Shown piece after piece: positions 1 through 64,000 of a stretch of DNA of 64,000 bases. Source of the stretch: Thereva unica (taxonomy: Eukaryota > Arthropoda > Insecta > Diptera > Therevidae). The stretch lies in the NCBI GenBank assembly GCA_949987705.1, contig CATLJY010000036.1, forward strand, positions 124,001 to 188,000. Reading direction: 5' to 3'. The notes beneath the pieces were generated by a model. That model worked only from the letters and a program-made list of their open reading frames with translations, searched no databases and had not been told where the DNA came from. Within the stretch, counting starts at the first letter, position 1; every line of letters starts with the position of its first letter. The position numbers and the translations under genes were made by a program.

Positions 1-1
1 T

Positions 2-169
2 AAATCTCCAAAACATCGAATAACTCCTGGGTACCTGAGGGGTAGAGTAGACGCCTTAGATAGGTTGTGGGACCGATATCAGATTCAAGATCAAGAAATT
101 GATTCCGTCGCAACCGCGAGTGATCGCCAGTCATTGGAATATTTCACCCAAGACCACCTCGTTTATTAA
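2..169 (+). pseudogene. BEL/Pao gag N-terminal remnant (element A)
   Basis: Frame 2 from base 2 reads as the N-terminal gag region of Pao elements. It contains TPGYLRGRVDALDRLW and QSLEYFTQDHLVY, which align by eye with the same part of elements C, D and E in this window. It then hits a stop near 167. About 200 codons of the gag middle that the sister elements have are missing before the next frame resumes at about 160-180 (RYVQSLLTQPSV...). I read this as a deletion junction with a frame change. The start codon is left of the window. Confidence 0.7.
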
Positions 170-282
170 TTACACGTTACGTTCAATCGCTCTTAACACA
201 ACCCTCGGTCAACTTTGAAAGTTCAGCCAACATTCGTCAGCTTACAGACACTACAAATGAATACTTAGCAGCACTCAAAGGT

Positions 283-3200
283 ATGTCGATTAAGGTGGAG
301 ACTTGGGATCCTATAACTGTAACTTTAATCGTTTCTCGGTTACCCGCTGATACCAGGAAGTTATGGGAACAGGACCAAGGATCTTCTACTTCCTTTCCCT
401 CACTTTCGCAACTGCTCCAATTTTTAGAGAGCCGAGTGCGAGCTTTGGAAGCCACCCGTGATCAAAGACCCGTCCGTCAGTCCATACCGGTCAGAACTAT
501 TCCTATCGGGAGACAGGGTGAAAAACCCCCCAAGATCCACTCGTTTCATACTGCCCCCTCCCTCGGATGTCCGTGGTGCAACGCCAATCATTTAATAAAG
601 GTCTGTCCCAAATTTAAAGCCATGTCTACACCCGACCGGAGCAGCCTCGTAAAGCGAAAGGGACTTTGTTTTAATTGTCTAGCCACCAAGCATCAAGTGC
701 AACAATGCTCTAGCCAACAAGGGTGCTTCCAATGCGGCGCCAGACACCATACTCTGTTGCACCGAGAAGTCGATCGTCACCCTTCAACTCCACTCCACCC
801 CTCTAGTCAAGAAGATAAAGGCTCGCAACAGAATCCCCAGAGTGTCGAACTACCGAATGTGTCATCATCCCCGGTTCTTACGTATTTCACGTTCAAGTCC
901 CAGACCTCCCTTCTAGCTACCGCCCTGGTCCCTCTTCTCGCCGCTTCTGGTGAATTGATGATAGTCCGGGCTCTAATTGATCCCGGGAGTCAAACGTCGT
1001 TCATTACGACTGCAGCGGTGCAGCGATTACGACTGCCGAGACGGCGCGTTAGTACTGAAATTCATGGTTTATGCCAGACTCCCCTCACCAATTCAGAGTA
1101 TACGGTTCAGGTGCAGCTTCATTCCACCGTTGATCCCGAGTTCCAAATGGACTTACAGGCTCTCGTACTGAGCACGCTTACAGGCACGCTTCCCCCCGAA
1201 AGAATTGCCCGTGGGCAATGGCAACATCTACATGGTCTCCCACTGGCAGACCCACTGTTTCATGAACCAGGTCCGATTGATCTAGTTTTAGGAGTGGACG
1301 TGTATGCGCAAATAGTCCGTCCAGCAATCCAAAAGGGAGAGGCAGGATCCCCAACGGCCCAAGAGACGGTTTTAGGGTGGATCCTATTTGGGAAAATTCC
1401 TCAGAATCCATCTTCTAGGGCCTCATCAATTGTCAGTTTACATAACCGGGTTGACATCGACGAATGTCTTCGCAGGTTCTGGGAAATCGAGGAAGTGTAC
1501 GAGCCCCCCGCCCTTACCTCCGACGAGCGGCTTTGCGAAAAGTTGTATCAGGAGACTCATTCTCGCGATCCTAGTGGTCGATACGTCGTAAAGCTGCCCT
1601 TCGTTTCACTACCCATTCAGGAGTCTCAACTCGGACCATCCCGCGAAATCGCAATGCGGCGTTTCCGACATTTGGAACAAAAATTTCATAAGAATCCGCA
1701 GTTAGCCGAGGAATACATTAAGTGTATCGAAGAATACTTTACGTTAGGGCATGCGGACAAAACATTACCACCCCAGTGGGAAAATTCCAATGTCTCACAT
1801 TGTTATTTACCCCATCATGCGATCGTAAAGGCCGATAGTACCACCACCCGGTGTCGTGTGGTGTTTGATGCCTCATGTAAAACCCAGAATGGGTTTTCCC
1901 TAAATGAACGCCTCCTAATAGGTCCGAGACTTCAACAAGACATTTGCAAGCTCATATTAAAGTGGCGCCTAAAACGATTTGTGTTCTGTGCCGACATCGA
2001 GAAAATGTACCGGCAAATCCTAGTTTGCCAGGAAGACGCCGAATATCAACGAATACTCTGGCGTCGGAACCCCGACCTCCCCATAGAAGATTGTCGATTG
2101 AAAACCGTCACGTTTGGGACCGCTAGCGCGCCTTACTTAGCTATCCGTACTCTCCACCAGTTAGCCTTGGATGAGGGAGCTAGCACCCCGAGGGCGGCGG
2201 ACGCCTTAGTAAATGACACGTATGTAGATGACGTATATTCAGGCGCCGATGAGCTGTCCGAAGCTGTGTCTTTGCAAGCTGACCTCATTGCCCTCCTTCA
2301 AAAGGGAAAATTTCATCTTCATAAATGGTCCAGCAATCATCCCAAGCTACTGGAGCAGGTCAAACCCATCGATCAAGCTCCCCAATCCCAATCCGTTAGC
2401 GTGCTCCCGGATGACGTTATTAAAACCTTAGGACTTTTCTGGAATCCAACCACGGATCGTTTCAGTTTTCGCCTCCGTGCTGAAAAACCTAAATCCCCTT
2501 TCTCGAAACGCACAGTCGTTTCGTATATCGCCCGTCTTTATGACCCTTTAGGATGGCTGTCCCCCGTACTCATCCGAGCGAAGATTTTCATCCAAACTCT
2601 CTGGCAACATGGCCTCACCTGGGATGAAGCTTTACCTGCAGCCTTAGAACATCAATGGCAGCGCTTTATTGATTCACTTCCGGCGATCGAACGGATTGAA
2701 ATTCCCCGTCATGTCCTACCATCGTACCCAAGCCACCTCCAAATGCATGGCTTTTGCGACGCCTCAGAGCGCGCCTACGCTGCAGCAATCTATCTACGCG
2801 TGGAAAATTCGCGCGACACACGGCTTTTCCTCTTAGCTGGTAAGACCAAAGCGGCTCCGGTGAAACCCGTCACTCTGCCCCGACTCGAATTGTGTGGGGC
2901 TGTCCTACTATCCAAGCTCACGAGAAACTTAAAACCTTGCTTACCGGTTCCAGACGATCAAGTGTTTTTGTGGACTGACTCCACGATCGTGTTATCATGG
3001 TTGGGGAGGCCGGTAAATACCCTGAAGACATTTGTCAGTAATAGAATATCAACCATCTTGACGAACATTGGGGCTCGAAAATGGCGACATGTGCCCTCTT
3101 CACAGAATCCCGTCGACGGAAGTAGCCGCGGAAGATTCGGGGAGGAACTGCTCCAGGATCCGTTATGGTTTGAAGGACCCCCTTGGTTAAAACTTCCCCA

Positions 3201-4836
3201 AAACCATTGGCCGCAAACAAAACACAGTCAGCCCGAAGATCCTCAGGTCCTCGAATTGCGACCCGTAAGAGGATTTCTGGTCCAAGCGTCGGAATGTTAC
3301 CTGAACAGAATTCTGCATCGTTTTTCGCAGTTGAATCGCCTACTGCGGGTCACTAGTTACTGTTTCCGATTCATTCGCTATTGCCGCACCACCCACAATG
3401 GACCCCATAACCCTCCGCTGTCGCGTGAGGAACTCGAAAAAAGCCTTAAATTTTGGTGCCAATTCGTACAGTCAGAGCACTTTCCCAAAGAAGTTGACAA
3501 TTTACGGCACGACCAACCCTTATCCCAACACTCCAAGCTTTTGTCGGTGAATCCTTTCCTGGATGGAGAAAACCTCATCCGCGTGGGGGGCCGTCTAGCG
3601 CACTCGGGTTTGCCGTATGAGGAACGGCACCCTATAGTGTTACCCCATACAGGACACTTCACGACACTACTCGTGCAAAACGCCCACTACCATACGCTTC
3701 ATGGCGGCCCACAAATAATGTTGTCTTTCTTGCGGCGACGATATTGGATTCTCCGAGCCCTCCATAGTGTGAGAAAGTGCTTCCATAGTTGCTTGACTTG
3801 TTTTCGTTGGAGGAAACACAATCAGTCGCAGTTGATGGCGCAATTACCCGCGGAACGCGTCATTGTCAGTCGACCCTTCACGTACGTCGGAGTCGATTAT
3901 ACTGGTCATTTGGACATCAAGGCTAGCCGCGTTCGGGGAGCAAAAACGTACAAAGGATACCTGGTAGTTTTTGTATGCCTGTGTACAAAGGCTATCCACC
4001 TGGAAGTAGTTGGAGACATGACCACTGCGGCCTTCCTTGCGGCGTTTCGTAGATTTACGTCACGTCGAGGATCATGTAAAAAGGTGTTTTCTGATAACGG
4101 AACCAACTTTGTGGGCGCCAAGAAGCACTTAAATAAAGACCTGGAAATAGCCATTCACCAAGCCGGGAAGGAAGCCGCCCAAACCCTCAGTTCACAGGGC
4201 GTCGAATGGCATTTCATTCCACCCGCGTCGCCCCACTTCGGCGGCCTTTGGGAGGCTGGCGTAAAATCCCTAAAGTATCATTTCAGACGAATCGCTGGTA
4301 ATCGATCTTTTGTCTATGAAGAGCTCATCACCCTTACTACTCAAATTGAAGGTTGTCTCAATTCGCGTCCTCTATGCCCGTTATCCGATGATATCAACGA
4401 TTATGGTGCTCTGACCCCGGCCCACTTTCTCATAGGTTCCCCCATAGTGTCCCCCCCCGAACCAAATTTGTTGGATTGTAAGCTACACCTTCTTACCCGA
4501 TGGCAACTCATACAACGGAGTCGGCAAGAATTTTGGACTCGCTGGAGCTCCGAATATTTATCACGGCTACAACAGCGCCCAAAATGGTGCCGCGCGCAAC
4601 CTAATCTAAAGCAAGGCGACTTAGTTTTGTTGAAGGACGATCGCCTCCCCCCGTTAAAATGGAAACTTGGCCGTATTATAAAAACGCATCCGGGATCCGA
4701 TGCCCTCGTCCGAGTAGTGACGGTCAAAACTGACACCACGGAACTCCAACGACCCATCACCAAAGTTTGTCTCTTGCCATGCCAACAAGCCGCCTACCCG
4801 GTGGAAAACTCTCAAGTGGATTCATTTGCCTCTTAA
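283..4836 (+). CDS. BEL/Pao gag-pol polyprotein, gag-truncated (element A)
   Basis: This 1517-aa open frame drives retrotransposition of element A. In order it shows the C-terminal part of gag, two zinc knuckles (CFNCLATKHQVQQC and CFQCGARHHTLLH), and an aspartic protease with ALIDPGSQ. The DPG form is usual in Pao. Reverse transcriptase follows with active site TYVDD, then RNase H (FCDASERAYAA, WTDSTIVLSW), a zinc-binding segment, and integrase with DYTG, SDNGTNFVGA and the catalytic glutamate in GGLWEAGVKS. The frame is open above the first ATG back to about position 160, so this ATG is only the first available one. RT and integrase residues look intact, but the gag deletion probably makes the copy defective alone. 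Confidence 0.92.
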   Translation: MSIKVETWDPITVTLIVSRLPADTRKLWEQDQGSSTSFPSLSQLLQFLESRVRALEATRDQRPVRQSIPVRTIPIGRQGEKPPKIHSFHTAPSLGCPWCNANHLIKVCPKFKAMSTPDRSSLVKRKGLCFNCLATKHQVQQCSSQQGCFQCGARHHTLLHREVDRHPSTPLHPSSQEDKGSQQNPQSVELPNVSSSPVLTYFTFKSQTSLLATALVPLLAASGELMIVRALIDPGSQTSFITTAAVQRLRLPRRRVSTEIHGLCQTPLTNSEYTVQVQLHSTVDPEFQMDLQALVLSTLTGTLPPERIARGQWQHLHGLPLADPLFHEPGPIDLVLGVDVYAQIVRPAIQKGEAGSPTAQETVLGWILFGKIPQNPSSRASSIVSLHNRVDIDECLRRFWEIEEVYEPPALTSDERLCEKLYQETHSRDPSGRYVVKLPFVSLPIQESQLGPSREIAMRRFRHLEQKFHKNPQLAEEYIKCIEEYFTLGHADKTLPPQWENSNVSHCYLPHHAIVKADSTTTRCRVVFDASCKTQNGFSLNERLLIGPRLQQDICKLILKWRLKRFVFCADIEKMYRQILVCQEDAEYQRILWRRNPDLPIEDCRLKTVTFGTASAPYLAIRTLHQLALDEGASTPRAADALVNDTYVDDVYSGADELSEAVSLQADLIALLQKGKFHLHKWSSNHPKLLEQVKPIDQAPQSQSVSVLPDDVIKTLGLFWNPTTDRFSFRLRAEKPKSPFSKRTVVSYIARLYDPLGWLSPVLIRAKIFIQTLWQHGLTWDEALPAALEHQWQRFIDSLPAIERIEIPRHVLPSYPSHLQMHGFCDASERAYAAAIYLRVENSRDTRLFLLAGKTKAAPVKPVTLPRLELCGAVLLSKLTRNLKPCLPVPDDQVFLWTDSTIVLSWLGRPVNTLKTFVSNRISTILTNIGARKWRHVPSSQNPVDGSSRGRFGEELLQDPLWFEGPPWLKLPQNHWPQTKHSQPEDPQVLELRPVRGFLVQASECYLNRILHRFSQLNRLLRVTSYCFRFIRYCRTTHNGPHNPPLSREELEKSLKFWCQFVQSEHFPKEVDNLRHDQPLSQHSKLLSVNPFLDGENLIRVGGRLAHSGLPYEERHPIVLPHTGHFTTLLVQNAHYHTLHGGPQIMLSFLRRRYWILRALHSVRKCFHSCLTCFRWRKHNQSQLMAQLPAERVIVSRPFTYVGVDYTGHLDIKASRVRGAKTYKGYLVVFVCLCTKAIHLEVVGDMTTAAFLAAFRRFTSRRGSCKKVFSDNGTNFVGAKKHLNKDLEIAIHQAGKEAAQTLSSQGVEWHFIPPASPHFGGLWEAGVKSLKYHFRRIAGNRSFVYEELITLTTQIEGCLNSRPLCPLSDDINDYGALTPAHFLIGSPIVSPPEPNLLDCKLHLLTRWQLIQRSRQEFWTRWSSEYLSRLQQRPKWCRAQPNLKQGDLVLLKDDRLPPLKWKLGRIIKTHPGSDALVRVVTVKTDTTELQRPITKVCLLPCQQAAYPVENSQVDSFAS

Positions 4837-5057
4837 ATTTAATTTCAGCATTCGCGCATTCATTAAAAACCTTATGTTTAGTACTACAATTTGAATAAAA
4901 TGAAACATCTTCCTCATTTCCGGTGATCCCGCTTCCTTATCCTCCTTTATTACTAATATGATCTAAGTTGTAGAAGCCAGCCGAGCGAGCAACCAGATGC
5001 ATCAACAAATCCGAACCAGTTGACTATTGAAATCAAGGATTTCAAGGGGGCCCAGAA

Positions 5058-5400
5058 TGTTGAGGAACAACGTCATCACAACGACAAAAAAAAAAATAAC
5101 TCCCACCAAAACTTTACAACGACGCCAACTCGATATGCCCCCGTCCGATATATTTTTCTTAACAATACATTTTTTTTCCCAAAATGATCGAGCACATTTT
5201 TAACGGGATTGATAACATGATCATTTCTCATCGATGGACCTCAACGAAGAAAAATTTCACACAGGATGGCACTTGGCGGCGAGCATCCACCGAAGCAGCA
5301 TAGTTTTATTATAACCTCTCTTGAATTAAAATTATAAAGTAAATAAAATATTGTGAGAGCAATAAATTGTAAATTACAAAGAAAAGTCGTGTTTATAAAA
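5058..5400 (+). repeat. 3' LTR of BEL/Pao element A (right border approximate)
   Basis: It starts TGTTGAGGAACAACG directly after the purine tract and AGAA. It contains an A-run and AATAAA signals near 5343 and 5363. No second copy is in the window, so length and end cannot be checked here. Confidence 0.55.
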
Positions 5401-5414
5401 GGCTCGCATCTAAT

Positions 5415-5747
5415 TTAAATCCACCTCAGCCCCTGGAAAAAGGAATTTGGAACCAGCAGAAGAAATCCCCGTTTGGGCGGATCCGTCAACCCCGAAACTT
5501 CAACAATGGCACTCAGCTTTTCCCCAACTTGTATGAAAGATGGGCCCGTAGAGCAAACTTGACTCGACTGTAAAATTGGCCAGAGGTTTGTTCTCTTTGG
5601 CCGGTAGATCACATATCTCAAGATGGCACTCAGCTTTTCCCCAACTTGTATGAAAGATGGGCCCGTAGAGTAAACTTGACCAGATCTGTAAAATTGTAGG
5701 GACAAAAAATAAAAAACTAGTTTAGCGATATATTGGCTTTTATCCAT
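5415..5747 (-). CDS. Unrecognised 110-aa ORF with a 39-residue duplication
   Basis: I do not recognise this protein. The motif STGPSFIQVGEKLSAI occurs twice, 117 bp apart (near 5506-5560 and 5623-5677), and the duplication keeps frame. The ATG lies directly after the stop of the minus-strand BRO-like frame, which suggests either a short following gene or a former C-terminal extension. It abuts the presumed end of element A's LTR, so its own 3' end may have been cut. It is weakly supported as a gene. Confidence 0.3.
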   Translation of the reverse strand: MDKSQYIAKLVFYFLSLQFYRSGQVYSTGPSFIQVGEKLSAILRYVIYRPKRTNLWPILQSSQVCSTGPSFIQVGEKLSAIVEVSGLTDPPKRGFLLLVPNSFFQGLRWI

Positions 5748-6194
5748 CTACAAAGGGCCGGTGTCCCGCGTCCATGGTGGTAGTACTTGATGTCGTTCTT
5801 GGAGCTGGGGCGGCGGGATGTAGGTTCCACCCTTTTCGATTAAAGATATCACATTGTCGAAGACGAAATCGCTATACTTTTTGCAGCCGGCTTTGCGACA
5901 GGGATACGTCAGCACACCTAATAGTGAATGGCGCACAAAAACTGTGTTGGGCAACAGGGTTGCCGGCATATGAGGTCGAATGCTGGGGTCCAGGATTGTC
6001 AGCAGGGCGCCCCATGTGGTCACTGAGAGTTTGTCCCGCTCCAAGCAAACCCAACGCCGGTTGTGGCATTCAAATAGGGGGGCAAATTCTTCTATCGTGA
6101 AAAAAATTTCATAGCCAATCTTGAACGCCCAGCACTCAAATTCGTCATCACCCCACCGAAGAATCTCTCGAGGGCCATCTGTACTTATCGGTTG
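5748..6194 (-). pseudogene. BRO-N-like viral protein, no start codon
   Basis: The minus frame is open from a stop at 6195-6197 to 5748 (149 codons). The N-terminal part carries DDEFECWAFKIGYEIFFTIEEFAPLF, in two runs, which resembles the BRO-N DNA-binding domain of baculovirus repeated ORFs. It also parallels DEFEFKMNNGHLFKCW of the plus-strand gene at 6447. A later part has two cysteines in YPCRKAGCKKYSDF. No in-frame ATG precedes the domain, so the 5' end is lost or frameshifted. BRO proteins bind DNA or nucleosomes in insect-virus infection. The assignment rests on the short N-terminal similarity. Confidence 0.5.
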
Positions 6195-6255
6195 TTAAGT
6201 TTAGACTGATCTCTGTGTGGTGAGCAGTAGCCGCGGTGCCTCTCACCTGTGGTCC

Positions 6256-6420
6256 GGAGGTCTGCACTCGTCGGCGGCTGGATGCAGACTGAGCTATTAT
6301 CGCCTTTTCTACCACCCTGACACGATTTCCCATACAAAAGAGCTTTTTCCTGCAACTCGACTTTATGACCTTTGACCCTTTGCGGGTCGAGTACCTGGAA
6401 ATATATATGGGCTACTATCT
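6256..6420 (+). promoter_or_regulatory. Viral promoter-like repeat, copy 1
   Basis: It shares GTCTGCACTCGTCGGCGG, CATACAAAAGAGCTTTTTCC and GCAACTCGAC with copies at 7422-7554 and 41492-41630. A TATA-rich stretch (about 6400-6410) follows, and the BRO-like ORF starts at 6447. Its placement suggests a promoter or a homologous-region-type enhancer. The order of blocks is kept but the spacing differs from the other two copies. Confidence 0.5.
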
Positions 6421-6446
6421 AGCGGTCGGAGTCAGTCGTAATCAAA

Positions 6447-7103
6447 ATGTCGCTCGATGAGTTTGAATTTAAAATGAACAATGGACACTTGTTCAAGTGC
6501 TGGACATACATATCGCCCGACAAGAAGGTTTGGTATAAATTGAATGAGTTTGCCGGTCAACTGGGGTATGCAGAAATAAAGGGGTCATATAAAATAATCG
6601 ACAAATATTTAAAAATCAGATGGAAAAATCTACCAAATACCAACCGCATTAAAACACCGAAGTAATGGCATCCCGACACGCTGTTTGTATTGGCAGCAGG
6701 CCTCAATACGCTCATTACCAAGTCCAAGATGCCGGCTGCTAGGCTGTTTGGCAAGTGGTTGTGTAGGAAGCTGTTACCCGAGCTGCATCATCAACTCTAT
6801 GTCGAGTATCATGCGACAAACCAAGACACAACAGAATTGGATTTTTTTACGGACGGCGTTTGTACGGGATGTGACATATTTGGCGACATCTAATAATTAC
6901 CGCGCAGAAGGAGCATACCAGATCGGCTTAACCACACAGACCCCCGGATGCGGTTATCAAGCCTTAATAACTCGATGATTGGTAATAACAGACTTGACTT
7001 TTTGCGCCTACGTACACGCTGCATTGAGAGGGAATTTTATAGATTCGAGTCGGCCGAAGAGGCCATACAAATTGTAGATGAACAAATAAATAGATTAAAC
7101 TGA
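6447..7103 (+). pseudogene. bro: BRO-family gene with GIY-YIG-like C-terminus, broken
   Basis: The N-terminal frame (MSLDEFEFKMNN..., VWYKLNEFAGQLGY) looks like the BRO-N domain. An in-frame TAA at 6663 is followed in the same frame by WHPDTLFVLAAG and FGKWLCRKLLPEL, the rest of a BRO-N type region. A neighbouring frame then carries YLATSNNYRAEGAYQIG (about 6875-6930), which resembles the T5orf172/MUG113 GIY-YIG-like C-terminal domain. The first frame resumes with RLSSLNNSMIGNNRLDFL to the stop at 7101. I infer one nonsense mutation and two roughly compensating frameshifts (about 6860-6880 and 6940-6950). The overall size of about 218 codons is small for BRO. A TATA box lies about 40 bp upstream. 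Confidence 0.65.
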
Positions 7104-7159
7104 ATTTTGTGTTTTTTAATTGTATAAACCCCCATTGATAGCTTGTTCTTTGTGCTGAT

Positions 7160-7380
7160 ATTGCAACTCGACCCACTACTGTATTGATGGCACCTGCAAC
7201 TCGACCCACTACTGTATTGATGGCACCTGCAACTCGACCCACTACTGTATTGATGGCACCTGCAACTCGACCCACTACTGTATTGATGGCACCTGCAACT
7301 CGACCCACTACTGCATTGATGGCACCTGCAACTCGACCCACTACTGTATTGATAACACCTGCAACTCGGCCCATCGACAG
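7160..7380 (+). repeat. 33-bp tandem array, about 6.5 copies
   Basis: The unit contains TGCAACTCGACCCACTACTG followed by TATTGATGGCACC. The period of 33 bp keeps frame, so both strands stay open across it. The GCAACTCGAC core also occurs in the promoter-like repeats and, in variant form, in the arrays at 47.3 and 56.6 kb. It resembles a viral homologous region (hr) more than a coding repeat. Confidence 0.85.
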
Positions 7381-7421
7381 TTTGCTCTAGATGTGACGCT
7401 GGCTCGATCTAAAAATGTACC

Positions 7422-7554
7422 AGAGGTCTGCACTCGTCGGCGGTCGCTGCACGACTGAGCATTTTTGTCATTCCGTCACGCGCCTTTAGACATTTTCATA
7501 CAAAAGAGCTTTTCCGGCAACTCGACTATAAATTGAGCTGTGGCTTCGCGCGCG
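7422..7554 (+). promoter_or_regulatory. Viral promoter-like repeat, copy 2 (split by Gypsy B)
   Basis: It is nearly identical to 41492-41630: GTCTGCACTCGTCGGCGG, TTTTTGTCATTCCGTCACGC, CATACAAAAGAGC, GCAACTCGACTATA, and TTCGCGCGCG at the end. The repeat continues at 27716 on the far side of the Gypsy insertion. Its intact relative at 41.5 kb therefore serves as the empty site. Confidence 0.75.
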
Positions 7555-7898
7555 AGTTACGTCAACATTCCAACATGAAAATGATTCCCAGCGACGTTCC
7601 GTAGCATCAGCGTCTACACAGCTCTTTAGTTACAACATTTAATAATTCTCAGAAGCAAAATGTAACATGACGCTGCTACAGAACTTCGCTGTGATTATGA
7701 AGATGCTTGAAGTGCATTTATTTTAAGTTCGAAATTAAAAAGCTTACTGTAAGCATTGATTGTAAAAGTAACCGTCGCGATCTTAAGATCGTTTTCCAAG
7801 TTAAATAAAAGTATATTAATTAAAATTAATATAATTATTTGTTTTATTTCTTTTGATAATTACAAATTCGTTTAATAATAATAAAAATAAACGTAATT
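7555..7898 (+). repeat. 5' LTR of Gypsy B
   Basis: It begins AGTTACGTCAAC and ends AAACGTAATT. It matches 27372-27715 over the full length except for about three substitutions. Confidence 0.95.
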
Positions 7899-7915
7899 GG
7901 CGCAGTCGAGTAGAA
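7898..7915 (+). other. Primer binding site of Gypsy B
   Basis: TGGCGCAGTCGAGTAG starts on the last LTR base. This type of site, ascribed to tRNA-Ser, is known from the 17.6/297 group of errantiviruses. The leader from here to the gag ATG at 8347 is A-rich and holds no gene that I can see. Confidence 0.75.
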
Positions 7916-8346
7916 TGTCTTTACTAAAGTAATCGGCATACGGAAATACGGATTTCTTCTTTGTGTAATAGTGGATCGATTCAGTAATCGAGCAAATTTT
8001 TTATAAAAAAAAGTTCAGTTTTTTGTTGACCTCTTTTTGAAGATTGAGGATAAAAAGAAAGCAATAATAATAAAAATTTGTGGTATCGATAATATAAATA
8101 ATGTTAATTACTGAGAGTGGGGAATAAGAAAATTTATATTGAAAGCGAGAAAATAAAGTGAAGAAGAAATTTTTTTTTTTTTTGATTAAAAATAAAAGCA
8201 TTTTATTACTAAATAATAATAGTGAAGAAAAAAAAAGATAATATATAAAAGCAAAGTGGTGCTTAAAAAATAAAAAAAAATATATATAAGTTTATGAAAA
8301 AAAAAAACAAAAAAGCTAAAGAATTTAAAAAAAAAAACAACAAAAC

Positions 8347-9225
8347 ATGGCAACAGAAGCTCCACCATTTGCATTTTCCACGACCGAGCTCATTAAGGAA
8401 GCCCAACGAATTAGGGAATTTAATGGAGATGGAACTTATGCCTTAAGTTCATTTCTGAGAGAAGTTGACATCATCCTCCCATTATTTGACAATCAACCAC
8501 TGGTCAAACAATACCTTTTCTCGAGAACCATCATCAATAAAATACAAGGACTAGCGCTGGATGTTATAAGAACCTTGGGAACGGAAGTAACATGGGATGA
8601 AATCAAAGCCGAACTGATCAACAATTTTGGAGTCAGGGAAACTTACCACCAACTCTACCATCAGGCCATATCCTTAAGGAATTTTAATGTAAGAAATTAT
8701 TTTACTAGTTTGATATCTATATTAGCTAGGCTTAACGAAAAGTTCGAATATGACTCTAATAAACCAATGGAATTTTCCCCAAAATCAAACGAATCAATTA
8801 TATTAAGAACTTTTTTAGATAATTTAGATCCACATTTAAGTTCAGTGATTTTAAGTAGAAATATAACTACCCTACGTGACGCATTCAATATTTTAGATAG
8901 TTCGGGATTAATAAAAGATAGACATATATCATATTCGAAACCAAGTCAATATTCACTTAATAAAAATAAAAATTACCATACTAACCAACAGCCTACATTC
9001 AGGCAAAGTAGCTCTCAAAATTTCCGACAACATAATTCTTGGAATTCAAACCGATTCAGAAACCCTAATTACCAAGCTCACTCAAATCAAATAAGGCAAA
9101 GCCCACATAATTATCGGAATAATTCAGAACAAACGAGACGAACTCAGTCTCAACCTATGGATGTCGACCATTTTGATAATGAAGTAAATTTTCGGGCAAT
9201 GCCCACAAAACTAATCTACCGGTAG
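8347..9225 (+). CDS. gag: Gag of Gypsy/errantivirus B
   Basis: This 292-aa protein follows the long A-rich leader and has no CCHC zinc knuckle, as expected for errantivirus gag. The N-terminal two thirds read like the Drosophila-type errantivirus capsid region (FSTTELIKEAQRIREFNGDG at the start). The C-terminal third is rich in Asn, Gln, Arg and His (NSWNSNRFRNPNYQ) and likely binds RNA. It would form the particle shell. The frame is intact and ends just before the protease frame. Confidence 0.88.
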   Translation: MATEAPPFAFSTTELIKEAQRIREFNGDGTYALSSFLREVDIILPLFDNQPLVKQYLFSRTIINKIQGLALDVIRTLGTEVTWDEIKAELINNFGVRETYHQLYHQAISLRNFNVRNYFTSLISILARLNEKFEYDSNKPMEFSPKSNESIILRTFLDNLDPHLSSVILSRNITTLRDAFNILDSSGLIKDRHISYSKPSQYSLNKNKNYHTNQQPTFRQSSSQNFRQHNSWNSNRFRNPNYQAHSNQIRQSPHNYRNNSEQTRRTQSQPMDVDHFDNEVNFRAMPTKLIYR

Positions 9226-9870
9226 TAGAATTAACAATCGATGATAATAAAATAAAATGTCTTATTGATACCGGATCCTCTACCACTCTACTCAACGAAA
9301 AGAAATTATGTATTAAAATATAAAAGAATACTTCTGCGAACCCCTCTTAGATTTAAAACCTTAAACTCAACTACATCTGTTAATAAAGAAATCGTAACTA
9401 GCCTCCCTGTTGAATTCAATGAAGTCGCCGATATGGCATGGAAATTAACTAGATTTCATAAGAAAAATTTTGACGGTATTATTGGCCAAAATTTGTTAAA
9501 ACCATTAGGCGCAATTATCGACATGGGTAAAGACACATTAACAATAAACAAAAACAAAATGAAATTTCTTTATAAATGTCCATATGATGAAGAAGTAATC
9601 CACCAGCTCGAACATTCAGAGTTAGACGAGAACATAAATACAAGTCTTTTTAAAAATTTAAACACACAAGAAAGTATAGAGTTAGAAAATTTGCTGAAAA
9701 CATACAAAAGGTTGTTTATTAGAGAAGGCGAAGTACTAACACATACCAACGAAGTCAAACATGTCATAATCACAACTACAGATAGGTCGATTCGAAAATC
9801 TATCGCTATCCACAGATACATGAACAGGAGATTACGAAACAGATTAATGAAATGCTCAAAAATGGAATAA
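9226..9870 (+). pseudogene. pol: Pol of Gypsy B, protease and start of RT, frameshifted
   Basis: The aspartic protease core CLIDTGSSTTLL is readable near 9258-9295, but that frame stops at about 9322. A different frame (9265-9870) carries the downstream protease part, FDGIIGQNLLKPLGAIIDMG, and the linker to RT. A second shift is needed near 9800 to join the RT frame: the sequence around QEITKQINEML is read in the frame of the next ORF. Two frameshifts therefore disable pol in this copy. Confidence 0.85.
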
Positions 9871-12704
9871 TAAAAGAAAGTAATTCTCCATATAACAGCC
9901 CTCTTTGGATTGTCCCGAAGAAAATGGACAATTCGGGTAAGAAAAAATGGAGAATAGTGGTGGATTATAGAAAATTAAACGGAGTGACAATCGACGATAA
10001 ATACCCGATCCCCAATATTGAAAATATTCTGGACAAACTTGGGAGAGCCCAATACTTTACAACCGTCGACCTGGCGAAAGGCTTCCATCAGATACTGGTC
10101 AACGAAAATGACACGAAAAAGACAGCCTTCTCCACGCCAAATGGTCATTATGAATTCGTGAGAATGCCATTTGGGCTTAAAAATGCCCCGGCAACTTTTC
10201 AACGCTTAATGAACTCAATCTTGAGAGATTTTATAAATAAAATCTGCGTGGTGTATATGGACGATATACTTATTTTTTCGACATCCCTTGAAGAGCACAT
10301 AGATAACATTAAAAAGATTTTCAATAGATTGGAGGCAGCAAACTTAAAAATACAGATAGAGAAGTGCAGTTTTTTATCAAAGGAAACCGAATATTTAGGA
10401 CATATCCTTACCCCCGAAGGAGTAAGACCCAACCCAAACAAGATTGAAACCATAACAAAATTACAACTACCAAAAACACAGAAGCAAATCAAATCGTTCC
10501 TGGGAATAACCGGCTTTTATAGAAAATTTGTGAAAGACTATGCAAAAGTAGCCCAGCCTTTAACCAAATATTTAAAAAAAAATATGAAAGTGAACATCGA
10601 AGATCCCAACTATATAAATGCATTCGAAAAATTGAAAAACTTAATCACTCAATCTCCGGTCCTGAAATATCCCGATTTTTCCAAAAAATTTAAGTTAATC
10701 ACTGATGCTAGCGCCTATGCAATTGGAGCTGTCTTGCAGCAAGACAGCCACCCAGTGTGCTATGCTAGCCGAACATTAAACCAACATGAAATTAACTATT
10801 CAACAACAGAAAAGGAGTTAGTCGCAATGGTTTGGGCAACAAACTATTTCCGACCTTATCTCTATGGAAAAAAATTTGACCTTCTCACAGATCACCAGCC
10901 TTTAAAATGGCTACATACAAAAACCAGCGGAAAAGATTCAAACCCCCGATTATATAGATGGATGCTTAAACTCGGTGAATACAACATTAATATAGATTAC
11001 ATCAAAAGAAGAGAAAATAAAGTCGCTGATTTTCTCAGTCGGATTAATACGGACAGGAACGAAATCAACCATAATGAAGAAGAAAGGGATAATTCAACGA
11101 ACAACTCAAATATTTCTATGCAAAACCATTCAGATTCGTCCGAGCAACAAACGATCCATTCTCAAGAAGAGGATCTCAATAATCATATCCCTATCTTGGA
11201 TACGGTAGTCAATCGCTTTAAAACACAATTAATACTTACAGACAACAAGGAAAAGGACGACGAAATAAAGAATGGAAATAGAAAAATCTACATTAATACA
11301 GAAGATATAAACAATAATTTGACGGACATCTTAAGAAGATATATCAAGCCAGGAAAAATTGGAATATTTACAGAATTAGATGATCATAAGTATAACCTAG
11401 TGCAGAACAAAATTATTGAATTATTTGATGGAAATTCCCCAATAAAACTTGTTCGATGTTCACATCATGCAAAAGACATGAAAGACGAAAATGAAACTTA
11501 TAAAGAAATACACCGATATCATAAAAATGAATCTGGGCATTCAGGGATCAATAATAATTCTGAAAGCCTTAAAAAATTAATATATTTTCCGAAATTAAAA
11601 ATCTTAGTACATAAATATATAAATAATTGTGACATTTGCAACAAAACCAAATATGATCGTAATCCTATTAAAGAAAAATTTAAATTAACGGAAACACCAA
11701 CGGACATAAAGCAGATTATCCACATGGATATATACACAAACTCGAAAAGTAATTTTTTAACATTTATTGATCGGTTTTCAAAATTCGCCACCGCTTATTA
11801 CCTCGAGGACAGAAATAATCAAACGATTATAGAAAAAATTAGACACTATAAATCGCAAAGAGGACACTTTTTAAAACTTATAACAGATAATGAATTCAAA
11901 AGTATTAACATAAAAGACTTTTTAAGAAATGAACGAATTGAGCTGCATTTGGTCAAACCAAATAATCATACAGGTAATGCAGATATCGAGAGATTGCATA
12001 ATACCTTGAGTGAAAAAATCAGGATTTTGGGAATGGAACAGAAGGAATTAAATATTAAAGAAAAAATAGCCAAAGCTATTGAGTGGTATAATAACAATCT
12101 TCATTCCACTATTAAGGAAAGGCCAATAAATGTTCTAGAAGGCAAATGCGATAAAAATTTTATACTACATAATTTAAGTAAAGAAAAAGAAAGATATATA
12201 AACAAAAGAAATTTAAAACGGGAAACTTACACCGAGAATCGGTCCCAAGGATATATAAAAAACTATAAAAGCGTTAGGCATAAGGAACAACCAAAATTTA
12301 TCAAACATAAACTAGAAAATATCCATTCAAAAAACATTAAACGTAAAAATAAATTTTCAGGTGAACTGATCCTCAAAATATTCCTGATGAGCATACTGAT
12401 GATAACAACCCAGGCCCATCTTGTAGTGCAGAAAATAGAAACTAATGCGGGATACACTGAAATAAAATTGGGAAAAGCTGAAGTCGTTGTAAATTACAAT
12501 ATAATCTTACATATAGTAAACCCTTCCGAAATTAAAAATATAATAGATCAATTAGAAACTAATTTACTACAAATAGAATTACATCAGATTAAGAAATCTA
12601 TACTTCAACATGAAATTAAAGCCCTTAAAACTAAGCTCAAACTACTGGTTCCACACCGCCATGAAAGAGGATTATTAAATTTTATAGGTACGATTCACAA
12701 ATGA
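9852..12704 (+). CDS. pol: Gypsy B pol (RT, RNase H, integrase) running into env
   Basis: This 950-aa frame holds RT with TTVDLAKGFHQI and active site VYMDDILIF, RNase H (LITDASAYAIGAVL, LLTDHQPLKWL), an integrase zinc-binding region (HRYHKNESGHSG, NCDICNKTK), and an integrase core from HMDIYTNSK and ITDNEFKS onward. A splice-acceptor-like TTTTCAG at about 12354-12360 is followed by a hydrophobic stretch, LKIFLMSILMITTQA, which looks like the env signal peptide. Pol thus runs into env without a stop. The errantivirus env is normally made from a spliced RNA. The frame ends at an in-frame TGA inside env. Confidence 0.9.
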   Translation: MLKNGIIKESNSPYNSPLWIVPKKMDNSGKKKWRIVVDYRKLNGVTIDDKYPIPNIENILDKLGRAQYFTTVDLAKGFHQILVNENDTKKTAFSTPNGHYEFVRMPFGLKNAPATFQRLMNSILRDFINKICVVYMDDILIFSTSLEEHIDNIKKIFNRLEAANLKIQIEKCSFLSKETEYLGHILTPEGVRPNPNKIETITKLQLPKTQKQIKSFLGITGFYRKFVKDYAKVAQPLTKYLKKNMKVNIEDPNYINAFEKLKNLITQSPVLKYPDFSKKFKLITDASAYAIGAVLQQDSHPVCYASRTLNQHEINYSTTEKELVAMVWATNYFRPYLYGKKFDLLTDHQPLKWLHTKTSGKDSNPRLYRWMLKLGEYNINIDYIKRRENKVADFLSRINTDRNEINHNEEERDNSTNNSNISMQNHSDSSEQQTIHSQEEDLNNHIPILDTVVNRFKTQLILTDNKEKDDEIKNGNRKIYINTEDINNNLTDILRRYIKPGKIGIFTELDDHKYNLVQNKIIELFDGNSPIKLVRCSHHAKDMKDENETYKEIHRYHKNESGHSGINNNSESLKKLIYFPKLKILVHKYINNCDICNKTKYDRNPIKEKFKLTETPTDIKQIIHMDIYTNSKSNFLTFIDRFSKFATAYYLEDRNNQTIIEKIRHYKSQRGHFLKLITDNEFKSINIKDFLRNERIELHLVKPNNHTGNADIERLHNTLSEKIRILGMEQKELNIKEKIAKAIEWYNNNLHSTIKERPINVLEGKCDKNFILHNLSKEKERYINKRNLKRETYTENRSQGYIKNYKSVRHKEQPKFIKHKLENIHSKNIKRKNKFSGELILKIFLMSILMITTQAHLVVQKIETNAGYTEIKLGKAEVVVNYNIILHIVNPSEIKNIIDQLETNLLQIELHQIKKSILQHEIKALKTKLKLLVPHRHERGLLNFIGTIHK

Positions 12705-13124
12705 TACGGCACAATGGATAATCAAGATAGAGAAGAAATAGAAAGTCATTTAAATATAATCGATACAAATAACCACAATATAATTAGCAATGTCAATCAA
12801 CAAATAAAAATAAATACTAACTTTAATCAAACTTTCATTAAACTGAAAAATATTATCGAAAAAGATAGAGAAGCTATAGCAGCAAACCTAAATCAAATTG
12901 CTTCAGACAATAGAAAAATATATACTCAAGTGACTTACATTGACTATGTACTTAAATTGAAAATTCTTTCTGACAACATAGAACACATCCAAGAAAATAT
13001 TGCGTCATCTAGGTTAGGTATATTGCACAGCAACATATTAACTAGCAAAGAAATAGAAGAATATAAGATAGATTTACAAAAATTTAGGAATATTAAATTG
13101 ACAAACCAATTAAAAATAAATTAA
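12361..13124 (+). pseudogene. env: Errantivirus env, N-terminal part, broken
   Basis: The reading frame carries a signal-peptide-like start, a basic RHER cleavage-like site and a conserved fusion-peptide-like stretch GLLNFIG. An in-frame TGA (about 12702-12704) then interrupts it, and the same frame resumes to 13124. The end comes from the LTR of element D, which is inserted after codons for FRNIKL. The type matches the baculovirus-F-like Env of errantiviruses, a membrane fusion protein. The copy is non-functional through both the stop and the insertion. Confidence 0.85.
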
Positions 13125-13431
13125 AATAAAGAAATTACCTTTTTTCATATCCTACTCGCAATGTCTAAACAAAACAAACTGGATGTGTCAAAATAATGAC
13201 ATGCGAGTAAGTATTAAAATATGGAAAGCGTCAAAGCGTCAATATCGTAATTTAGTACATACGATATATATATGGAAAGCGAAAACGTAGGAAAGCATCA
13301 TTAAGAATTACGCTCTAGTTTTGAGCAATTTTACCCCCACCTAGCCTCGATATCCAGCAACAAGAATTTGGCGAAGGATACGAGGCTCGGAGGCAGATAT
13401 CAAAAATTTAATCTTCTCTGGACATCCGCCG
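13100..13431 (+). repeat. 5' LTR of element D, first part
   Basis: It matches 24517-25267 once the MITE there is removed. It continues after element C at 19490. The first 16 bases of the 3' LTR (24501-24516) have no counterpart here. Confidence 0.88.
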
Positions 13432-14674
13432 TGTCGCGTCTCCAAAGACGCGAAAATCTGAAAAAGTTAAAAACAACAACAACAACAACATGAAAATAAA
13501 AACAATCAAAATTACACCGCAAAAAAGAACTTTATTTTCGAAAAAAAACACAAAATTAGACACTTAAAATACACTAAAAAATATGAACCTGCAAATAAAA
13601 TCATTAGTAATAATAAAGTAAATCAAATAATTACCTTGAAAATTCCACCGCCGCAAAATCGCAAAACCCCGTCGGCAAATCTACAAGAAAGCAAAATTAA
13701 TCAACAGAAAAAACAAGATCCACAAAATACTTACCCGCCAACACTGACGTCCAAAACTCCGCCTCCCAAAATTCCCACCATCATAAATCATCTGAAAATA
13801 CATAAATGTGGATAAATTAATAATAGAAAATATATCAGCGAAAACTATGTATACTTACCCACAATAATACTTCAATTTGACAGAAGAAGAAGAGAAAGAG
13901 ACGATCAGCTGTTTGAGTGGCTCCATGAACCAAATTGTATACTTCGAAATTCGAAATTCAAGGTTCCCCACCAATTTCAGGGCAAAATAAATATCGGCGC
14001 ACAGTCCGCGTCAAACTCAGATCATTTTTGGTCTTTAAGTGCGCTGAAGCTTAAAGACTTCTAGGAAAAATTGAGCTTGAAGTTTTTCCTATCGAAACAG
14101 TGATCTCACCCAACCCAAAAGGAGATCGAGTTGAACTCTCCTTAATATATACAAGGATCTATTGACGCGACAAGTCAATATCCACGAAAACTGCGTTGAA
14201 GGTTTTCGCCCATACCCCATACGAGATCCGCTAACGAGACTGAGTTAGCATCTCGGACCCACAGAGGTCTCTAATCAAAGCATTATCATTACAGAGTAAA
14301 GGCAGAAACTGTCACCCAGAAACCCAGCGGAAGGCATCCACGACGAAAAAGCTCCACTGTGCACGTTATTTGATGCAAGGCGTACGAATTAAAGTCCCAG
14401 AGTGATTATTCATTAGAATTTTATTAAAGATTGAATTTTAGAGTCATTTTAGTAGAGATTGAATTGTTAGTCATTTTTGAATTTGAGAGTTATTGCATTA
14501 AAGATTGAATTTGGTTACAGAGTAAAGATTTATTGAAGTAAACATTAAAAATTGTTACATATTTTCGAAGTTTTGAATTAAATTTGTTAAGCTGAAACAA
14601 CTACACTTTTATTTGAATCACACCCTACCGGCACCCCCCTCATTTAGTCAGGATTAAATTGCTAATTCTGAACA
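13432..14674 (+). repeat. 5' LTR of element C
   Basis: 1243 bp, matching 18262-19489 with a few small indels and substitutions. It opens with a palindrome-like CGCGTCTCCAAAGACGCG and holds a (CAA)n run near 13475. Confidence 0.95.
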
Positions 14675-14675
14675 T

Positions 14676-14693
14676 TGGTCCTTCGAGCCGGAT
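14676..14693 (+). other. Primer binding site of element C
   Basis: TGGTCCTTCGAGCCGGAT lies one base after the LTR. The same site occurs in D and F, and a one-base variant in E, so it is the common Pao primer site here. The priming tRNA was not determined. Confidence 0.85.
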
Positions 14694-14729
14694 AGTGATT
14701 CAAACAAAGTAAAGGTTACATAAATCAGC

Positions 14730-17700
14730 ATGGATGCCCTAATCGCGCAACAACACGAAGTTCGAGATAGACTCGAAAGGTCTTACCGAAATTATCTAAA
14801 AGATGGTCCATCCAGGAAAACGGAGCAGTATTTTCGAAAGAAACTCAAGGTACTCGACGACGACTGGGCAGAATTTAAGAATAATCATCGGCAGATCACA
14901 TCAATAAAAACGAAAAAGGATGAAAATGAACATCTGTATTTTAAGGAAGATTGGTATATCGACACCGAACAAGCGTACATCGACATGTCCTCCAAAATCG
15001 AGGAAGATTATCACAAAACTCTTCCAGTCGCAGATCCAGCCGCAAGAGCCGAGCAGTCATTCACAGAACTAAACAGCAGCCACATCTCCCATCACAACAA
15101 TGATGTAAAACTTCCGCGAATTTCAATCCCGACATTCGCCGGAGACTATGCATCATGGCCATCATTCTTCGATCTCTTCTCCAGCCTCGTCCACAATAAG
15201 GCATCACTCTCAGGAGCCCAAAAATTACAATACCTCAAAGCGCATTTATCCGGAGAAGCATTGAGACTTATCAGCAATACGTTAATAAGCGACGCTAATT
15301 ATGAACCAGCATGGAAGCTGCTCATCGAGAACTACGACAATAAACGAGCATTACTCAAAACTCAACTCGATATGCTACTCAATCAACCCAAACTAACTAG
15401 AGAAACTGCGCATGGAATCAAAGAGTTAAAAACAAGGACTCACGAATGCCTCACCGCCATAGAGAATCTGGAGATCTCCACTAAGAATTGGGATCCCATT
15501 CTCATACACGTACTCGTCCAGAAGCTACCCGCAGAAACGCACGAATTATGGGAGCAATCCCAAAGCAACAAATCAAACCGATCAATACCCACTTGGTCAG
15601 AATTACGCGAATTTCTAGAGACTCGGTTTAGAACTCTAGAAGCCATTAGTAACCCGGTCAACAGCAAAAATGATCGCTACGAAACTCAGCCAAAGGATCA
15701 TTCAAAGCGAAGAACACAAGCATTTCACGTAACAAGTCATATCGCGTGTAACATATGTAAAGGTCCGCACGTCATCAGAAAATGCCCAAAGTATTCACAA
15801 CTAAACATAAACGAACGATATAAACTAGCTAAGTCCAAGGATCTTTGCATCAACTGCCTAGGATCAAGCCACCGTGTGTCCCAATGTCCTAGCAACAACC
15901 GATGTTTTCAATGTGGAGGAATGCACCATACTTCCCTCCATAGGACTCAACAGGAGAGTCAACCCAGTAGCAACAAGGATACGTCAATTATCGAAACCCC
16001 GATCTCCCAGGCCAGCACACATCTGTCCCAGGCATATCCACATGAAAACCAACAGGTTCTACTAGCTACAGCCCTGGTCACGGTAATATCACCGACAGGT
16101 CGACGACAGGTATGCAGAGCATTGATCGACCCAGGGTCTCAATCTACATTTGTGCGAGAGTCAGTTGTCCAAAATCTACGACTTAAGCGAGAATCCACAC
16201 AAACTTCAATAACCGTACTTGGAAGCATGCCAGCCGGAGAAATGACGAATAAGGTCACGCTACAGCTACAGTCAAGAACTCAGCCACCCAAAGCCATCCA
16301 AGCACAGGCCTTCGTCCTCACCGAAATCACTCAGCCTCAACCAAACAGGGAATGCTCAAGCAGAAACTGGACATACCTGGAAGGACTCCAATTAGCAGAT
16401 CCAACCTTCCACCAGCCAGGCCATATAGACATCCTCTTGGGAGCAGACGTATATTCGGATATCATCATGGACGGCCTGAGAAAAGGCCCAGATGGAACAA
16501 CAGTAAGCCAAAACACAATATTTGGCTGGATCATCTCGGGAAACACAAATTCAGACACCACACTGGGACAACGCAAGAACATAACCAACTTGCATGTGCA
16601 CACCAGCCCCACAGACACCAGCATGTTAAACGATTATTCATCTTTAACAAAACTACTTCGGGTCACAGCGTATTGCCGCCGATGGCTGGAATTACTCAAA
16701 CCAAAATCGCACAGATCAAAAACTACATACTTAACAGCAAGCGAAATTCAAAAGGCTTTAACACATTGGATAAGAGTCACACAGGAAATGGAATTTAAAG
16801 ACGAAATCCTGATGCTGAAATCCAACCAAGCCATATCCAACAAAAGCAGACTTTTGAGGCTAACCCCATTCCTAAACCAAGAAGGAATCCTGAGAGTAGG
16901 AGGTCGTCTCCAGAACGCAGACATACCATTCACGACACGCCATCCCATTATTCTACCAGAAAAGGCAACACTAACCAAGTTAATCATAGACGATACTCAT
17001 AAAGCCACAATGCATGGCGGAACTCAATTAATGCTCAACACTCTCAGACAAAAGTATTGGATCATCCACGCAAGAAATGCTGTCAGATCGCACAATCATA
17101 AATGCATGCCATGCTTTCGACAACTTGCAGCAGGACGAACTCAACTCATGGGCAATCTTCCGGCGGTCCGAATCCGCCCTGCTAGACCTTTTACGCACAC
17201 TGGCGTCGACTATTGTGGTCCATTCAATCTACGACTATCCAAAACACGCGGAGCCAGAACACAAAAGGGATACATCTCGCTTTTCATCTGCATGGTTACC
17301 AAAGCCATACACCTAGAAGTCGTCACGGATGCATCAACGGAAGGTTTCCTCACCACATTTCGACGGTTCACTGCAAGACGAGGATTGTGCTCAGATATCT
17401 ACAGTGACTGCGGATCCAACTTCGTGGGAGCAAACAACCTGCTCACGCGATACAAAATTACAGCCAATAAAACATTGGAAGCAAAATTAGCCGAAGCTAT
17501 GGAAAACCAGGGAACCAAATGGCATTTCATTCCACCAGCCTCACCCCATTTTGGAGGCCTTTGGGAAAGCGGAGTGAAATCAGTCAAATACCACCTGAAA
17601 CGAACCATAGGAGAAGCATCCCTAACATATGAAGAGTTCAGCACACTCACCACGCAGATTGAAGCCGCACTAAATTCCAGGCCAATCACAGAATTATCTC

Positions 17701-18107
17701 AGGACCCAGAAGATACATCAGCCCTCACCCCGGGACATTTCTTGATAGGACGACCATTACTGACGCCGCCAGAACCGAGTCTCCTTGACAAAAACATCAA
17801 ACATCTGCGCCGGCATCAATACATACAGCGCCTCTATCAGAACTTTTGGGATCGATGGAGCACTGAGTACCTCAGTCATCTTCAACAGCGACCCAAATGG
17901 CTCAAGAAAACACCCGACATCAAAATCAACGATCTAGTACTCGTTAAAGACGAAAGGTTACCACCTTCCCAATGGCTATTAGGAAGAATACTAGATACCC
18001 ATCCTGGGAATGACAAATTAATTCGAGTAGTTACATTGCGCACGCGACAAAACATCATTAAAAGACCAATTAATAAAATATGCCCACTACCATCAAATTC
18101 AGAATAA
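14730..18107 (+). CDS. BEL/Pao gag-protease-integrase fusion lacking RT (element C)
   Basis: This 1125-aa frame starts at an ATG just after the primer site and carries complete gag, zinc knuckles (CINCLGSSHRVSQC, CFQCGGMHHTSLH) and protease (ALIDPGSQSTF). It then passes near 16625 straight from the protease-linker region into LNDYSSLTKLLRVTAYC, which precedes integrase in E. About 620 residues of RT and RNase H are therefore missing without loss of frame. Integrase keeps DYCG, SDCGSNFVGA and GGLWESGVKS, so the DDE residues look intact. It could be packaged and integrated only with RT supplied by another element. Confidence 0.92.
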   Translation: MDALIAQQHEVRDRLERSYRNYLKDGPSRKTEQYFRKKLKVLDDDWAEFKNNHRQITSIKTKKDENEHLYFKEDWYIDTEQAYIDMSSKIEEDYHKTLPVADPAARAEQSFTELNSSHISHHNNDVKLPRISIPTFAGDYASWPSFFDLFSSLVHNKASLSGAQKLQYLKAHLSGEALRLISNTLISDANYEPAWKLLIENYDNKRALLKTQLDMLLNQPKLTRETAHGIKELKTRTHECLTAIENLEISTKNWDPILIHVLVQKLPAETHELWEQSQSNKSNRSIPTWSELREFLETRFRTLEAISNPVNSKNDRYETQPKDHSKRRTQAFHVTSHIACNICKGPHVIRKCPKYSQLNINERYKLAKSKDLCINCLGSSHRVSQCPSNNRCFQCGGMHHTSLHRTQQESQPSSNKDTSIIETPISQASTHLSQAYPHENQQVLLATALVTVISPTGRRQVCRALIDPGSQSTFVRESVVQNLRLKRESTQTSITVLGSMPAGEMTNKVTLQLQSRTQPPKAIQAQAFVLTEITQPQPNRECSSRNWTYLEGLQLADPTFHQPGHIDILLGADVYSDIIMDGLRKGPDGTTVSQNTIFGWIISGNTNSDTTLGQRKNITNLHVHTSPTDTSMLNDYSSLTKLLRVTAYCRRWLELLKPKSHRSKTTYLTASEIQKALTHWIRVTQEMEFKDEILMLKSNQAISNKSRLLRLTPFLNQEGILRVGGRLQNADIPFTTRHPIILPEKATLTKLIIDDTHKATMHGGTQLMLNTLRQKYWIIHARNAVRSHNHKCMPCFRQLAAGRTQLMGNLPAVRIRPARPFTHTGVDYCGPFNLRLSKTRGARTQKGYISLFICMVTKAIHLEVVTDASTEGFLTTFRRFTARRGLCSDIYSDCGSNFVGANNLLTRYKITANKTLEAKLAEAMENQGTKWHFIPPASPHFGGLWESGVKSVKYHLKRTIGEASLTYEEFSTLTTQIEAALNSRPITELSQDPEDTSALTPGHFLIGRPLLTPPEPSLLDKNIKHLRRHQYIQRLYQNFWDRWSTEYLSHLQQRPKWLKKTPDIKINDLVLVKDERLPPSQWLLGRILDTHPGNDKLIRVVTLRTRQNIIKRPINKICPLPSNSE

Positions 18108-18261
18108 AATCAACCAAGTAATGAAGGCACTTCCGCCAAGCAACTATCACAGACCCCAATAAAAAAGCCCAGTAAAAATGAAGTGTTCTTATTTAAAAAA
18201 CCTCAAGTACTTCACAATCTCACCTTAAATTTGAAGCTAAGCGCTTCAAGGCGGGGGAGAA

Positions 18262-19489
18262 TGTCGCGTCTCCAAAGACGCGAAAATCTGAAAAAAGTTA
18301 AAAACAACAACAACAACAACATGAAAATAAAATCAATCAAAATTACACCGCAAAAAAGAACTTTATTTTCGAAAAAAACACAAAATTAGACACTTAAAAT
18401 ACACTAAAAAATATGAACCTGCAAATAAAATCATTAGTAATAATAAAGTAAATCAAATAATTACCTTGAAAATTCCACCGCCGCAAAATCCCGTCGGCAA
18501 ATCTACAAGAAAGCAAAATTAATCAACAGAAAAAACAAGATCCACAAAATACTTACCCGCCAACACTGACGTCCAAAACTCCGCCTCCCAAAATTCCCAC
18601 CATCATAAATCATCTGAAAATACATAAATGTGGATAAATTAATAATAGAAAATATATCAGCGAAAACTATGTATACTTACCCACAATAATACTTCAATTT
18701 GACAGAAGAAGAAGAGAAAGAGACGATCAGCTGTTTGAGTGGCTCCATGAACCAAATTATATACTTCGAAATTCGAAATTCAAGGTTCCCCACCAATTTC
18801 AGGGCAAAATAAATATCGGCGCACAGTCCGCGTCAAACTCAGATCATTTTTGGTCTTTAAGTGCGCTGAAGCTTAAAGACTTCTAGGAAAAATTGAGCTT
18901 GAAGTTTTTCCTATCGAAACAGTGATCTCACCCAACCCAAAAGGAGATCGAGTTGAACTCTCCTTAATATATACAAGGATCTATTGACGCGACAAGTCAA
19001 TATCCACGAAAACTGCGTTGAAGATTTTCGCCCATACCCCATACGAGATCCGCTAACGAGACTGAGTTAGCATCTCGGACCCACAGAGGTCTCTAATCAA
19101 AGCATTATCATTACAGAGTAAAGGCAGCACCCAGAAACCCAGCGGAAGGCATCCACGACGAAAAAGCTCCACTGTGCACGTTATTTGATGCAAGGCGTAC
19201 GAATTAAAGTCCCAGAGTGATTATTCATTAGAATTTTATTAAAGATTGAATTTTAGAGTCATTTTAGTAGAGATTGAATTGTTAGTCATTTTTGAATTTG
19301 AGAGTTATTGCATTAAAGATTGAATTTGGTTACAGAGTAAAGATTTATTGAAGTAAACATTAAAAATTGTTACATATTTTCGAAGTTTTGAATTAAATTT
19401 GTTAAGCTGAAACAACTACACTTTTATTTGAATCACACCCTACCGGCACCCCCCTCATTTAGTCAGGATTAAATTGCTAATTCTGAACA
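18262..19489 (+). repeat. 3' LTR of element C
   Basis: 1228 bp, preceded by purine tract GGCGGGGGAGAA. It differs from the 5' LTR by small deletions, such as one near 18490 and one near 19125. Confidence 0.95.
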
Positions 19490-20895
19490 CGCCGAGAAGG
19501 TTCATATCTGGAATTATTCCGATATATTTAGATAGGGCTTAGATAATTGGTGGGCTTTTAGCCGCTGATTGCTGTGATAGGATTATTTAGCGAAAGTGTT
19601 GTTTTGCAGGCAGATTAAAAAGAAAAAAAAAATATAATTAATGTTGATTGGTAAATTAACCCAACATAGTGACTATATATATAGATATATATTGTTATAT
19701 ATATATACATATTACTATTTGAAAATTTAATATATATTATTATATATATTAAATATCACAAGAATAATTTTCATTTTCTTGTGGCGGCTTAGTTATTTTT
19801 CTTAAGGCTCTAACACAGGGCTGAATAGCGGTAGGCTAATTCAGCCACGGCACATAGCAAATAAAAGATTAAAGCAGAGTTACTTGCGGTAACTTGTGAA
19901 AAATCTTTGCAGGCAATTTAAGTTCTCTGGTTGGAATTATTCCGCCAGGTATCGGAGTTATTAAATTCGATTTGATAACAATTCCATTCTAGCAACTTTG
20001 TGGTATACAAGTTGCACAGAAAGCACCAGAATATTCATCTGGATATAAATTGTTATAAACAATTCGGCGCAGTAAATTTACTCCATTATCTAGCAACTTT
20101 GTGGTATACAAGTTGCACAGAAAGCACCAGAATATTCATCTGGATATAAATTGTTATAAACAATTCAGCGCAGTAAATTTACTCCATTATCTAGCAATTT
20201 TGTAATATACAAGTTGCATAGAGGGCATCAGAATATTTTTTCTGATTTATAAATTGTTGTAAACAATTCGGCGAAGTAAATTTACTCCATTTATCACAAC
20301 TTTGTTGTATACAAATTGTGTAGAGCACCAGTATATTCATCTGGTTATAATTTGATAACACAATTAGCGAGTTCATTACAGACAAGTTTGAACCAGGATC
20401 TTCCTCCGGTTTACACCTGTTTTAGGCGATTTCACATGAGCTTGTATAGGACAAGAGCCATACAAGACTCATTTAGCAAAGTTAAATTTCAATGGTTTGG
20501 GATATCCAACCATATTTAAATAATAATAAAATTTACAATTTTATTTAAAGATTAGTAGGAATGCTTCTCCTGAAGCACCCCCCCGAGGTTGGATACACAG
20601 CGGATTTACCTGATTGAGGCAGTACTTCAAGGAATATTTGGAGAAGACCAGCTGTTTTTTATTCAAATTTTTATTTTAAAGCAAAGAAGTCGAGTAACGT
20701 AGAGTTAATTTTAAGCATAGATTTAATTAGATTTTATAATTTATAGGAGAAATATATTTGTATCAAACGGACCTTAGACTCTTTTATTTAGAGCAGCCGG
20801 CACCTATCCTACATTCCAGCTATTTTTTAATTATTACGACGATCACCTCCTAACACCTGGTCTTTGACCGGTATTAAGAAAATGACGCCGTAACA
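19490..20895 (+). repeat. 5' LTR of element D, second part
   Basis: It resumes the LTR after element C and ends GTAACA at 20895, matching 25262-26668. It contains about 3.5 copies of a roughly 110-bp unit (20001-20330) with GTATACAAGTTGCACAGAAA and CAATTCGGCGCAGTAAATTT, and an AT-rich palindromic stretch near 19670-19755. Confidence 0.92.
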
Positions 20896-20896
20896 T

Positions 20897-20914
20897 TGGT
20901 CCTTCGAGCCGGAT
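20897..20914 (+). other. Primer binding site of element D
   Basis: TGGTCCTTCGAGCCGGAT directly follows the LTR end, as in element C. Confidence 0.85.
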
Positions 20915-21007
20915 AGGTAGCAGTGATACAAATATATTTCTTGTTTTCTTCTCGAGTAGTCATTACGCGATCCAAATATTCCTTCTTATAATTAACCCAG
21001 GGTTTCC

Positions 21008-24000
21008 ATGATGAAAGGTATAGTACAACAGCAGGGTGTCTATAAGGCACAGTTGGATCAGACAATATCCAACTACAAAAAGACACCAAAGCCCAGGCGT
21101 ACGCCGGGCTATATTAAGGGTAAATTAGACAGCATTAAAGTTATTGCAAAGAAATTTAATAGCAACCATGCAGAAATCGGGGCAGCTGATTTAGATGCGA
21201 TTACTGATTCAAAAACTAAATCTATTGTGACAGGCTACTTGCAGGGAGAGGAATTCTCGGAATTCGAGGAAACTTATTCCGAATTCCTCGGAGATCTGCA
21301 AGACGCACTGAGCACCAGCGATAGTCCACAGTCGGTAATTATCGATCAGACCACTCACGATGGCGAACAATCAGGATCACCAAGGGCCTTGGTAAAATTA
21401 CCAACCCTGGAGATTCCTAAGTTCGATGGCCAGTACACATCGTGGAGAACATTTCACGACCGGTATGTCTCATTGATACACAATGAAGGTCGTCTGATGC
21501 CAGTCGATAAATTACATTATTTAAAGAGTAGTCTAATAGGGGAAGCCCGAAGAGACTTGGACTCATTCGACATGACATCAGAAAACTACACAGCAGCTTG
21601 GGATTTATTGTGCAAGCGGTATAACAAAAGGAGACTGTTGATATACGCACAACTCAAGCAATTATTCAATCCCAACGCGATCAGGACAGAGTCACACAAG
21701 GAATTACGAACCTTGCTTGACGAACTGCATCGCATACGGCATGCACTGCAGGTGCTTAAGGTAAGCATCCTAGATTGGAACCCTATTTTCGTGTCTATCA
21801 CAGCGCAAAGGCTCCCAGAAAAAACCCGTCATTTATGGGAGCAATTGATCGCCAAATCCGATGAGTTACCAGCACTTACGGATTTGACTAAATTTCTAGA
21901 GGAAAGATATAGAAGTTTAGAGGCGATCAAAGATGGTCATAGTAGTAAGTCGAATCAGGAGATTCGCAAGCCGGAGCAGGCACGGCACAAGACTACTAGT
22001 TACCATACTCAGCAGCAAGGCGTCAATGCAACAAAGCAGCGTAGACGCGGACAAGGAGGAGGTATAGAAACTCTTCAATGCAGAATGTGTCATAAGGAAC
22101 ATTCATTATCGCAGTGCGGATCATTTAAAGCGCTATCCGCCGAAGCCAGAACACAGTGGGTAGCAAAGCATAGGCTATGCTTCCTATGTTTCAAGCCGCA
22201 TCATAGCAGACTGTGTAAAAGTAAAAACAAATGTCCCAAATGCCAGAGAAGGCATCATTTATTGCTTCACAAGGAAGAGGCAAGAAATCCAAAGGTGACT
22301 GGCCACCTAGCATCACCAACAGAGAAAGACATTGAACCAACTGTGGCAACATGTAATTTCAACATGAATACGACACAGTCAATGTTAGCAACGGCTCTGG
22401 TTAAGGTGAAGGACAAGCATGGCAACAGCCTGACCCTACGTGCTCTCATTGACCCAGGGTCACAGTGTTCGCTCATAACAGAATCTGCGTTTCAATCACT
22501 ACGACCAGAGGCCTTCTCGGCGTCAATGCAAATTAACGGAGTAGATTTTACTAAAGTAGCAACTTCGAATAAGTTGGCGAAATTCACGATAGTTCCAACA
22601 ACAAAATCTAGATACGCGAGCGAGGTGCAAGCATACGTCATCAAAAACATTACCAACGCCTTTCCTCCAAAGCAGATTGGCAAAAACGACTGGTCATGTC
22701 TCGACGGACTAGAATTAGCCGATCCACAGTTCATGGATCGAGGACGCATCGACCTTCTACTTGGCGTAAATGTATATGCGGACATAGTGGAAGCCGGGTT
22801 GCGTAAAGTTTCCAAGGGAAAAATCGTTTTGCAGAAAACCAGTCTTGGATGGATCATGTTTGGAAAATTACCAGCAGCCACTAGACATGGGAAGAACATG
22901 AGTTTCTCTGCATTTACAACGCAGAGGGACGCATCGAAAGAGCGGCATGAGCAAATGAAGGAGTTATGGGAACAAGAAGAACTGCCTTCTACGAAGATAT
23001 TGATGAATGGTGAGGAGCAGTGTAAACGGCTTTACAACGACACTTCCAAGCGACTACCGAATGGACGGTATGAAGTCAGATTGCCAGTAAAGAATGGCGA
23101 ACCTCCCATTCTCGAAGACTCCAGAAAGCAAGCAGCACCAAGACAAATAATGGGTGAGCTACCCAGAGCAAGAGTAGCTAGAGCCAACCCATTTGAGAAG
23201 GTTGTCATCGACTATGCAGAACCCTGCGAGCTAAAGAGGTCAAAGCGCAAGGGCTCCAAAATCGATAAGGGGTATTTTTGTTTTTTAAGATGTATGAGCA
23301 CTAAGGCTATACATATCGAAGTAGCATCAGATATGTCCACTGATGCTTTCCTTGCAGCCCTTAAGAGATTTATAGGACGGAGAGGGCAGTGCCGTCATAT
23401 CTATTCAGATATTGGCACAACTTTTGTCGGCGTCAGTAAGCAGCTACAAGCTCAATTAAGAAAAGCTATAGAAAGCGCTGCTGCTGAAGCCGCGGCCAAA
23501 TTGGCAAGCGACGGAATTCAATGGCATTTCAATCCTCCATCACCTCTACATTTTGGAAGAATCTGGAAGGCTGATACAAAAAGAATCAAAAATCATCTGG
23601 AAAAAGCAATGAGCGAGAAAATACTTACTTTCAAAGGGCTGAATACGTTGATCATTCAGATCGAATCCTGCCTGAATTCGCGGCCTTTAGGTCTCCTCTC
23701 ATCTCACCCATCAAATTTAGAATTCTTTACGCCTGGATATTTCTTGACTGGGAAACATATGAAGGTTATTTCAGAACCAGACACCACATCAAGGAATGCT
23801 AAGTACACAGATAGATGGAAACAGATACAGCAAACTGTTCAAAGATTTGGGAAACAGCGGTCCCATGACTATCTGGTTCCATTGCAAAGCAAATCAAAGT
23901 GGCAGAAAATGCAACCCAACGTAAAGGTTGGAAGAAAGATCAGCATGGACAGCAATAGGCCACCTAATCAATGGCCCTTAGGAATAATAAAGAAGACTCA

Positions 24001-24298
24001 CTCCAAAGCTCAAGCTTTAGCAGCACCGACACTTGCAACAGGTTCTAATTCACTTGAGAGAAAATCTCCCTCCAGCTTAGAAAATAAAGTCTATGAGTTA
24101 CCAACCAATGAAGGTGTATTTTTTAAAATAACGCACCACCAGCTCTACTCTATCCCCTACAAACGGATCGACGATTCCAAACGGAAAAAATATATAGTAA
24201 AGTTAGGCGGTGGTAGAAGAGTCCATCTGAAAAGGCGCGGCAATGTATCGTACTGGTACAATTATACCGAAAAAAGTACGATACAGCAAAATAAATAA
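21008..24298 (+). CDS. BEL/Pao gag-protease-integrase fusion lacking RT (element D)
   Basis: This 1096-aa frame has gag (MMKGIVQQQGVYKAQLDQTI at the start), zinc knuckles (CFLCFKPHHSRLC, CPKCQRRHHLLLH), and protease (ALIDPGSQCSL). Near 23130 (EDSRKQAAPRQIMGELPRAR) it jumps to integrase with RT and RNase H gone, in frame. The integrase has VIDYAEP and SDIGTTFVGV, but the catalytic glutamate block reads RIWKADTKRIK where the sisters have GLWEAGVKS. The E is replaced by K and the enzyme should be dead. The C-terminal tail after about residue 1010 differs from the sisters and is basic. Confidence 0.9.
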   Translation: MMKGIVQQQGVYKAQLDQTISNYKKTPKPRRTPGYIKGKLDSIKVIAKKFNSNHAEIGAADLDAITDSKTKSIVTGYLQGEEFSEFEETYSEFLGDLQDALSTSDSPQSVIIDQTTHDGEQSGSPRALVKLPTLEIPKFDGQYTSWRTFHDRYVSLIHNEGRLMPVDKLHYLKSSLIGEARRDLDSFDMTSENYTAAWDLLCKRYNKRRLLIYAQLKQLFNPNAIRTESHKELRTLLDELHRIRHALQVLKVSILDWNPIFVSITAQRLPEKTRHLWEQLIAKSDELPALTDLTKFLEERYRSLEAIKDGHSSKSNQEIRKPEQARHKTTSYHTQQQGVNATKQRRRGQGGGIETLQCRMCHKEHSLSQCGSFKALSAEARTQWVAKHRLCFLCFKPHHSRLCKSKNKCPKCQRRHHLLLHKEEARNPKVTGHLASPTEKDIEPTVATCNFNMNTTQSMLATALVKVKDKHGNSLTLRALIDPGSQCSLITESAFQSLRPEAFSASMQINGVDFTKVATSNKLAKFTIVPTTKSRYASEVQAYVIKNITNAFPPKQIGKNDWSCLDGLELADPQFMDRGRIDLLLGVNVYADIVEAGLRKVSKGKIVLQKTSLGWIMFGKLPAATRHGKNMSFSAFTTQRDASKERHEQMKELWEQEELPSTKILMNGEEQCKRLYNDTSKRLPNGRYEVRLPVKNGEPPILEDSRKQAAPRQIMGELPRARVARANPFEKVVIDYAEPCELKRSKRKGSKIDKGYFCFLRCMSTKAIHIEVASDMSTDAFLAALKRFIGRRGQCRHIYSDIGTTFVGVSKQLQAQLRKAIESAAAEAAAKLASDGIQWHFNPPSPLHFGRIWKADTKRIKNHLEKAMSEKILTFKGLNTLIIQIESCLNSRPLGLLSSHPSNLEFFTPGYFLTGKHMKVISEPDTTSRNAKYTDRWKQIQQTVQRFGKQRSHDYLVPLQSKSKWQKMQPNVKVGRKISMDSNRPPNQWPLGIIKKTHSKAQALAAPTLATGSNSLERKSPSSLENKVYELPTNEGVFFKITHHQLYSIPYKRIDDSKRKKYIVKLGGGRRVHLKRRGNVSYWYNYTEKSTIQQNK

Positions 24299-24500
24299 CA
24301 CTACAAATAGTAGACTGAAATACAAAGGCAAATTGAAGTTAAAGTTAAGCAAATATTTAATTAAAAACAAATAACAAATCTTGAATAAAATTTATGAATT
24401 TAAAAACAAAAAAAAAACTGAAATACACTTTATGTTTAACACGACAGCAGGTGTTAGCTTAGAAATTGTGTTGATGCAACGCATCAACAAGGGGGGAGTA

Positions 24501-26668
24501 TGTTTTGTCCTAAAAAGACAAACCAATTAAAAATAAATTAAAATAAAGAAATTACCTTTTTTCATATCCTACTCGCAATGTCTAAACAAAACAAACTGGA
24601 TGTGTCAAAATAATGACATGCGAGTAAGTATTAAAATATGGAAAGCGTCAAAGCGTCAATATCGTAATTTAGTACATACGATATATATATGGAAAGCGAA
24701 AACGTAGGAAAGCATCATTAAGAATTAAGGCCGTATCAGAACCTCTGCAGCGCTGCACCGACAAGTGTTTCTATTGGCTGAGGCTGGTAAAATGACAAGC
24801 AAAGCAGCACCAGAGCAGCGTGCTGCATTTTCATCTCAAACTCTAATTTTGCTGCATATTACATGCAGCACTTTTGACACTTCGTACGTGACATGTGAAT
24901 TTTAACAAAAAACGGGAAATTTTGCGACCAATAATTTAAACAACGGGCGGGAATTTTTTTAAAAGCATTTAACAGGCCATGTAGGAAAAATTAATGGCAC
25001 TAGTTAATTTTTATTTTGAGGTTTACCTGTCAAATAAAAATTGCGCTGCAACGGTGAAACAACAGGATCTGATACGGACTGCAGCATGCTGCTCTGGCGC
25101 TGCGGCTGCACGCTGCATATTTTTAGGTTCTGATACAGCCTTTACGCTCTAGTTTTGAGCAATTTTACCCCCACCTAGCCTCGATATCCAGCAACAAGAA
25201 TTTGGCGAAGGATACGAGGCTCGGAGGCAGATATCAAAAATTTAATCTTCTCTGGACATCCGCCGAGAAGGTTCATATCTGGAATTATTCCGATATATTT
25301 AGATAGGGCTTAGATAATTGGTGGGCTTTTAGCCGCTGATTGCTGTGATAGGATTATTTAGCGAAAGTGTTGTTTTGCAGGCAGATTAAAAAGAAAAAAA
25401 AAATATAATTAATGTTGATTGGTAAATTAACCCAACATAGTGATTATATATATAGATATATATTGTTATATATATATACATATTACTATTTGAAAATTTA
25501 ATATATATATTATTATATATATTAAATATCACAAGAATAATTTTCATTTTCTTGTGGCGGCTTAGTTATTTTTCTTAAGGCTCTAACACAGGGCTGAATA
25601 GCGGTAGGCTAATTCAGCCACGGCACATAGCAAATAAAAGATTAAAGCAGAGTTACTTGCGGTAACTTGTGAAAAATCTTTGCAGGCAATTTAAGTCCTC
25701 TGGTTGGAATTATTCCGCCAGGTATCGGAGTTATTAAATTCGATTTGATAACAATTCCATTCTAGCAACTTTGTGGTATACAAGTTGCACAGAAAGCACC
25801 AGAATATTCATCTGGATATAAATTGTTATAAACAATTCGGCGCAGTAAATTTACTCCATTATCTAGCAACTTTGTGGTATACAAGTTGCACAGAAAGCAC
25901 CAGAATATTCATCTGGATATAAATTGTTATAAACAATTCAGCGCAGTAAATTTACTCCATTATCTAGCAATTTTGTAATATACAAGTTGCATAGAGGGCA
26001 TCAGAATATTTTTTCTGATTTATAAATTGTTGTAAACAATTCGGCGAAGTAAATTTACTCCATTTATCACAACTTTGTTGTATACAAATTGTGTAGAGCA
26101 CCAGTATATTCATCTGGTTATAATTTGATAACACAATTAGCGAGTTCATTACAGACAAGTTTGAACCAGGATCTTCCTCCGGTTTACACCTGTTTTAGGC
26201 GATTTCACATGAGCTTGTATAGGACAAGAGCCATACAAGACTCATTTAGCAAAGTTAAATTTCAATGGTTTGGGATATCCAACCATATTTAAATAATAAT
26301 AAAATTTACAATTTTATTTAAAGATTAGTAGGAATGCTTCTCCTGAAGCACCCCCCCGAGGTTGGATACACAGCGGATTTACCTGATTGAGGCAGTACTT
26401 CAAGGAATATTTGGAGAAGACCAGCTGTTTTTTATTCAAATTTTTATTTTAAAGCAAAGAAGTCGAGTAACGTAGAGTTAATTTTAAGCATAGATTTAAT
26501 TAGATTTTATAATTTATAGGAGAAATATATTTGTATCAAACGGACCTTAGACTCTTTTATTTAGAGCAGCCGGCACCTATCCTACATTCCAGCTATTTTT
26601 TAATTATTACGACGATCACCTCCTAACACCTGGTCTTTGACCGGTATTAAGGAAATGACGCCGTAACA
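24501..26668 (+). repeat. 3' LTR of element D (with MITE inside)
   Basis: It begins TGTTTTGTCC after purine tract AAGGGGGGAGTA and ends GTAACA. Without the 414-bp MITE and its duplication it is about 1750 bp, which is long for Pao. Confidence 0.92.
24728..25141 (+). mobile_element. PIF/Harbinger-type MITE
   Basis: 414 bp with near-perfect 18-bp inverted ends (AGGCCGTATCAGAACCT and AGGTTCTGATACAGCCT). It is flanked by TTA on both sides (24725-24727 and 25142-25144). The empty site is present in D's 5' LTR near 13310 (GAATTACGC). No coding capacity is seen. A 3-bp TWA duplication is the PIF/Harbinger hallmark. Confidence 0.88.
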
Positions 26669-27459
26669 GGTACAGTTATAGATAATCTTGATAACTTAAT
26701 ATTTGTTATTATGGTTCCCAAAGACATAATTTTAGCAGATAATTATTGTATCAATGACCAATGATAAACACGAAGAAATAATACTAGATAGTACGGAAAT
26801 AATAAGATATAATAACAAAACTTATACTGAAAATAAAGATCTAAAAAATCAAAAAATTTATAATAGCTGCTTATTAATGAAAAATTGTGTGAAAACCTTC
26901 AACAATGTGTCGCAAATAATAGAATTAGACAGAGGCATTGCAATTGCTAAAAATCAAAATCTTGCAAATTTAAGTAGCGATTGTGATGAACGCAAAATTA
27001 CATTAAAGGGAAATTATTTGTTATCGCTTCACAATTGCTCGATTAAAATAGATAATCATGTTATATACATATAATAAAGAGAAAGAATTTAAACAAAGTT
27101 TTATCATACCGAATCCTTTAGACAACTTAGAAAATTTAAACCAAAAATTAACATTTGATGACATTATTTTACAACAAATAGAAAACACAAAAAAAATAGA
27201 TGAACTGAAATTCCAAAAACATTCGCATTTTATCTATAGTGGAATGTTAACTGTAACCTTGGTATTAATTGTAATAATAATAGCAATATATATGTACAAA
27301 ACCAAAAAGGAAAAAATTAAAATAAATAACATTATTAAAACTCAGGAGAGTCCTAAAGTTAAGGAGGGGGAAGTTACGTCAACATTCCAACATGAAAATG
27401 ATTCCCAGCGACGTTCCGTAGCATCAGCGTCTACACAGCTCTTTAGTTACAACATTTAA
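26669..27459 (+). pseudogene. env: Errantivirus env, C-terminal part, frameshifted
   Basis: Past element D the env resumes. The frame 26754-27074 carries ectodomain sequence with several cysteines (NSCLLMKNC, SDCDERK, HNCSIKI). A second frame from 27058 carries the membrane-proximal region, a transmembrane segment (YSGMLTVTLVLIVIIIAIYM) and a short basic tail ending at 27459 inside the 3' LTR. One frameshift at about 27058-27074 is needed to join them. Together with 12361-13124 this accounts for the whole env. Confidence 0.85.
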
Positions 27460-27715
27460 TAATTCTCAGAAGCAAAATGTAACATGACGCTGCTTTAGAA
27501 CTTCGCTGTGATTATGAAGATGCTTGAAGTGCATTTATTTTAAGTTCGAAATTAAAAAGCTTACTGTAAGCATTGATTGTAAAAGTAACCGTCGCGATCT
27601 TAAGATCGTTTTCCAAGTTAAATAAAAGTATATTAATTAAAATTAATATAATTATTTGTTTTATTTCTTTTGATAATTTCAAATTCGTTTAATAATAATA
27701 AAAATAAACGTAATT
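27372..27715 (+). repeat. 3' LTR of Gypsy B
   Basis: 344 bp after purine tract AAGGAGGGGGA. It is followed by target duplication CGCG. Confidence 0.95.
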
Positions 27716-27840
27716 CGCGACCCATTCACTCATTAAACTTTAGTTGGTGAGGAGTGAAGCAGGCAGCTCCCCTACCGCCTAAAGTTTTTTTAATTTTATA
27801 ATTAATACTTAATGATGGGCTGGTCGCCTCGAGCCCCCTC
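27716..27840 (+). promoter_or_regulatory. Viral repeat with conserved hairpin, copy 2 right part
   Basis: It matches 41630-41760. The arms AAACTTTAG and CTAAAGTTT (27735-27787) enclose GGTGAGGAG and CTCCCCTACC around a 12-base loop, followed by a T-run. See the sister copy at 41638. Confidence 0.65.
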
Positions 27841-27845
27841 TCGGG

Positions 27846-28231
27846 ATGTCGAGCAGTTCGCTGCCCAATCGATCCACCACCATCGGGCGCCTGCCTGCGC
27901 GGCCGGGAGGTGCTGCCGCCAGAGTGTTTGAGTCTGCTGTTTGTGCCAACCGCTGGGAAATGAACCACTCGATCCGCCACCACCTCGACACCGGGACTTT
28001 TGTCGTTCTGGACCGATATATTCACTCGGGGGTGGTGTACGCGATGGCTAATGGACTCGACCGCGACTGGTGCATGACCCCCGAGCGCAGCCTCGTTCAG
28101 CCCGACGTTGTGATTCTCCTGACCCTCGACGAGGACGAACGCAAGAGACGCATGGCCGCCCGCGACCAGCCCAGGACTCTACCGAGCGCGACGAAGGGCT
28201 CATGAGGCGGGTAGGCGAGATCAGCAAGTAG
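27846..28231 (+). pseudogene. tmk: Thymidylate kinase fragment, P-loop lost and frameshifted
   Basis: The middle of a thymidylate kinase is readable: CANRWEMNHSI, then GTFVVLDRYIHSGVVYAMANG with the DR(Y/H) motif, GLDRDWCMTPE, and VILLTLDEDERKRRMAARD. The enzyme makes dTDP from dTMP. The N-terminal P-loop (GxxGxGKT) is absent: sequence before about residue 25 does not resemble the family and may be unrelated. Near 28170 the frame shifts, with TERDEGLMRRVGEISK in another frame ending at TAG 28229. A viral origin is inferred from the flanking repeat and its base composition. Confidence 0.75.
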
Positions 28232-28333
28232 GATCGTGTATGTCCATGTTTGTCAAACATTCGTCATTTTTGCAAAGGAAGCTGAAGAAAACACACGCCA
28301 GCACGTCAGTCATTTTCTGTCGAGTTTCAAAGC

Positions 28334-28942
28334 TCAAATGATGTAGGACAACATGTTGTTTTGCTGGTAAAAGTACGGCACGCCGGCCTGGACGTGTTTG
28401 TTCCACACGGTCTTTGGCTCGATTGGTATCGCCCTATTAAAGAGGTTGATCAGGGCGTTAAACATGGATTTTTGCTCATTTGTGATTAGGTAGTTGGACT
28501 GCTCATTGCTATATTTTTCCAGCACGGCCTCGTCGATGTACTTTGTGTCGCGCGCGACTCGCACCGGGATCAGCCCATTGTACGACCGGACGTCGCCCAG
28601 GTAAAACTGGCTGGCGTTGTACGGACCGTACATCATAAACACGTACTGCCACTGCATCTTGGTGTCGGTGGTCGGCACCAGGTACATTTTCTTCTCCAAG
28701 ATCAGGCTACTGTTTGCAATCGGCATCATCCGGGAGTAGAGTTTGTTTAGGCCCATGATGGCCTTAAAGTCGCTCGTGGTCACCACGTTGCCCGCACTCC
28801 TGATGTACTGGATAAAGTACTCGGCCAGACCCGCATCGAAATTTGGCTCAATCACCCCATACTCACGCGCATGGTCGGCGATGGCCCGCATTTTGGCGGC
28901 CTCATCTTCATCGGAAGAGAACTCTTTGCACGCTTCAAGCAA
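28334..28942 (-). pseudogene. Unrecognised viral-type protein, start missing
   Basis: A 202-codon open frame, G/C-rich at third positions like its viral neighbours. It has no ATG: it opens at a TAG just upstream and the first candidate is TTG. It is acidic near the N terminus (EFSSDEDEAAK) and later has aromatic segments (WQYVFMMYGPYNASQFYLG) and PYFYQQNNML near the end. I do not recognise the family. It lies downstream of pif-5 and the 91-aa gene on the same strand, separated by a tandem array that may mark the deletion that removed its start. Confidence 0.5.
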
Positions 28943-29003
28943 ACTCTATCATCCATTGGTTATTGCTAACTTGTGCCATCTTGCTTACTCTTTACGTCGT
29001 TTT

Positions 29004-29185
29004 GAGGGTACCTGCCGCATCGAGGGTACCCGCCTCCCCTACATCGTTATGAGGGTACCTGCCGCATCGAGGGTACCCGCCTCCCCTACATCGTTATGAG
29101 GGTACCTGCCGCATCGAGGGTACCCGCCTCCCCTACATCGTTATGAGGGTACCTGCCGCATCGAGGGTACCCGCCTCCCCTACAT
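29004..29185 (+). repeat. 47-bp tandem array, about 3.9 copies
   Basis: The unit contains GAGGGTACCTGCCGCATCGA, then GGGTACCCGCCTCCCCTACA and TCGTTAT. It lies between two minus-strand viral frames and overlaps the last codons of the 91-aa frame. Confidence 0.9.
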
Positions 29186-29455
29186 GGTCTTGCAGAGTAC
29201 CCGCCGCATGCGCCTCTCTGCCTCGCGCTCGAGCCTAATGCGGCGCGCCAGCTTGTACGCCGATATCGACACGGGAAATAGGAAACCGCCGCTCATTCCC
29301 CAGCCCATGTATTGGGAACAGCAAAAGAGGCATGCATTTACAAAAAGATTATCAATAAAAGGATTCTCCAGCATATTGAACCACACGAGCGACAATATTC
29401 CGCGCATCGTTCTTCTTAATTTAGACACGCTCGTTATTTGGCGGCGGATCGTCAT
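29180..29455 (-). CDS. Small basic viral-type membrane protein, 91 aa
   Basis: The ATG at 29455 overlaps the 3' end of the pif-5 frame by about 35 bases, the tight packing typical of large insect viruses. The protein starts MTIRRQITSVSKLRRTMRGI and has a central hydrophobic region (LFVNACLFCCSQYMGWGMSG, then GFLFPVSI). It ends with a highly charged tail (RRIRLEREAERRMRRV). I do not recognise the family. The frame is intact. The same frame extends farther upstream into pif-5, but that part is its shadow. Confidence 0.5.
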   Translation of the reverse strand: MTIRRQITSVSKLRRTMRGILSLVWFNMLENPFIDNLFVNACLFCCSQYMGWGMSGGFLFPVSISAYKLARRIRLEREAERRMRRVLCKTM

Positions 29456-30472
29456 GGCCTCCTCCTCCTCCAATCCGAACAAGGTAGCCGAGGAGCACCA
29501 AGAACACGATCGCAACAAACACCATGCCCCCGTACTTGGCAATGTTTCCCAGATTGCGCATGAACCACGAGGCCCCCGCCACCGTGCTGTCGACCAGGTT
29601 GAGCAAATTGCTCGTCGGCTTGCCCACCATCTCGTTGAGCGAATCGATAAATGACATTTGCACGCACTTGACGTACATCGAGGCCAGCACATCGTCCGAC
29701 TTTTCGTCGGCCTGCTTCTCAATCATCTCTTCGAGGTCCGTGTGCGGACAATTCACACAGCCGTTTGGCGAATCGGCTCAAGTTGGTATATAGGTGGTCA
29801 TGCTCTTGGGTAGCCGGCTCATGACAGTGTCGCCGCAAGTGTTCTCGGCCGGCCTGCCGTTCTGGCACGTCGACCTGCCCCACCGGCAGGATCGCAGCTG
29901 GCCACTCTCGTCGTTGTAGTAGATTGTGCAGCCAGATTTGTTGCGGCGGTACTGTTCAACCGCCTGCACCAGCAAGTAGGTAGACCCGCCGATAATGGTG
30001 GCGGTGCCCATGGCCGACCAGACCTTTTTGTTTTTTAAAAAGTCGCCAATTTTCTCAAACACCGGCTTCCTAAACACTGGGTCCGCCGCATCTAGGGGCG
30101 CGTCGCCCTTTGTGGTCAGCTTGGCCATCTCGTCTGTGGTCAAGTGGTTTGAGAGCGCCTTGGACAGATCCTCGCTGGTCTTTTCAATCTTGCTCATTTT
30201 AAAGTGCGGCATCTGGGACACCTCCTCCAACAACTTTACCTCCAGCCCGTGTGGGATGGTCGGCACATCGTAGATTAGCTTCAGCGTGCTCAGGTCCCCG
30301 AATTTCAGCGCCTCTGTGATGGAGCGCTGTTCTTCAAAAACACCCCCGCCTCGTTGATCGACACGCGCTGCACCTTGCGCCCTGTATCAAAATCTTCCAG
30401 CAACTTTACCACAGCGCCCGCCTCCGTCATGTGGATGGCTCTACCGAGATCTGATAGAAATTGTAATTTCAT
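29421..30472 (-). pseudogene. pif-5: Per os infectivity factor 5 (ODV-E56), one frameshift and one stop
   Basis: PIF-5 is an envelope protein of occlusion-derived virions needed for oral infection. The ATG at 30472 (MKLQFLSDLGRAI) has ATAAG just upstream. The N-terminal piece runs to about 30310. The next frame, about 30330-29778, carries STLKLIYDVPTIPHG, DEMAKLTTKGDA and a hydrophobic stretch (MGTATIIGGSTYLLVQA). A cysteine cluster follows (CTIYYN...CRWGRSTCQNG). An in-frame TGA at 29778-29780 interrupts, and the same frame continues with NCPHTDLEE, YVKCVQMSF and a C-terminal membrane segment (GGMVFVAIVFLVLLGYLV). Layout and motifs fit Baculo_E56. One frameshift (about 30305-30330) and one nonsense codon make it non-functional. 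Confidence 0.82.
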
Positions 30473-30475
30473 CGT

Positions 30476-30480
30476 CTTAT
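30476..30480 (-). promoter_or_regulatory. TAAG late-promoter motif before pif-5
   Basis: ATAAG reads toward the gene three bases before the pif-5 ATG. DTAAG close to the start codon is the late-gene signal of baculoviruses and relatives. It decides for the start at 30472 over the GTG/ATG farther up at 30496. Confidence 0.55.
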
Positions 30481-30622
30481 GTATGTATAAAAACACAGGC
30501 CATCAATCGCGCTAGTTAGTCTCATCAGAATGTCGGCCGCTTTTTAATCTACAGTCAGCACATTTATTTTATACCCATTGATGTCGTGCTACCGCTTAAT
30601 GGCCTTTTTTTTGTTCTGTATA

Positions 30623-30752
30623 TTAGTGGTGTACTTTTAGAAAAATTGCATCGAGGATTTGTATTCGCGTGCTCTCGGGCACGATATATAGGAAAATTGA
30701 ACCTAATGAAGCCAACATAAATGTTAATAAAATTATGACACTAATCAATCTC
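30623..30752 (-). pseudogene. 3' part of viral tail-anchored gene split by element E
   Basis: The last 42 codons (RLISVIILLTFMLASLGSIF, LYIVPESTRIQILDAIF...) follow on exactly from the frame at 39640-39306 if element E and one ATCTC copy are removed. This gives a protein of about 154 aa with one hydrophobic segment near the C terminus. The rest of the apparent 89-aa ORF here is LTR sequence. Confidence 0.8.
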
Positions 30753-31674
30753 TGTTTAGGGATGCACAACCCTAAAAAGAAATTTAGCAGCAAAAAATAT
30801 AATGACTTACCTGAGGAACCGGCAACCACAATTTTCCAGCCGGAAACAACCAAAGAAACAATATAAAATACTTCACCACCATACATAAACAAAACACGAA
30901 GTTGTCAAAAGTTACCAAGCAAGACAACTTAACAAAATCAAAAGTATAGCACCATGCGTCGAGTCTTGAAAAGCTTTAGAACTTTTAGAACTTTCAACTT
31001 TAGCGCGGACAAGATCCAAAGAAATAAAATACCAGTATCAAAAGCAAGGCAGGGTCAATGACCGACTGATCACACAAGTCATCATAATACAATGGGTAGG
31101 GCGATGACCTATGGGAAAGCGGGAATATCTTCCCCCAATTTCGCACGGTTTTGAAACCGCTAAAAAAGGATATAAGGTTTCGAAAACTCAAACAGAACCC
31201 TCTTTGATTCTGGACTCTGGAGCCGTGGGCACCCATGAAGGAAATATAATAACTGGAAAATTAAAAATTGGTAATTTGAATTATGTATTATTATAAGAAT
31301 TATGTACGAGTATGTGAAGTTAAATAAAGAAAAAAGGGAATCAAGAAAAGTGAAGTGTAAAATAAAATTTATAACGTTAAGAAACAAGTGACTTTTATTT
31401 TCTTTAAAAACAAAAAAAAAACAATTAAAGATTAATTTTGACCGACAGAAAGGTTGATTGGGCTAAAATTGAGTCGGTCAACACCTATGTAAATTAATCA
31501 TCATATATCTTTGAACATTTATTCCGTCGCATCAAGGTTAAGTAGTATACCTTGCATCGGTTATTTTTTGGGTTCTCACGTTTAATTTGTGGTTTTGATT
31601 TTTTTTTGGAGAAGTTCGTTCTAGGAGATTGAGGAAAAGATATATTAGACCTCCAACAATGAGCAATCGAAACA
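30753..31674 (+). repeat. 5' LTR of element E
   Basis: It begins TGTTTAGGGATGC and ends GAAACA. It is the same as 38379-39300. Confidence 0.97.
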
Positions 31675-31692
31675 TGGTCCTTCGAACCGGAT
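31675..31692 (+). other. Primer binding site of element E
   Basis: TGGTCCTTCGAACCGGAT directly abuts the LTR. It has one base different from the site in C, D and F (GAACC versus GAGCC). Confidence 0.85.
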
Positions 31693-31697
31693 ATAGT

Positions 31698-31856
31698 GAA
31701 ATATTGTGCTATCTAGAAATCTAAAATATTGTGCTATCTAGAAATCTAAAATACTGTGCTATCTAGAAATCTAAAATACTGTGCTATCTAGAAAACTAAA
31801 ATACTGTGCTATCTAGAAATCTAAAATACTGTGCTATCTAGAAATCTAAAAAACCT
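31698..31856 (+). repeat. 25-bp tandem array in the leader of element E
   Basis: About six copies of a unit with GTGCTATCTAGAAATCTAAA. The rest of the leader to the ATG at 32782 is A-rich with looser repeats (GTGAACTC, AACGGTCGCGRAAAGCGGT) and no gene. Confidence 0.9.
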
Positions 31857-32781
31857 AATCTAATGTGAACTCTAACAATCTAAACCTCATGTGAACTCCG
31901 AGAACTAAAGCTCTGAAAACTAATGTGAACGCTTGAAATCAAGGTGAATATCAAAATACTATTTATGAAATCGATAAACGAAAGCTGTGAAAGTGAATTC
32001 TAAACTCAAAGTGAATTCTAAAACAAAAATTGTAAAATCTAACGTGAAAGGTGAACTCAAAACTAAATCCGTAAAAACAAAACTCTTGAAGGTTGAATCA
32101 GTGAATTTCCGCGGTAAAATCTAATTCTAACGGTCGCGAAAAGCGGTATTAACGGTCGCGGAAAGCGGTATAACGGTCTAAACGGACAAGGTGGCCGTTT
32201 TAACGGTATAAAAAACGGGTGCAGTGCGAATAATTAACTACAAGTGATAGTAAGACTTATTGTGCCGATTAAGTTAAATATCATCAACTAGTAGATAACA
32301 AAAGGAAAAACTAAATTGCAGTGCAGATACAGAGGTTTTCAACAATATCAAGACAATCAAGACATCCACTCAACCAACAAGTTAACCCGAGTTCCAGTTG
32401 ACTGATAACAAAAGGAATCAGGTAGCCCCACAAAGGAAAAAGTAACCAAATAAATCGTGAGTACCATTCAAAATTAAATTACTTATTTCGGACATTGAAT
32501 AAAACAGAAGATTCACGTGGAAGTTTTATTTGCATGTTTTTCTAATTCTACCTGAAAGAAATACATAATATTTATACGTTCATATACCTAAAAATAATAT
32601 TCAACAATATATACATATATACGAAATAAGTCCTGTGGTGCTATTTGTTGTCGAGTAACCTAAAATAAAGAGTTATCAATTGATGAAAATTATTAACGCT
32701 TATTTCATACACTTACTAATTTGTATCTGCGTTACCATTCCGTCATCAACTACCTGCGTTAAATAAATCATAGAATCAACA

Positions 32782-35700
32782 ATGGAAGGATTGATCATAC
32801 AACAGAAAGCTCAGCGTGAGCTTTTACAAAAATGCATAATTAACACAAAAAAGGAATCCAGGGAACGACGAAACAAGTCATATTATGAAAGGAGACTGAA
32901 GCAATTCGAAGATCTATGGGCTGGATTTCAGCAACGTCATAAGGAACTCCTTGTACTCCAATATTCCGATGATAAGTTCGATGTTAACAAATGTAAATAC
33001 TTCGCCACTAATGTCTACGACCAGGTCGAAGAACATTTCATGATAAACGTGGTATTATTGGAAGATGCCATAATAAAAACAACTCCGTCTGAACCCAACA
33101 CTCAAGCAAACACCACAATCGCTAATGCAAGCTATCAAGGCAATCACGGTACTTCACTAAAACTACCTAAATTAGCAATAGAAAAATTTAATGGAGACTA
33201 TAAGAAGTGGACAACAATTCATGACTTATTTAGAACAATGATTCATGAAAACACAAGCTACGCTCCAGTTCAAAAGCTACAGTACCTAAAGTTGTTATTG
33301 GAAGGAGAGCCAGAAAACCTCATCCGACATCTACAAATTACTGATGACAATTATGAACCAACATGGGCGCTTCTTAAGGAACGCTATGACAACAAGCGAG
33401 TTTTAGTCTGGTTCCAATTAGATACATTGTTTAGTCAACCCATCTGGTCAACAGAGACAGCGCAAGGAATCAGAAAATTGTTGGACATTACAACCGAATG
33501 TCTTTTAGCACTAGAAAATTTAAAGCTTGATGTATCAACCTGGGATCCACTCATCGTGCACTTAGTGGTGAAGCGACTCCCTTCTTCGACTCATCAGCTT
33601 TGGGAGCAGTCTATAAGCGGAAGAAGTGAATTACCAACCTGGAAGGAACTACAAGAGTTTCTGAAGAACCGTTTTAGGACATTAGAAGCAATATCATCTA
33701 CTAGGAAACCCACTGCGATCAGAGAAGCTCCAAAACCCCATCCGTCTAGATTCCAACCCAAGACATTTCATGTCGCAACCCAATCTTCATGCGTCTTCTG
33801 TTCACAACCCCACCATATAAGACAGTGCTCCAAATTTCTATCGTGTGATACATTTAAGAGAACGGACATAGTGAGAAAGGCAGAACTGTGCATAAATTGC
33901 CTGGGATCGGGACATAGGTCAGCAAATTGCACTAGTCAGCGAAGATGTCGACACTGCAACCAGCTTCACCACACTCTCCTTCATCACGACAGGCCATTTC
34001 GAACCCAAACATACCAAGCCGACAATGTGAAGGTTCAAACATCCACACCAGAGCCCAACCAACCAAAGGTTCACGTTGCAACGATACCCAGGTCAGATAT
34101 ACCAAGTGCAGAATCAACACAACAGGGTGATCGATATAACTCAACCAATATTGGAGTCTTCATGATGAATCAACTTCAACCCAATCAGGTGCTTTTGGCT
34201 ACGGCGTTAGTTCGAGTGGTGTCTCACAATGGTAAGGAAAGAATAGTTCGTGCCTTGATTGATCAGGGATCACAAGCATCATTCATAGCAGAAAGTGTCA
34301 AGCAGGATTTGCAGTTGAAAGGAGAAGCGGTCAATGCTACCATTGAAGGCATACAGAAAATGTTAAGTTGTGCGAAGCGCAAAGCAAGATTCACCATCAA
34401 ATCGGTGAAGGATGACAATTTCCATACTGAAGTATCTGGATTAGTGGTGCGGAAGGTGACGGACATCATGCCGACACAGACAATTAATCACCAAGATTGG
34501 ACTCATCTAGAACAACTCGAATTAGCCGATCCAGAATACCATCAACCAGGGGCGATAGAGTTACTCTTAGGAGCCGACGTTTATGGAAAAATAATAATGA
34601 AGGGACTGGTAGACAGCATTGAAGGTAGTCCTGTAGCACAGCAAACACGTCTGGGATGGATCTTGTCGGGAGAAATAGAGAATCAAAATAAAACATCCAT
34701 ACAAGTTCGGAATTTTCACGTGCGAACCGATGTTGATGACTGGCTCAAGCGATTTTGGGAACTGGAAGAAATTCAAGAAAGACATCTACAAACAGAGGAG
34801 GAGGATGAATGCGAAGCATTGTTCGCAAAGACAACAAGGCGGTCAGCAGATGGACGATATGAGGTCCAATTACCACTCAAACCAGCAACCGCAAATCTGC
34901 ATTTAGGAAAATCAAGAAACATTGCGATATCACGATTATTACAAATGGAAAGAAGATTTATCAACGATCCAAAGCTGAAAGAAGAGTATTGCAAATGTGT
35001 ACGTGAGTATGTGGAACTGGGCCACATGACCAAAGTCACCACCTCCGAAGAAGAACATCGTCAAGTCCTAAACGGAAAAGCCAACTACACGTGCAGCTAT
35101 CTACCCCATCACGGAGTAATTAAGGAGACAAGTACGACAACGAAACTTCGGGTCGTCTTCGATGCTTCAAGATCTACCGACAGCGGAGTATCGTTAAATG
35201 ATATGATGCTCAAGGGACCGGTGGTGCAAGATGAATTAACTACATTATTGATTCGTTGGCGAAAACATTTTGTGGCCTTCACTGCGGATTTGGAAAAAAT
35301 GTATCGACAAATACGAGTGCGAAATACAGATGCGGATTACCAGAGGATTGTGTGGCGAGATTCACCGAATCATCCCATCGAGGAGTATAAACTCTTGACG
35401 GTAACCTTTGGGACTAAAAGCGCACCGTACTTGGCAACACGAACGCTAAAACAATTGGCTCAAGACGAAAGGGAGAATTACCCTAAAGCCTACGATGCTG
35501 CAGTGAAAGACTTCTACGTTGATGATCTCCTGTCTGGATCCCACACTACTGAGGAAGCCTTATTAATGCAACAGCAACTGCTTCAACTGATGAAGGCTGG
35601 GGGATTCTCGCTTCGAAAGTGGTCATCTAACTGCAAAGAAATATTAAAAGCGTTACCCGCAGAATATCGTGACACTAACCTGTCCTGCGAAATATCCCTC

Positions 35701-38094
35701 GATGACAGCGTGCGAGCATTGGGCATTTTTTGGAAGCCGGCATCAGACATATTAATGTACGCTTACACTACGAGTCCCGATCCACCAAAATGGACAAAAA
35801 GAACGATTTTGTCTGAAGTATCCAAACTCTTTGACCCGCTTGGTCTGTTATCACCCATAATTATTGAAGCCAAACTTTTCATCCAGATCCTGTGGCTTAA
35901 GGGTCTTGGATGGGACGAGGAAGTCCCAGAAAATCTTAAGATTGAGTGGCTAAAATATAAAAAAGGTCTGTCAGACATTGATAATATTAAAATTTGTAGG
36001 TGGACACATTACAAAAACATAAACCAGAAAACAGAACTTCACGGATTTTCCGATGCATCCATGAAGGCGTACGCAGCTGTTGTTTACCTCTGCGTAGTCG
36101 ACGAACAAGGCAATCGACATTCCTCCTTAATCGCTGCTAAGACAAAGGTTGCGCCTCTAAAAACAGTAACATTACCACGACTGGAACTATGTGCAGCATC
36201 GCTACTCGCCAAGTTAATGCGGTACGTAACAACAGCACTTAAGTTGGAGACTTCCTACACAACGCACGCGTGGACGGACTCAGAAATTGTGATAGCGTGG
36301 CTCAACAATCAACCTCACAAATGGAAAACATTTATTGCGAACCGCGTCTCTCACATCCATGAAACTCTAGGACGGAATATATGGAATCATGTGCCTTCGA
36401 AACAAAACCCTGCAGACTGTGCATCCCGAGGAATGAGTTCAACAGACTTGATCAAACATGAACTCTGGTGGAACGGACCTGCCTGGCTGCGGCTACCGGA
36501 AGATCACTGGCCAAAATCAAAACATACCATGGAGACCGAATTAGAACAAAGAAAGATTATCACGTTACAAGTCAACGTTAGCAAGGAAGACCTCGAATCG
36601 AAATATTCGTCCCTAACGAAGCTATTACGGATAACTGCATATTGCAAAAGATTTTCTTTTAATGCTCGACGACCGAGTTCTGAGCGCAAGGTGGCCTACT
36701 TAAAGAGTGAAGAGATTAACGACGCCTTACAGTATTGGCTACATCGAATACAACAAAGAGAGTTCAACGATGACATCAAAGCTATCCGTCAGCAAAAGAG
36801 TATACCCAGTCAAAGTCGTCTAAGGAAATTAACCCCGTTCATTGACGAAAAAGGGATTTTACGAGTTGGAGGAAGATTATTGCACTCCGAATTATCATAC
36901 CAAGAGAAGTTCCCCATAATACTGCCAGATAAATGCCACCTCACAACCCTGATAATAAACAAAGCACATAGAGATTCCATGCACGGAGGAACACAGTTAA
37001 CAATGCAAACCCTTGCACAAAGGTACTGGATCTTAAATGCACGGAACACCATCCGACAACAAATCCACAAGTGTATCATCTGTTTTAGGCAAAAGGCTAT
37101 CACGCAAACTCAATTAATGGGTCATCTACCAGCAGTAAGAACGCAGATGTCACGACCATTTGCACATACGGGAGTGGACTATTGTGGACCATTCGAGCTG
37201 AAGACACATAAAGGTCGGAATCCAAAGAAATATAAGGCTTACATTGCCTTATTCGTATGCATGACAATTAAGGCATTGCACTTAGAAGTAGTAACAGACC
37301 TAAGTGCTGAAGGATTCATTTCCGCATTCCGAAGATTTACTGCCAGGAGAGGATTATGTAACAAATTGTATTGTGACAATGGTACAAACTTCGTAGGAGC
37401 GAACCGACTACTTAAAAAACAAAACCAACAACTCGCAAACCAAGTAAACAATGAAATAGGCGCCACTTTGGAAAATGAAGGAGTCAGTTTTGAGTTCATT
37501 CCACCGTCTTCACCTCACTTTGGGGGACTATGGGAAGCGGGAGTTAAATCAACGAAATTCCACATTAAAAGGGTGATAGGGAACACATCACTAACCTATG
37601 AGGAATTTACCACAACACTAACACAAATAGAAGCATGCTTGAACTCAAGACCGCTCACCGAAATGAACACCGACTCCGAAGACACTACGCCCTTAACGCC
37701 TGCACACTTTTTGATAGGAGGATCGCTTCTAGCCATTCCAGAACCGTCACTGTTAGACGTTAAAGTCAATCATCTAAGCAGATGGCAGTTAACGCAACGG
37801 CTCGTTCAACATTTTTGGAAGAGATGGAATGCTGAGTATTTGAGCCGTTTACAACAACGACCGAAATGGCTTAAGATCGAACCCAACTTGAAACCTGGAG
37901 AATTAGTGCTCGTAAAGGAAGACAATCTGCCGCCATGTCAATGGGCATTGGGACGAATCACCGACGTCTACCCAGGAGCAGATGGTTTAATCCGAGTGGT
38001 CTCTGTAAAACTGAAAAACACAATCCTGAAACGTCCAATAACTAAAATCTGTAGGTTACCATTCCAATTGGAACCTGATCATGCCACAAATTGA
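32782..38094 (+). CDS. BEL/Pao gag-pol polyprotein, intact (element E)
   Basis: This 1770-aa frame is complete. It has gag with MEGLIIQQKAQRELLQK, zinc knuckles (CINCLGSGHRSANC, CRHCNQLHHTLLHH), and protease ALIDQGSQASF, where DQG stands in for the usual DPG/DTG of the family. RT follows with FYVDD, then RNase H (FSDASMKAYAAVVY, WTDSEIVIAW), a zinc-binding region, and integrase with DYCG, CDNGTNFVGA and GGLWEAGVKS. It ends before purine tract AAGGGGGCGAGC. All catalytic positions I can place are present except for the protease DQG variant, which could be a damaging change. Confidence 0.95.
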   Translation: MEGLIIQQKAQRELLQKCIINTKKESRERRNKSYYERRLKQFEDLWAGFQQRHKELLVLQYSDDKFDVNKCKYFATNVYDQVEEHFMINVVLLEDAIIKTTPSEPNTQANTTIANASYQGNHGTSLKLPKLAIEKFNGDYKKWTTIHDLFRTMIHENTSYAPVQKLQYLKLLLEGEPENLIRHLQITDDNYEPTWALLKERYDNKRVLVWFQLDTLFSQPIWSTETAQGIRKLLDITTECLLALENLKLDVSTWDPLIVHLVVKRLPSSTHQLWEQSISGRSELPTWKELQEFLKNRFRTLEAISSTRKPTAIREAPKPHPSRFQPKTFHVATQSSCVFCSQPHHIRQCSKFLSCDTFKRTDIVRKAELCINCLGSGHRSANCTSQRRCRHCNQLHHTLLHHDRPFRTQTYQADNVKVQTSTPEPNQPKVHVATIPRSDIPSAESTQQGDRYNSTNIGVFMMNQLQPNQVLLATALVRVVSHNGKERIVRALIDQGSQASFIAESVKQDLQLKGEAVNATIEGIQKMLSCAKRKARFTIKSVKDDNFHTEVSGLVVRKVTDIMPTQTINHQDWTHLEQLELADPEYHQPGAIELLLGADVYGKIIMKGLVDSIEGSPVAQQTRLGWILSGEIENQNKTSIQVRNFHVRTDVDDWLKRFWELEEIQERHLQTEEEDECEALFAKTTRRSADGRYEVQLPLKPATANLHLGKSRNIAISRLLQMERRFINDPKLKEEYCKCVREYVELGHMTKVTTSEEEHRQVLNGKANYTCSYLPHHGVIKETSTTTKLRVVFDASRSTDSGVSLNDMMLKGPVVQDELTTLLIRWRKHFVAFTADLEKMYRQIRVRNTDADYQRIVWRDSPNHPIEEYKLLTVTFGTKSAPYLATRTLKQLAQDERENYPKAYDAAVKDFYVDDLLSGSHTTEEALLMQQQLLQLMKAGGFSLRKWSSNCKEILKALPAEYRDTNLSCEISLDDSVRALGIFWKPASDILMYAYTTSPDPPKWTKRTILSEVSKLFDPLGLLSPIIIEAKLFIQILWLKGLGWDEEVPENLKIEWLKYKKGLSDIDNIKICRWTHYKNINQKTELHGFSDASMKAYAAVVYLCVVDEQGNRHSSLIAAKTKVAPLKTVTLPRLELCAASLLAKLMRYVTTALKLETSYTTHAWTDSEIVIAWLNNQPHKWKTFIANRVSHIHETLGRNIWNHVPSKQNPADCASRGMSSTDLIKHELWWNGPAWLRLPEDHWPKSKHTMETELEQRKIITLQVNVSKEDLESKYSSLTKLLRITAYCKRFSFNARRPSSERKVAYLKSEEINDALQYWLHRIQQREFNDDIKAIRQQKSIPSQSRLRKLTPFIDEKGILRVGGRLLHSELSYQEKFPIILPDKCHLTTLIINKAHRDSMHGGTQLTMQTLAQRYWILNARNTIRQQIHKCIICFRQKAITQTQLMGHLPAVRTQMSRPFAHTGVDYCGPFELKTHKGRNPKKYKAYIALFVCMTIKALHLEVVTDLSAEGFISAFRRFTARRGLCNKLYCDNGTNFVGANRLLKKQNQQLANQVNNEIGATLENEGVSFEFIPPSSPHFGGLWEAGVKSTKFHIKRVIGNTSLTYEEFTTTLTQIEACLNSRPLTEMNTDSEDTTPLTPAHFLIGGSLLAIPEPSLLDVKVNHLSRWQLTQRLVQHFWKRWNAEYLSRLQQRPKWLKIEPNLKPGELVLVKEDNLPPCQWALGRITDVYPGADGLIRVVSVKLKNTILKRPITKICRLPFQLEPDHATN

Positions 38095-38378
38095 TTAAAA
38101 CATAAAACATTATCAATTTCAAAATGACTAATCATATTAACCATGTCCATGCTCACCTGAGAATTACTTGTTCCATGTAATTCGTCATCCCAAATCCTCA
38201 ATCCAGAGAGCGAGCCAGGGCGCTATATCCCTATCCTTCAACAACCTTTAATTATCGTTACAGATTCCGTGACTAGAGATGAGATGTTCCAAAATAATCA
38301 GGCAGATGGAAGCTAATCTAAACCCGCAATCGCAACTTGAAGTTGACATCGCTGGCAGCGATGCCAAGGGGGCGAGCA

Positions 38379-39300
38379 TGTTTAGGGATGCACAACCCTA
38401 AAAAGAAATTTAGCAGCAAAAAATATAATGACTTACCTGAGGAACCGGCAACCACAATTTTCCAGCCGGAAACAACCAAAGAAACAATATAAAATACTTC
38501 ACCACCATACATAAACAAAACACGAAGTTGTCAAAAGTTACCAAGCAAGACAACTTAACAAAATCAAAAGTATAGCACCATGCGTCGAGTCTCGAAAAGC
38601 TTTAGAACTTTTAGAACTTTCAACTTTAGCGCGGACAAGATCCAAAGAAATAAAATACCAGTATCAAAAGCAAGGCAGGGTCAATGACCGACTGATCACA
38701 CAAGTCATCATAATACAATGGGTAGGGCGATGACCTATGGGAAAGCGGGAATATCTTCCCCCAATTTCGCACGGTTTTGAAACCGCTAAAAAAGGATATA
38801 AGGTTTCGAAAACTCAAACAGAACCCTCTTTGATTCTGGACTCTGGAGCCGTGGGCACCCATGAAGGAAATATAATAACTGGAAAATTAAAAATTGGTAA
38901 TTTGAATTATGTATTATTATAAGAATTATGTACGAGTATGTGAAGTTAAATAAAGAAAAAAGGGAATCAAGAAAAGTGAAGTGTAAAATAAAATTTATAA
39001 CGTTAAGAAACAAGTGACTTTTATTTTCTTTAAAAACAAAAAAAAAACAATTAAAGATTAATTTTGACCGACAGAAAGGTTGATTGGGCTAAAATTGAGT
39101 CGGTCAACACCTATGTAAATTAATCATCATATATCTTTGAACATTTATTCCGTCGCATCAAGGTTAAGTAGTATACCTTGCATCGGTTATTTTTTGGGTT
39201 CTCACGTTTAATTTGTGGTTTTGATTTTTTTTTGGAGAAGTTCGTTCTAGGAGATTGAGGAAAAGATATATTAGACCTCCAACAATGAGCAATCGAAACA
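38379..39300 (+). repeat. 3' LTR of element E
   Basis: 922 bp following the purine tract. The 284 bp between the polyprotein stop and this LTR hold no ORF. Confidence 0.97.
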
Positions 39301-39640
39301 ATCTCCTTGTTTTTTCCTTCATATCGACTTGGTGCTGCACATAGAGTTGGTTTCGCATGTATTTGTTGATGGTGTCAAAGAACGGGTTGCTGTCAATCTC
39401 CCCGTTGTCGAGAAAGCGTATATGGAATGCCCGGCTGTACGACTCCAGCGTCTCGAGAACGCCAATCAGATAGTCGGTCGGCACAAATTTGCTGAGCGCG
39501 CCCCAGTCCCTGATGATTAATAGCTTTATGATGGGGATAACGTATTTGGGTAGAATTGCAAGGTAACCGCTTTCCGTTGTGTAAAATACCTTGTCGCTGG
39601 CCAATATCTGCGAGAGAGTCCTGTAGTCATAAAACGACAT
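39301..39640 (-). pseudogene. 5' part of viral tail-anchored gene split by element E
   Basis: The protein starts MSFYDYRTLSQILASDKVFY and runs about 112 codons to KEKTRR, where element E intervenes; the 3' end is at 30752-30623. The combined product is about 154 aa, helical, with almost no cysteine and a C-terminal membrane segment. A short tail-anchored layout with PKYVIPIIKLLIIR could fit a small envelope or PIF-complex protein such as PIF-6, but I cannot establish that by eye. Apart from the insertion the frame is undamaged. It is divergent from the gene at 39703. Confidence 0.7.
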
Positions 39641-39654
39641 TCTTAGATAAGCGC

Positions 39655-39672
39655 CCGGCTATATAAAGGCGA
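39655..39672 (+). promoter_or_regulatory. TATA box and TAAG motifs between divergent viral genes
   Basis: CTATATAAAGGCG lies about 40 bp before the ATG at 39703. GATAAG is just left of it on the plus strand, and CTAAG abuts the ATG at 39640 on the minus strand. The 60-bp gap therefore looks like a shared early/late promoter. Confidence 0.5.
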
Positions 39673-39702
39673 CGGTACGCGAGCCAGTCCCCAGTATTCA
39701 CA

Positions 39703-40876
39703 ATGCATAACAAGTGCATAGATCCGCTAACCATCCGGCACGCGGGAGTACAGCGGCTGCTTCCAATCGAGCCGCGCGGCGCCCTGGCCGTTTTGCTGGC
39801 GGGCCGCCAGCTATTCAGTATCGATAAATCCCTCAAGAGCATCTATTTGCGGGCGCTGGTAGATGAGCGCCGCCTGGGGGGCCTAGACTCGCTGCTGGCG
39901 CACTTTGACCACATCTATGTGGACCTGTTTGATGATAAACTCTTGCCGCTGCTGGATTCCAAATATGGGCACAAGATTGTCGTCATACTCAAGCATGCCG
40001 TCATCAAGCAACTGGATCGCGGCGAGGACATGTGCCTGGTCGACTCGTGCCGCGTGCTTCTCAACACCGACGAGGAGGAGGAGTTTGCGAACCAGTACAG
40101 GGAGCTGGCAGCTCGACTCCGCGTGTCGCCCACCACGGGCTGCACCCGGGTCTCGAACCACCACTTCATCAACGCCCTCATCAGGTCACGGGCGCAGTTT
40201 ATCTCGCACGACAACTTTTACAACACCGATAACGCCTACGGCACGGTGGCGCTCGACAAATGTGTCGCCTATGGCAAATTTGACCCACTAGCCCTAATGA
40301 AGAACATCTGCGCCATGACCGACCACCTGATCCAGCACCACACAAGCTACACCATCTACATCAACTTGGACGGGTTCGCTACACTGCTGCAGCGCCTGTA
40401 CCTGCCGTTCAACTCGGAGGAGGCCCTGCTCATCAACATGCAGATTGCCACCATCGCCAAGATAATTGTGCAAGAGTACGAGAACGCCACCGTGATGCGG
40501 TTACTACAGATCAACCAGGCGGCGCATCGAGCGCAGCTTCCAGTTTGCGCCAGCCCAAAACGTGATCGCCCTCGACAACGGTTACTTTCTCAACAACACC
40601 CTCGTCGAGTCGCTGCATCGCTACGGCAAGCTGACGGTCGACCTAGTCAACGGCATCATATCTACCGGCTGCCGCGATATCGCCGCGATAGACGAGCGCC
40701 TGCGGGGGTTCGAGGCCGTGTACGAGGTGGACGCCCACTTTCTCTTGATGCTGGCGCGCGACCGCTACAATATCACCGGTCAGTACCAGTGGTCCGAGCT
40801 CTGTGTGCCCTGTGAAAACACGAATCTCTTGAAAACTGTCAATTTTCCATGCCTATTAAAATGCCTTGTATACTAA
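39703..40876 (+). pseudogene. Unrecognised viral protein of about 390 aa, one frameshift
   Basis: The frame from 39703 (MHNKCIDPLTIRHAGVQRLL) is convincing to about 40515 (ATVMRLLQINQ). The protein-like sequence then continues in the next frame, with RRIERSFQFAPAQNVIALDN, to the stop at 40874-40876. One frameshift at about 40510-40530 explains both; the tail of the first frame is out-of-frame reading. Strong third-position G/C bias supports coding. It is rich in Leu and Asp, with short motifs such as NHHFINALIRSRAQF. Its length would fit several core genes of the group (for example p47 or the ODV-EC43 type), but I cannot assign it. Confidence 0.65.
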
Positions 40877-41009
40877 ATAAAATATCTATAATATGTCATT
40901 TCTGTTTTGACGCAAAAGTCATATTTGTTTATTATCGCCTATATGGGCGTGGGTGCATTTATAAGGCTTGCACCAACGACCTGGGGTCGTGCACCAACGA
41001 GTTGATGGT

Positions 41010-41478
41010 TACCCCACGCGATATCAAGGGAATCGTCTACCATGCGCTGCCCGACTACGGCGGCACCGATGAAGCCGATGAAAATGCCGGTTTCATTCTA
41101 TCGCCGCCCTATATTGTCGATGGCTTGATTGGATCGTATGCGCGCATGCGTCGACGTGTGCGCCCAGGCCGGTTGCAACATCTCCGAGATCTGGTGTCGC
41201 TGGCGCCGTTCTCAAACTACTGCCGTGGCGGCCGGTTCGCGCAACTCAGGGGCCAGAGCATGTGCATCCGCACGCTCGGCTACGGCGACCTGCACAATTA
41301 CTACACCGCCAAGTACTCGGGCACGTCGGCCGCCACCCCCATCATCGCCGCGCAACTGGCTCACGTCCAGAGCTCGAATATCAAGCAACTGCAGTGGTAC
41401 CTCAAGTTTGGCGACTTTAAGCGCCTTGTCAAGGACTGTGTCAGCTTGAGAGCATGCCGATCTCTGTTGGTGCTGTAA
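41010..41478 (+). pseudogene. Subtilisin-like (S8) serine protease, C-terminal part
   Basis: The frame contains YSGTSAATPIIAAQLAHV, the catalytic-serine signature GTS(A/M)A(T/A)P of subtilases (Ser codon about 41326). APFSNYCRGGRF stands about 45 residues before it, as in the family. The upstream Asp and His blocks (DTG, HGTHVAG) are not found in any frame nearby, so only the end of the catalytic domain remains. The frame is formally open from 40849, but that part is the tail of the preceding gene. It ends in a short Cys-containing tail. A viral rather than host origin is inferred from base composition and neighbours. Confidence 0.65.
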
Positions 41479-41491
41479 AAAAACTTGTCTA

Positions 41492-41637
41492 GATCTGCAC
41501 TCGTCGGCGGTCAGCGGCAGACTGAGCATTTTTGTCATTCCGTCACGCGCCTTTAGACATTTTCATACAAAAGAGCTTTTTCCGGCAACTCGACTATATA
41601 TTGAGCGGTGGCTTCGCGCGCGACCCATTCACTCATT
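41492..41637 (+). promoter_or_regulatory. Viral promoter-like repeat, copy 3 (uninterrupted)
   Basis: It is near-identical to 7422-7554 and then runs unbroken through TTCGCGCGCGACCC into the hairpin repeat. It is thus the empty-site relative of the Gypsy B insertion. It holds GCAACTCGACTATATATTGA, which includes a TATA-like core. Confidence 0.75.
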
Positions 41638-41695
41638 AAACTTTAGTTGGTGAGGAGTGAAGCAGGCAGCTCCTCTACCGCCTAAAGTTTTTTTA
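41638..41695 (+). other. Conserved stem-loop with T-run
   Basis: AAACTTTAG pairs with CTAAAGTTT, and GGT plus GAGGAG pairs with CTCCTC plus ACC with a one-base bulge, around loop TGAAGCAGGCAG. T7 follows. A second copy (27735-27792) keeps the structure with one mismatch. It could act as a terminator, an origin-type element or a small RNA precursor; the sequence alone does not decide. Confidence 0.55.
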
Positions 41696-41789
41696 AATTA
41701 ATAATTAATGATTAAGAATGGGTAGAGCTCCTCGAGGCGTGCAGCTCCTCGGGTTGAGCAGCTCGAGTTGAAAATTGCGCGGTGCACTT

Positions 41790-43161
41790 TTATGACCTCT
41801 GACCTCTTAAAAATGGATATATGGCGTGTAGGCACTCTACGTCATATGGTGTGAGTCCCCGCGAGTTGTTGGAGTAGAAGGGGTTCATCACAGATTTCTG
41901 GTCGCTGCAGTGTAGCAGCCCCAAGACAGAGTGCCCAATTTGGATGCGGCCAGTAAAACTCAGCATACAACTACATGTAAACGCCCTGTGCGTGAGCCCC
42001 CTTTGAAATGCTCGAGCTCATCCCAGTTTCTCAGAATTTTGTCTACTTTTGAAATTTTCAATTTTTTTCCAGGGTTTCTTAGAATTTCTGATAGTTTGTA
42101 GTCGTCGGGATTTTCTGAAATTTAAAGAGGACGACTTTTCAATAGTTTTTTAGCATGTCGCAAAATATTTCACTTGAGGGTTTCCCGAATATTTTCAGGT
42201 TTGGGTGGAATTTTCGAAAAATCGCAAATTTGTTTCCCTAGCATAGAAGTGCGCCTTTTGTGTTAGAAGGGTAACACTATTATTATTATTATTATTAATC
42301 AGATTAGATATAAGTTTTATGTAAATAATCAGAGTAATAATTCGTTGTGACTAATAATTAATGTAATAAATGTAATGTGCAATTCAAGTAAATGTAAATT
42401 TTATCACAAATGGTAGAAAACTGCCCAAACCTGAAAATATCCGGGAAACCCTCAAATGAAATATTTTGCGACATGCTAAAAAACTATTGAAAAGTCGTCC
42501 TCTTTAAATTTCAGAAAATCCCGACGACTACAAACTATCAGAAATTCTAAGAAACCCTGGAAAAAAATTGAAAATTTCAAAAGTAGACAAAATTCTGAGA
42601 AACTGGGATGAGCTCGAGCATTTCAAAGGGGGCTCACGCACAGGGCGTTTACATGTAGTTGTATGCTGAGTTTTACTGGCCGCATCCAAATTGGGCACTC
42701 TGCCGCTGCCCCAAGATGTGACCAAGCTCGTGCACGGTGGTAGTAAAGAGCATTTGCCTTGTCCATGCCTCCGCTGCGTCGAAGCACAATTTCTTTCCGG
42801 GTGGCAAGGTCGCAAGCGCCAGCACATTGCCCTCGCCATCAAAGACATCTGGACAGCCGTGATTTCCGTAAACATTTCTAACGACAATCTCGTTCGCGGC
42901 CTTTTTTCGTGGACCCTTGGCTGTCGACAATTTAAAGAAATCAATGTCAGTTTTATCGGCAAAGTGTTTAACGACTTCTTCGAATGATTCGCGCTGACCC
43001 CTAATCTTGATAAATTTGTCGTCTATAATTATCGCCAATGGAAAATTCATTTTGCCATAATGCCTTGACATTTTGAACGTTAGACTAGCGTGGCTGGGTA
43101 TACGGTAGTAAATTATCACAATAACGCCGATCCCGGCAATGACTAGAAACAGCAATTGCAT
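41790..43161 (-). pseudogene. mmp: Viral matrix metalloprotease split by a foldback element
   Basis: The ATG at 43161 begins MQLLFLVIAGIGVIVIIYY, a signal or membrane anchor. A matrixin-like domain follows, with DVFDGEGNVLALATLPPG, FDAAEAWT and zinc site HELGHILG (42718-42732). The reading then enters the inverted-repeat element at 41927-42707. Beyond it (41926-41790) the same frame supplies the third histidine, a Met-turn (SVMNPFYSN) and a C-terminal LTPYDVECLHAIYPF to TAA. Without the element and one 9-bp duplication the gene would be complete, with no propeptide cysteine switch or hemopexin domain evident. Nudiviruses and some relatives carry such enzymes. GATAAGG abuts the ATG. Confidence 0.85.
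41927..42707. mobile_element. Foldback/MULE-like inverted-repeat element in the metalloprotease gene
   Basis: 781 bp with arms of about 280 bp (41927-42207 and about 42423-42702), almost perfectly inverted, and a 215-bp AT-rich centre holding a TTA microsatellite. The 9-bp duplication GCCCCAAGA is at 41918-41926 and 42708-42716. Six extra bases (CCGCT plus one) sit at the right end beyond the inverted CAGAGTG. Long arms with a 9-bp duplication fit Foldback or Mutator-like elements. No ORF is seen. Confidence 0.85.
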
Positions 43162-43168
43162 CCTTATC
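43162..43168 (-). promoter_or_regulatory. TAAG late-promoter motif before the metalloprotease
   Basis: GATAAGG directly precedes the ATG at 43161. Confidence 0.55.
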
Positions 43169-43291
43169 TGACCGCTGTCGTCCGCGCCAGTTCAATCTGA
43201 CCGCTGTCGTCCGCGCCAGTTCAATCTGACCGCTGTCGTCCGCGCCAGTTCAATCAGACCGCTGTCGTCCCGCAAGTTTCCCGCCAGTTCA
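43167..43291 (+). repeat. 29-bp tandem array between divergent viral genes
   Basis: Three exact copies of TCTGACCGCTGTCGTCCGCG plus CCAGTTCAA, and a fourth degenerate copy. It fills the gap between the metalloprotease and the 79-aa gene. Confidence 0.9.
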
Positions 43292-43298
43292 CAGTTCG

Positions 43299-43538
43299 AT
43301 GGCGACCGTTATCAAGAAAGGAGGCATCATTGCCAACCGGCACCTGATAGACGACCCAAACATCGATGTGCTCATCGCATACCTGAAGAGCGGAGCGCAC
43401 CAGACACCGACACCAATCGACCTGCCCGCGTACATAAATGGAGAGATTGAGATCGCCTTTAAGCAGCCGCGCAGGCCGCGCTTCAACCCATACATCGCGG
43501 GACGCAGACCCAGGCTCTCGATTTTCAATCTAGAATAA
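43299..43538 (+). CDS. Small basic viral-type protein, 79 aa
   Basis: The ORF starts MATVIKKGGIIANRHLIDDP, is basic and proline-rich in the C-terminal half (KQPRRPRFNPYIAGRRPRL), and is intact. A polyadenylation signal AATAAA overlaps its stop region (about 43535). I do not recognise a family. A basic, arginine-rich tail would suit a DNA-binding or virion protein, but that is inference. The next gene begins 20 bp downstream. Confidence 0.5.
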   Translation: MATVIKKGGIIANRHLIDDPNIDVLIAYLKSGAHQTPTPIDLPAYINGEIEIAFKQPRRPRFNPYIAGRRPRLSIFNLE

Positions 43539-43547
43539 ATAAATATA

Positions 43548-43554
43548 GATAAGG
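43548..43554 (+). promoter_or_regulatory. TAAG late-promoter motif before the 558-aa gene
   Basis: GATAAGG lies three bases before the ATG at 43558. It supports that ATG as the original start even though it is now out of frame with the long ORF. Confidence 0.5.
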
Positions 43555-43557
43555 AGA

Positions 43558-45280
43558 ATGACGATTTCGAGTTTATTATTTGGCTTTAGTTTATTAGGCA
43601 TGCTTGTCGGGGGGTGCACCGATCGAAAAGAACCACCGCGTCTTTGTGGTCAAAAATTTCATCGAGGGCAATGGCTCCCTGCCCGGCGATGCGCGGCGCG
43701 GTGACTTTCTTCTGTTTCATGACAATTTCTATAACTGTGATGCCCGCATAAAAAATGTCACCTTCCAGTCGAAGTATTTTATGGGCTCCAACTCGATCGT
43801 CGACTGCACCGACAATATCATGTCGATCGCCACCATCAACGACGTGCTCGATGGCCAGCCCAAGATGCAGTCTTTCCTGATGGCCGACCATGTCAATTTT
43901 CGCATTGAAGCCCTGTTTCTAAACAGTAACGAGCACCTCTACCTATTATTCCAGTACATTATTCGCCAAAACATAGATGGCCGTAATGTAGTGTACTTGG
44001 TATTTATGAACGGTGCCAATACCCTAAACAAATTCAACAAAAACATGATGAGGTCCATCTTCCAGAGCGGCCAGGTGCTCGTAGTTTTCGGCGACAACAA
44101 CGACTTTTTAGGCGAAAACGAACTCGAAGAGATATTTGTCCCGCTAACCGACAGCCTCAAGATATCCATCTTTAACCGCGACCTGCCCATCTCTAAGCGC
44201 GTCTATAACCCCCGCGAAGACCTATACTACGTACCCAAGTACAAGCACATCGACAATGTATCGGAATATCCCATGTGGTTTGTCAAATGGCTGTTTGTTA
44301 TCAACTTTTTCAGCACACAGCCAATATTCCGATACAAGGTCACCAAAAACTATGCGCTCTTGCGCGACCACGTATCGTTCCTGCCTCGGCTGCTAATTTC
44401 TGAATTTCCGCGATGCTACCACGGTATCTATGACCTGAAAACAGCGTCCATTGTAGGGGGACGTGAGTTTGACTGCCAGAAATATAACGTCGTTATAAGT
44501 AAGATGTCCTCGTTATTGATGACCATTTTATATGCCCAGGAACACAAAAAAATTCCCGTAATAACGCCGCAAAATATATGGTGCACATTCGTGTTAAAGC
44601 TTAAGCAGATTTGCGCCATTGAAACCCACCTCAAGCCCGCCAGCGACGTGCATGGACACTCTTGTAGCTACGAGAATGCCACTCTCCAGCACTTTGAAGA
44701 CAAAATACTCGTAAAGTTCCACAACGACACGGAGGCGAGGAGGCGTGATCGCCATCTACTACTCCATTCTGATATTTACTACACAAGCGAAAGTGATTCA
44801 TTCACTCCGCTCAAGTTCTCCGACACTGAACCGCAGACACTCGACAGACTGGAAATTACCGGCACCCAAGAGGACTGGGAGGCCTTGTGGGGCACACTTC
44901 ATGCGCTTCATAAGGATCCATTGATAAAAACCTTTTACCCGGCTAGCGTGTTGGAAGACTACAACATGCTAATCGAGCTGTTTGAGCAGATTGTTGGCAA
45001 GCTCAAGGACGCAAATTGGGGTGTAATCGATTTGAATTTCTGGTTCAAGTTTCTCGATAATTTGGTCACCGAGTCGAAGCACTTTATCATCGGCGGGGCC
45101 TCCTCCCTGGGCTTTACAAAACAGGCATCTGACGGCTTCGATAAAGTTGAGATATCGTCGCTGCAACCAGAAATTTCCTTCATGGGTTCAACCATGCTCG
45201 TCAATACAATGACCGAGGACCACAAGACTGTTCGCTGCGATTTAGTGAAAAAGGTGGGGGAAAGCAGTGGAAGCGATTAA
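43558..45280 (+). CDS. Unrecognised large viral protein, about 570 aa, frameshift near its start
   Basis: The frame 43604-45280 is open for 558 codons but has only a TTG at its start, after a TAG at 43595. The ATG at 43558, preceded by GATAAGG, opens a short frame with hydrophobic MTISSLLFGFSLLGMLVGG. A one-base gain in the G6 run at 43609-43614 would explain the change of frame. The rest is typical globular sequence with scattered motifs (VVYLVFMNGANTLNKFNKN, SEYPMWFVKWLFVINFFSTQ, HSCSYENATLQHF) and strong third-position G/C. No polymerase, helicase or protease signature is visible to me. Apart from the G-run it is undamaged, unlike its neighbours. Confidence 0.65.
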
Positions 45281-46037
45281 AAACATACAATTAGATTTAA
45301 ATACAATATTTTTTTATGTATGTATTTTAAATTTATTTATTTTTAAGTATTTAGAATTCATTTAGGTACATATATTTCTAGTTTTAAGTATTTATAATTC
45401 ATTTAAGTTAATTTATGTACATATAATCCTAGTTTTAAGTATTTATAATTCATTTAAGTTAATTTGTGTATATTTCTAATATTAAGTATTTACATATATG
45501 TTTAGTTATTTATAAGTATTTAATTCAATATAATTATGTTGTTTCGCTACCTGACACCGGAAACATAATTTGGATTTTCTAATAAGAGTGCATCGATCGC
45601 CCTCATTTCGAATTGCAAATCGATTGCAATAATCAATTGCGCGTGCACAATTGCTGATCGCCTAAATTACCTTAATTATGACAAAAAGGGCAATTCGGCA
45701 ATTTTGCGCGATCGCGGATTGAGGTGCGCGTGCGATGCATTCAGAAAAATCAAAGAGACAACAACCAGTCTGGAACTCAAAATTATCACCGCCGGACGGA
45801 TTAGCGCCGCGCCGCATCTATTATCAATAATTATTAACTTTCCTTTTTTTTTCCTTTTTTTTTATATATAAGTTTTAGTAAATTTGTTCAATAAAGTTCT
45901 TAACTTTCCCTTTTTGTAAAGTTTGATTAAATTTGGTGTAATAAAGTTCTTATTGTTACTACATACTAATAAATTACAAAAGCATTTCATTACAAAAATC
46001 CCGGTATTAATTTCAATGTAGATAGTATTTTATTTTA
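45281..46037. other. AT-rich intergenic region with imperfect repeats
   Basis: 45300-45540 holds about four degenerate copies of TTTTAAGTATTTATAATTCA. 45588-45744 is a G/C-richer patch whose ends (GTGCATCGATCGCCCTCA and TGAGGTGCGCGTGCGATGCA) are roughly inverted, possibly a short MITE. No gene is seen. Confidence 0.5.
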
Positions 46038-46718
46038 TCAGTCGTTCTGAAAGAAACCCGATATCCAAGAGTAGTCGGGACTGGTCCACAACAGGATCGA
46101 GGCATCGTCTGCTGCGTTGGTATCTGAATAATTGCCGTAAATCGCCTCGGGCCAATCATCCAGATCGTAGTTACTGGGGGAGTAATCTTCGCTGCTATAC
46201 CAATCATCCTCCTACCTGTGGTAACTCGCCTCGGGCCAATCATCCGCATCGTACGTTCTGGGGGAGTAATCTTCGCTGCTATACCAATCATCCTCATCGT
46301 ATGTACTGGGGGAGTAGTCATCTTCGCTGCTATGCCAATCAATCGTGTCGGCATCGGAGTCGCTATCTAGGTCGATGGTCGCTGGCATCGCCATCCTGGT
46401 CCACTTGATCTCCGGCTCGGTGCTCTCTTCTAGGTCGAGGGTCGCTGGCATCGCCATCCTGGTCCACTTGATCTCCGGCTCGGTGCTCTCTTCTAGGTCG
46501 ATGGTCGCTGGCATCGCCATCCTGGTCCACTTGATCTCCGGCTCGGTGCTCTCTTCTAGGTCGATGGTCGCTGGCATCGCCATCCTGGTCCACTTGATCT
46601 CCGGCTCGGTGCTCTCTTCTAGGTCGATGGTCGCTGGCATCGCCATCCTGGTCCACTTGATCTCCGGCTCCTCCTCGAAACAGATTTCAATCAAGATCCT
46701 TTTCGCTACACGGTTCAT
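46038..46718 (-). pseudogene. Acidic repeat protein, one in-frame stop
   Basis: It begins MNRVAKRILIEICFEEEPEI. Five tandem 20-residue units (EPEIKWTRMAMPATIDLEES) give a 60-bp DNA repeat at about 46375-46675. An acidic tail follows with DSDSDADTIDWHSSEDD and repeated DDWYSSEDYSP. TAG at 46212-46214 interrupts; the same frame then runs on with EDDWYSSEDYSPSNYDLDDW to a natural-looking end (TGA 46038-46040), about 226 codons in all. The function is unknown. Such low-complexity acidic proteins are common accessory products of large viruses. Confidence 0.55.
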
Positions 46719-46765
46719 TGTTTTTAGATGTTTTCTTCACGGTTCTAAACAACTGATGAATGACC

Positions 46766-47168
46766 AGAACTGGGGGGTTATCCTGGAATGCGATTCGAAA
46801 GTGAGAAGCAAACGGAAGCCAGTTGCGATGCGATTTAGTTTTCGTATCGCTGAATGCGATCGCATCATATTGAAATTATTGTCTGATAAATATTCGAAAC
46901 AAAATTATTTTCGGCCAATTAACTTCATTTATCAACTTAATTAGACATTTTAATACGAACAATTGTTTCAGGAATATATAAAAAGTTTTTAAAATATTTT
47001 AAAACGAACAAATAAATTCAAGGCATCCGTCAATGGCTTTACTCACGGACTGAAATCCGATGACTGACGGACAAATTTCATTCGAATTCGCATTGGGGGA
47101 TACCATTTTCTTATTTTCGATTTTGATGACTTTCGAATCGCATTCCAGGATAACCCCCCTGGTTCTCA
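46766..47168. mobile_element. Candidate MITE with inverted ends of about 35 bp
   Basis: GGGGGGTTATCCTGGAATGC GATTCGAAAGT at the left is inverted at 47130-47160. Outer bases AGAAC and GTTCT extend the match. The interior is AT-rich with no ORF that I accept. No clear target duplication was found. Confidence 0.5.
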
Positions 47169-47204
47169 CTTTGTATACCCTGGCACCCATACAACCACTC
47201 ACCC

Positions 47205-47724
47205 ACACTCAGTGGCGGATATACGAGTTTGCAATAAATGGTGCGCGGCGATAAGAACCATTAGAATGCGGGGTTGTAAAATGCATATACAAATTCCGAT
47301 ATCTAGAGGTGACCCTACACTCAGGCATCGGCAAACAAGGCACTTCTTTCAACGTGACCCATTTGGCGATAAGACCGGTCGAGTCGCAACAAGCGGCGGC
47401 GAGGCGATAAGACCGGTCGAGTCGCCCACACGCATCCTTTGGAGCCGCGCTATCTGGAGTGGTCCGTCTCACATTACAATCTAGAGGTGACCCATCAACA
47501 AACAACGATAGGAACGCTCGAGTTGCAATTAATTGCTCTCAGCTTCCTCTCGAGTGGTGATAGCAACCACTCGTCTTGATGATCCTAAAAGAAACATTCA
47601 TCGAGTCGCAATAAACAGCGATACAATGTTTAGCACGTTACAATCTAGAGGTGACCCATCAACAAACAAGGCAGTTCTTTCAACGAGACCCAAATACGAA
47701 TCGACAGAGTCGCAACATTGTATG
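47205..47724. repeat. Viral homologous-region-like repeats, block 1
   Basis: It carries the same units as block 2 at 56.6-57.6 kb: GACCGGTCGAGTCGCAACAA, CTAGAGGTGACCCATCAACA, CGCATCC..GGAGCCGCGC, and CGCTCGAGTTGCAATTAATT. Copies are out of order and partly truncated. The LINE begins where the match to block 2 ends (after AACATTGTATGAAAA). Confidence 0.7.
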
Positions 47725-47970
47725 AAAATCGAAACAATCAAATTAAGATATTTATTTATTTATGTTATTTATTTAAAGAAAGAAAAACATATTTGTACAA
47801 ATAAGAACAAGGCTTTACATATGTACATAGGCCAAAGGAGATGTTGATTGTATGGAAATGTGGTAACCTACATTACTTTAGATGAGACATCAAAGAAAGA
47901 ATAAAAAACAGAAAAACATGAAAATTGAAAATTTAAAATGACTACTACTTTACTGTCTAAGTTGACTAAA

Positions 47971-49704
47971 TTAGGGAACTGAAAAATTAACAATAAGTTG
48001 CCTTCTGAACTTCCCTACAGCACCAGCTCGCTTTACATCTACAGGTAGAGAATTCCACAAACTAGTGACGTGAACGAAAAATAAGCGTTTAGATTGTAAG
48101 CACGAGTAATGGGGCATAAGTAAATTATTAGTTCTAGTAGATTGAAGGAATGTGAGTTTTTCTCGGAGACATTGCGGTTTACCCGAAACGAGGAGTTTAT
48201 AGAGGAATACGATAAGCCGAATTTTAAGATATGTCAAGAAGAAACAACCAAGGAAATCTTGAGAATATGATGAAACGTGATTGAATCGGCGGATTTTATA
48301 AACGTATCGGACAATAGAATTGAATGCTACATTCAATTTTAGCTGGGAGAATGAATCGAGTTTACAGAAGATTACATCACTATATGTTATTAAGGGCATT
48401 AAAAGAGATTTAGCAAGCTTTGAGCGAGTATGGAGTGGTATAAAGTTCGACGTACACCAAAGTTTTCGTAGACTGCTATAGACCTTGCCAATTATATAGT
48501 TAATATGATCCGACCATGTTAAATTCTTATTCAGAAAAACCCCCAGACTCTTTACCTTATCACAAAACGGAATGATATTACGGTTTAATAATACTGCAGG
48601 GAATCCATTGGTATTTATAACATTTTTAGATATGACTATTGCTTGAGACTTGTCAGGGTTTAGTTGCAATCTATTCCCTCTCGCCCACCCAGAAATCGCC
48701 TCGAGGTCTTTATTGATTCGCCAAATACAATCCTCAATCATGCCAAGTCGGCAGCTAAGGTAGATTTGAACATCGTCCGCGTACAACAGGGCTTTACAAA
48801 AATTCAGTTCTTTTGGGAGATCATTAATGAAGAGAGAGAAGAGGAGCGGACCAAGTATAGAACCTTGAGGTACGCCCTTAGATAGGAGTGAGAAACTGGA
48901 CTCATAATTGTCTGTGAAAACCTTTTGAGATCTACCGCTTATGAAATTCCAAATAAGACGGACAGCGGACGATGAGAAGTTGAATTGAGAAGATATTTTC
49001 TGGCATAAAAGCGTATGATTTACAGAGTCGAAAGCTTTCGAGAAGTCCAGCAGTGAGAGAATGGTTAAATGATCATGATCAATGTTCAGGTGTAGATCAT
49101 CAGTTAATTTTAGGAGGGCAGTACTGCAACTGTGGTTCTTCCTAAAGCCATGCTGGAATTCAGTTAAAAAGGAATTAGATTCAAGGTATTGGACCATTTG
49201 AATGTACATTAACTTTTCCAGAATTTGGGAGAGGCACGAAAGGATACTAATGGGTCGGAAGTCCTGTGGAAGAGAGGCATTGGATTTTTTAGGAATTGGA
49301 GTAACTTTTGCTTTCTTCCACAAAGATGGGAAAGTAGAGGACGTTAGACAGGAGTTAAAAATGTGGGTGAGAAAAGGAAGTATAGAGGGAAGAATAATTC
49401 GAAGAAATTTTAAACTAATGCCGTCAACGCCGACTGCATTTGATATAATAGAGTTGATGACAGAGATGACGTTCTCCTCTGACACTCTCATAAAGCAAAA
49501 ACCGGAATCAGAAACGATGTTCGAAACGACACAGGAGAAACTACTGGAGGATTCTGATATTGAAGCTGAGTTGATTATATCACTGTTGCCGCTGGAAGCA
49601 GAGCCAACAGACGTAAAAAAGTTGTTAAGAACATTGGGGTCAATGTCAACTTGTGATAGATGTTTGCCGGTAACTCCGATGATGCGAAGGTTCTTCCAGA
49701 GCAC
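47971..49704 (-). CDS. LINE reverse transcriptase
   Basis: A 577-aa frame with non-LTR RT blocks in order: VTPIPKK, DFRPISILSCLSQILEKL, QHGFRKNHSCSTAL, LLDFSKAFDSVNH, GVPQGSILGPLLFSLFIND, active site YADD (LLYADDVQIY) and LNPDKSQAIVIS. A C-terminal region follows with SLWNSLP. No RNase H domain is seen. It is of the jockey/CR1 superfamily, close clade not resolved. The RT is intact from about the fingers to the end, but its N-terminal link to 49724-49996 is interrupted, so the element is dead. Confidence 0.9.
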   Translation of the reverse strand: MLWKNLRIIGVTGKHLSQVDIDPNVLNNFFTSVGSASSGNSDIINSASISESSSSFSCVVSNIVSDSGFCFMRVSEENVISVINSIISNAVGVDGISLKFLRIILPSILPFLTHIFNSCLTSSTFPSLWKKAKVTPIPKKSNASLPQDFRPISILSCLSQILEKLMYIQMVQYLESNSFLTEFQHGFRKNHSCSTALLKLTDDLHLNIDHDHLTILSLLDFSKAFDSVNHTLLCQKISSQFNFSSSAVRLIWNFISGRSQKVFTDNYESSFSLLSKGVPQGSILGPLLFSLFINDLPKELNFCKALLYADDVQIYLSCRLGMIEDCIWRINKDLEAISGWARGNRLQLNPDKSQAIVISKNVINTNGFPAVLLNRNIIPFCDKVKSLGVFLNKNLTWSDHINYIIGKVYSSLRKLWCTSNFIPLHTRSKLAKSLLMPLITYSDVIFCKLDSFSQLKLNVAFNSIVRYVYKIRRFNHVSSYSQDFLGCFFLTYLKIRLIVFLYKLLVSGKPQCLREKLTFLQSTRTNNLLMPHYSCLQSKRLFFVHVTSLWNSLPVDVKRAGAVGKFRRQLIVNFSVP

Positions 49705-49723
49705 TTGAGGGGGTAAATTAGCA

Positions 49724-49996
49724 TCAAGTTTGGCTGTGTAATAATCCGATTTGGCTTTTTATTGCGTTCGTAGTACGATTTCTGAGCAAGCGGAATGTGG
49801 TCCAGTTTTCATTCGATTTGCACTTTTTCCAGTGAACGTAGGCTTTGTCACGCTGTCGAAACAGGGACTCAATTATAGGCGAAAACCAAGGATACACCTT
49901 TTTATTGGATCTGTAGTACTTTAACGGCACGTATTTGTCTAGAAGATATAGGCTGAGATTGTTGAAGTGTTCAACCTGAGCATTAACGTCTGGCAT
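49724..49996 (-). pseudogene. LINE ORF2 linker between endonuclease and RT
   Basis: It contains FNNLSLYLLDKYVPLKYYRS, then YPWFSPIIESLFRQRDKAY, the conserved stretch found before RT in jockey-like ORF2. It is separated from the RT frame by a frame change at about 49710. Its upstream end runs toward the hAT-like insertion at 50022. Confidence 0.75.
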
Positions 49997-50021
49997 TGAA
50001 TATATATTACTCCAGTCGAGT

Positions 50022-52338
50022 CAGTGGCGTAGCGTGTATTTGTGCCACCCGGGGCGAACCATAAATTTGCTGCCCCCTACTTTCGAATTGATTCTTTTAA
50101 TCAATAAATCAAAACCCAACTTGAATTTCAAGTAATTTTCAATCCAAGAATTCAATGAATCATATGTAACTAATGAATGTTCGGTATAGTGCGCGCGAAA
50201 ATAAATGGGAATTTTACGCGCAGGCGAATCAATGACAACTCCCATATACATTAACATTCCGTGTATGGATAAAACTCAAGCGCATATGCATTTTAATTTC
50301 CCTTTTGAAACTCGTTTACCGGGAACAACACTCCACCATAGCATCTGACCAGGACAAGAGTCGTAGTGAGACGAATTGAATTTTTGATTGAAAATATAAA
50401 TGAGCGGGTGATTTGGGGTTTTAAACGAACGGAATGACGAGGTGCACTTTTCTTTTCGAAGCTACTTTCGTGGAGAAGATTTGAGGCTTTCACTGCGCAT
50501 CAAAAAAATCGATTTTGAGATTTCCAATTGTTTTGGCGCAGGCTATATCCATGCTTCAAGGTTGGGCTGAATTATAAACTTTAACAAACCCAGAGAGCTT
50601 GAATCAGTAATTTCTCTCTGTAATTTATTTCAGTCTGTCTTTAGATAGAAAGCCTCGTAGACGACCGAGGTTAAGTTTAAACAATTCTCTGTCCAATATC
50701 TGGAGGTTTTATTTATCATCGTAGAAAGGGGATTTTAAGGACAAATGTGTCAGCTGTTGGAGCCCTTCTTAAACTTCAGCATTTGCAGCCCGTGTCATAA
50801 AAGAAGGGAATCTTAAAATAGCTGTTTCCATGCGCATTGAGAGTCTCATACAATATGCTCATTTAAATTTTCAGTTAGCTGACTCGACCGTCATTGTCCT
50901 GTCCAAATTTCAATAGATTTGTTTGTCTACATTCTGTATTTCCAATTAATAAGACGTTTCATTCTCAACTCTAGTATGGACAACTAGAGAAATTATGCCC
51001 TGCAAATAATCGAAAGAATTACGCCAAATAATTTACTAATAGAAAAGGGGTTGTCTTCCATCACAGGCGTACGCTTTTTTGATAATCCGTCAAATAGGAG
51101 AGTTTGGTTGGATAATTTTGATGCATCAACTTTATAGTCCAGAAATAAGACCAAACTTAAATGAAAAGTAACGCAGAAGTAAAGTAGACGTAACTTCCAC
51201 TGAAGTAGATGTAACATCCACTTACTACCATCCATATTGGTCACTCTCATAATAAGCCGGCGTTTGGCTTTTTTGCGCTCGGTGCATATACATATTGCGC
51301 CCATATACATATTGCGCCCCCTTCATTTTTGTTCATTTTTTGATGGCAGTAAAGGAAAATGAAAGAAGACACAAACACTCATTTTAAATGAAGGCACGGA
51401 ATTATTCTTTCACTTTTTTGAAAATGCGCCCTGTCCAATTGCGCCCAGTACATATACACCAGTTGCACATATGAAAATGCGCCCTTGCCTTTGTCCAATC
51501 AGGATTTGCTTCGCGATCTTGCTTTTGTGCTGAGTTTACTTACGCTTTAAATTCACAAAACTCTCCCGCTAATGCTGATTAATGCTCTCCGATGATTTTC
51601 ATTGTAAGCTGCACTTCCTTAACTATTTCCAGCACTAATAATGCTACAAACTGGAATCTCCATAACGAAGTCGTTCTCCAATCCTTTATATTTCGAAGGA
51701 TAATAGATGGTCACTGCACTGCCTATATTGGTTTCTACGGTAGAGTCTTGCATAACAAAGTCCACTTAACAGCCTTACTGGACATAGAAGCCGCTTTCAA
51801 AAACTTCAGAACAGAGGCGATCTAGGTGTTTCTCGCCGAAGTAGTGATCTATAATAGTACGACTTATTTGAATTACAAATCATGACCTATGGCACCGTGC
51901 CAGCCAAGAAAGGAAAGACGACAAAATCAGACGAACTAAATGAAATTGCATTGGCCACACCTTGCAGAAGGCAATGGTAAAACGCACAGAAGGTGCATTT
52001 CGTGTAATATATGACAATTGGATCACTTTTTCAATTTTTTAAATCTTAATTTCTGAAATTGCGCCCGGTGCAAGTGCACCATTTTCACTTATGAAAGCGC
52101 CGTCCTTGCTCTCATACATTTATATGGAATGGTACCTAACTTCACATGACTTCACTTCCCTTCCCATTTAGGTTTGGCCTATAGACACCATCAGCCAGGA
52201 CATCGTGCTGGATGTGGCAATGGTTAGGGCCTGATGTTACCAGCAGCATCTCTAGCTCGATCCAGTTTGGCCGCCGCCCCCAACATCTACGCCGCCCGGG
52301 GCAATGGCCCCCTCGGCACCCCCCACGCTACGCCACTG
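50022..52338. mobile_element. hAT-like DNA transposon (non-autonomous), inside the LINE
   Basis: Ends CAGTGGCGTAGCGTG and CACGCTACGCCACTG are perfectly inverted. The 8-bp duplication AGTCGAGT flanks it (50014-50021 and 52339-52346). 2317 bp. No transposase is recognised. A 77-codon frame at 51592-51825 ends LHLTALLDIEAAF-like, as in LINE RT, which suggests captured or nested LINE fragments. Internal text repeats GCGCCC-rich phrases near 51290-51490 and 52060. Confidence 0.88.
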
Positions 52339-52346
52339 AGTCGAGT

Positions 52347-52640
52347 GAGCACGCTTCAGCAAGTAAGCTGACGCGGTCGAGATTTCTGAAATTTCTAAAA
52401 TAGTGTGGCTTAGTAAAATTTTCCGTAGTAGGAAAAATGTTATAATTAAAGAAGATGAGGTCATGGTCAGAGACTCCAGGAACAGATATTTGATTTGAAA
52501 AGGTTGCAAGGTTTATATTATTAACTATAAAGTAATCTAATAAAGAGGAACAGGGCCCAGTGAAATGAGTTGGAGCAGTATTAACGATTGATAGAGAGTA
52601 CGAATTTAAGGCGAGAAGGAATGTTACCCGACATCAAGCG
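52347..52640 (-). pseudogene. LINE endonuclease fragment
   Basis: The minus frame reads NTAPTHFTGPCSSLLDYFIV, then PGVSDHDLIFF, the conserved C-terminal blocks of the apurinic-type LINE endonuclease (SDH motif). It continues the LINE beyond the hAT-like element. The N-terminal half is missing. Confidence 0.75.
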
Positions 52641-53478
52641 TAAGGGTGGGTACATGTAGGTGTGCAGAAGACAACAGAGTAAGACTTCAGCCCCGATACA
52701 AATGAGTAAAAACTAAAAAATGAAAACTTTATCATTTCAAAAAAAAGAGAACTAAGCTAAACAAAATTAAAATAAGAAGAATAAGAAGAAATTTGACTTA
52801 TCTATTAAAAATTTGAAAAATTAATATATATTTATATTTATATATATTTGTTAAAGATAGAGCTCCTTTGCTCTAACTGTAAGAGGTAGTCAAAGTGAAG
52901 CACCTTGACTTATTGTTGCGTGTGCACAGGTACTTGAACCTGTACACTAAATCGTGATTATAAGTAGATCAAATGTTAAGGATAGAGATCCTTTGCTCTA
53001 ACTGTAGTCAAAGTGAAGCACCTTGACTTATTGTTGTGTGTGCACAAGTACTTGAACCTGTACACTCAATCGCTGTGCCTCAAGCAGACTCTCCTGAGAT
53101 AGAAATAAAAGTCTTAATTTCACAGTGATTGATCACTAATAAACTCTCTCTTTATTAATCAACCTTCCATTTATATATACAAGAATTGCTTAAATAAACA
53201 ATAATTAAAAAAGGTGCAAGCATTTAAGGTTCATTGATCATTTAAAGTTCATTGCTTACAATTTTGCTGATGGCGCAAGAATCTACAATTATACTAAAGT
53301 GAAAATGTACTTTAATTTTACTGATCGTGCAATTAAATTTATTAAAGGTAATGACCGATGGAAAAATGCAGTGTAATGAATTTATGACAAGGTGTGCAAG
53401 TTTTCTTAATGTTTACGTTTTATTCAAATAATTAAAACTAGAATCTAATCTAATGGCTTATGTTCTAACAATATTTAT
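52641..53478. repeat. AT-rich region with a 125-bp direct duplication
   Basis: 52850-52974 and 52975-53090 are near-copies (GTTAAAGATAGAGCTCCTTT / GTTAAGGATAGAGATCCTTT, TGTGCACAGGTACTTGAACC). The stretch TTAAAGTTCATTGCTTACA then TGGCGCAAGA near 53250-53280 could be an LTR end and primer site, but no partner LTR is in the window. No gene is seen. Confidence 0.4.
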
Positions 53479-53952
53479 TTAAAGCTTAAGGGATCCAATA
53501 ATTTTAAGTGGTACAAATGACTTATCTACTAGTTTTACTTTAACAAAATAAAAAAATTGGCAAATGATTTCGGAATTATTAAACTCTTCCTTAGGTATAA
53601 GTATTGCGTGGGTCATCTCTATGTTTTTAGATGGCGATATGCAAAGGTCCACGTTGTCCTTGTGCAAGATCATATCACAGTAGGGCGAGAAGAGTATGTA
53701 GTGGGTACAGTCCCTGTTGGTTGTTTCAATGTAGCACTGTAGGTCCGATATCTTTTCGCGCGATGAAGGCAGCCGGGAGTACTTGGAGGCGCAGGTGAAG
53801 TAGTGTAGACAAAACGCAGATTGCGGGAATGTAAAAATTCGGGCACGCGTGTTATTGCGAATTTTGTTGATGTTTTTCTCTTCCCTTTTATCTATGTGGC
53901 AGCTAAATATTCGGCCACCCCTGTCTTTTTGGTGGTCATAAATTTGTTTGCT
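53479..53952 (-). pseudogene. Cys-containing viral ORF without a start, likely C-terminus of the 466-aa protein
   Basis: 158 open codons after a TGA at 53953-53955, with no ATG before 53673. It has motifs GRIFSCHIDKREE, FCLHYFTCASKYSRLP, DLQCYIETTNRDCTHYILF and a hydrophobic-basic end. It overlaps the end of the Ser-rich frame by 17 bases in another phase, so a single frameshift near 53940-53955 would make it the folded C-terminal domain of that protein. The alternative is a separate gene that has lost its start. Confidence 0.5.
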
Positions 53953-55381
53953 TCATCTGATTCGCGTCCTGTATGTAGATATCGGTGGTGGTTTCATCAT
54001 TGATATTTGGTTGCGGATTCCTTGAATCGAGGATGTTTACCTTACGAAGGTGAGCACACAGCCGAATTTCCTTACCCGCTTCATTATTTAATCTGGGGGC
54101 GCCCTTTATAAATGAGTCTGGATATACGATACCCATATTAAAGATATTGGCAGCGTCGTCACTTGTGGGGGTGGTGGGCGGCGGAATCATCTTGGACGCC
54201 TTCTTTAGCATCTTTTTGGGCATGTACTTGGATGGATGGAAGATCCTTGGCCGTTCTCTCCTTCTTTTCGGCGGCGATTCTGGTTCAGATTCATCCTCCG
54301 AGCTCGAGGAATTTCTAATGGTGATCGGCGATGTACTGGATCCATCAGGTGTCTTGGTGGTTTGGCTTGGTGACGCAGGTGATTCTTCATCGCTGCTGCT
54401 GGAGCTCGAGTCCGGAAATAAAGGGCTCCCTGAACGCATATTGTGCTGCTTGTAGATGCGGCTCATATGCTTCCTGGAACGTTTTGGCATAGGTGAAGTT
54501 TTTGGCTCAATTGCATCAGTCTCACTCGATTCATGGCACACTACCCTTATGGGAACCTTATTTTTTCGTCTTTTTAGCACTTTTACAACTGGCTGCGGCG
54601 ATTGCTCTACTTTCGGCGATGGCAAGGGCTCCACTTCAGTAGGCAGGAGATCATTAATTATTTGGTCCAAATTATTAAACTCGGACACTATTGTAAAATT
54701 TAAATGATCACAAATATTTTCCAGAATATCGAAATCGTCGGTAAAAACAATTTGCCCTTTTTGCGGCGCACACTGTGAGGAAGAAGGATGCTGCTGCTCC
54801 TGTAGGTTCTTCTGCTGCTCCTGGATGATGTGGTGCAGATCCGGTACACAGGACGTCTCCAGGGGCCGCGAGTGAATCTGCTGCTCCTGTAGGATCTTCT
54901 GCTGCTCCTGGATGATGTGGTGCAGATCCGGCACACAGGGCGTCTCCAGGGGCCGCGAGTGAATCTGCTGCTCCTGTAGGATCTTCTGCTGCTCCTGGAT
55001 GATGTGGTGCAGATCCGGCACACAGGGCGTCTCCAGGGGCCGCGAGTAGAAATCAGGACTCGGCGAACACTGTTGTTGGGGGGAAAACTCCTGCGGCGAA
55101 AACCCTATATACGGCGACTGGTTGTAGGACATCGTAAATGGGGTCACTGGCTGGACGTCGGGTTGGTAAATTGTATTAAAAACTGATTGCTCGTAGTATT
55201 GCTGGGGCGTATTAAACGCTGGCGAACCGTCCTGACGATACATTATACGCGGGATAACTGCGGGCAACCCGGCACTATGCGACTGAACTAAATTATCGCT
55301 ATTATAAATGAATAATTCCCAACTTGATCTGGGCAACTTGCGGGAACAACCACCTTTGCCCGTGATCTTGGCTGGACGAAC
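53936..55381 (-). pseudogene. Ser/Pro/Gln-rich viral repeat protein
   Basis: The 466-codon frame (open to 55381, but with no ATG before residue about 32) has an N-terminal Gln/Pro/Tyr-rich part and three tandem copies of a 28-29-residue unit (RPLETPCVPDLHHIIQEQQK, coiled-coil-like, 54780-55040). It then has basic clusters (KVLKRRKNK, KRSRKHMSRIYK), a Ser/Asp/Glu tract (SSSSSSDEE) and another basic cluster (PPKRRRERPRIF). This resembles a disordered nuclear or tegument-like protein. A function is not recognised. The start is uncertain (TTG at 55336) and the end is probably frameshifted. Confidence 0.55.
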
Positions 55382-55407
55382 TATTTAACGCGATGTGCTA
55401 CGGCCTT

Positions 55408-56324
55408 TTATTTGGGCACGCAATTTTGGACGAATCCCACGAACCGCTTGTATGGGTGCGATTTGTTATTGTTTTTAATCACGACTGATCCCTGATCCCT
55501 GTTGATAACTTCGGTGGTGTTGGTGCCGATAAACTTTAACTCGGAGTTGATGAGTTGCATTTTATTATCAGCGGAAGTGGTGGAGGTCCTATCGGGTGGT
55601 ATGGTGACAATCTTGCCCTCGGAGTTGATGAGTTGCATTTTATTATCAGCGGAAGTGGTGGGGGTCCTATCGGGTGGCATGGTGACAATCTTGCCCTCGG
55701 AGTTGATGAGTTGCATTTTATTATCAGCGGAAGTGGTGGGGGTCCTATCGGGTGGTATGGTGACAATCCTGCCCGCCGTTAGATCTACTGTTAAAAAGTT
55801 TTCCTGCTGTACACTGCATGTGCCATAAAATTCCTTCAACTCTAGATTATCGCTAAAAACAACGAGGAAATTTTTTTCATATAAATCTGAGAGATTGTGT
55901 GGTCTTGAGAATAATCACCAAACACGACCGAGATTAGGTGCTTGTGTTTGATGTTTAGGAAATGGATCATGTTCGACAGTTCCGGCGACTCGTAGATGAC
56001 TCTCGTGCTCTTATTCCGCACGTAGCAATCGGTGCTGGCCACATAGAACCTAGCATAATCGGCCAATATAGCATTTTCGGAGCCCGGTGCCAATATATAG
56101 AGATTCATATTGATTGGAATGGGTTGCGGGTTTACCGCGGCCATGTAAAATATCTGAAATGTATCCTCGTCATCGCCCCCGGCCGCCGCCTTGATGCTGG
56201 CCGTGGTGTCGATGGTGGCAGCGGTGGGAGATCGCGTTTCGATGAAAATTGCCACATATATTAATTGAATTACAAACAATGCTAGCAGGGCTGACAGGAT
56301 ATTTACAATAATGTTGCATCTCAT
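55408..56324 (-). pseudogene. Membrane-anchored viral protein with 26-residue repeats, A-run frameshift
   Basis: The ATG at 56324 has GTAAG shortly upstream. The N terminus has a single membrane segment (IIVNILSALLALFVIQLIYV). An extracellular-type domain follows, with two or more cysteines (STDCYVRNKSTRVIYE) up to IYMKKI. There the run of seven A at about 55873-55879 shifts the frame; one more A would lead into FLVVFSDNLELKEFYG of the next frame. That frame carries three copies of a 26-residue unit (IVTMPPDRTPTTSADNKMQL) and ends at 55408. The signal-anchor layout recalls small PIF or envelope proteins, but no family is recognised. Confidence 0.6.
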
Positions 56325-56333
56325 AGTTGTTTG

Positions 56334-56338
56334 CTTAC
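56334..56338 (-). promoter_or_regulatory. TAAG motif before the membrane-anchored gene
   Basis: GTAAG reads toward the gene, about nine bases before the ATG at 56324. Confidence 0.4.
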
Positions 56339-56576
56339 AATCGTCGCAAATCCGCCATCGCGGACGTACCGATTCTCAAATATGTTTTTTCTCTTGCATT
56401 TCTTGCAGCGCGTCTTGGGTGGGCAATAATCGCACAAAAAATATGTGCAGCGACCACTATAGATGGCACCCATGTGCACATTCCTTAATAAGTAATTAAA
56501 TTGTATATTCAAGTTTTTATATTTTGAATATTATAATTTAGACATTCGCAGCGAATATTATTGTTAAAAATATAAC

Positions 56577-57580
56577 TAGATCGACAGAGTCGCAACATTG
56601 TATGAAAAGCCCGGCGAGGCGATAAGGCCGGTCGAGTCGCCCACGCGCATCCTTCGGAGCCGCGCTATCTGGAGTGGTCCGTATCACGTTGCAATCTAGA
56701 GTGACCCATCAACAAACAAGGCACTTCTTTCAACGTGACCCATTTAGCGATAAGACCAGCGAATATTATTGTTAAAAAATATAACTAGATCGACAGAGTC
56801 GCAACATTGTATGAAAAGCCCGGCGAGGCGATAAGGCCGGTCGAGTCGCCCACACGCATCCTTCGGAGCCGCGTGGTCCGTATCACGTTGCAATCTAGAG
56901 GTGACCCATCAGCAAACAAGGCACTTCTTTCAACGTGACCCATTTAGCGATAAGACCAGCGAATATTATTGTTAAAAAATATAACTAGATCGACAGAGTC
57001 GCAACATTGTATGAAAAGCCCGGCGAGGCGATAAGGCCGGTCGAGTCGCCCACACGCATCCTTCGGAGCCGCGCTATCTGGAGTGGTCCGTATCACGTTG
57101 CAATCTAGAGGTGACCCATCAACAAACAAGGCACTTCTTTCAACGTGGCCCATTTGGCGATAAGACCGGCCGAGTCGCAACAAGCGGCGGCGAGGCGATA
57201 AGGCCGGTCGAGCCGCGCGAAATCTGGAGTGTTCCGTTTCACATTACAATCTAGAGGTGACCCATCAACAAACAACGATAGGAACGCTCGAGTTGCAATT
57301 AATTGCCCTCAGCTTCCACTCGAGTGGTGATAGCTATAATCTAGAGGTGACCCATCAACAAACAAGGCACTTCTTTCAAAGTGGCCCATTTGGCGATAAG
57401 ACCACCCGAGTCGCAACAAGCGGCGGCGAGGCGATAAGGCCGGTCGAGTCGCGCGCTATCTGGAGTGGTCCGTTTCACATTACCATCAACAAACAACGAT
57501 AAGAACGCTCGAGTTGCAATTAATTGCTCTCAGCTTCCTCTCGAGTGGTGCTAGCTACAATCTAGAGGTGACCCATCACG
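56577..57580. repeat. Viral homologous-region-like repeats, block 2
   Basis: Three long units of about 200-209 bp start at about 56581, 56790 and 56990 (TCGACAGAGTCGCAACATTG ... AATATTATTGTTAAAAAATA). Shorter shuffled units follow to 57580. Sub-motifs include GGCGATAAGGCCGGTCGAGTCGC and CTAGAGGTGACCCATCAACA. All short ORFs over it are artefacts of the repeat. It recalls baculovirus hrs, which serve as enhancers and origins. Confidence 0.75.
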
Positions 57581-57840
57581 TTGACGGCCATCTCGATGCC
57601 CGTTTCGGGGCTAGCGAGCGCCTTCAGAAACGCGTTCACCCGCTTCTCGGTGCTTGCTGCCACAGTGCCCCGCTCATCAGCTTCTTCCGGCAACTCGAGC
57701 TTGGCCCGCAAATGCCGGCGTATCAAATCGACCGCCTCGTACTCGTCAAACTCGCGCCGGCCCTGCGGCAGGTTGGATTTGCTCGACCTGGAGCGACATA
57801 TGCATGCGCGCAGAGGTCGCCGTGATAGTGCGACTGCCAC
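57562..57840 (-). pseudogene. Possible viral coding remnant cut by the repeat block
   Basis: A minus frame, G/C-rich at third positions, with FDEYEAVDLIRRHLRAKLEL and STEKRVNAFLKALASPETGI. It ends in a stop created within repeat sequence (GTGACCCATCA), so its 3' end is not native. The family is not recognised. Opposite frames are also open here, so coding is uncertain. Confidence 0.3.
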
Positions 57841-58022
57841 AGTTTAACCTGGCTATCGAGCTAGATTTGGAGCCCATCATGCGAAAGCTGGGCGTATCGG
57901 CCATCCTTGAGCCCGGCAGCGAGTCCGAGTCGGTCATCGTCAGCAAGATGATGCACACTACGCAACAAGCTATTTCTATTGTTGTTAGAGATAGGAAAAC
58001 TGTATTTTTTTTGCCGCTTTGA
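57804..58022 (+). pseudogene. Serpin-like fragment
   Basis: The frame reads MRAEVAVIVRLPQFNLAIEL, then DLEPIMRKLGVSAIL and VIVSKMMHTTQQAISI. These match in order the serpin blocks V-LP-F---DL---L--LGV, the following insert, and SK--H-----. It lacks the N-terminal two thirds and the reactive-centre loop, ending in a stop at 58020-58022. Serpins inhibit serine proteases, often immune cascades, when viral. Here it is only a remnant. The assignment is by eye and moderate. Confidence 0.5.
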
Positions 58023-58209
58023 TATCCCGTTGTAAATAAATGCTGGGGAGAATTGAATCACTTTCTAGTGGGTGAATGCATCCATCCTTTAAAAATTTGG
58101 CATCGATATCGAAAATGATACTCGTCAGTTTTGCGACTTTCTTTGCGCTAGATAACACGTCGTGTCGGTTAATTTACTAAATTTTTCAAATTTTTAAAAT
58201 TATTCAAAA

Positions 58210-58464
58210 ATGAATTCTCGTGAGTTTTATCGTTTAATCGATAGCAGAGATATGCTATTAGAATATTTAATTAGACTAAAAGTGATCCGAAATGAGCTTA
58301 TCTGCTTCCAATGTGGCTCTGAGATGCATTTTTCACGCGATACGTTGCTGTTCAACGTCCCGGTGAACAACCCGTTGCTGCAACCATCAAATGTTCAACG
58401 TCCCAATTCAACAGTGAACAACCCGTGGCTGCAACCATCAGCAAGTACGAAGAACAATAATTAG
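58210..58464 (+). CDS. Short ORF with zinc-ribbon-like start, transposase-like
   Basis: MNSREFYRLIDSRDMLLEYL, then IRNELICFQCGSEM resembles the N terminus of Merlin/ISXO2-type transposases: a short helix pair, then CxxCG. The second CxxC of the ribbon and the DDE domain are absent. The last 40 codons are a low-complexity duplication (NVPVNNPLLQPS / NSTVNNPWLQPS). It ends just before the inferred LTR of element F. It could be a captured or truncated fragment. Confidence 0.35.
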   Translation: MNSREFYRLIDSRDMLLEYLIRLKVIRNELICFQCGSEMHFSRDTLLFNVPVNNPLLQPSNVQRPNSTVNNPWLQPSASTKNNN

Positions 58465-58473
58465 GTCAACCAA

Positions 58474-58837
58474 TGCTGAAACAACTACGCTCAGCAGTTG
58501 GGAAATTGCGACAGGTTATGACCGGCAATAACCCCCGGGTTCATCATTCCAATCAGCCAGCACGCACCTACCATCGTTGGGCAGTGAGGGCAGTGAGTAC
58601 CACGCCGCCGCGAAAGCAACAGTCAGAATTACAGTCAGAATTATTATGAAGTTTATATTATCTTAAAGTCATTGTGTATCAATTAAAGTGTTTTCATTGT
58701 TCTTGTATTTATATTATCTCAAATTCATTGTGTGTTAATTAAAGTGGTTTTCATTATTTTAAATCTACATCTTTTAATGTGTGAGTGAGTGTAGCAACCA
58801 AGGACAAACCACGGAAGGAAGAAAGAGGCAAAAAACA
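58474..58837 (+). repeat. 5' LTR of element F (left border inferred)
   Basis: The right end AAAACA abuts the primer site. The left end is placed at TGCTGAAACAACTACGC because Pao LTRs here start TG and this is the nearest fitting point. No second copy is in the window, so the border is unverified. Confidence 0.5.
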
Positions 58838-58838
58838 T

Positions 58839-58856
58839 TGGTCCTTCGAGCCGGAT
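58839..58856 (+). other. Primer binding site of element F
   Basis: TGGTCCTTCGAGCCGGAT follows the LTR by one base, the same site as in C and D. The leader from here to 59145 is A-rich and has no gene. Confidence 0.85.
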
Positions 58857-59144
58857 CCATCTTGGAATCAGCAGTCATCGTTAAATAATAAAATAACCTT
58901 GTATCACGTAAGTCCCATTTTCCCTTCCTTAAGTGCAATGCATTTAATTAAATACTTTAATTAAATAACATCAAAATAAATTATCGTTTAAATAAAATAA
59001 AACTTCTTTTTCTGTAATTCTATATATTTACATAACTCTAAAACAAAAATAATAAAATAAAGTCACACGTATAAACAAATAAATAAAAGCTTTTAATTAA
59101 AAAAAAAAAAAATTTTCGTGCAAGTGATTATCTTATCGTAAACA

Positions 59145-62100
59145 ATGTCTAAAACTCCAACGGAATCAAGTTCCTATGACACATTGCTCGACATCCAAAG
59201 TGCATTGATCGAGCAAATGCACAAGTTCATGGTGAATATAAAAAAGGCGGCAATCCCGAAAAGAACGCACGGGTTTTATGTATCACGCGTAAACGGGTGG
59301 CATGATTTGTGGCATCAATTCGCTGCTAATGATCTTCGAATCAGCCAAACTCCCGAAAACTCAAATCATCCGTACTTCACTGAGGATCTTTTTTCTGCAC
59401 AAGAGCAGATTTATTACGAGTTCAAAGGCGAACTCATTGACCACGTATCGAGGTTAGAACAACCTGCAAATACGTCCAGGCATAACCAGGACGTTAATAC
59501 CACATTATCGGCATCCACATCTGGCAAAACTCATACCAGCTTGCCTAGAATCTCATTACCCACCTTCTCAGGGAACTACAACGATTGGATCAGTTTCCGA
59601 GATTTATATCTTTCCGTAATTCATCAAAATTCGGATCTGGAAAACGTGCAAAAGTTCCATTATCTCAAAACAACACTCACTGGTGACGCTGCTAACGTGA
59701 TAAAACAGTTCAGTGTCACCAATGCAAATTACTCATCCGCCTGGAAGGCATTGACCGAACGGTATGAAAACACCCGAGTGCTAGTTTTTTCATTATTACG
59801 CACGTTTACGTCACAACAAAAAATTACCGCTGAATCAGCAAGTGCCATTAAAAGTCTACTTGACACCACGAGCGAAGCTTTAGCGTCACTGGAAAATTTG
59901 AAAGTAAATATTTCAAATTGGGATCCCCTCGTTATTCACCTCCTGGTTCAGAAACTGCCTCCAGAAACACACAAAGCTTGGGAGGAATCCATTGGAGACA
60001 GCTATGACGTTCCGACATGGCCATCATTCAAGAAATTTCTTGAAACTCGTTTCCGCACTTTGGAAGCGATAGGGTCAAATAAAGCCAAAGAAAAATGCGC
60101 AGACGGCCCTAATAACACCTCCAAAAATCTTATACAGAATTTTTTCAATTCTAATTCAGCCTGTGAGCTATGCTCTGAAAATCACGGGCTACGCTCATGT
60201 CCCCGATTCCTGAAGTTAGACGTGAGAGCTAAAATAAAAGTGGCCAAGGCTAAAAAATATTGCCTCAACTGTCTAGGTAAATACCATGCTTTAAGCAAGT
60301 GCCTAAGCAAAAACAGGTGCAATGTATGTAAACAAAAACATCATACATTACTGCATTTATCAGGAGGTAAATCTCAAAATGTACCGGGAAATCATCACGT
60401 AGGTAATGACTCCAGATCTATCCGAGCATCACCTCCCATCCATGACACCAACAACCACACGGATGCAGCAACTCCCAATATACTCACACATTTTACTAAT
60501 GAAAGAAGGCAAGTATTACTAGCTACAGCCATCGTTTTCATCAAAACAAAACAAGGACTTCAGAGTGTGCGAGCTCTGATAGATCCCGGATCGCAAGCCA
60601 CCTTTATCACAAAAGCCGTTCTACAACGCTTGAAAATTAAAACGACGTCGACAACCGTCAGAATGTTTGGTCTTATGAACACTGAAACTGCCAATTCCCA
60701 AAAAATGGCGAAATTTATTATTCAGGACACAAATGCGAATAATAACATCGAAGTCAACGCAATAGTTTTGGATCAACTCACCGAGCTCTTGCCATCGACA
60801 AAGATCAAACCACAAAAATGGGATCATCTCCAAGAATTGAAGTTAGCCGATCCTGCATTCAACACGCCGGGAAAAATCGACTTGCTCATAGGAGCAGATA
60901 TCTATCCCTCGATCCTACTCGATGGATTAAAACTTGGACCTAATGGTTCACCTGCAGCTCAAAATACCATTTTTGGGTGGATATTAACAGGTCCAACGGG
61001 TAATCAGAACGCGAACAACAAGGTTGAGATAGTATCATATGTCAACACTGTAGATGACTGTTTATTTGATATAAAGAAATTCTGGGAAATCGAAGAATGT
61101 TCATTGCCTAAAGTCGATACTCCTGAAGACACCTTCTGTGAAAGCTATTTCGCAAAAACTCATTACCGAAAGTCGAATGGTTCCTATGTAGTTCGTTTAC
61201 CATTTAAGGCTCTTTTAGAGAAAAATCAAGTGATGCTTGGTGCATCCCGTCAAATTGCACTTAGGCGCTTGATACACAGTGAAAAATCGGCAGAGAGAAA
61301 AGGTATGTTGCAGAATTACAACGAAGTGGTAAAGGAATATTTAACTCTGAATCAAATGGAAGAAATCACTGCAAATCAACCCGGGGGGGAGCCTTGGAAA
61401 GGGAATTATCTACCACATCATGCGGTTTTTAAGGAGGCCAGCACCACTACAAAGTTGAGGGTGGTCTTCGACGCTTCTTGTAAAACAGGATCAGGCATAT
61501 CCCTTAATGAATCCCTACTAACGGGCCCAGCTTTACAGCAAGATATCACCACTCTTCTATTGAATTGGAGATTTCACAGGTATGTTTTTTCTGCGGACAT
61601 TGAGAAAATGTACCGACAGATTTGGATACATCCCGATGATGTGGATTATCAACGCATATTATGGCGGCCCACACCAAAACACGCTATCAAAGACTATCGT
61701 CTTTTGACCGTCACTTTTGGAGTTTCGTGTGCACCATACCTAGCCATCCGAACGCTACATCAATTAGCGGAGGATGAAAAATCGACATTTCCTAATGCTT
61801 CTGAGTGTTTACAAAATGATTTTTATGTCGACGATGTACTTGCCGGTAGAGACACGATAGAGGAAATAAATCTACTCAAACATGAACTAAAAGCACTTTT
61901 GAATAAAGGGAAATTTCCTCTGAGAAAATTTTCAGCTAACCACCAGGACATATTAACAGATTTACCCAAGGATGAAATATCCACAGAAGCACTCTTGCAA
62001 CTACAAGAGGATCCCACTATAAAGGCGCTTGGCCTATCTTGGCATCCACAAGATGATGTTTTTCGCTATAAGCTGAACATAAATTTGGCGGGGCCCCTTA

Positions 62101-64000
62101 CAAAACGACAAATTTTATCCAAAATTGCTAAACTATTCGATCCTCTCGGCTGGTTGAGCCCTGTTATTATCTCTGGGAAAATTTTAATACAAAAACTATG
62201 GTTGGCCAAGGTAGATTGGGACTCAAATATTCCCGACACCCTCAAACAAGAATGGCACAATTTTACAGATACACTACAAATAATTGAAAGCATCGAAATA
62301 CCTAGGTGGATTAATTATCTGGCTTCCGCAAAAATCGAATTCCATGGGTTTTGTGACAGTTCTGAACGAGCTTATGCTGCTGTAATATACGCAAGAGTTC
62401 AGCAAAGCGACGGGGCAATCAGTACTCATCTGCTTTTATCAAAAACTAGAGTCGCTCCAATAAAAACCTTGTCACTCCCACGTTTAGAATTATGTGGGGC
62501 TCACCTACTATCCAAGCTGGTTAAAAAACTTCGAGACAATTTACGAAGAACCGCCCCAGTTTATCTATGGACAGACTCCACTATTGTCCTCACGTGGCTG
62601 ACCAATCATCCAAACCGGTGGAAGACATTCGTTGCCAACCGAATCTCGGATATCCACAATAACTTTCCAGAAAATATTTGGCGACATGTTAGATCCGAAC
62701 ATAACCCCGCTGACCTAGCATCACGAGGAGCCACTAAAGCAGATCTGATTTCCCGATCTCTTTGGTGGGAAGGACCAGAATGGCTTCGGGAACCTGAAAC
62801 AGAGTGGCCCCAAATGTCTCACCTTGAACCATCAAAAGCCGCCGAAGAAGAAATGAAAAGAGTTAAAACTTTTCAGGTTAACGTGGAAACTGAAAACATA
62901 ATAGATCGATTTTCTAATTTTACCAGAGCATGTCGCGTAATAGCCTACTGTCGGCGATTCTGGAAGAAGAATCGCTCCCCTTATCTCACTGCAGAAGAAA
63001 TTCAGGAGGCCAAATTAACCCTGATCAGGCTGAGTCAATTGCAGCATTATCCTGACGAAATAATAAGTCTGCGGAAAAGAGAAAACATCAACAAGAGAAG
63101 TAGCTTACTTTCACTCAATCCATTTCTAGACGACCAAGATGTATTACGGGTCGGAGGGCGTTTAGAGCATGCAAACCTACCCTTCGAAGAAAAGCATCCA
63201 ATAATCTTGGCTTGTTCCTCAAAGCTCGCAGTCTTACTTATCAGACATATCCATCAAGTTACCATGCACGGTGGCCCGAATCTCACACTTACGACTCTGA
63301 GGAAAACTTACTGGATACCTAGAGCAAAATCCGTCATTAGAAGCCAGTGGCATCAGTGCATCATTTGCTCGCGATGGAGACAGCAGCCAACAACGCAAAT
63401 AATGGGCAATTTACCTAAATTACGAACGGAGTTAACGAGACCCTTCGCTACAGTCGGCATCGATTTCGCTGGACCCATTAACATAAAATTAAGTAAGCTG
63501 CGAAACTCAAAGACAGCCAAAGCGTATATAGCAGTTTTCGTGTGTTTCGCTACAAAAGCTCTACACATAGAAGCGGTATCGGATCTGACATCCGAAGCAT
63601 TCGTCGCCGCACTGAGAAGGTTTTTCTCTAGACGAGGTGTTTCAAGAGACATTTACACTGATAATGGAACCAACTTTGTAGGCGCTTCCAGATCATTGGA
63701 TAAAGAAATAGAAAGTGCCTTGAAAAACAACATCCCAATAGCTGCAGAAAGGTATGCAAATCATAAGGTTAACTGGCATTTTATCCCACCAGCAGCCCCG
63801 CATTTTGGTGGATTATGGGAGGCTGGCGTAAAATCTATCAAATACCACCTACGCAGAGTGATTGGACAAAGTTTATTAACGTTTGAGGAACTAATGACGA
63901 CTCTCACCCAGATCGAGGCAGTTCTTAACTCCCGTCCATTGTGTCCACTTTCTGAGAATCCGGAAGACCTTACGTGTTTAACACCAGCTCATTTTCTTAT
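59145..64000 (+). CDS. BEL/Pao gag-pol polyprotein, apparently intact, 3' end outside (element F)
   Basis: The ATG (MSKTPTESSSYDTLLDIQSA) opens a frame that I followed to the window edge at LTPAHFLI, about 1618 codons, without a stop in the parts I read. Zinc knuckles CLNCLGKYHALSKC and CNVCKQKHHTLLH, protease ALIDPGSQATF, RT FYVDDVLAG, RNase H FCDSSERAYAAVIY and WTDSTIVLTW are all present. So are integrase DFAGP, TDNGTNFVGA and GGLWEAGVKS. All catalytic residues are in place, so this copy and E are the likely autonomous Pao elements that could help C and D. Confidence 0.92.
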   Translation, partial: MSKTPTESSSYDTLLDIQSALIEQMHKFMVNIKKAAIPKRTHGFYVSRVNGWHDLWHQFAANDLRISQTPENSNHPYFTEDLFSAQEQIYYEFKGELIDHVSRLEQPANTSRHNQDVNTTLSASTSGKTHTSLPRISLPTFSGNYNDWISFRDLYLSVIHQNSDLENVQKFHYLKTTLTGDAANVIKQFSVTNANYSSAWKALTERYENTRVLVFSLLRTFTSQQKITAESASAIKSLLDTTSEALASLENLKVNISNWDPLVIHLLVQKLPPETHKAWEESIGDSYDVPTWPSFKKFLETRFRTLEAIGSNKAKEKCADGPNNTSKNLIQNFFNSNSACELCSENHGLRSCPRFLKLDVRAKIKVAKAKKYCLNCLGKYHALSKCLSKNRCNVCKQKHHTLLHLSGGKSQNVPGNHHVGNDSRSIRASPPIHDTNNHTDAATPNILTHFTNERRQVLLATAIVFIKTKQGLQSVRALIDPGSQATFITKAVLQRLKIKTTSTTVRMFGLMNTETANSQKMAKFIIQDTNANNNIEVNAIVLDQLTELLPSTKIKPQKWDHLQELKLADPAFNTPGKIDLLIGADIYPSILLDGLKLGPNGSPAAQNTIFGWILTGPTGNQNANNKVEIVSYVNTVDDCLFDIKKFWEIEECSLPKVDTPEDTFCESYFAKTHYRKSNGSYVVRLPFKALLEKNQVMLGASRQIALRRLIHSEKSAERKGMLQNYNEVVKEYLTLNQMEEITANQPGGEPWKGNYLPHHAVFKEASTTTKLRVVFDASCKTGSGISLNESLLTGPALQQDITTLLLNWRFHRYVFSADIEKMYRQIWIHPDDVDYQRILWRPTPKHAIKDYRLLTVTFGVSCAPYLAIRTLHQLAEDEKSTFPNASECLQNDFYVDDVLAGRDTIEEINLLKHELKALLNKGKFPLRKFSANHQDILTDLPKDEISTEALLQLQEDPTIKALGLSWHPQDDVFRYKLNINLAGPLTKRQILSKIAKLFDPLGWLSPVIISGKILIQKLWLAKVDWDSNIPDTLKQEWHNFTDTLQIIESIEIPRWINYLASAKIEFHGFCDSSERAYAAVIYARVQQSDGAISTHLLLSKTRVAPIKTLSLPRLELCGAHLLSKLVKKLRDNLRRTAPVYLWTDSTIVLTWLTNHPNRWKTFVANRISDIHNNFPENIWRHVRSEHNPADLASRGATKADLISRSLWWEGPEWLREPETEWPQMSHLEPSKAAEEEMKRVKTFQVNVETENIIDRFSNFTRACRVIAYCRRFWKKNRSPYLTAEEIQEAKLTLIRLSQLQHYPDEIISLRKRENINKRSSLLSLNPFLDDQDVLRVGGRLEHANLPFEEKHPIILACSSKLAVLLIRHIHQVTMHGGPNLTLTTLRKTYWIPRAKSVIRSQWHQCIICSRWRQQPTTQIMGNLPKLRTELTRPFATVGIDFAGPINIKLSKLRNSKTAKAYIAVFVCFATKALHIEAVSDLTSEAFVAALRRFFSRRGVSRDIYTDNGTNFVGASRSLDKEIESALKNNIPIAAERYANHKVNWHFIPPAAPHFGGLWEAGVKSIKYHLRRVIGQSLLTFEELMTTLTQIEAVLNSRPLCPLSENPEDLTCLTPAHFL

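What the first reader, a model, noticed from the sequence alone, without database searches (positions are those of the whole stretch)
5415..58470. An endogenized, decaying large dsDNA insect virus, cut up by transposons
Between the transposons the window repeatedly returns to DNA with viral content: pif-5, BRO-like genes, thymidylate kinase, matrix metalloprotease, subtilase, serpin remnant, tightly packed overlapping genes, hr-like arrays and TAAG motifs at starts. The mix does not match one lineage that I can name. PIF-5 and TAAG point to the baculovirus/nudivirus/filamentous/hytrosavirus group. Many transposon insertions within it show residence in a nuclear genome for some time.
Basis: partly seen in the sequence, partly recalled or inferred. 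Interest (0 to 1): 0.9.

Follow-up and report, generated by a model that had tools for sequence, protein, structure and literature searches.

The report
Viral fossil cut up by transposons
What look like pieces of a large insect-type DNA virus lie broken in a chromosome, with mobile elements inserted into at least two of the genes; similar fossils of bee- and ant-virus relatives are already known from ant genomes, so this is probably one more of a known kind.

Summary
The core of the finding holds. About 14.7 kb of the 64 kb are virus-like islands (GC 0.50, rest 0.39) between transposons, three of which I delimited by exact target-site duplications inside the islands. Pfam finds thymidylate kinase and M10 metalloprotease clearly, a subtilase end at its cut-off, BRO-N in two pieces under the cut-off, a serpin end weakly. 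TAAG lies within 20 nt upstream of 5 of 9 start codons, against 21 of 516 ATGs in the islands. The M10 gene and an unnamed membrane-protein gene are split, codon phase kept, by a hAT-like and a BEL element. By my reading 11 of 14 delimited virus-like genes are broken, while seven transposon frames of 595-1775 codons are open. So: an endogenous viral element, not an episome. The pif-5 call is not confirmed: no piece matches Baculo_E56. Lineage is unproven; AmFV and the ant labial gland disease viruses are the nearest published kinds by resemblance. Relatives could not be compared: homologue database off, genome search did not complete (16 tries). Ordinary in kind, with an unusual protease mix.

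The parts
5391..7554 (.). Virus-like island A: unassigned frame 5751-6194 (-), BRO-N gene with an in-frame stop, 33-bp tandem array 7162-7373, copies of a dispersed non-coding repeat
6423..6890 (+). BRO-N domain gene in two pieces (6423-6662 and 6666-6890) separated by a stop; first ATG 6447
   Evidence: PF02498 in both pieces, adjoining profile parts 2-51 and 59-96, both below the curated cut-off
7555..27715 (+). Gypsy-type (errantivirus-like) LTR element, TSD CGCG, inserted in a dispersed repeat of the virus-like island; BEL elements nested inside it
   Evidence: TSD and ends; LTR identity 98.85%; RT, RNase H and integrase zinc domains; diverged uninterrupted copy of the target at 41491-41722
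27720..30752 (.). Virus-like island B: thymidylate kinase piece, frame B2, 47-bp array 28993-29209, PIF-5-like gene, second part of C1
27816..28202 (+). Thymidylate kinase piece, lacking the N-terminal P-loop region; frame breaks near its 3' end (my reading)
   Evidence: PF02223 E 1.9e-15; solved thymidylate kinases; frames
28337..28979 (-). Frame B2, unknown; likely start 28979 with TAAG upstream; frame break near the start
   Evidence: no Pfam match; NCBIfam only a row far below its cut-off
29424..30472 (-). PIF-5-like gene in three pieces (one frame break, one in-frame stop); a strong TM-like stretch near the C-end, cysteines; TAAG upstream of 30472. Identity not confirmed
   Evidence: Pieces searched apart, no Pfam; two pieces searched for solved relatives, none significant; hydrophobicity; TAAG
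30753..39300 (+). BEL/Pao element, TSD ATCTC, inserted in frame C1
   Evidence: LTRs 99.89% identical; PF05380 E 3.1e-52
30626..30752 (-). Second part of C1 (TM-like stretch), in phase with 39640-39301
39301..39640 (-). First part of C1, an unnamed membrane-protein gene cut by the BEL element; first ATG 39640 with TAAG upstream
   Evidence: no significant Pfam match
39703..40876 (+). Gene C2, unknown, frame break near 40.5 kb
   Evidence: Frames; no Pfam
40816..41475 (+). Subtilase C-terminal remnant, frame breaks, N-terminus missing
   Evidence: PF00082 E 1e-4, profile 224-262 of 288; frames
41793..41926 (-). Second half of the M10 metalloprotease
   Evidence: PF00413 profile 121-158, below cut-off; phase kept
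41927..42708 (.). hAT-like non-autonomous element with 279-bp inverted repeat, TSD CCCCAAGA, inside the M10 gene
42709..43161 (-). First half of the M10 metalloprotease with an N-terminal TM-like stretch; TAAG upstream of 43161
   Evidence: PF00413 E 4.9e-12
43166..43278 (.). 29-bp tandem array (hr-like) between M10 and D1
43299..43535 (+). Frame D1, 79 aa, open, unknown
43558..45277 (+). Gene D2: signal-peptide-like start, then a frame break, then an open frame of 560 codons (43598-45277), unknown
   Evidence: no significant Pfam, PDB or IMG/VR relative
46215..46718 (-). Frame E, 168 aa, with 21-residue in-frame repeats, open, unknown; assigned to the virus by composition only
53470..56510 (-). 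Island F: tightly packed frames on one strand (F1 56473-56324, F2 from 56324, frame 55914-55411, 482-codon frame 55384-53939, frame 53952-53482)
57615..58019 (+). Serpin-like remnant, weak
   Evidence: PF00079 E 2.6e-3, below cut-off

Best explanation
A stretch of the genome of a large nuclear insect-type dsDNA virus with baculovirus-type late promoters (most likely of the pif-bearing class Naldaviricetes, near the bee and ant filamentous viruses) became part of a host chromosome. It very likely has no viral function now. Its genes, left without selection, gained frame breaks and stops, and host transposons (a gypsy-type element, a BEL element, a hAT-like element and others) landed in it, two of them inside virus-like genes. 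Shown here: the virus-type genes, the inserts with target-site duplications, the kept codon phase across two inserts, and thereby that islands A to D were once one stretch. My reading of frames: the decay. Inferred: that islands E to G belong to the same integration, the virus class, the germline route (a viral integrase or host end-joining) and lack of expression.
For: Virus-type gene set BRO-N, M10, thymidylate kinase, subtilase. TAAG within 20 nt of 5 of 9 starts against 21 of 516 ATGs, hypergeometric P 7.7e-6 (7 of 11 if two starts picked with the motif in view are kept). Cover by stop-free frames of 100 codons or more is above all of 200 shuffles in islands A, B, C, D and F. Island GC 0.495 against 0.392 for the rest. 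TSDs CGCG, ATCTC, CCCCAAGA and the same codon phase on both sides of the BEL insert and of the hAT-like insert. By my reading 11 of 14 delimited virus-like genes are broken, while 7 transposon frames of 595-1775 codons are open, which argues against sequencing error as the cause.
Against: No Naldaviricetes core gene is confirmed: the PIF-5-like pieces match no profile. No relative was found in IMG/VR in 6 protein scans and 2 repeat patterns. The two structure models were too poor to use. In one search the frame cover of E and G was reached by 6 and 11 of 200 shuffles, and the longest frame of A, B, E and G by 34, 21, 17 and 13 of 200; only C, D and F exceed all shuffles on both measures; the LINE stretch also exceeds its shuffles, so frame cover is not special to virus DNA. 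Transposon frames are not all whole: the gypsy-type pol lies in overlapping frames, two BEL frames lack domains, and the LINE is cut. Islands E, F and G are linked to A-D only by composition and neighbourhood. I saw no host gene, and read depth was not available.
Confidence: 0.85

Rival explanations
1. A narrower form of the best explanation: an endogenous element of the AmFV / ant labial gland disease virus (LGDV) clade in an ant or related hymenopteran.
For: CjLGDV has GC 52%, 17 tandem direct repeats and three BRO genes, and LGDV-related EVEs lie in 36 of 60 ant species, among them a 100-kb C. floridanus scaffold with stops and transposons (PMC12548425). AmFV has GC 50.8%, at least six BRO genes and two M10 metalloproteases (PMC4517127).
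Against: No sequence comparison with either virus was possible. The main text of PMC12548425 holds no occurrence of metalloprotease, thymidylate or subtilisin (its supplements were not available). The host is unknown.
Confidence: 0.5
2. The other narrower form: an endogenous element of another pif-bearing lineage (nudivirus, hytrosavirus, Filamentoviridae, nimavirus) or of an unnamed one.
For: TAAG starts, BRO-N and thymidylate kinase are not confined to AmFV and LGDV (recalled); two betabaculovirus genome papers hold the terms thymidylate kinase, metalloproteinase and pif-5 (search listing only).
Against: Endogenous majaniviruses have GC 27-42%, pemoniviruses 43-48%, and both sit at telomere repeats (PMC10871703, passages); no tandem TTAGG on either strand is in the window. 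The upper pemonivirus GC is close to that of some islands, so GC alone does not exclude them.
Confidence: 0.35
3. A replicating virus genome that carries recent transposon insertions.
For: A few viral genomes are known to contain transposons (passage in PMC10259472); the LTR elements here are young (LTR identity 98.4-99.9%).
Against: About 49 of 64 kb is not virus-like, elements are nested in elements, and 11 of 14 virus-like genes are broken as I read them.
Confidence: 0.03
4. Not viral: host or transposon-borne genes (for example a large DNA transposon with captured proteases).
For: M10, subtilase, serpin and thymidylate kinase also exist as host genes (recalled); no core viral gene is confirmed.
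Against: BRO-N, close packing with an ATGA overlap, and TAAG starts shared by unrelated genes.
Confidence: 0.1

Closest known systems
[quoted passage not shown] abstract and parts 1-4 of 8 read, plus passages)
   Same: Broken viral genes, transposons among them, GC near 50% in the free viruses, BRO genes and tandem repeats
   Different: The words metalloprotease, thymidylate and subtilisin do not occur in that paper's main text; no sequence comparison made; host here unknown
Apis mellifera filamentous virus (PMC4517127; abstract and section 12 read)
   Same: GC 50.8%, BRO genes and two M10 metalloproteases
   Different: A free virus of about 498 kb; its Table 1 lists thymidylate synthase, not thymidylate kinase, and no subtilase or serpin
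Hymenopteran dsDNA-virus EVEs: Harpegnathos, Pseudomyrmex, Aphaenogaster (PMC10259472, passages; PMC6540820, passages)
   Same: Fragments of AmFV-like viruses in ant genomes, with transposons on the scaffolds
   Different: Those were recognised by genes such as pif-1, pif-2, pif-3 and p74; none of the frames that I scanned here matched these families
Endogenous nimaviruses of crustaceans (PMC10871703, passages)
   Same: Large DNA viruses of the pif class resident in host genomes
   Different: GC 27-48% in the two groups seen; telomere-repeat or microsatellite target sites; no tandem TTAGG here

Membership tests
Endogenous viral element | Host transposons inserted in viral genes with target-site duplications | tested here: met
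   BEL in C1 (ATCTC) and hAT-like in M10 (CCCCAAGA), phase kept; gypsy-type element in a non-coding repeat of the island (CGCG)
Endogenous viral element | Premature stops or frame breaks in viral genes | tested here: met
   (frames read by eye); seven open transposon frames as a partial control
Endogenous viral element | Host genes in flank, host-like read depth | not testable with these tools
   No host gene seen in the window; no reads; the genome search did not answer in 16 tries
Class Naldaviricetes | Core genes pif-0, 1, 2, 3, 5, DNA polymerase, p33 | tested here: inconclusive
   Only a PIF-5-like gene was noticed and it matches no profile; the rest of the genome could not be searched
Class Naldaviricetes | Baculovirus-type TAAG late promoter motif (supporting, not defining; recalled) | tested here: met
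   5 of 9 starts against 21 of 516 ATGs
AmFV / LGDV clade | Closest relationship of shared genes to AmFV, AmFLV, CjLGDV or AgLGDV | not testable with these tools
   Homologue search switched off; no such sequences on hand; IMG/VR scans found no relatives
AmFV / LGDV clade | GC near 50%, BRO genes, M10 (AmFV), tandem repeats | tested here: met
   Island GC 0.495; resemblance only, and BRO-N pieces are under the cut-off
Baculo_E56 (PIF-5) | Match to PF04639 | tested here: not met
   Three pieces searched apart; a split gene scores lower, so absence is weak evidence

The most novel reading that the evidence does not exclude
The islands stem from an undescribed family of pif-class filamentous viruses with its own set of proteases and inhibitors (M10, subtilase, perhaps serpin) and a thymidylate kinase, distinct from both AmFV and the ant viruses and known only from this fossil.
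Probability: 0.2. Interest if true: 0.65.

Novelty: new member of a known kind. Interest (0 to 1): 0.4.

Why it matters
Such fossils record past infections by viruses that have not been isolated, extend their gene lists (here several genes without relatives in the libraries searched) and can give minimum ages through the LTR elements that landed in them. The two clean in-gene insertions make integration directly testable by PCR.

Tried and rejected
Pfam, NCBIfam and PHROGs on the unnamed frames: only rows far below cut-offs or chance-like. Structure models of the 560-codon frame and of the middle PIF-5-like piece: mean pLDDT 32 and 35, too poor; the BFVD searches made with them gave 0 matches at E <= 0.001 and were not used. 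Solved-structure searches of two PIF-5-like pieces and the 560-codon frame: nothing significant. IMG/VR scans: no relatives. Rfam at gathering thresholds: 0 matches. The 279-bp inverted repeat was considered as a viral inverted repeat like those of AgLGDV and rejected: it belongs to the hAT-like insert with a TSD. Telomeric target: no doubled TTAGG on either strand; three other repeat kinds were looked for on the plus strand only. A recalled likeness of the end of the 560-codon frame to a DUF family was not borne out (no match). Two start coordinates were wrong and were corrected. Island ends are up to 6 bases off the insert ends fixed. Paper some searches failed; their questions were asked in other words.
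Full report
What is there. The window is a patchwork of transposons with virus-like islands between them. The transposon frames are BEL/Pao-like (124-4833, 14724-18104, 20996-24295, 32767-38091, 59142-63998), one gypsy-type pol frame (9786-12701) and one LINE-type reverse transcriptase (47974-49758, minus strand), by Pfam. Seven islands that I set by eye (5391-7550, 27720-30746, 39302-41931, 42712-45300, 45990-46760, 53470-56510, 57574-58070) hold 14,715 bases at GC 0.495; the other 49,285 bases have GC 0.392. In islands A, B, C, D and F the cover by stop-free frames of 100 codons or more exceeds all of 200 Markov shuffles each; for E and G 6 and 11 of 200 shuffles reach it. On the longest single frame only C, D and F exceed all shuffles; A, B, E and G are reached by 34, 21, 17 and 13 of 200. 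The LINE/hAT stretch also exceeds its shuffles, as coding transposon DNA should.

Genes. A thymidylate kinase piece matches PF02223 (E 1.9e-15) and 12 distinct PDB sequences but starts after the P-loop region. An M10 metalloprotease matches PF00413 with its first half (E 4.9e-12; 54 distinct PDB sequences at E <= 0.001, best 6.3e-6) and, apart and below cut-off, with its second half (19.1 bits). A subtilase end is at its cut-off (22.1 bits against 21.8). BRO-N is present in two adjoining pieces parted by a stop, each under the cut-off of 25.6 bits (20.5 and 25.3). A serpin end is weak (17.5 bits against 27). Frames B2, C1, C2, D1, D2, E and the cluster F match no family convincingly. The gene read as pif-5 lies at 30472-29424 on the minus strand in three pieces; none matches Baculo_E56 or anything else in Pfam. 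It has a strong TM-like stretch near its C-end and several cysteines, which fits PIF-5 as I recall it, but that is no test.

Promoters. Of nine start codons taken as the first ATG of their frame, five have TAAG within 20 nt upstream; of all 516 ATGs in the islands 21 do (hypergeometric P 7.7e-6). With two more starts that I picked with the motif in view it is 7 of 11. The frames were picked by eye and after a list of TAAG positions, so P is a guide. TAAG is the baculovirus late-promoter core (recalled). The four of nine without it are BRO, C2, D1 and E. The paper on LGDVs does not mention TAAG.

Endogenisation. Three inserts in the islands have exact target-site duplications: a gypsy-type element 7555-27715 (CGCG), a BEL element 30753-39300 (ATCTC) and a hAT-like inverted-repeat element 41927-42708 (CCCCAAGA). 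The gypsy-type element sits in a dispersed repeat, of which a diverged uninterrupted copy lies at 41491-41722 in another island. The BEL element splits C1 and the hAT-like one splits the M10 gene; in both the open frames on the two sides are in the same phase (coordinate arithmetic only; the phase alone would agree by chance once in three). A further hAT-like element (50022-52338, TSD AGTCGAGT) lies in the LINE region, and a BEL is nested in the LTR of another BEL. Four LTR pairs are 98.4-99.9% identical, so these insertions are young; I give no age because no rate was tested.

Decay. By my reading of the frames, of 14 virus-like genes that I could delimit 11 are broken: BRO (stop), thymidylate kinase (5' loss, frame break), B2, PIF-5-like (frame break and stop), C1 (BEL), C2, subtilase, M10 (hAT-like), D2, F2 (probable) and the serpin remnant. 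D1, E and F1 are open. The frames 5751-6194, 55914-55411, 55384-53939 and 53952-53482 were left out of this count because their ends are unclear. In the same assembly seven transposon frames of 595 to 1775 codons are open, so poor base calling is not the likely cause. The control is partial: the gypsy-type element's genes lie in several overlapping frames, two BEL frames lack domains and the LINE is cut by a hAT-like element.

Mechanism. Best reading: a virus genome segment entered the germline, lost selection and collected transposons. Islands A to D were one stretch of about 10 kb before the three inserts with TSDs that lie exactly between them; E, F and G are joined to them only by composition and neighbourhood. 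How it entered is not shown; LGDVs and the AmFV-like EVEs of Harpegnathos carry integrase genes (PMC12548425; PMC10259472); among the frames that I scanned outside the transposons no integrase matched.

Comparison. Ant genomes are known to hold EVEs of AmFV- and LGDV-like viruses: 1,844 candidate loci in 36 of 60 species, 1,378 loci in Harpegnathos, and a 100-kb C. floridanus scaffold with stops and transposons (PMC12548425); earlier reports are PMC10259472 and PMC6540820 (passages). AmFV has GC 50.8%, BRO genes and two M10 proteases. A paper search for two or more of Naldaviricetes, metalloprotease, thymidylate kinase and subtilisin found 1,151 papers; of the 15 listed one, a review of mixed baculovirus infections (PMC10534452), holds three of the terms once each and was not read. 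A search for hytrosaviruses with matrix metalloproteinase listed two house-fly papers, not read. I therefore make no claim that this gene set is absent from print.

Verdict. Real, correctly seen in outline, ordinary in kind: a new member of the known group of endogenous large insect DNA viruses. The pif-5 claim stays open.

Noticed in passing
41491-41722; 7424-7554 with 27716-27833; 6258-6366: Dispersed non-coding repeat, three copies, in the window found only in virus-like islands; may be a viral hr or a small mobile element.
   Followed up: partly
47301-47692 and 56549-57578: A second GC-rich non-coding repeat array on both sides of the stretch with the LINE, the second hAT-like element and island F, perhaps one array split by insertions.
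   Followed up: partly
14724-18104 and 20996-24295: Two BEL frames are open but lack the Pao peptidase and reverse transcriptase matches seen in other BEL frames: probably internal deletion derivatives.
   Followed up: no
50022-52338: hAT-like element with 8-bp TSD AGTCGAGT inside the LINE region.
   Followed up: partly
46366-46670, 54791-55047, 55540-55774: Tandem repeats with periods 63, 87 and 78 inside open frames, all multiples of three: repetitive proteins.
   Followed up: no
58198-58461: Short frame with a near-threshold CCHC zinc knuckle, perhaps a transposon gag remnant.
   Followed up: no
56321-56324: ATGA stop-start overlap of a 50-codon cysteine-rich frame with the next gene.
   Followed up: yes
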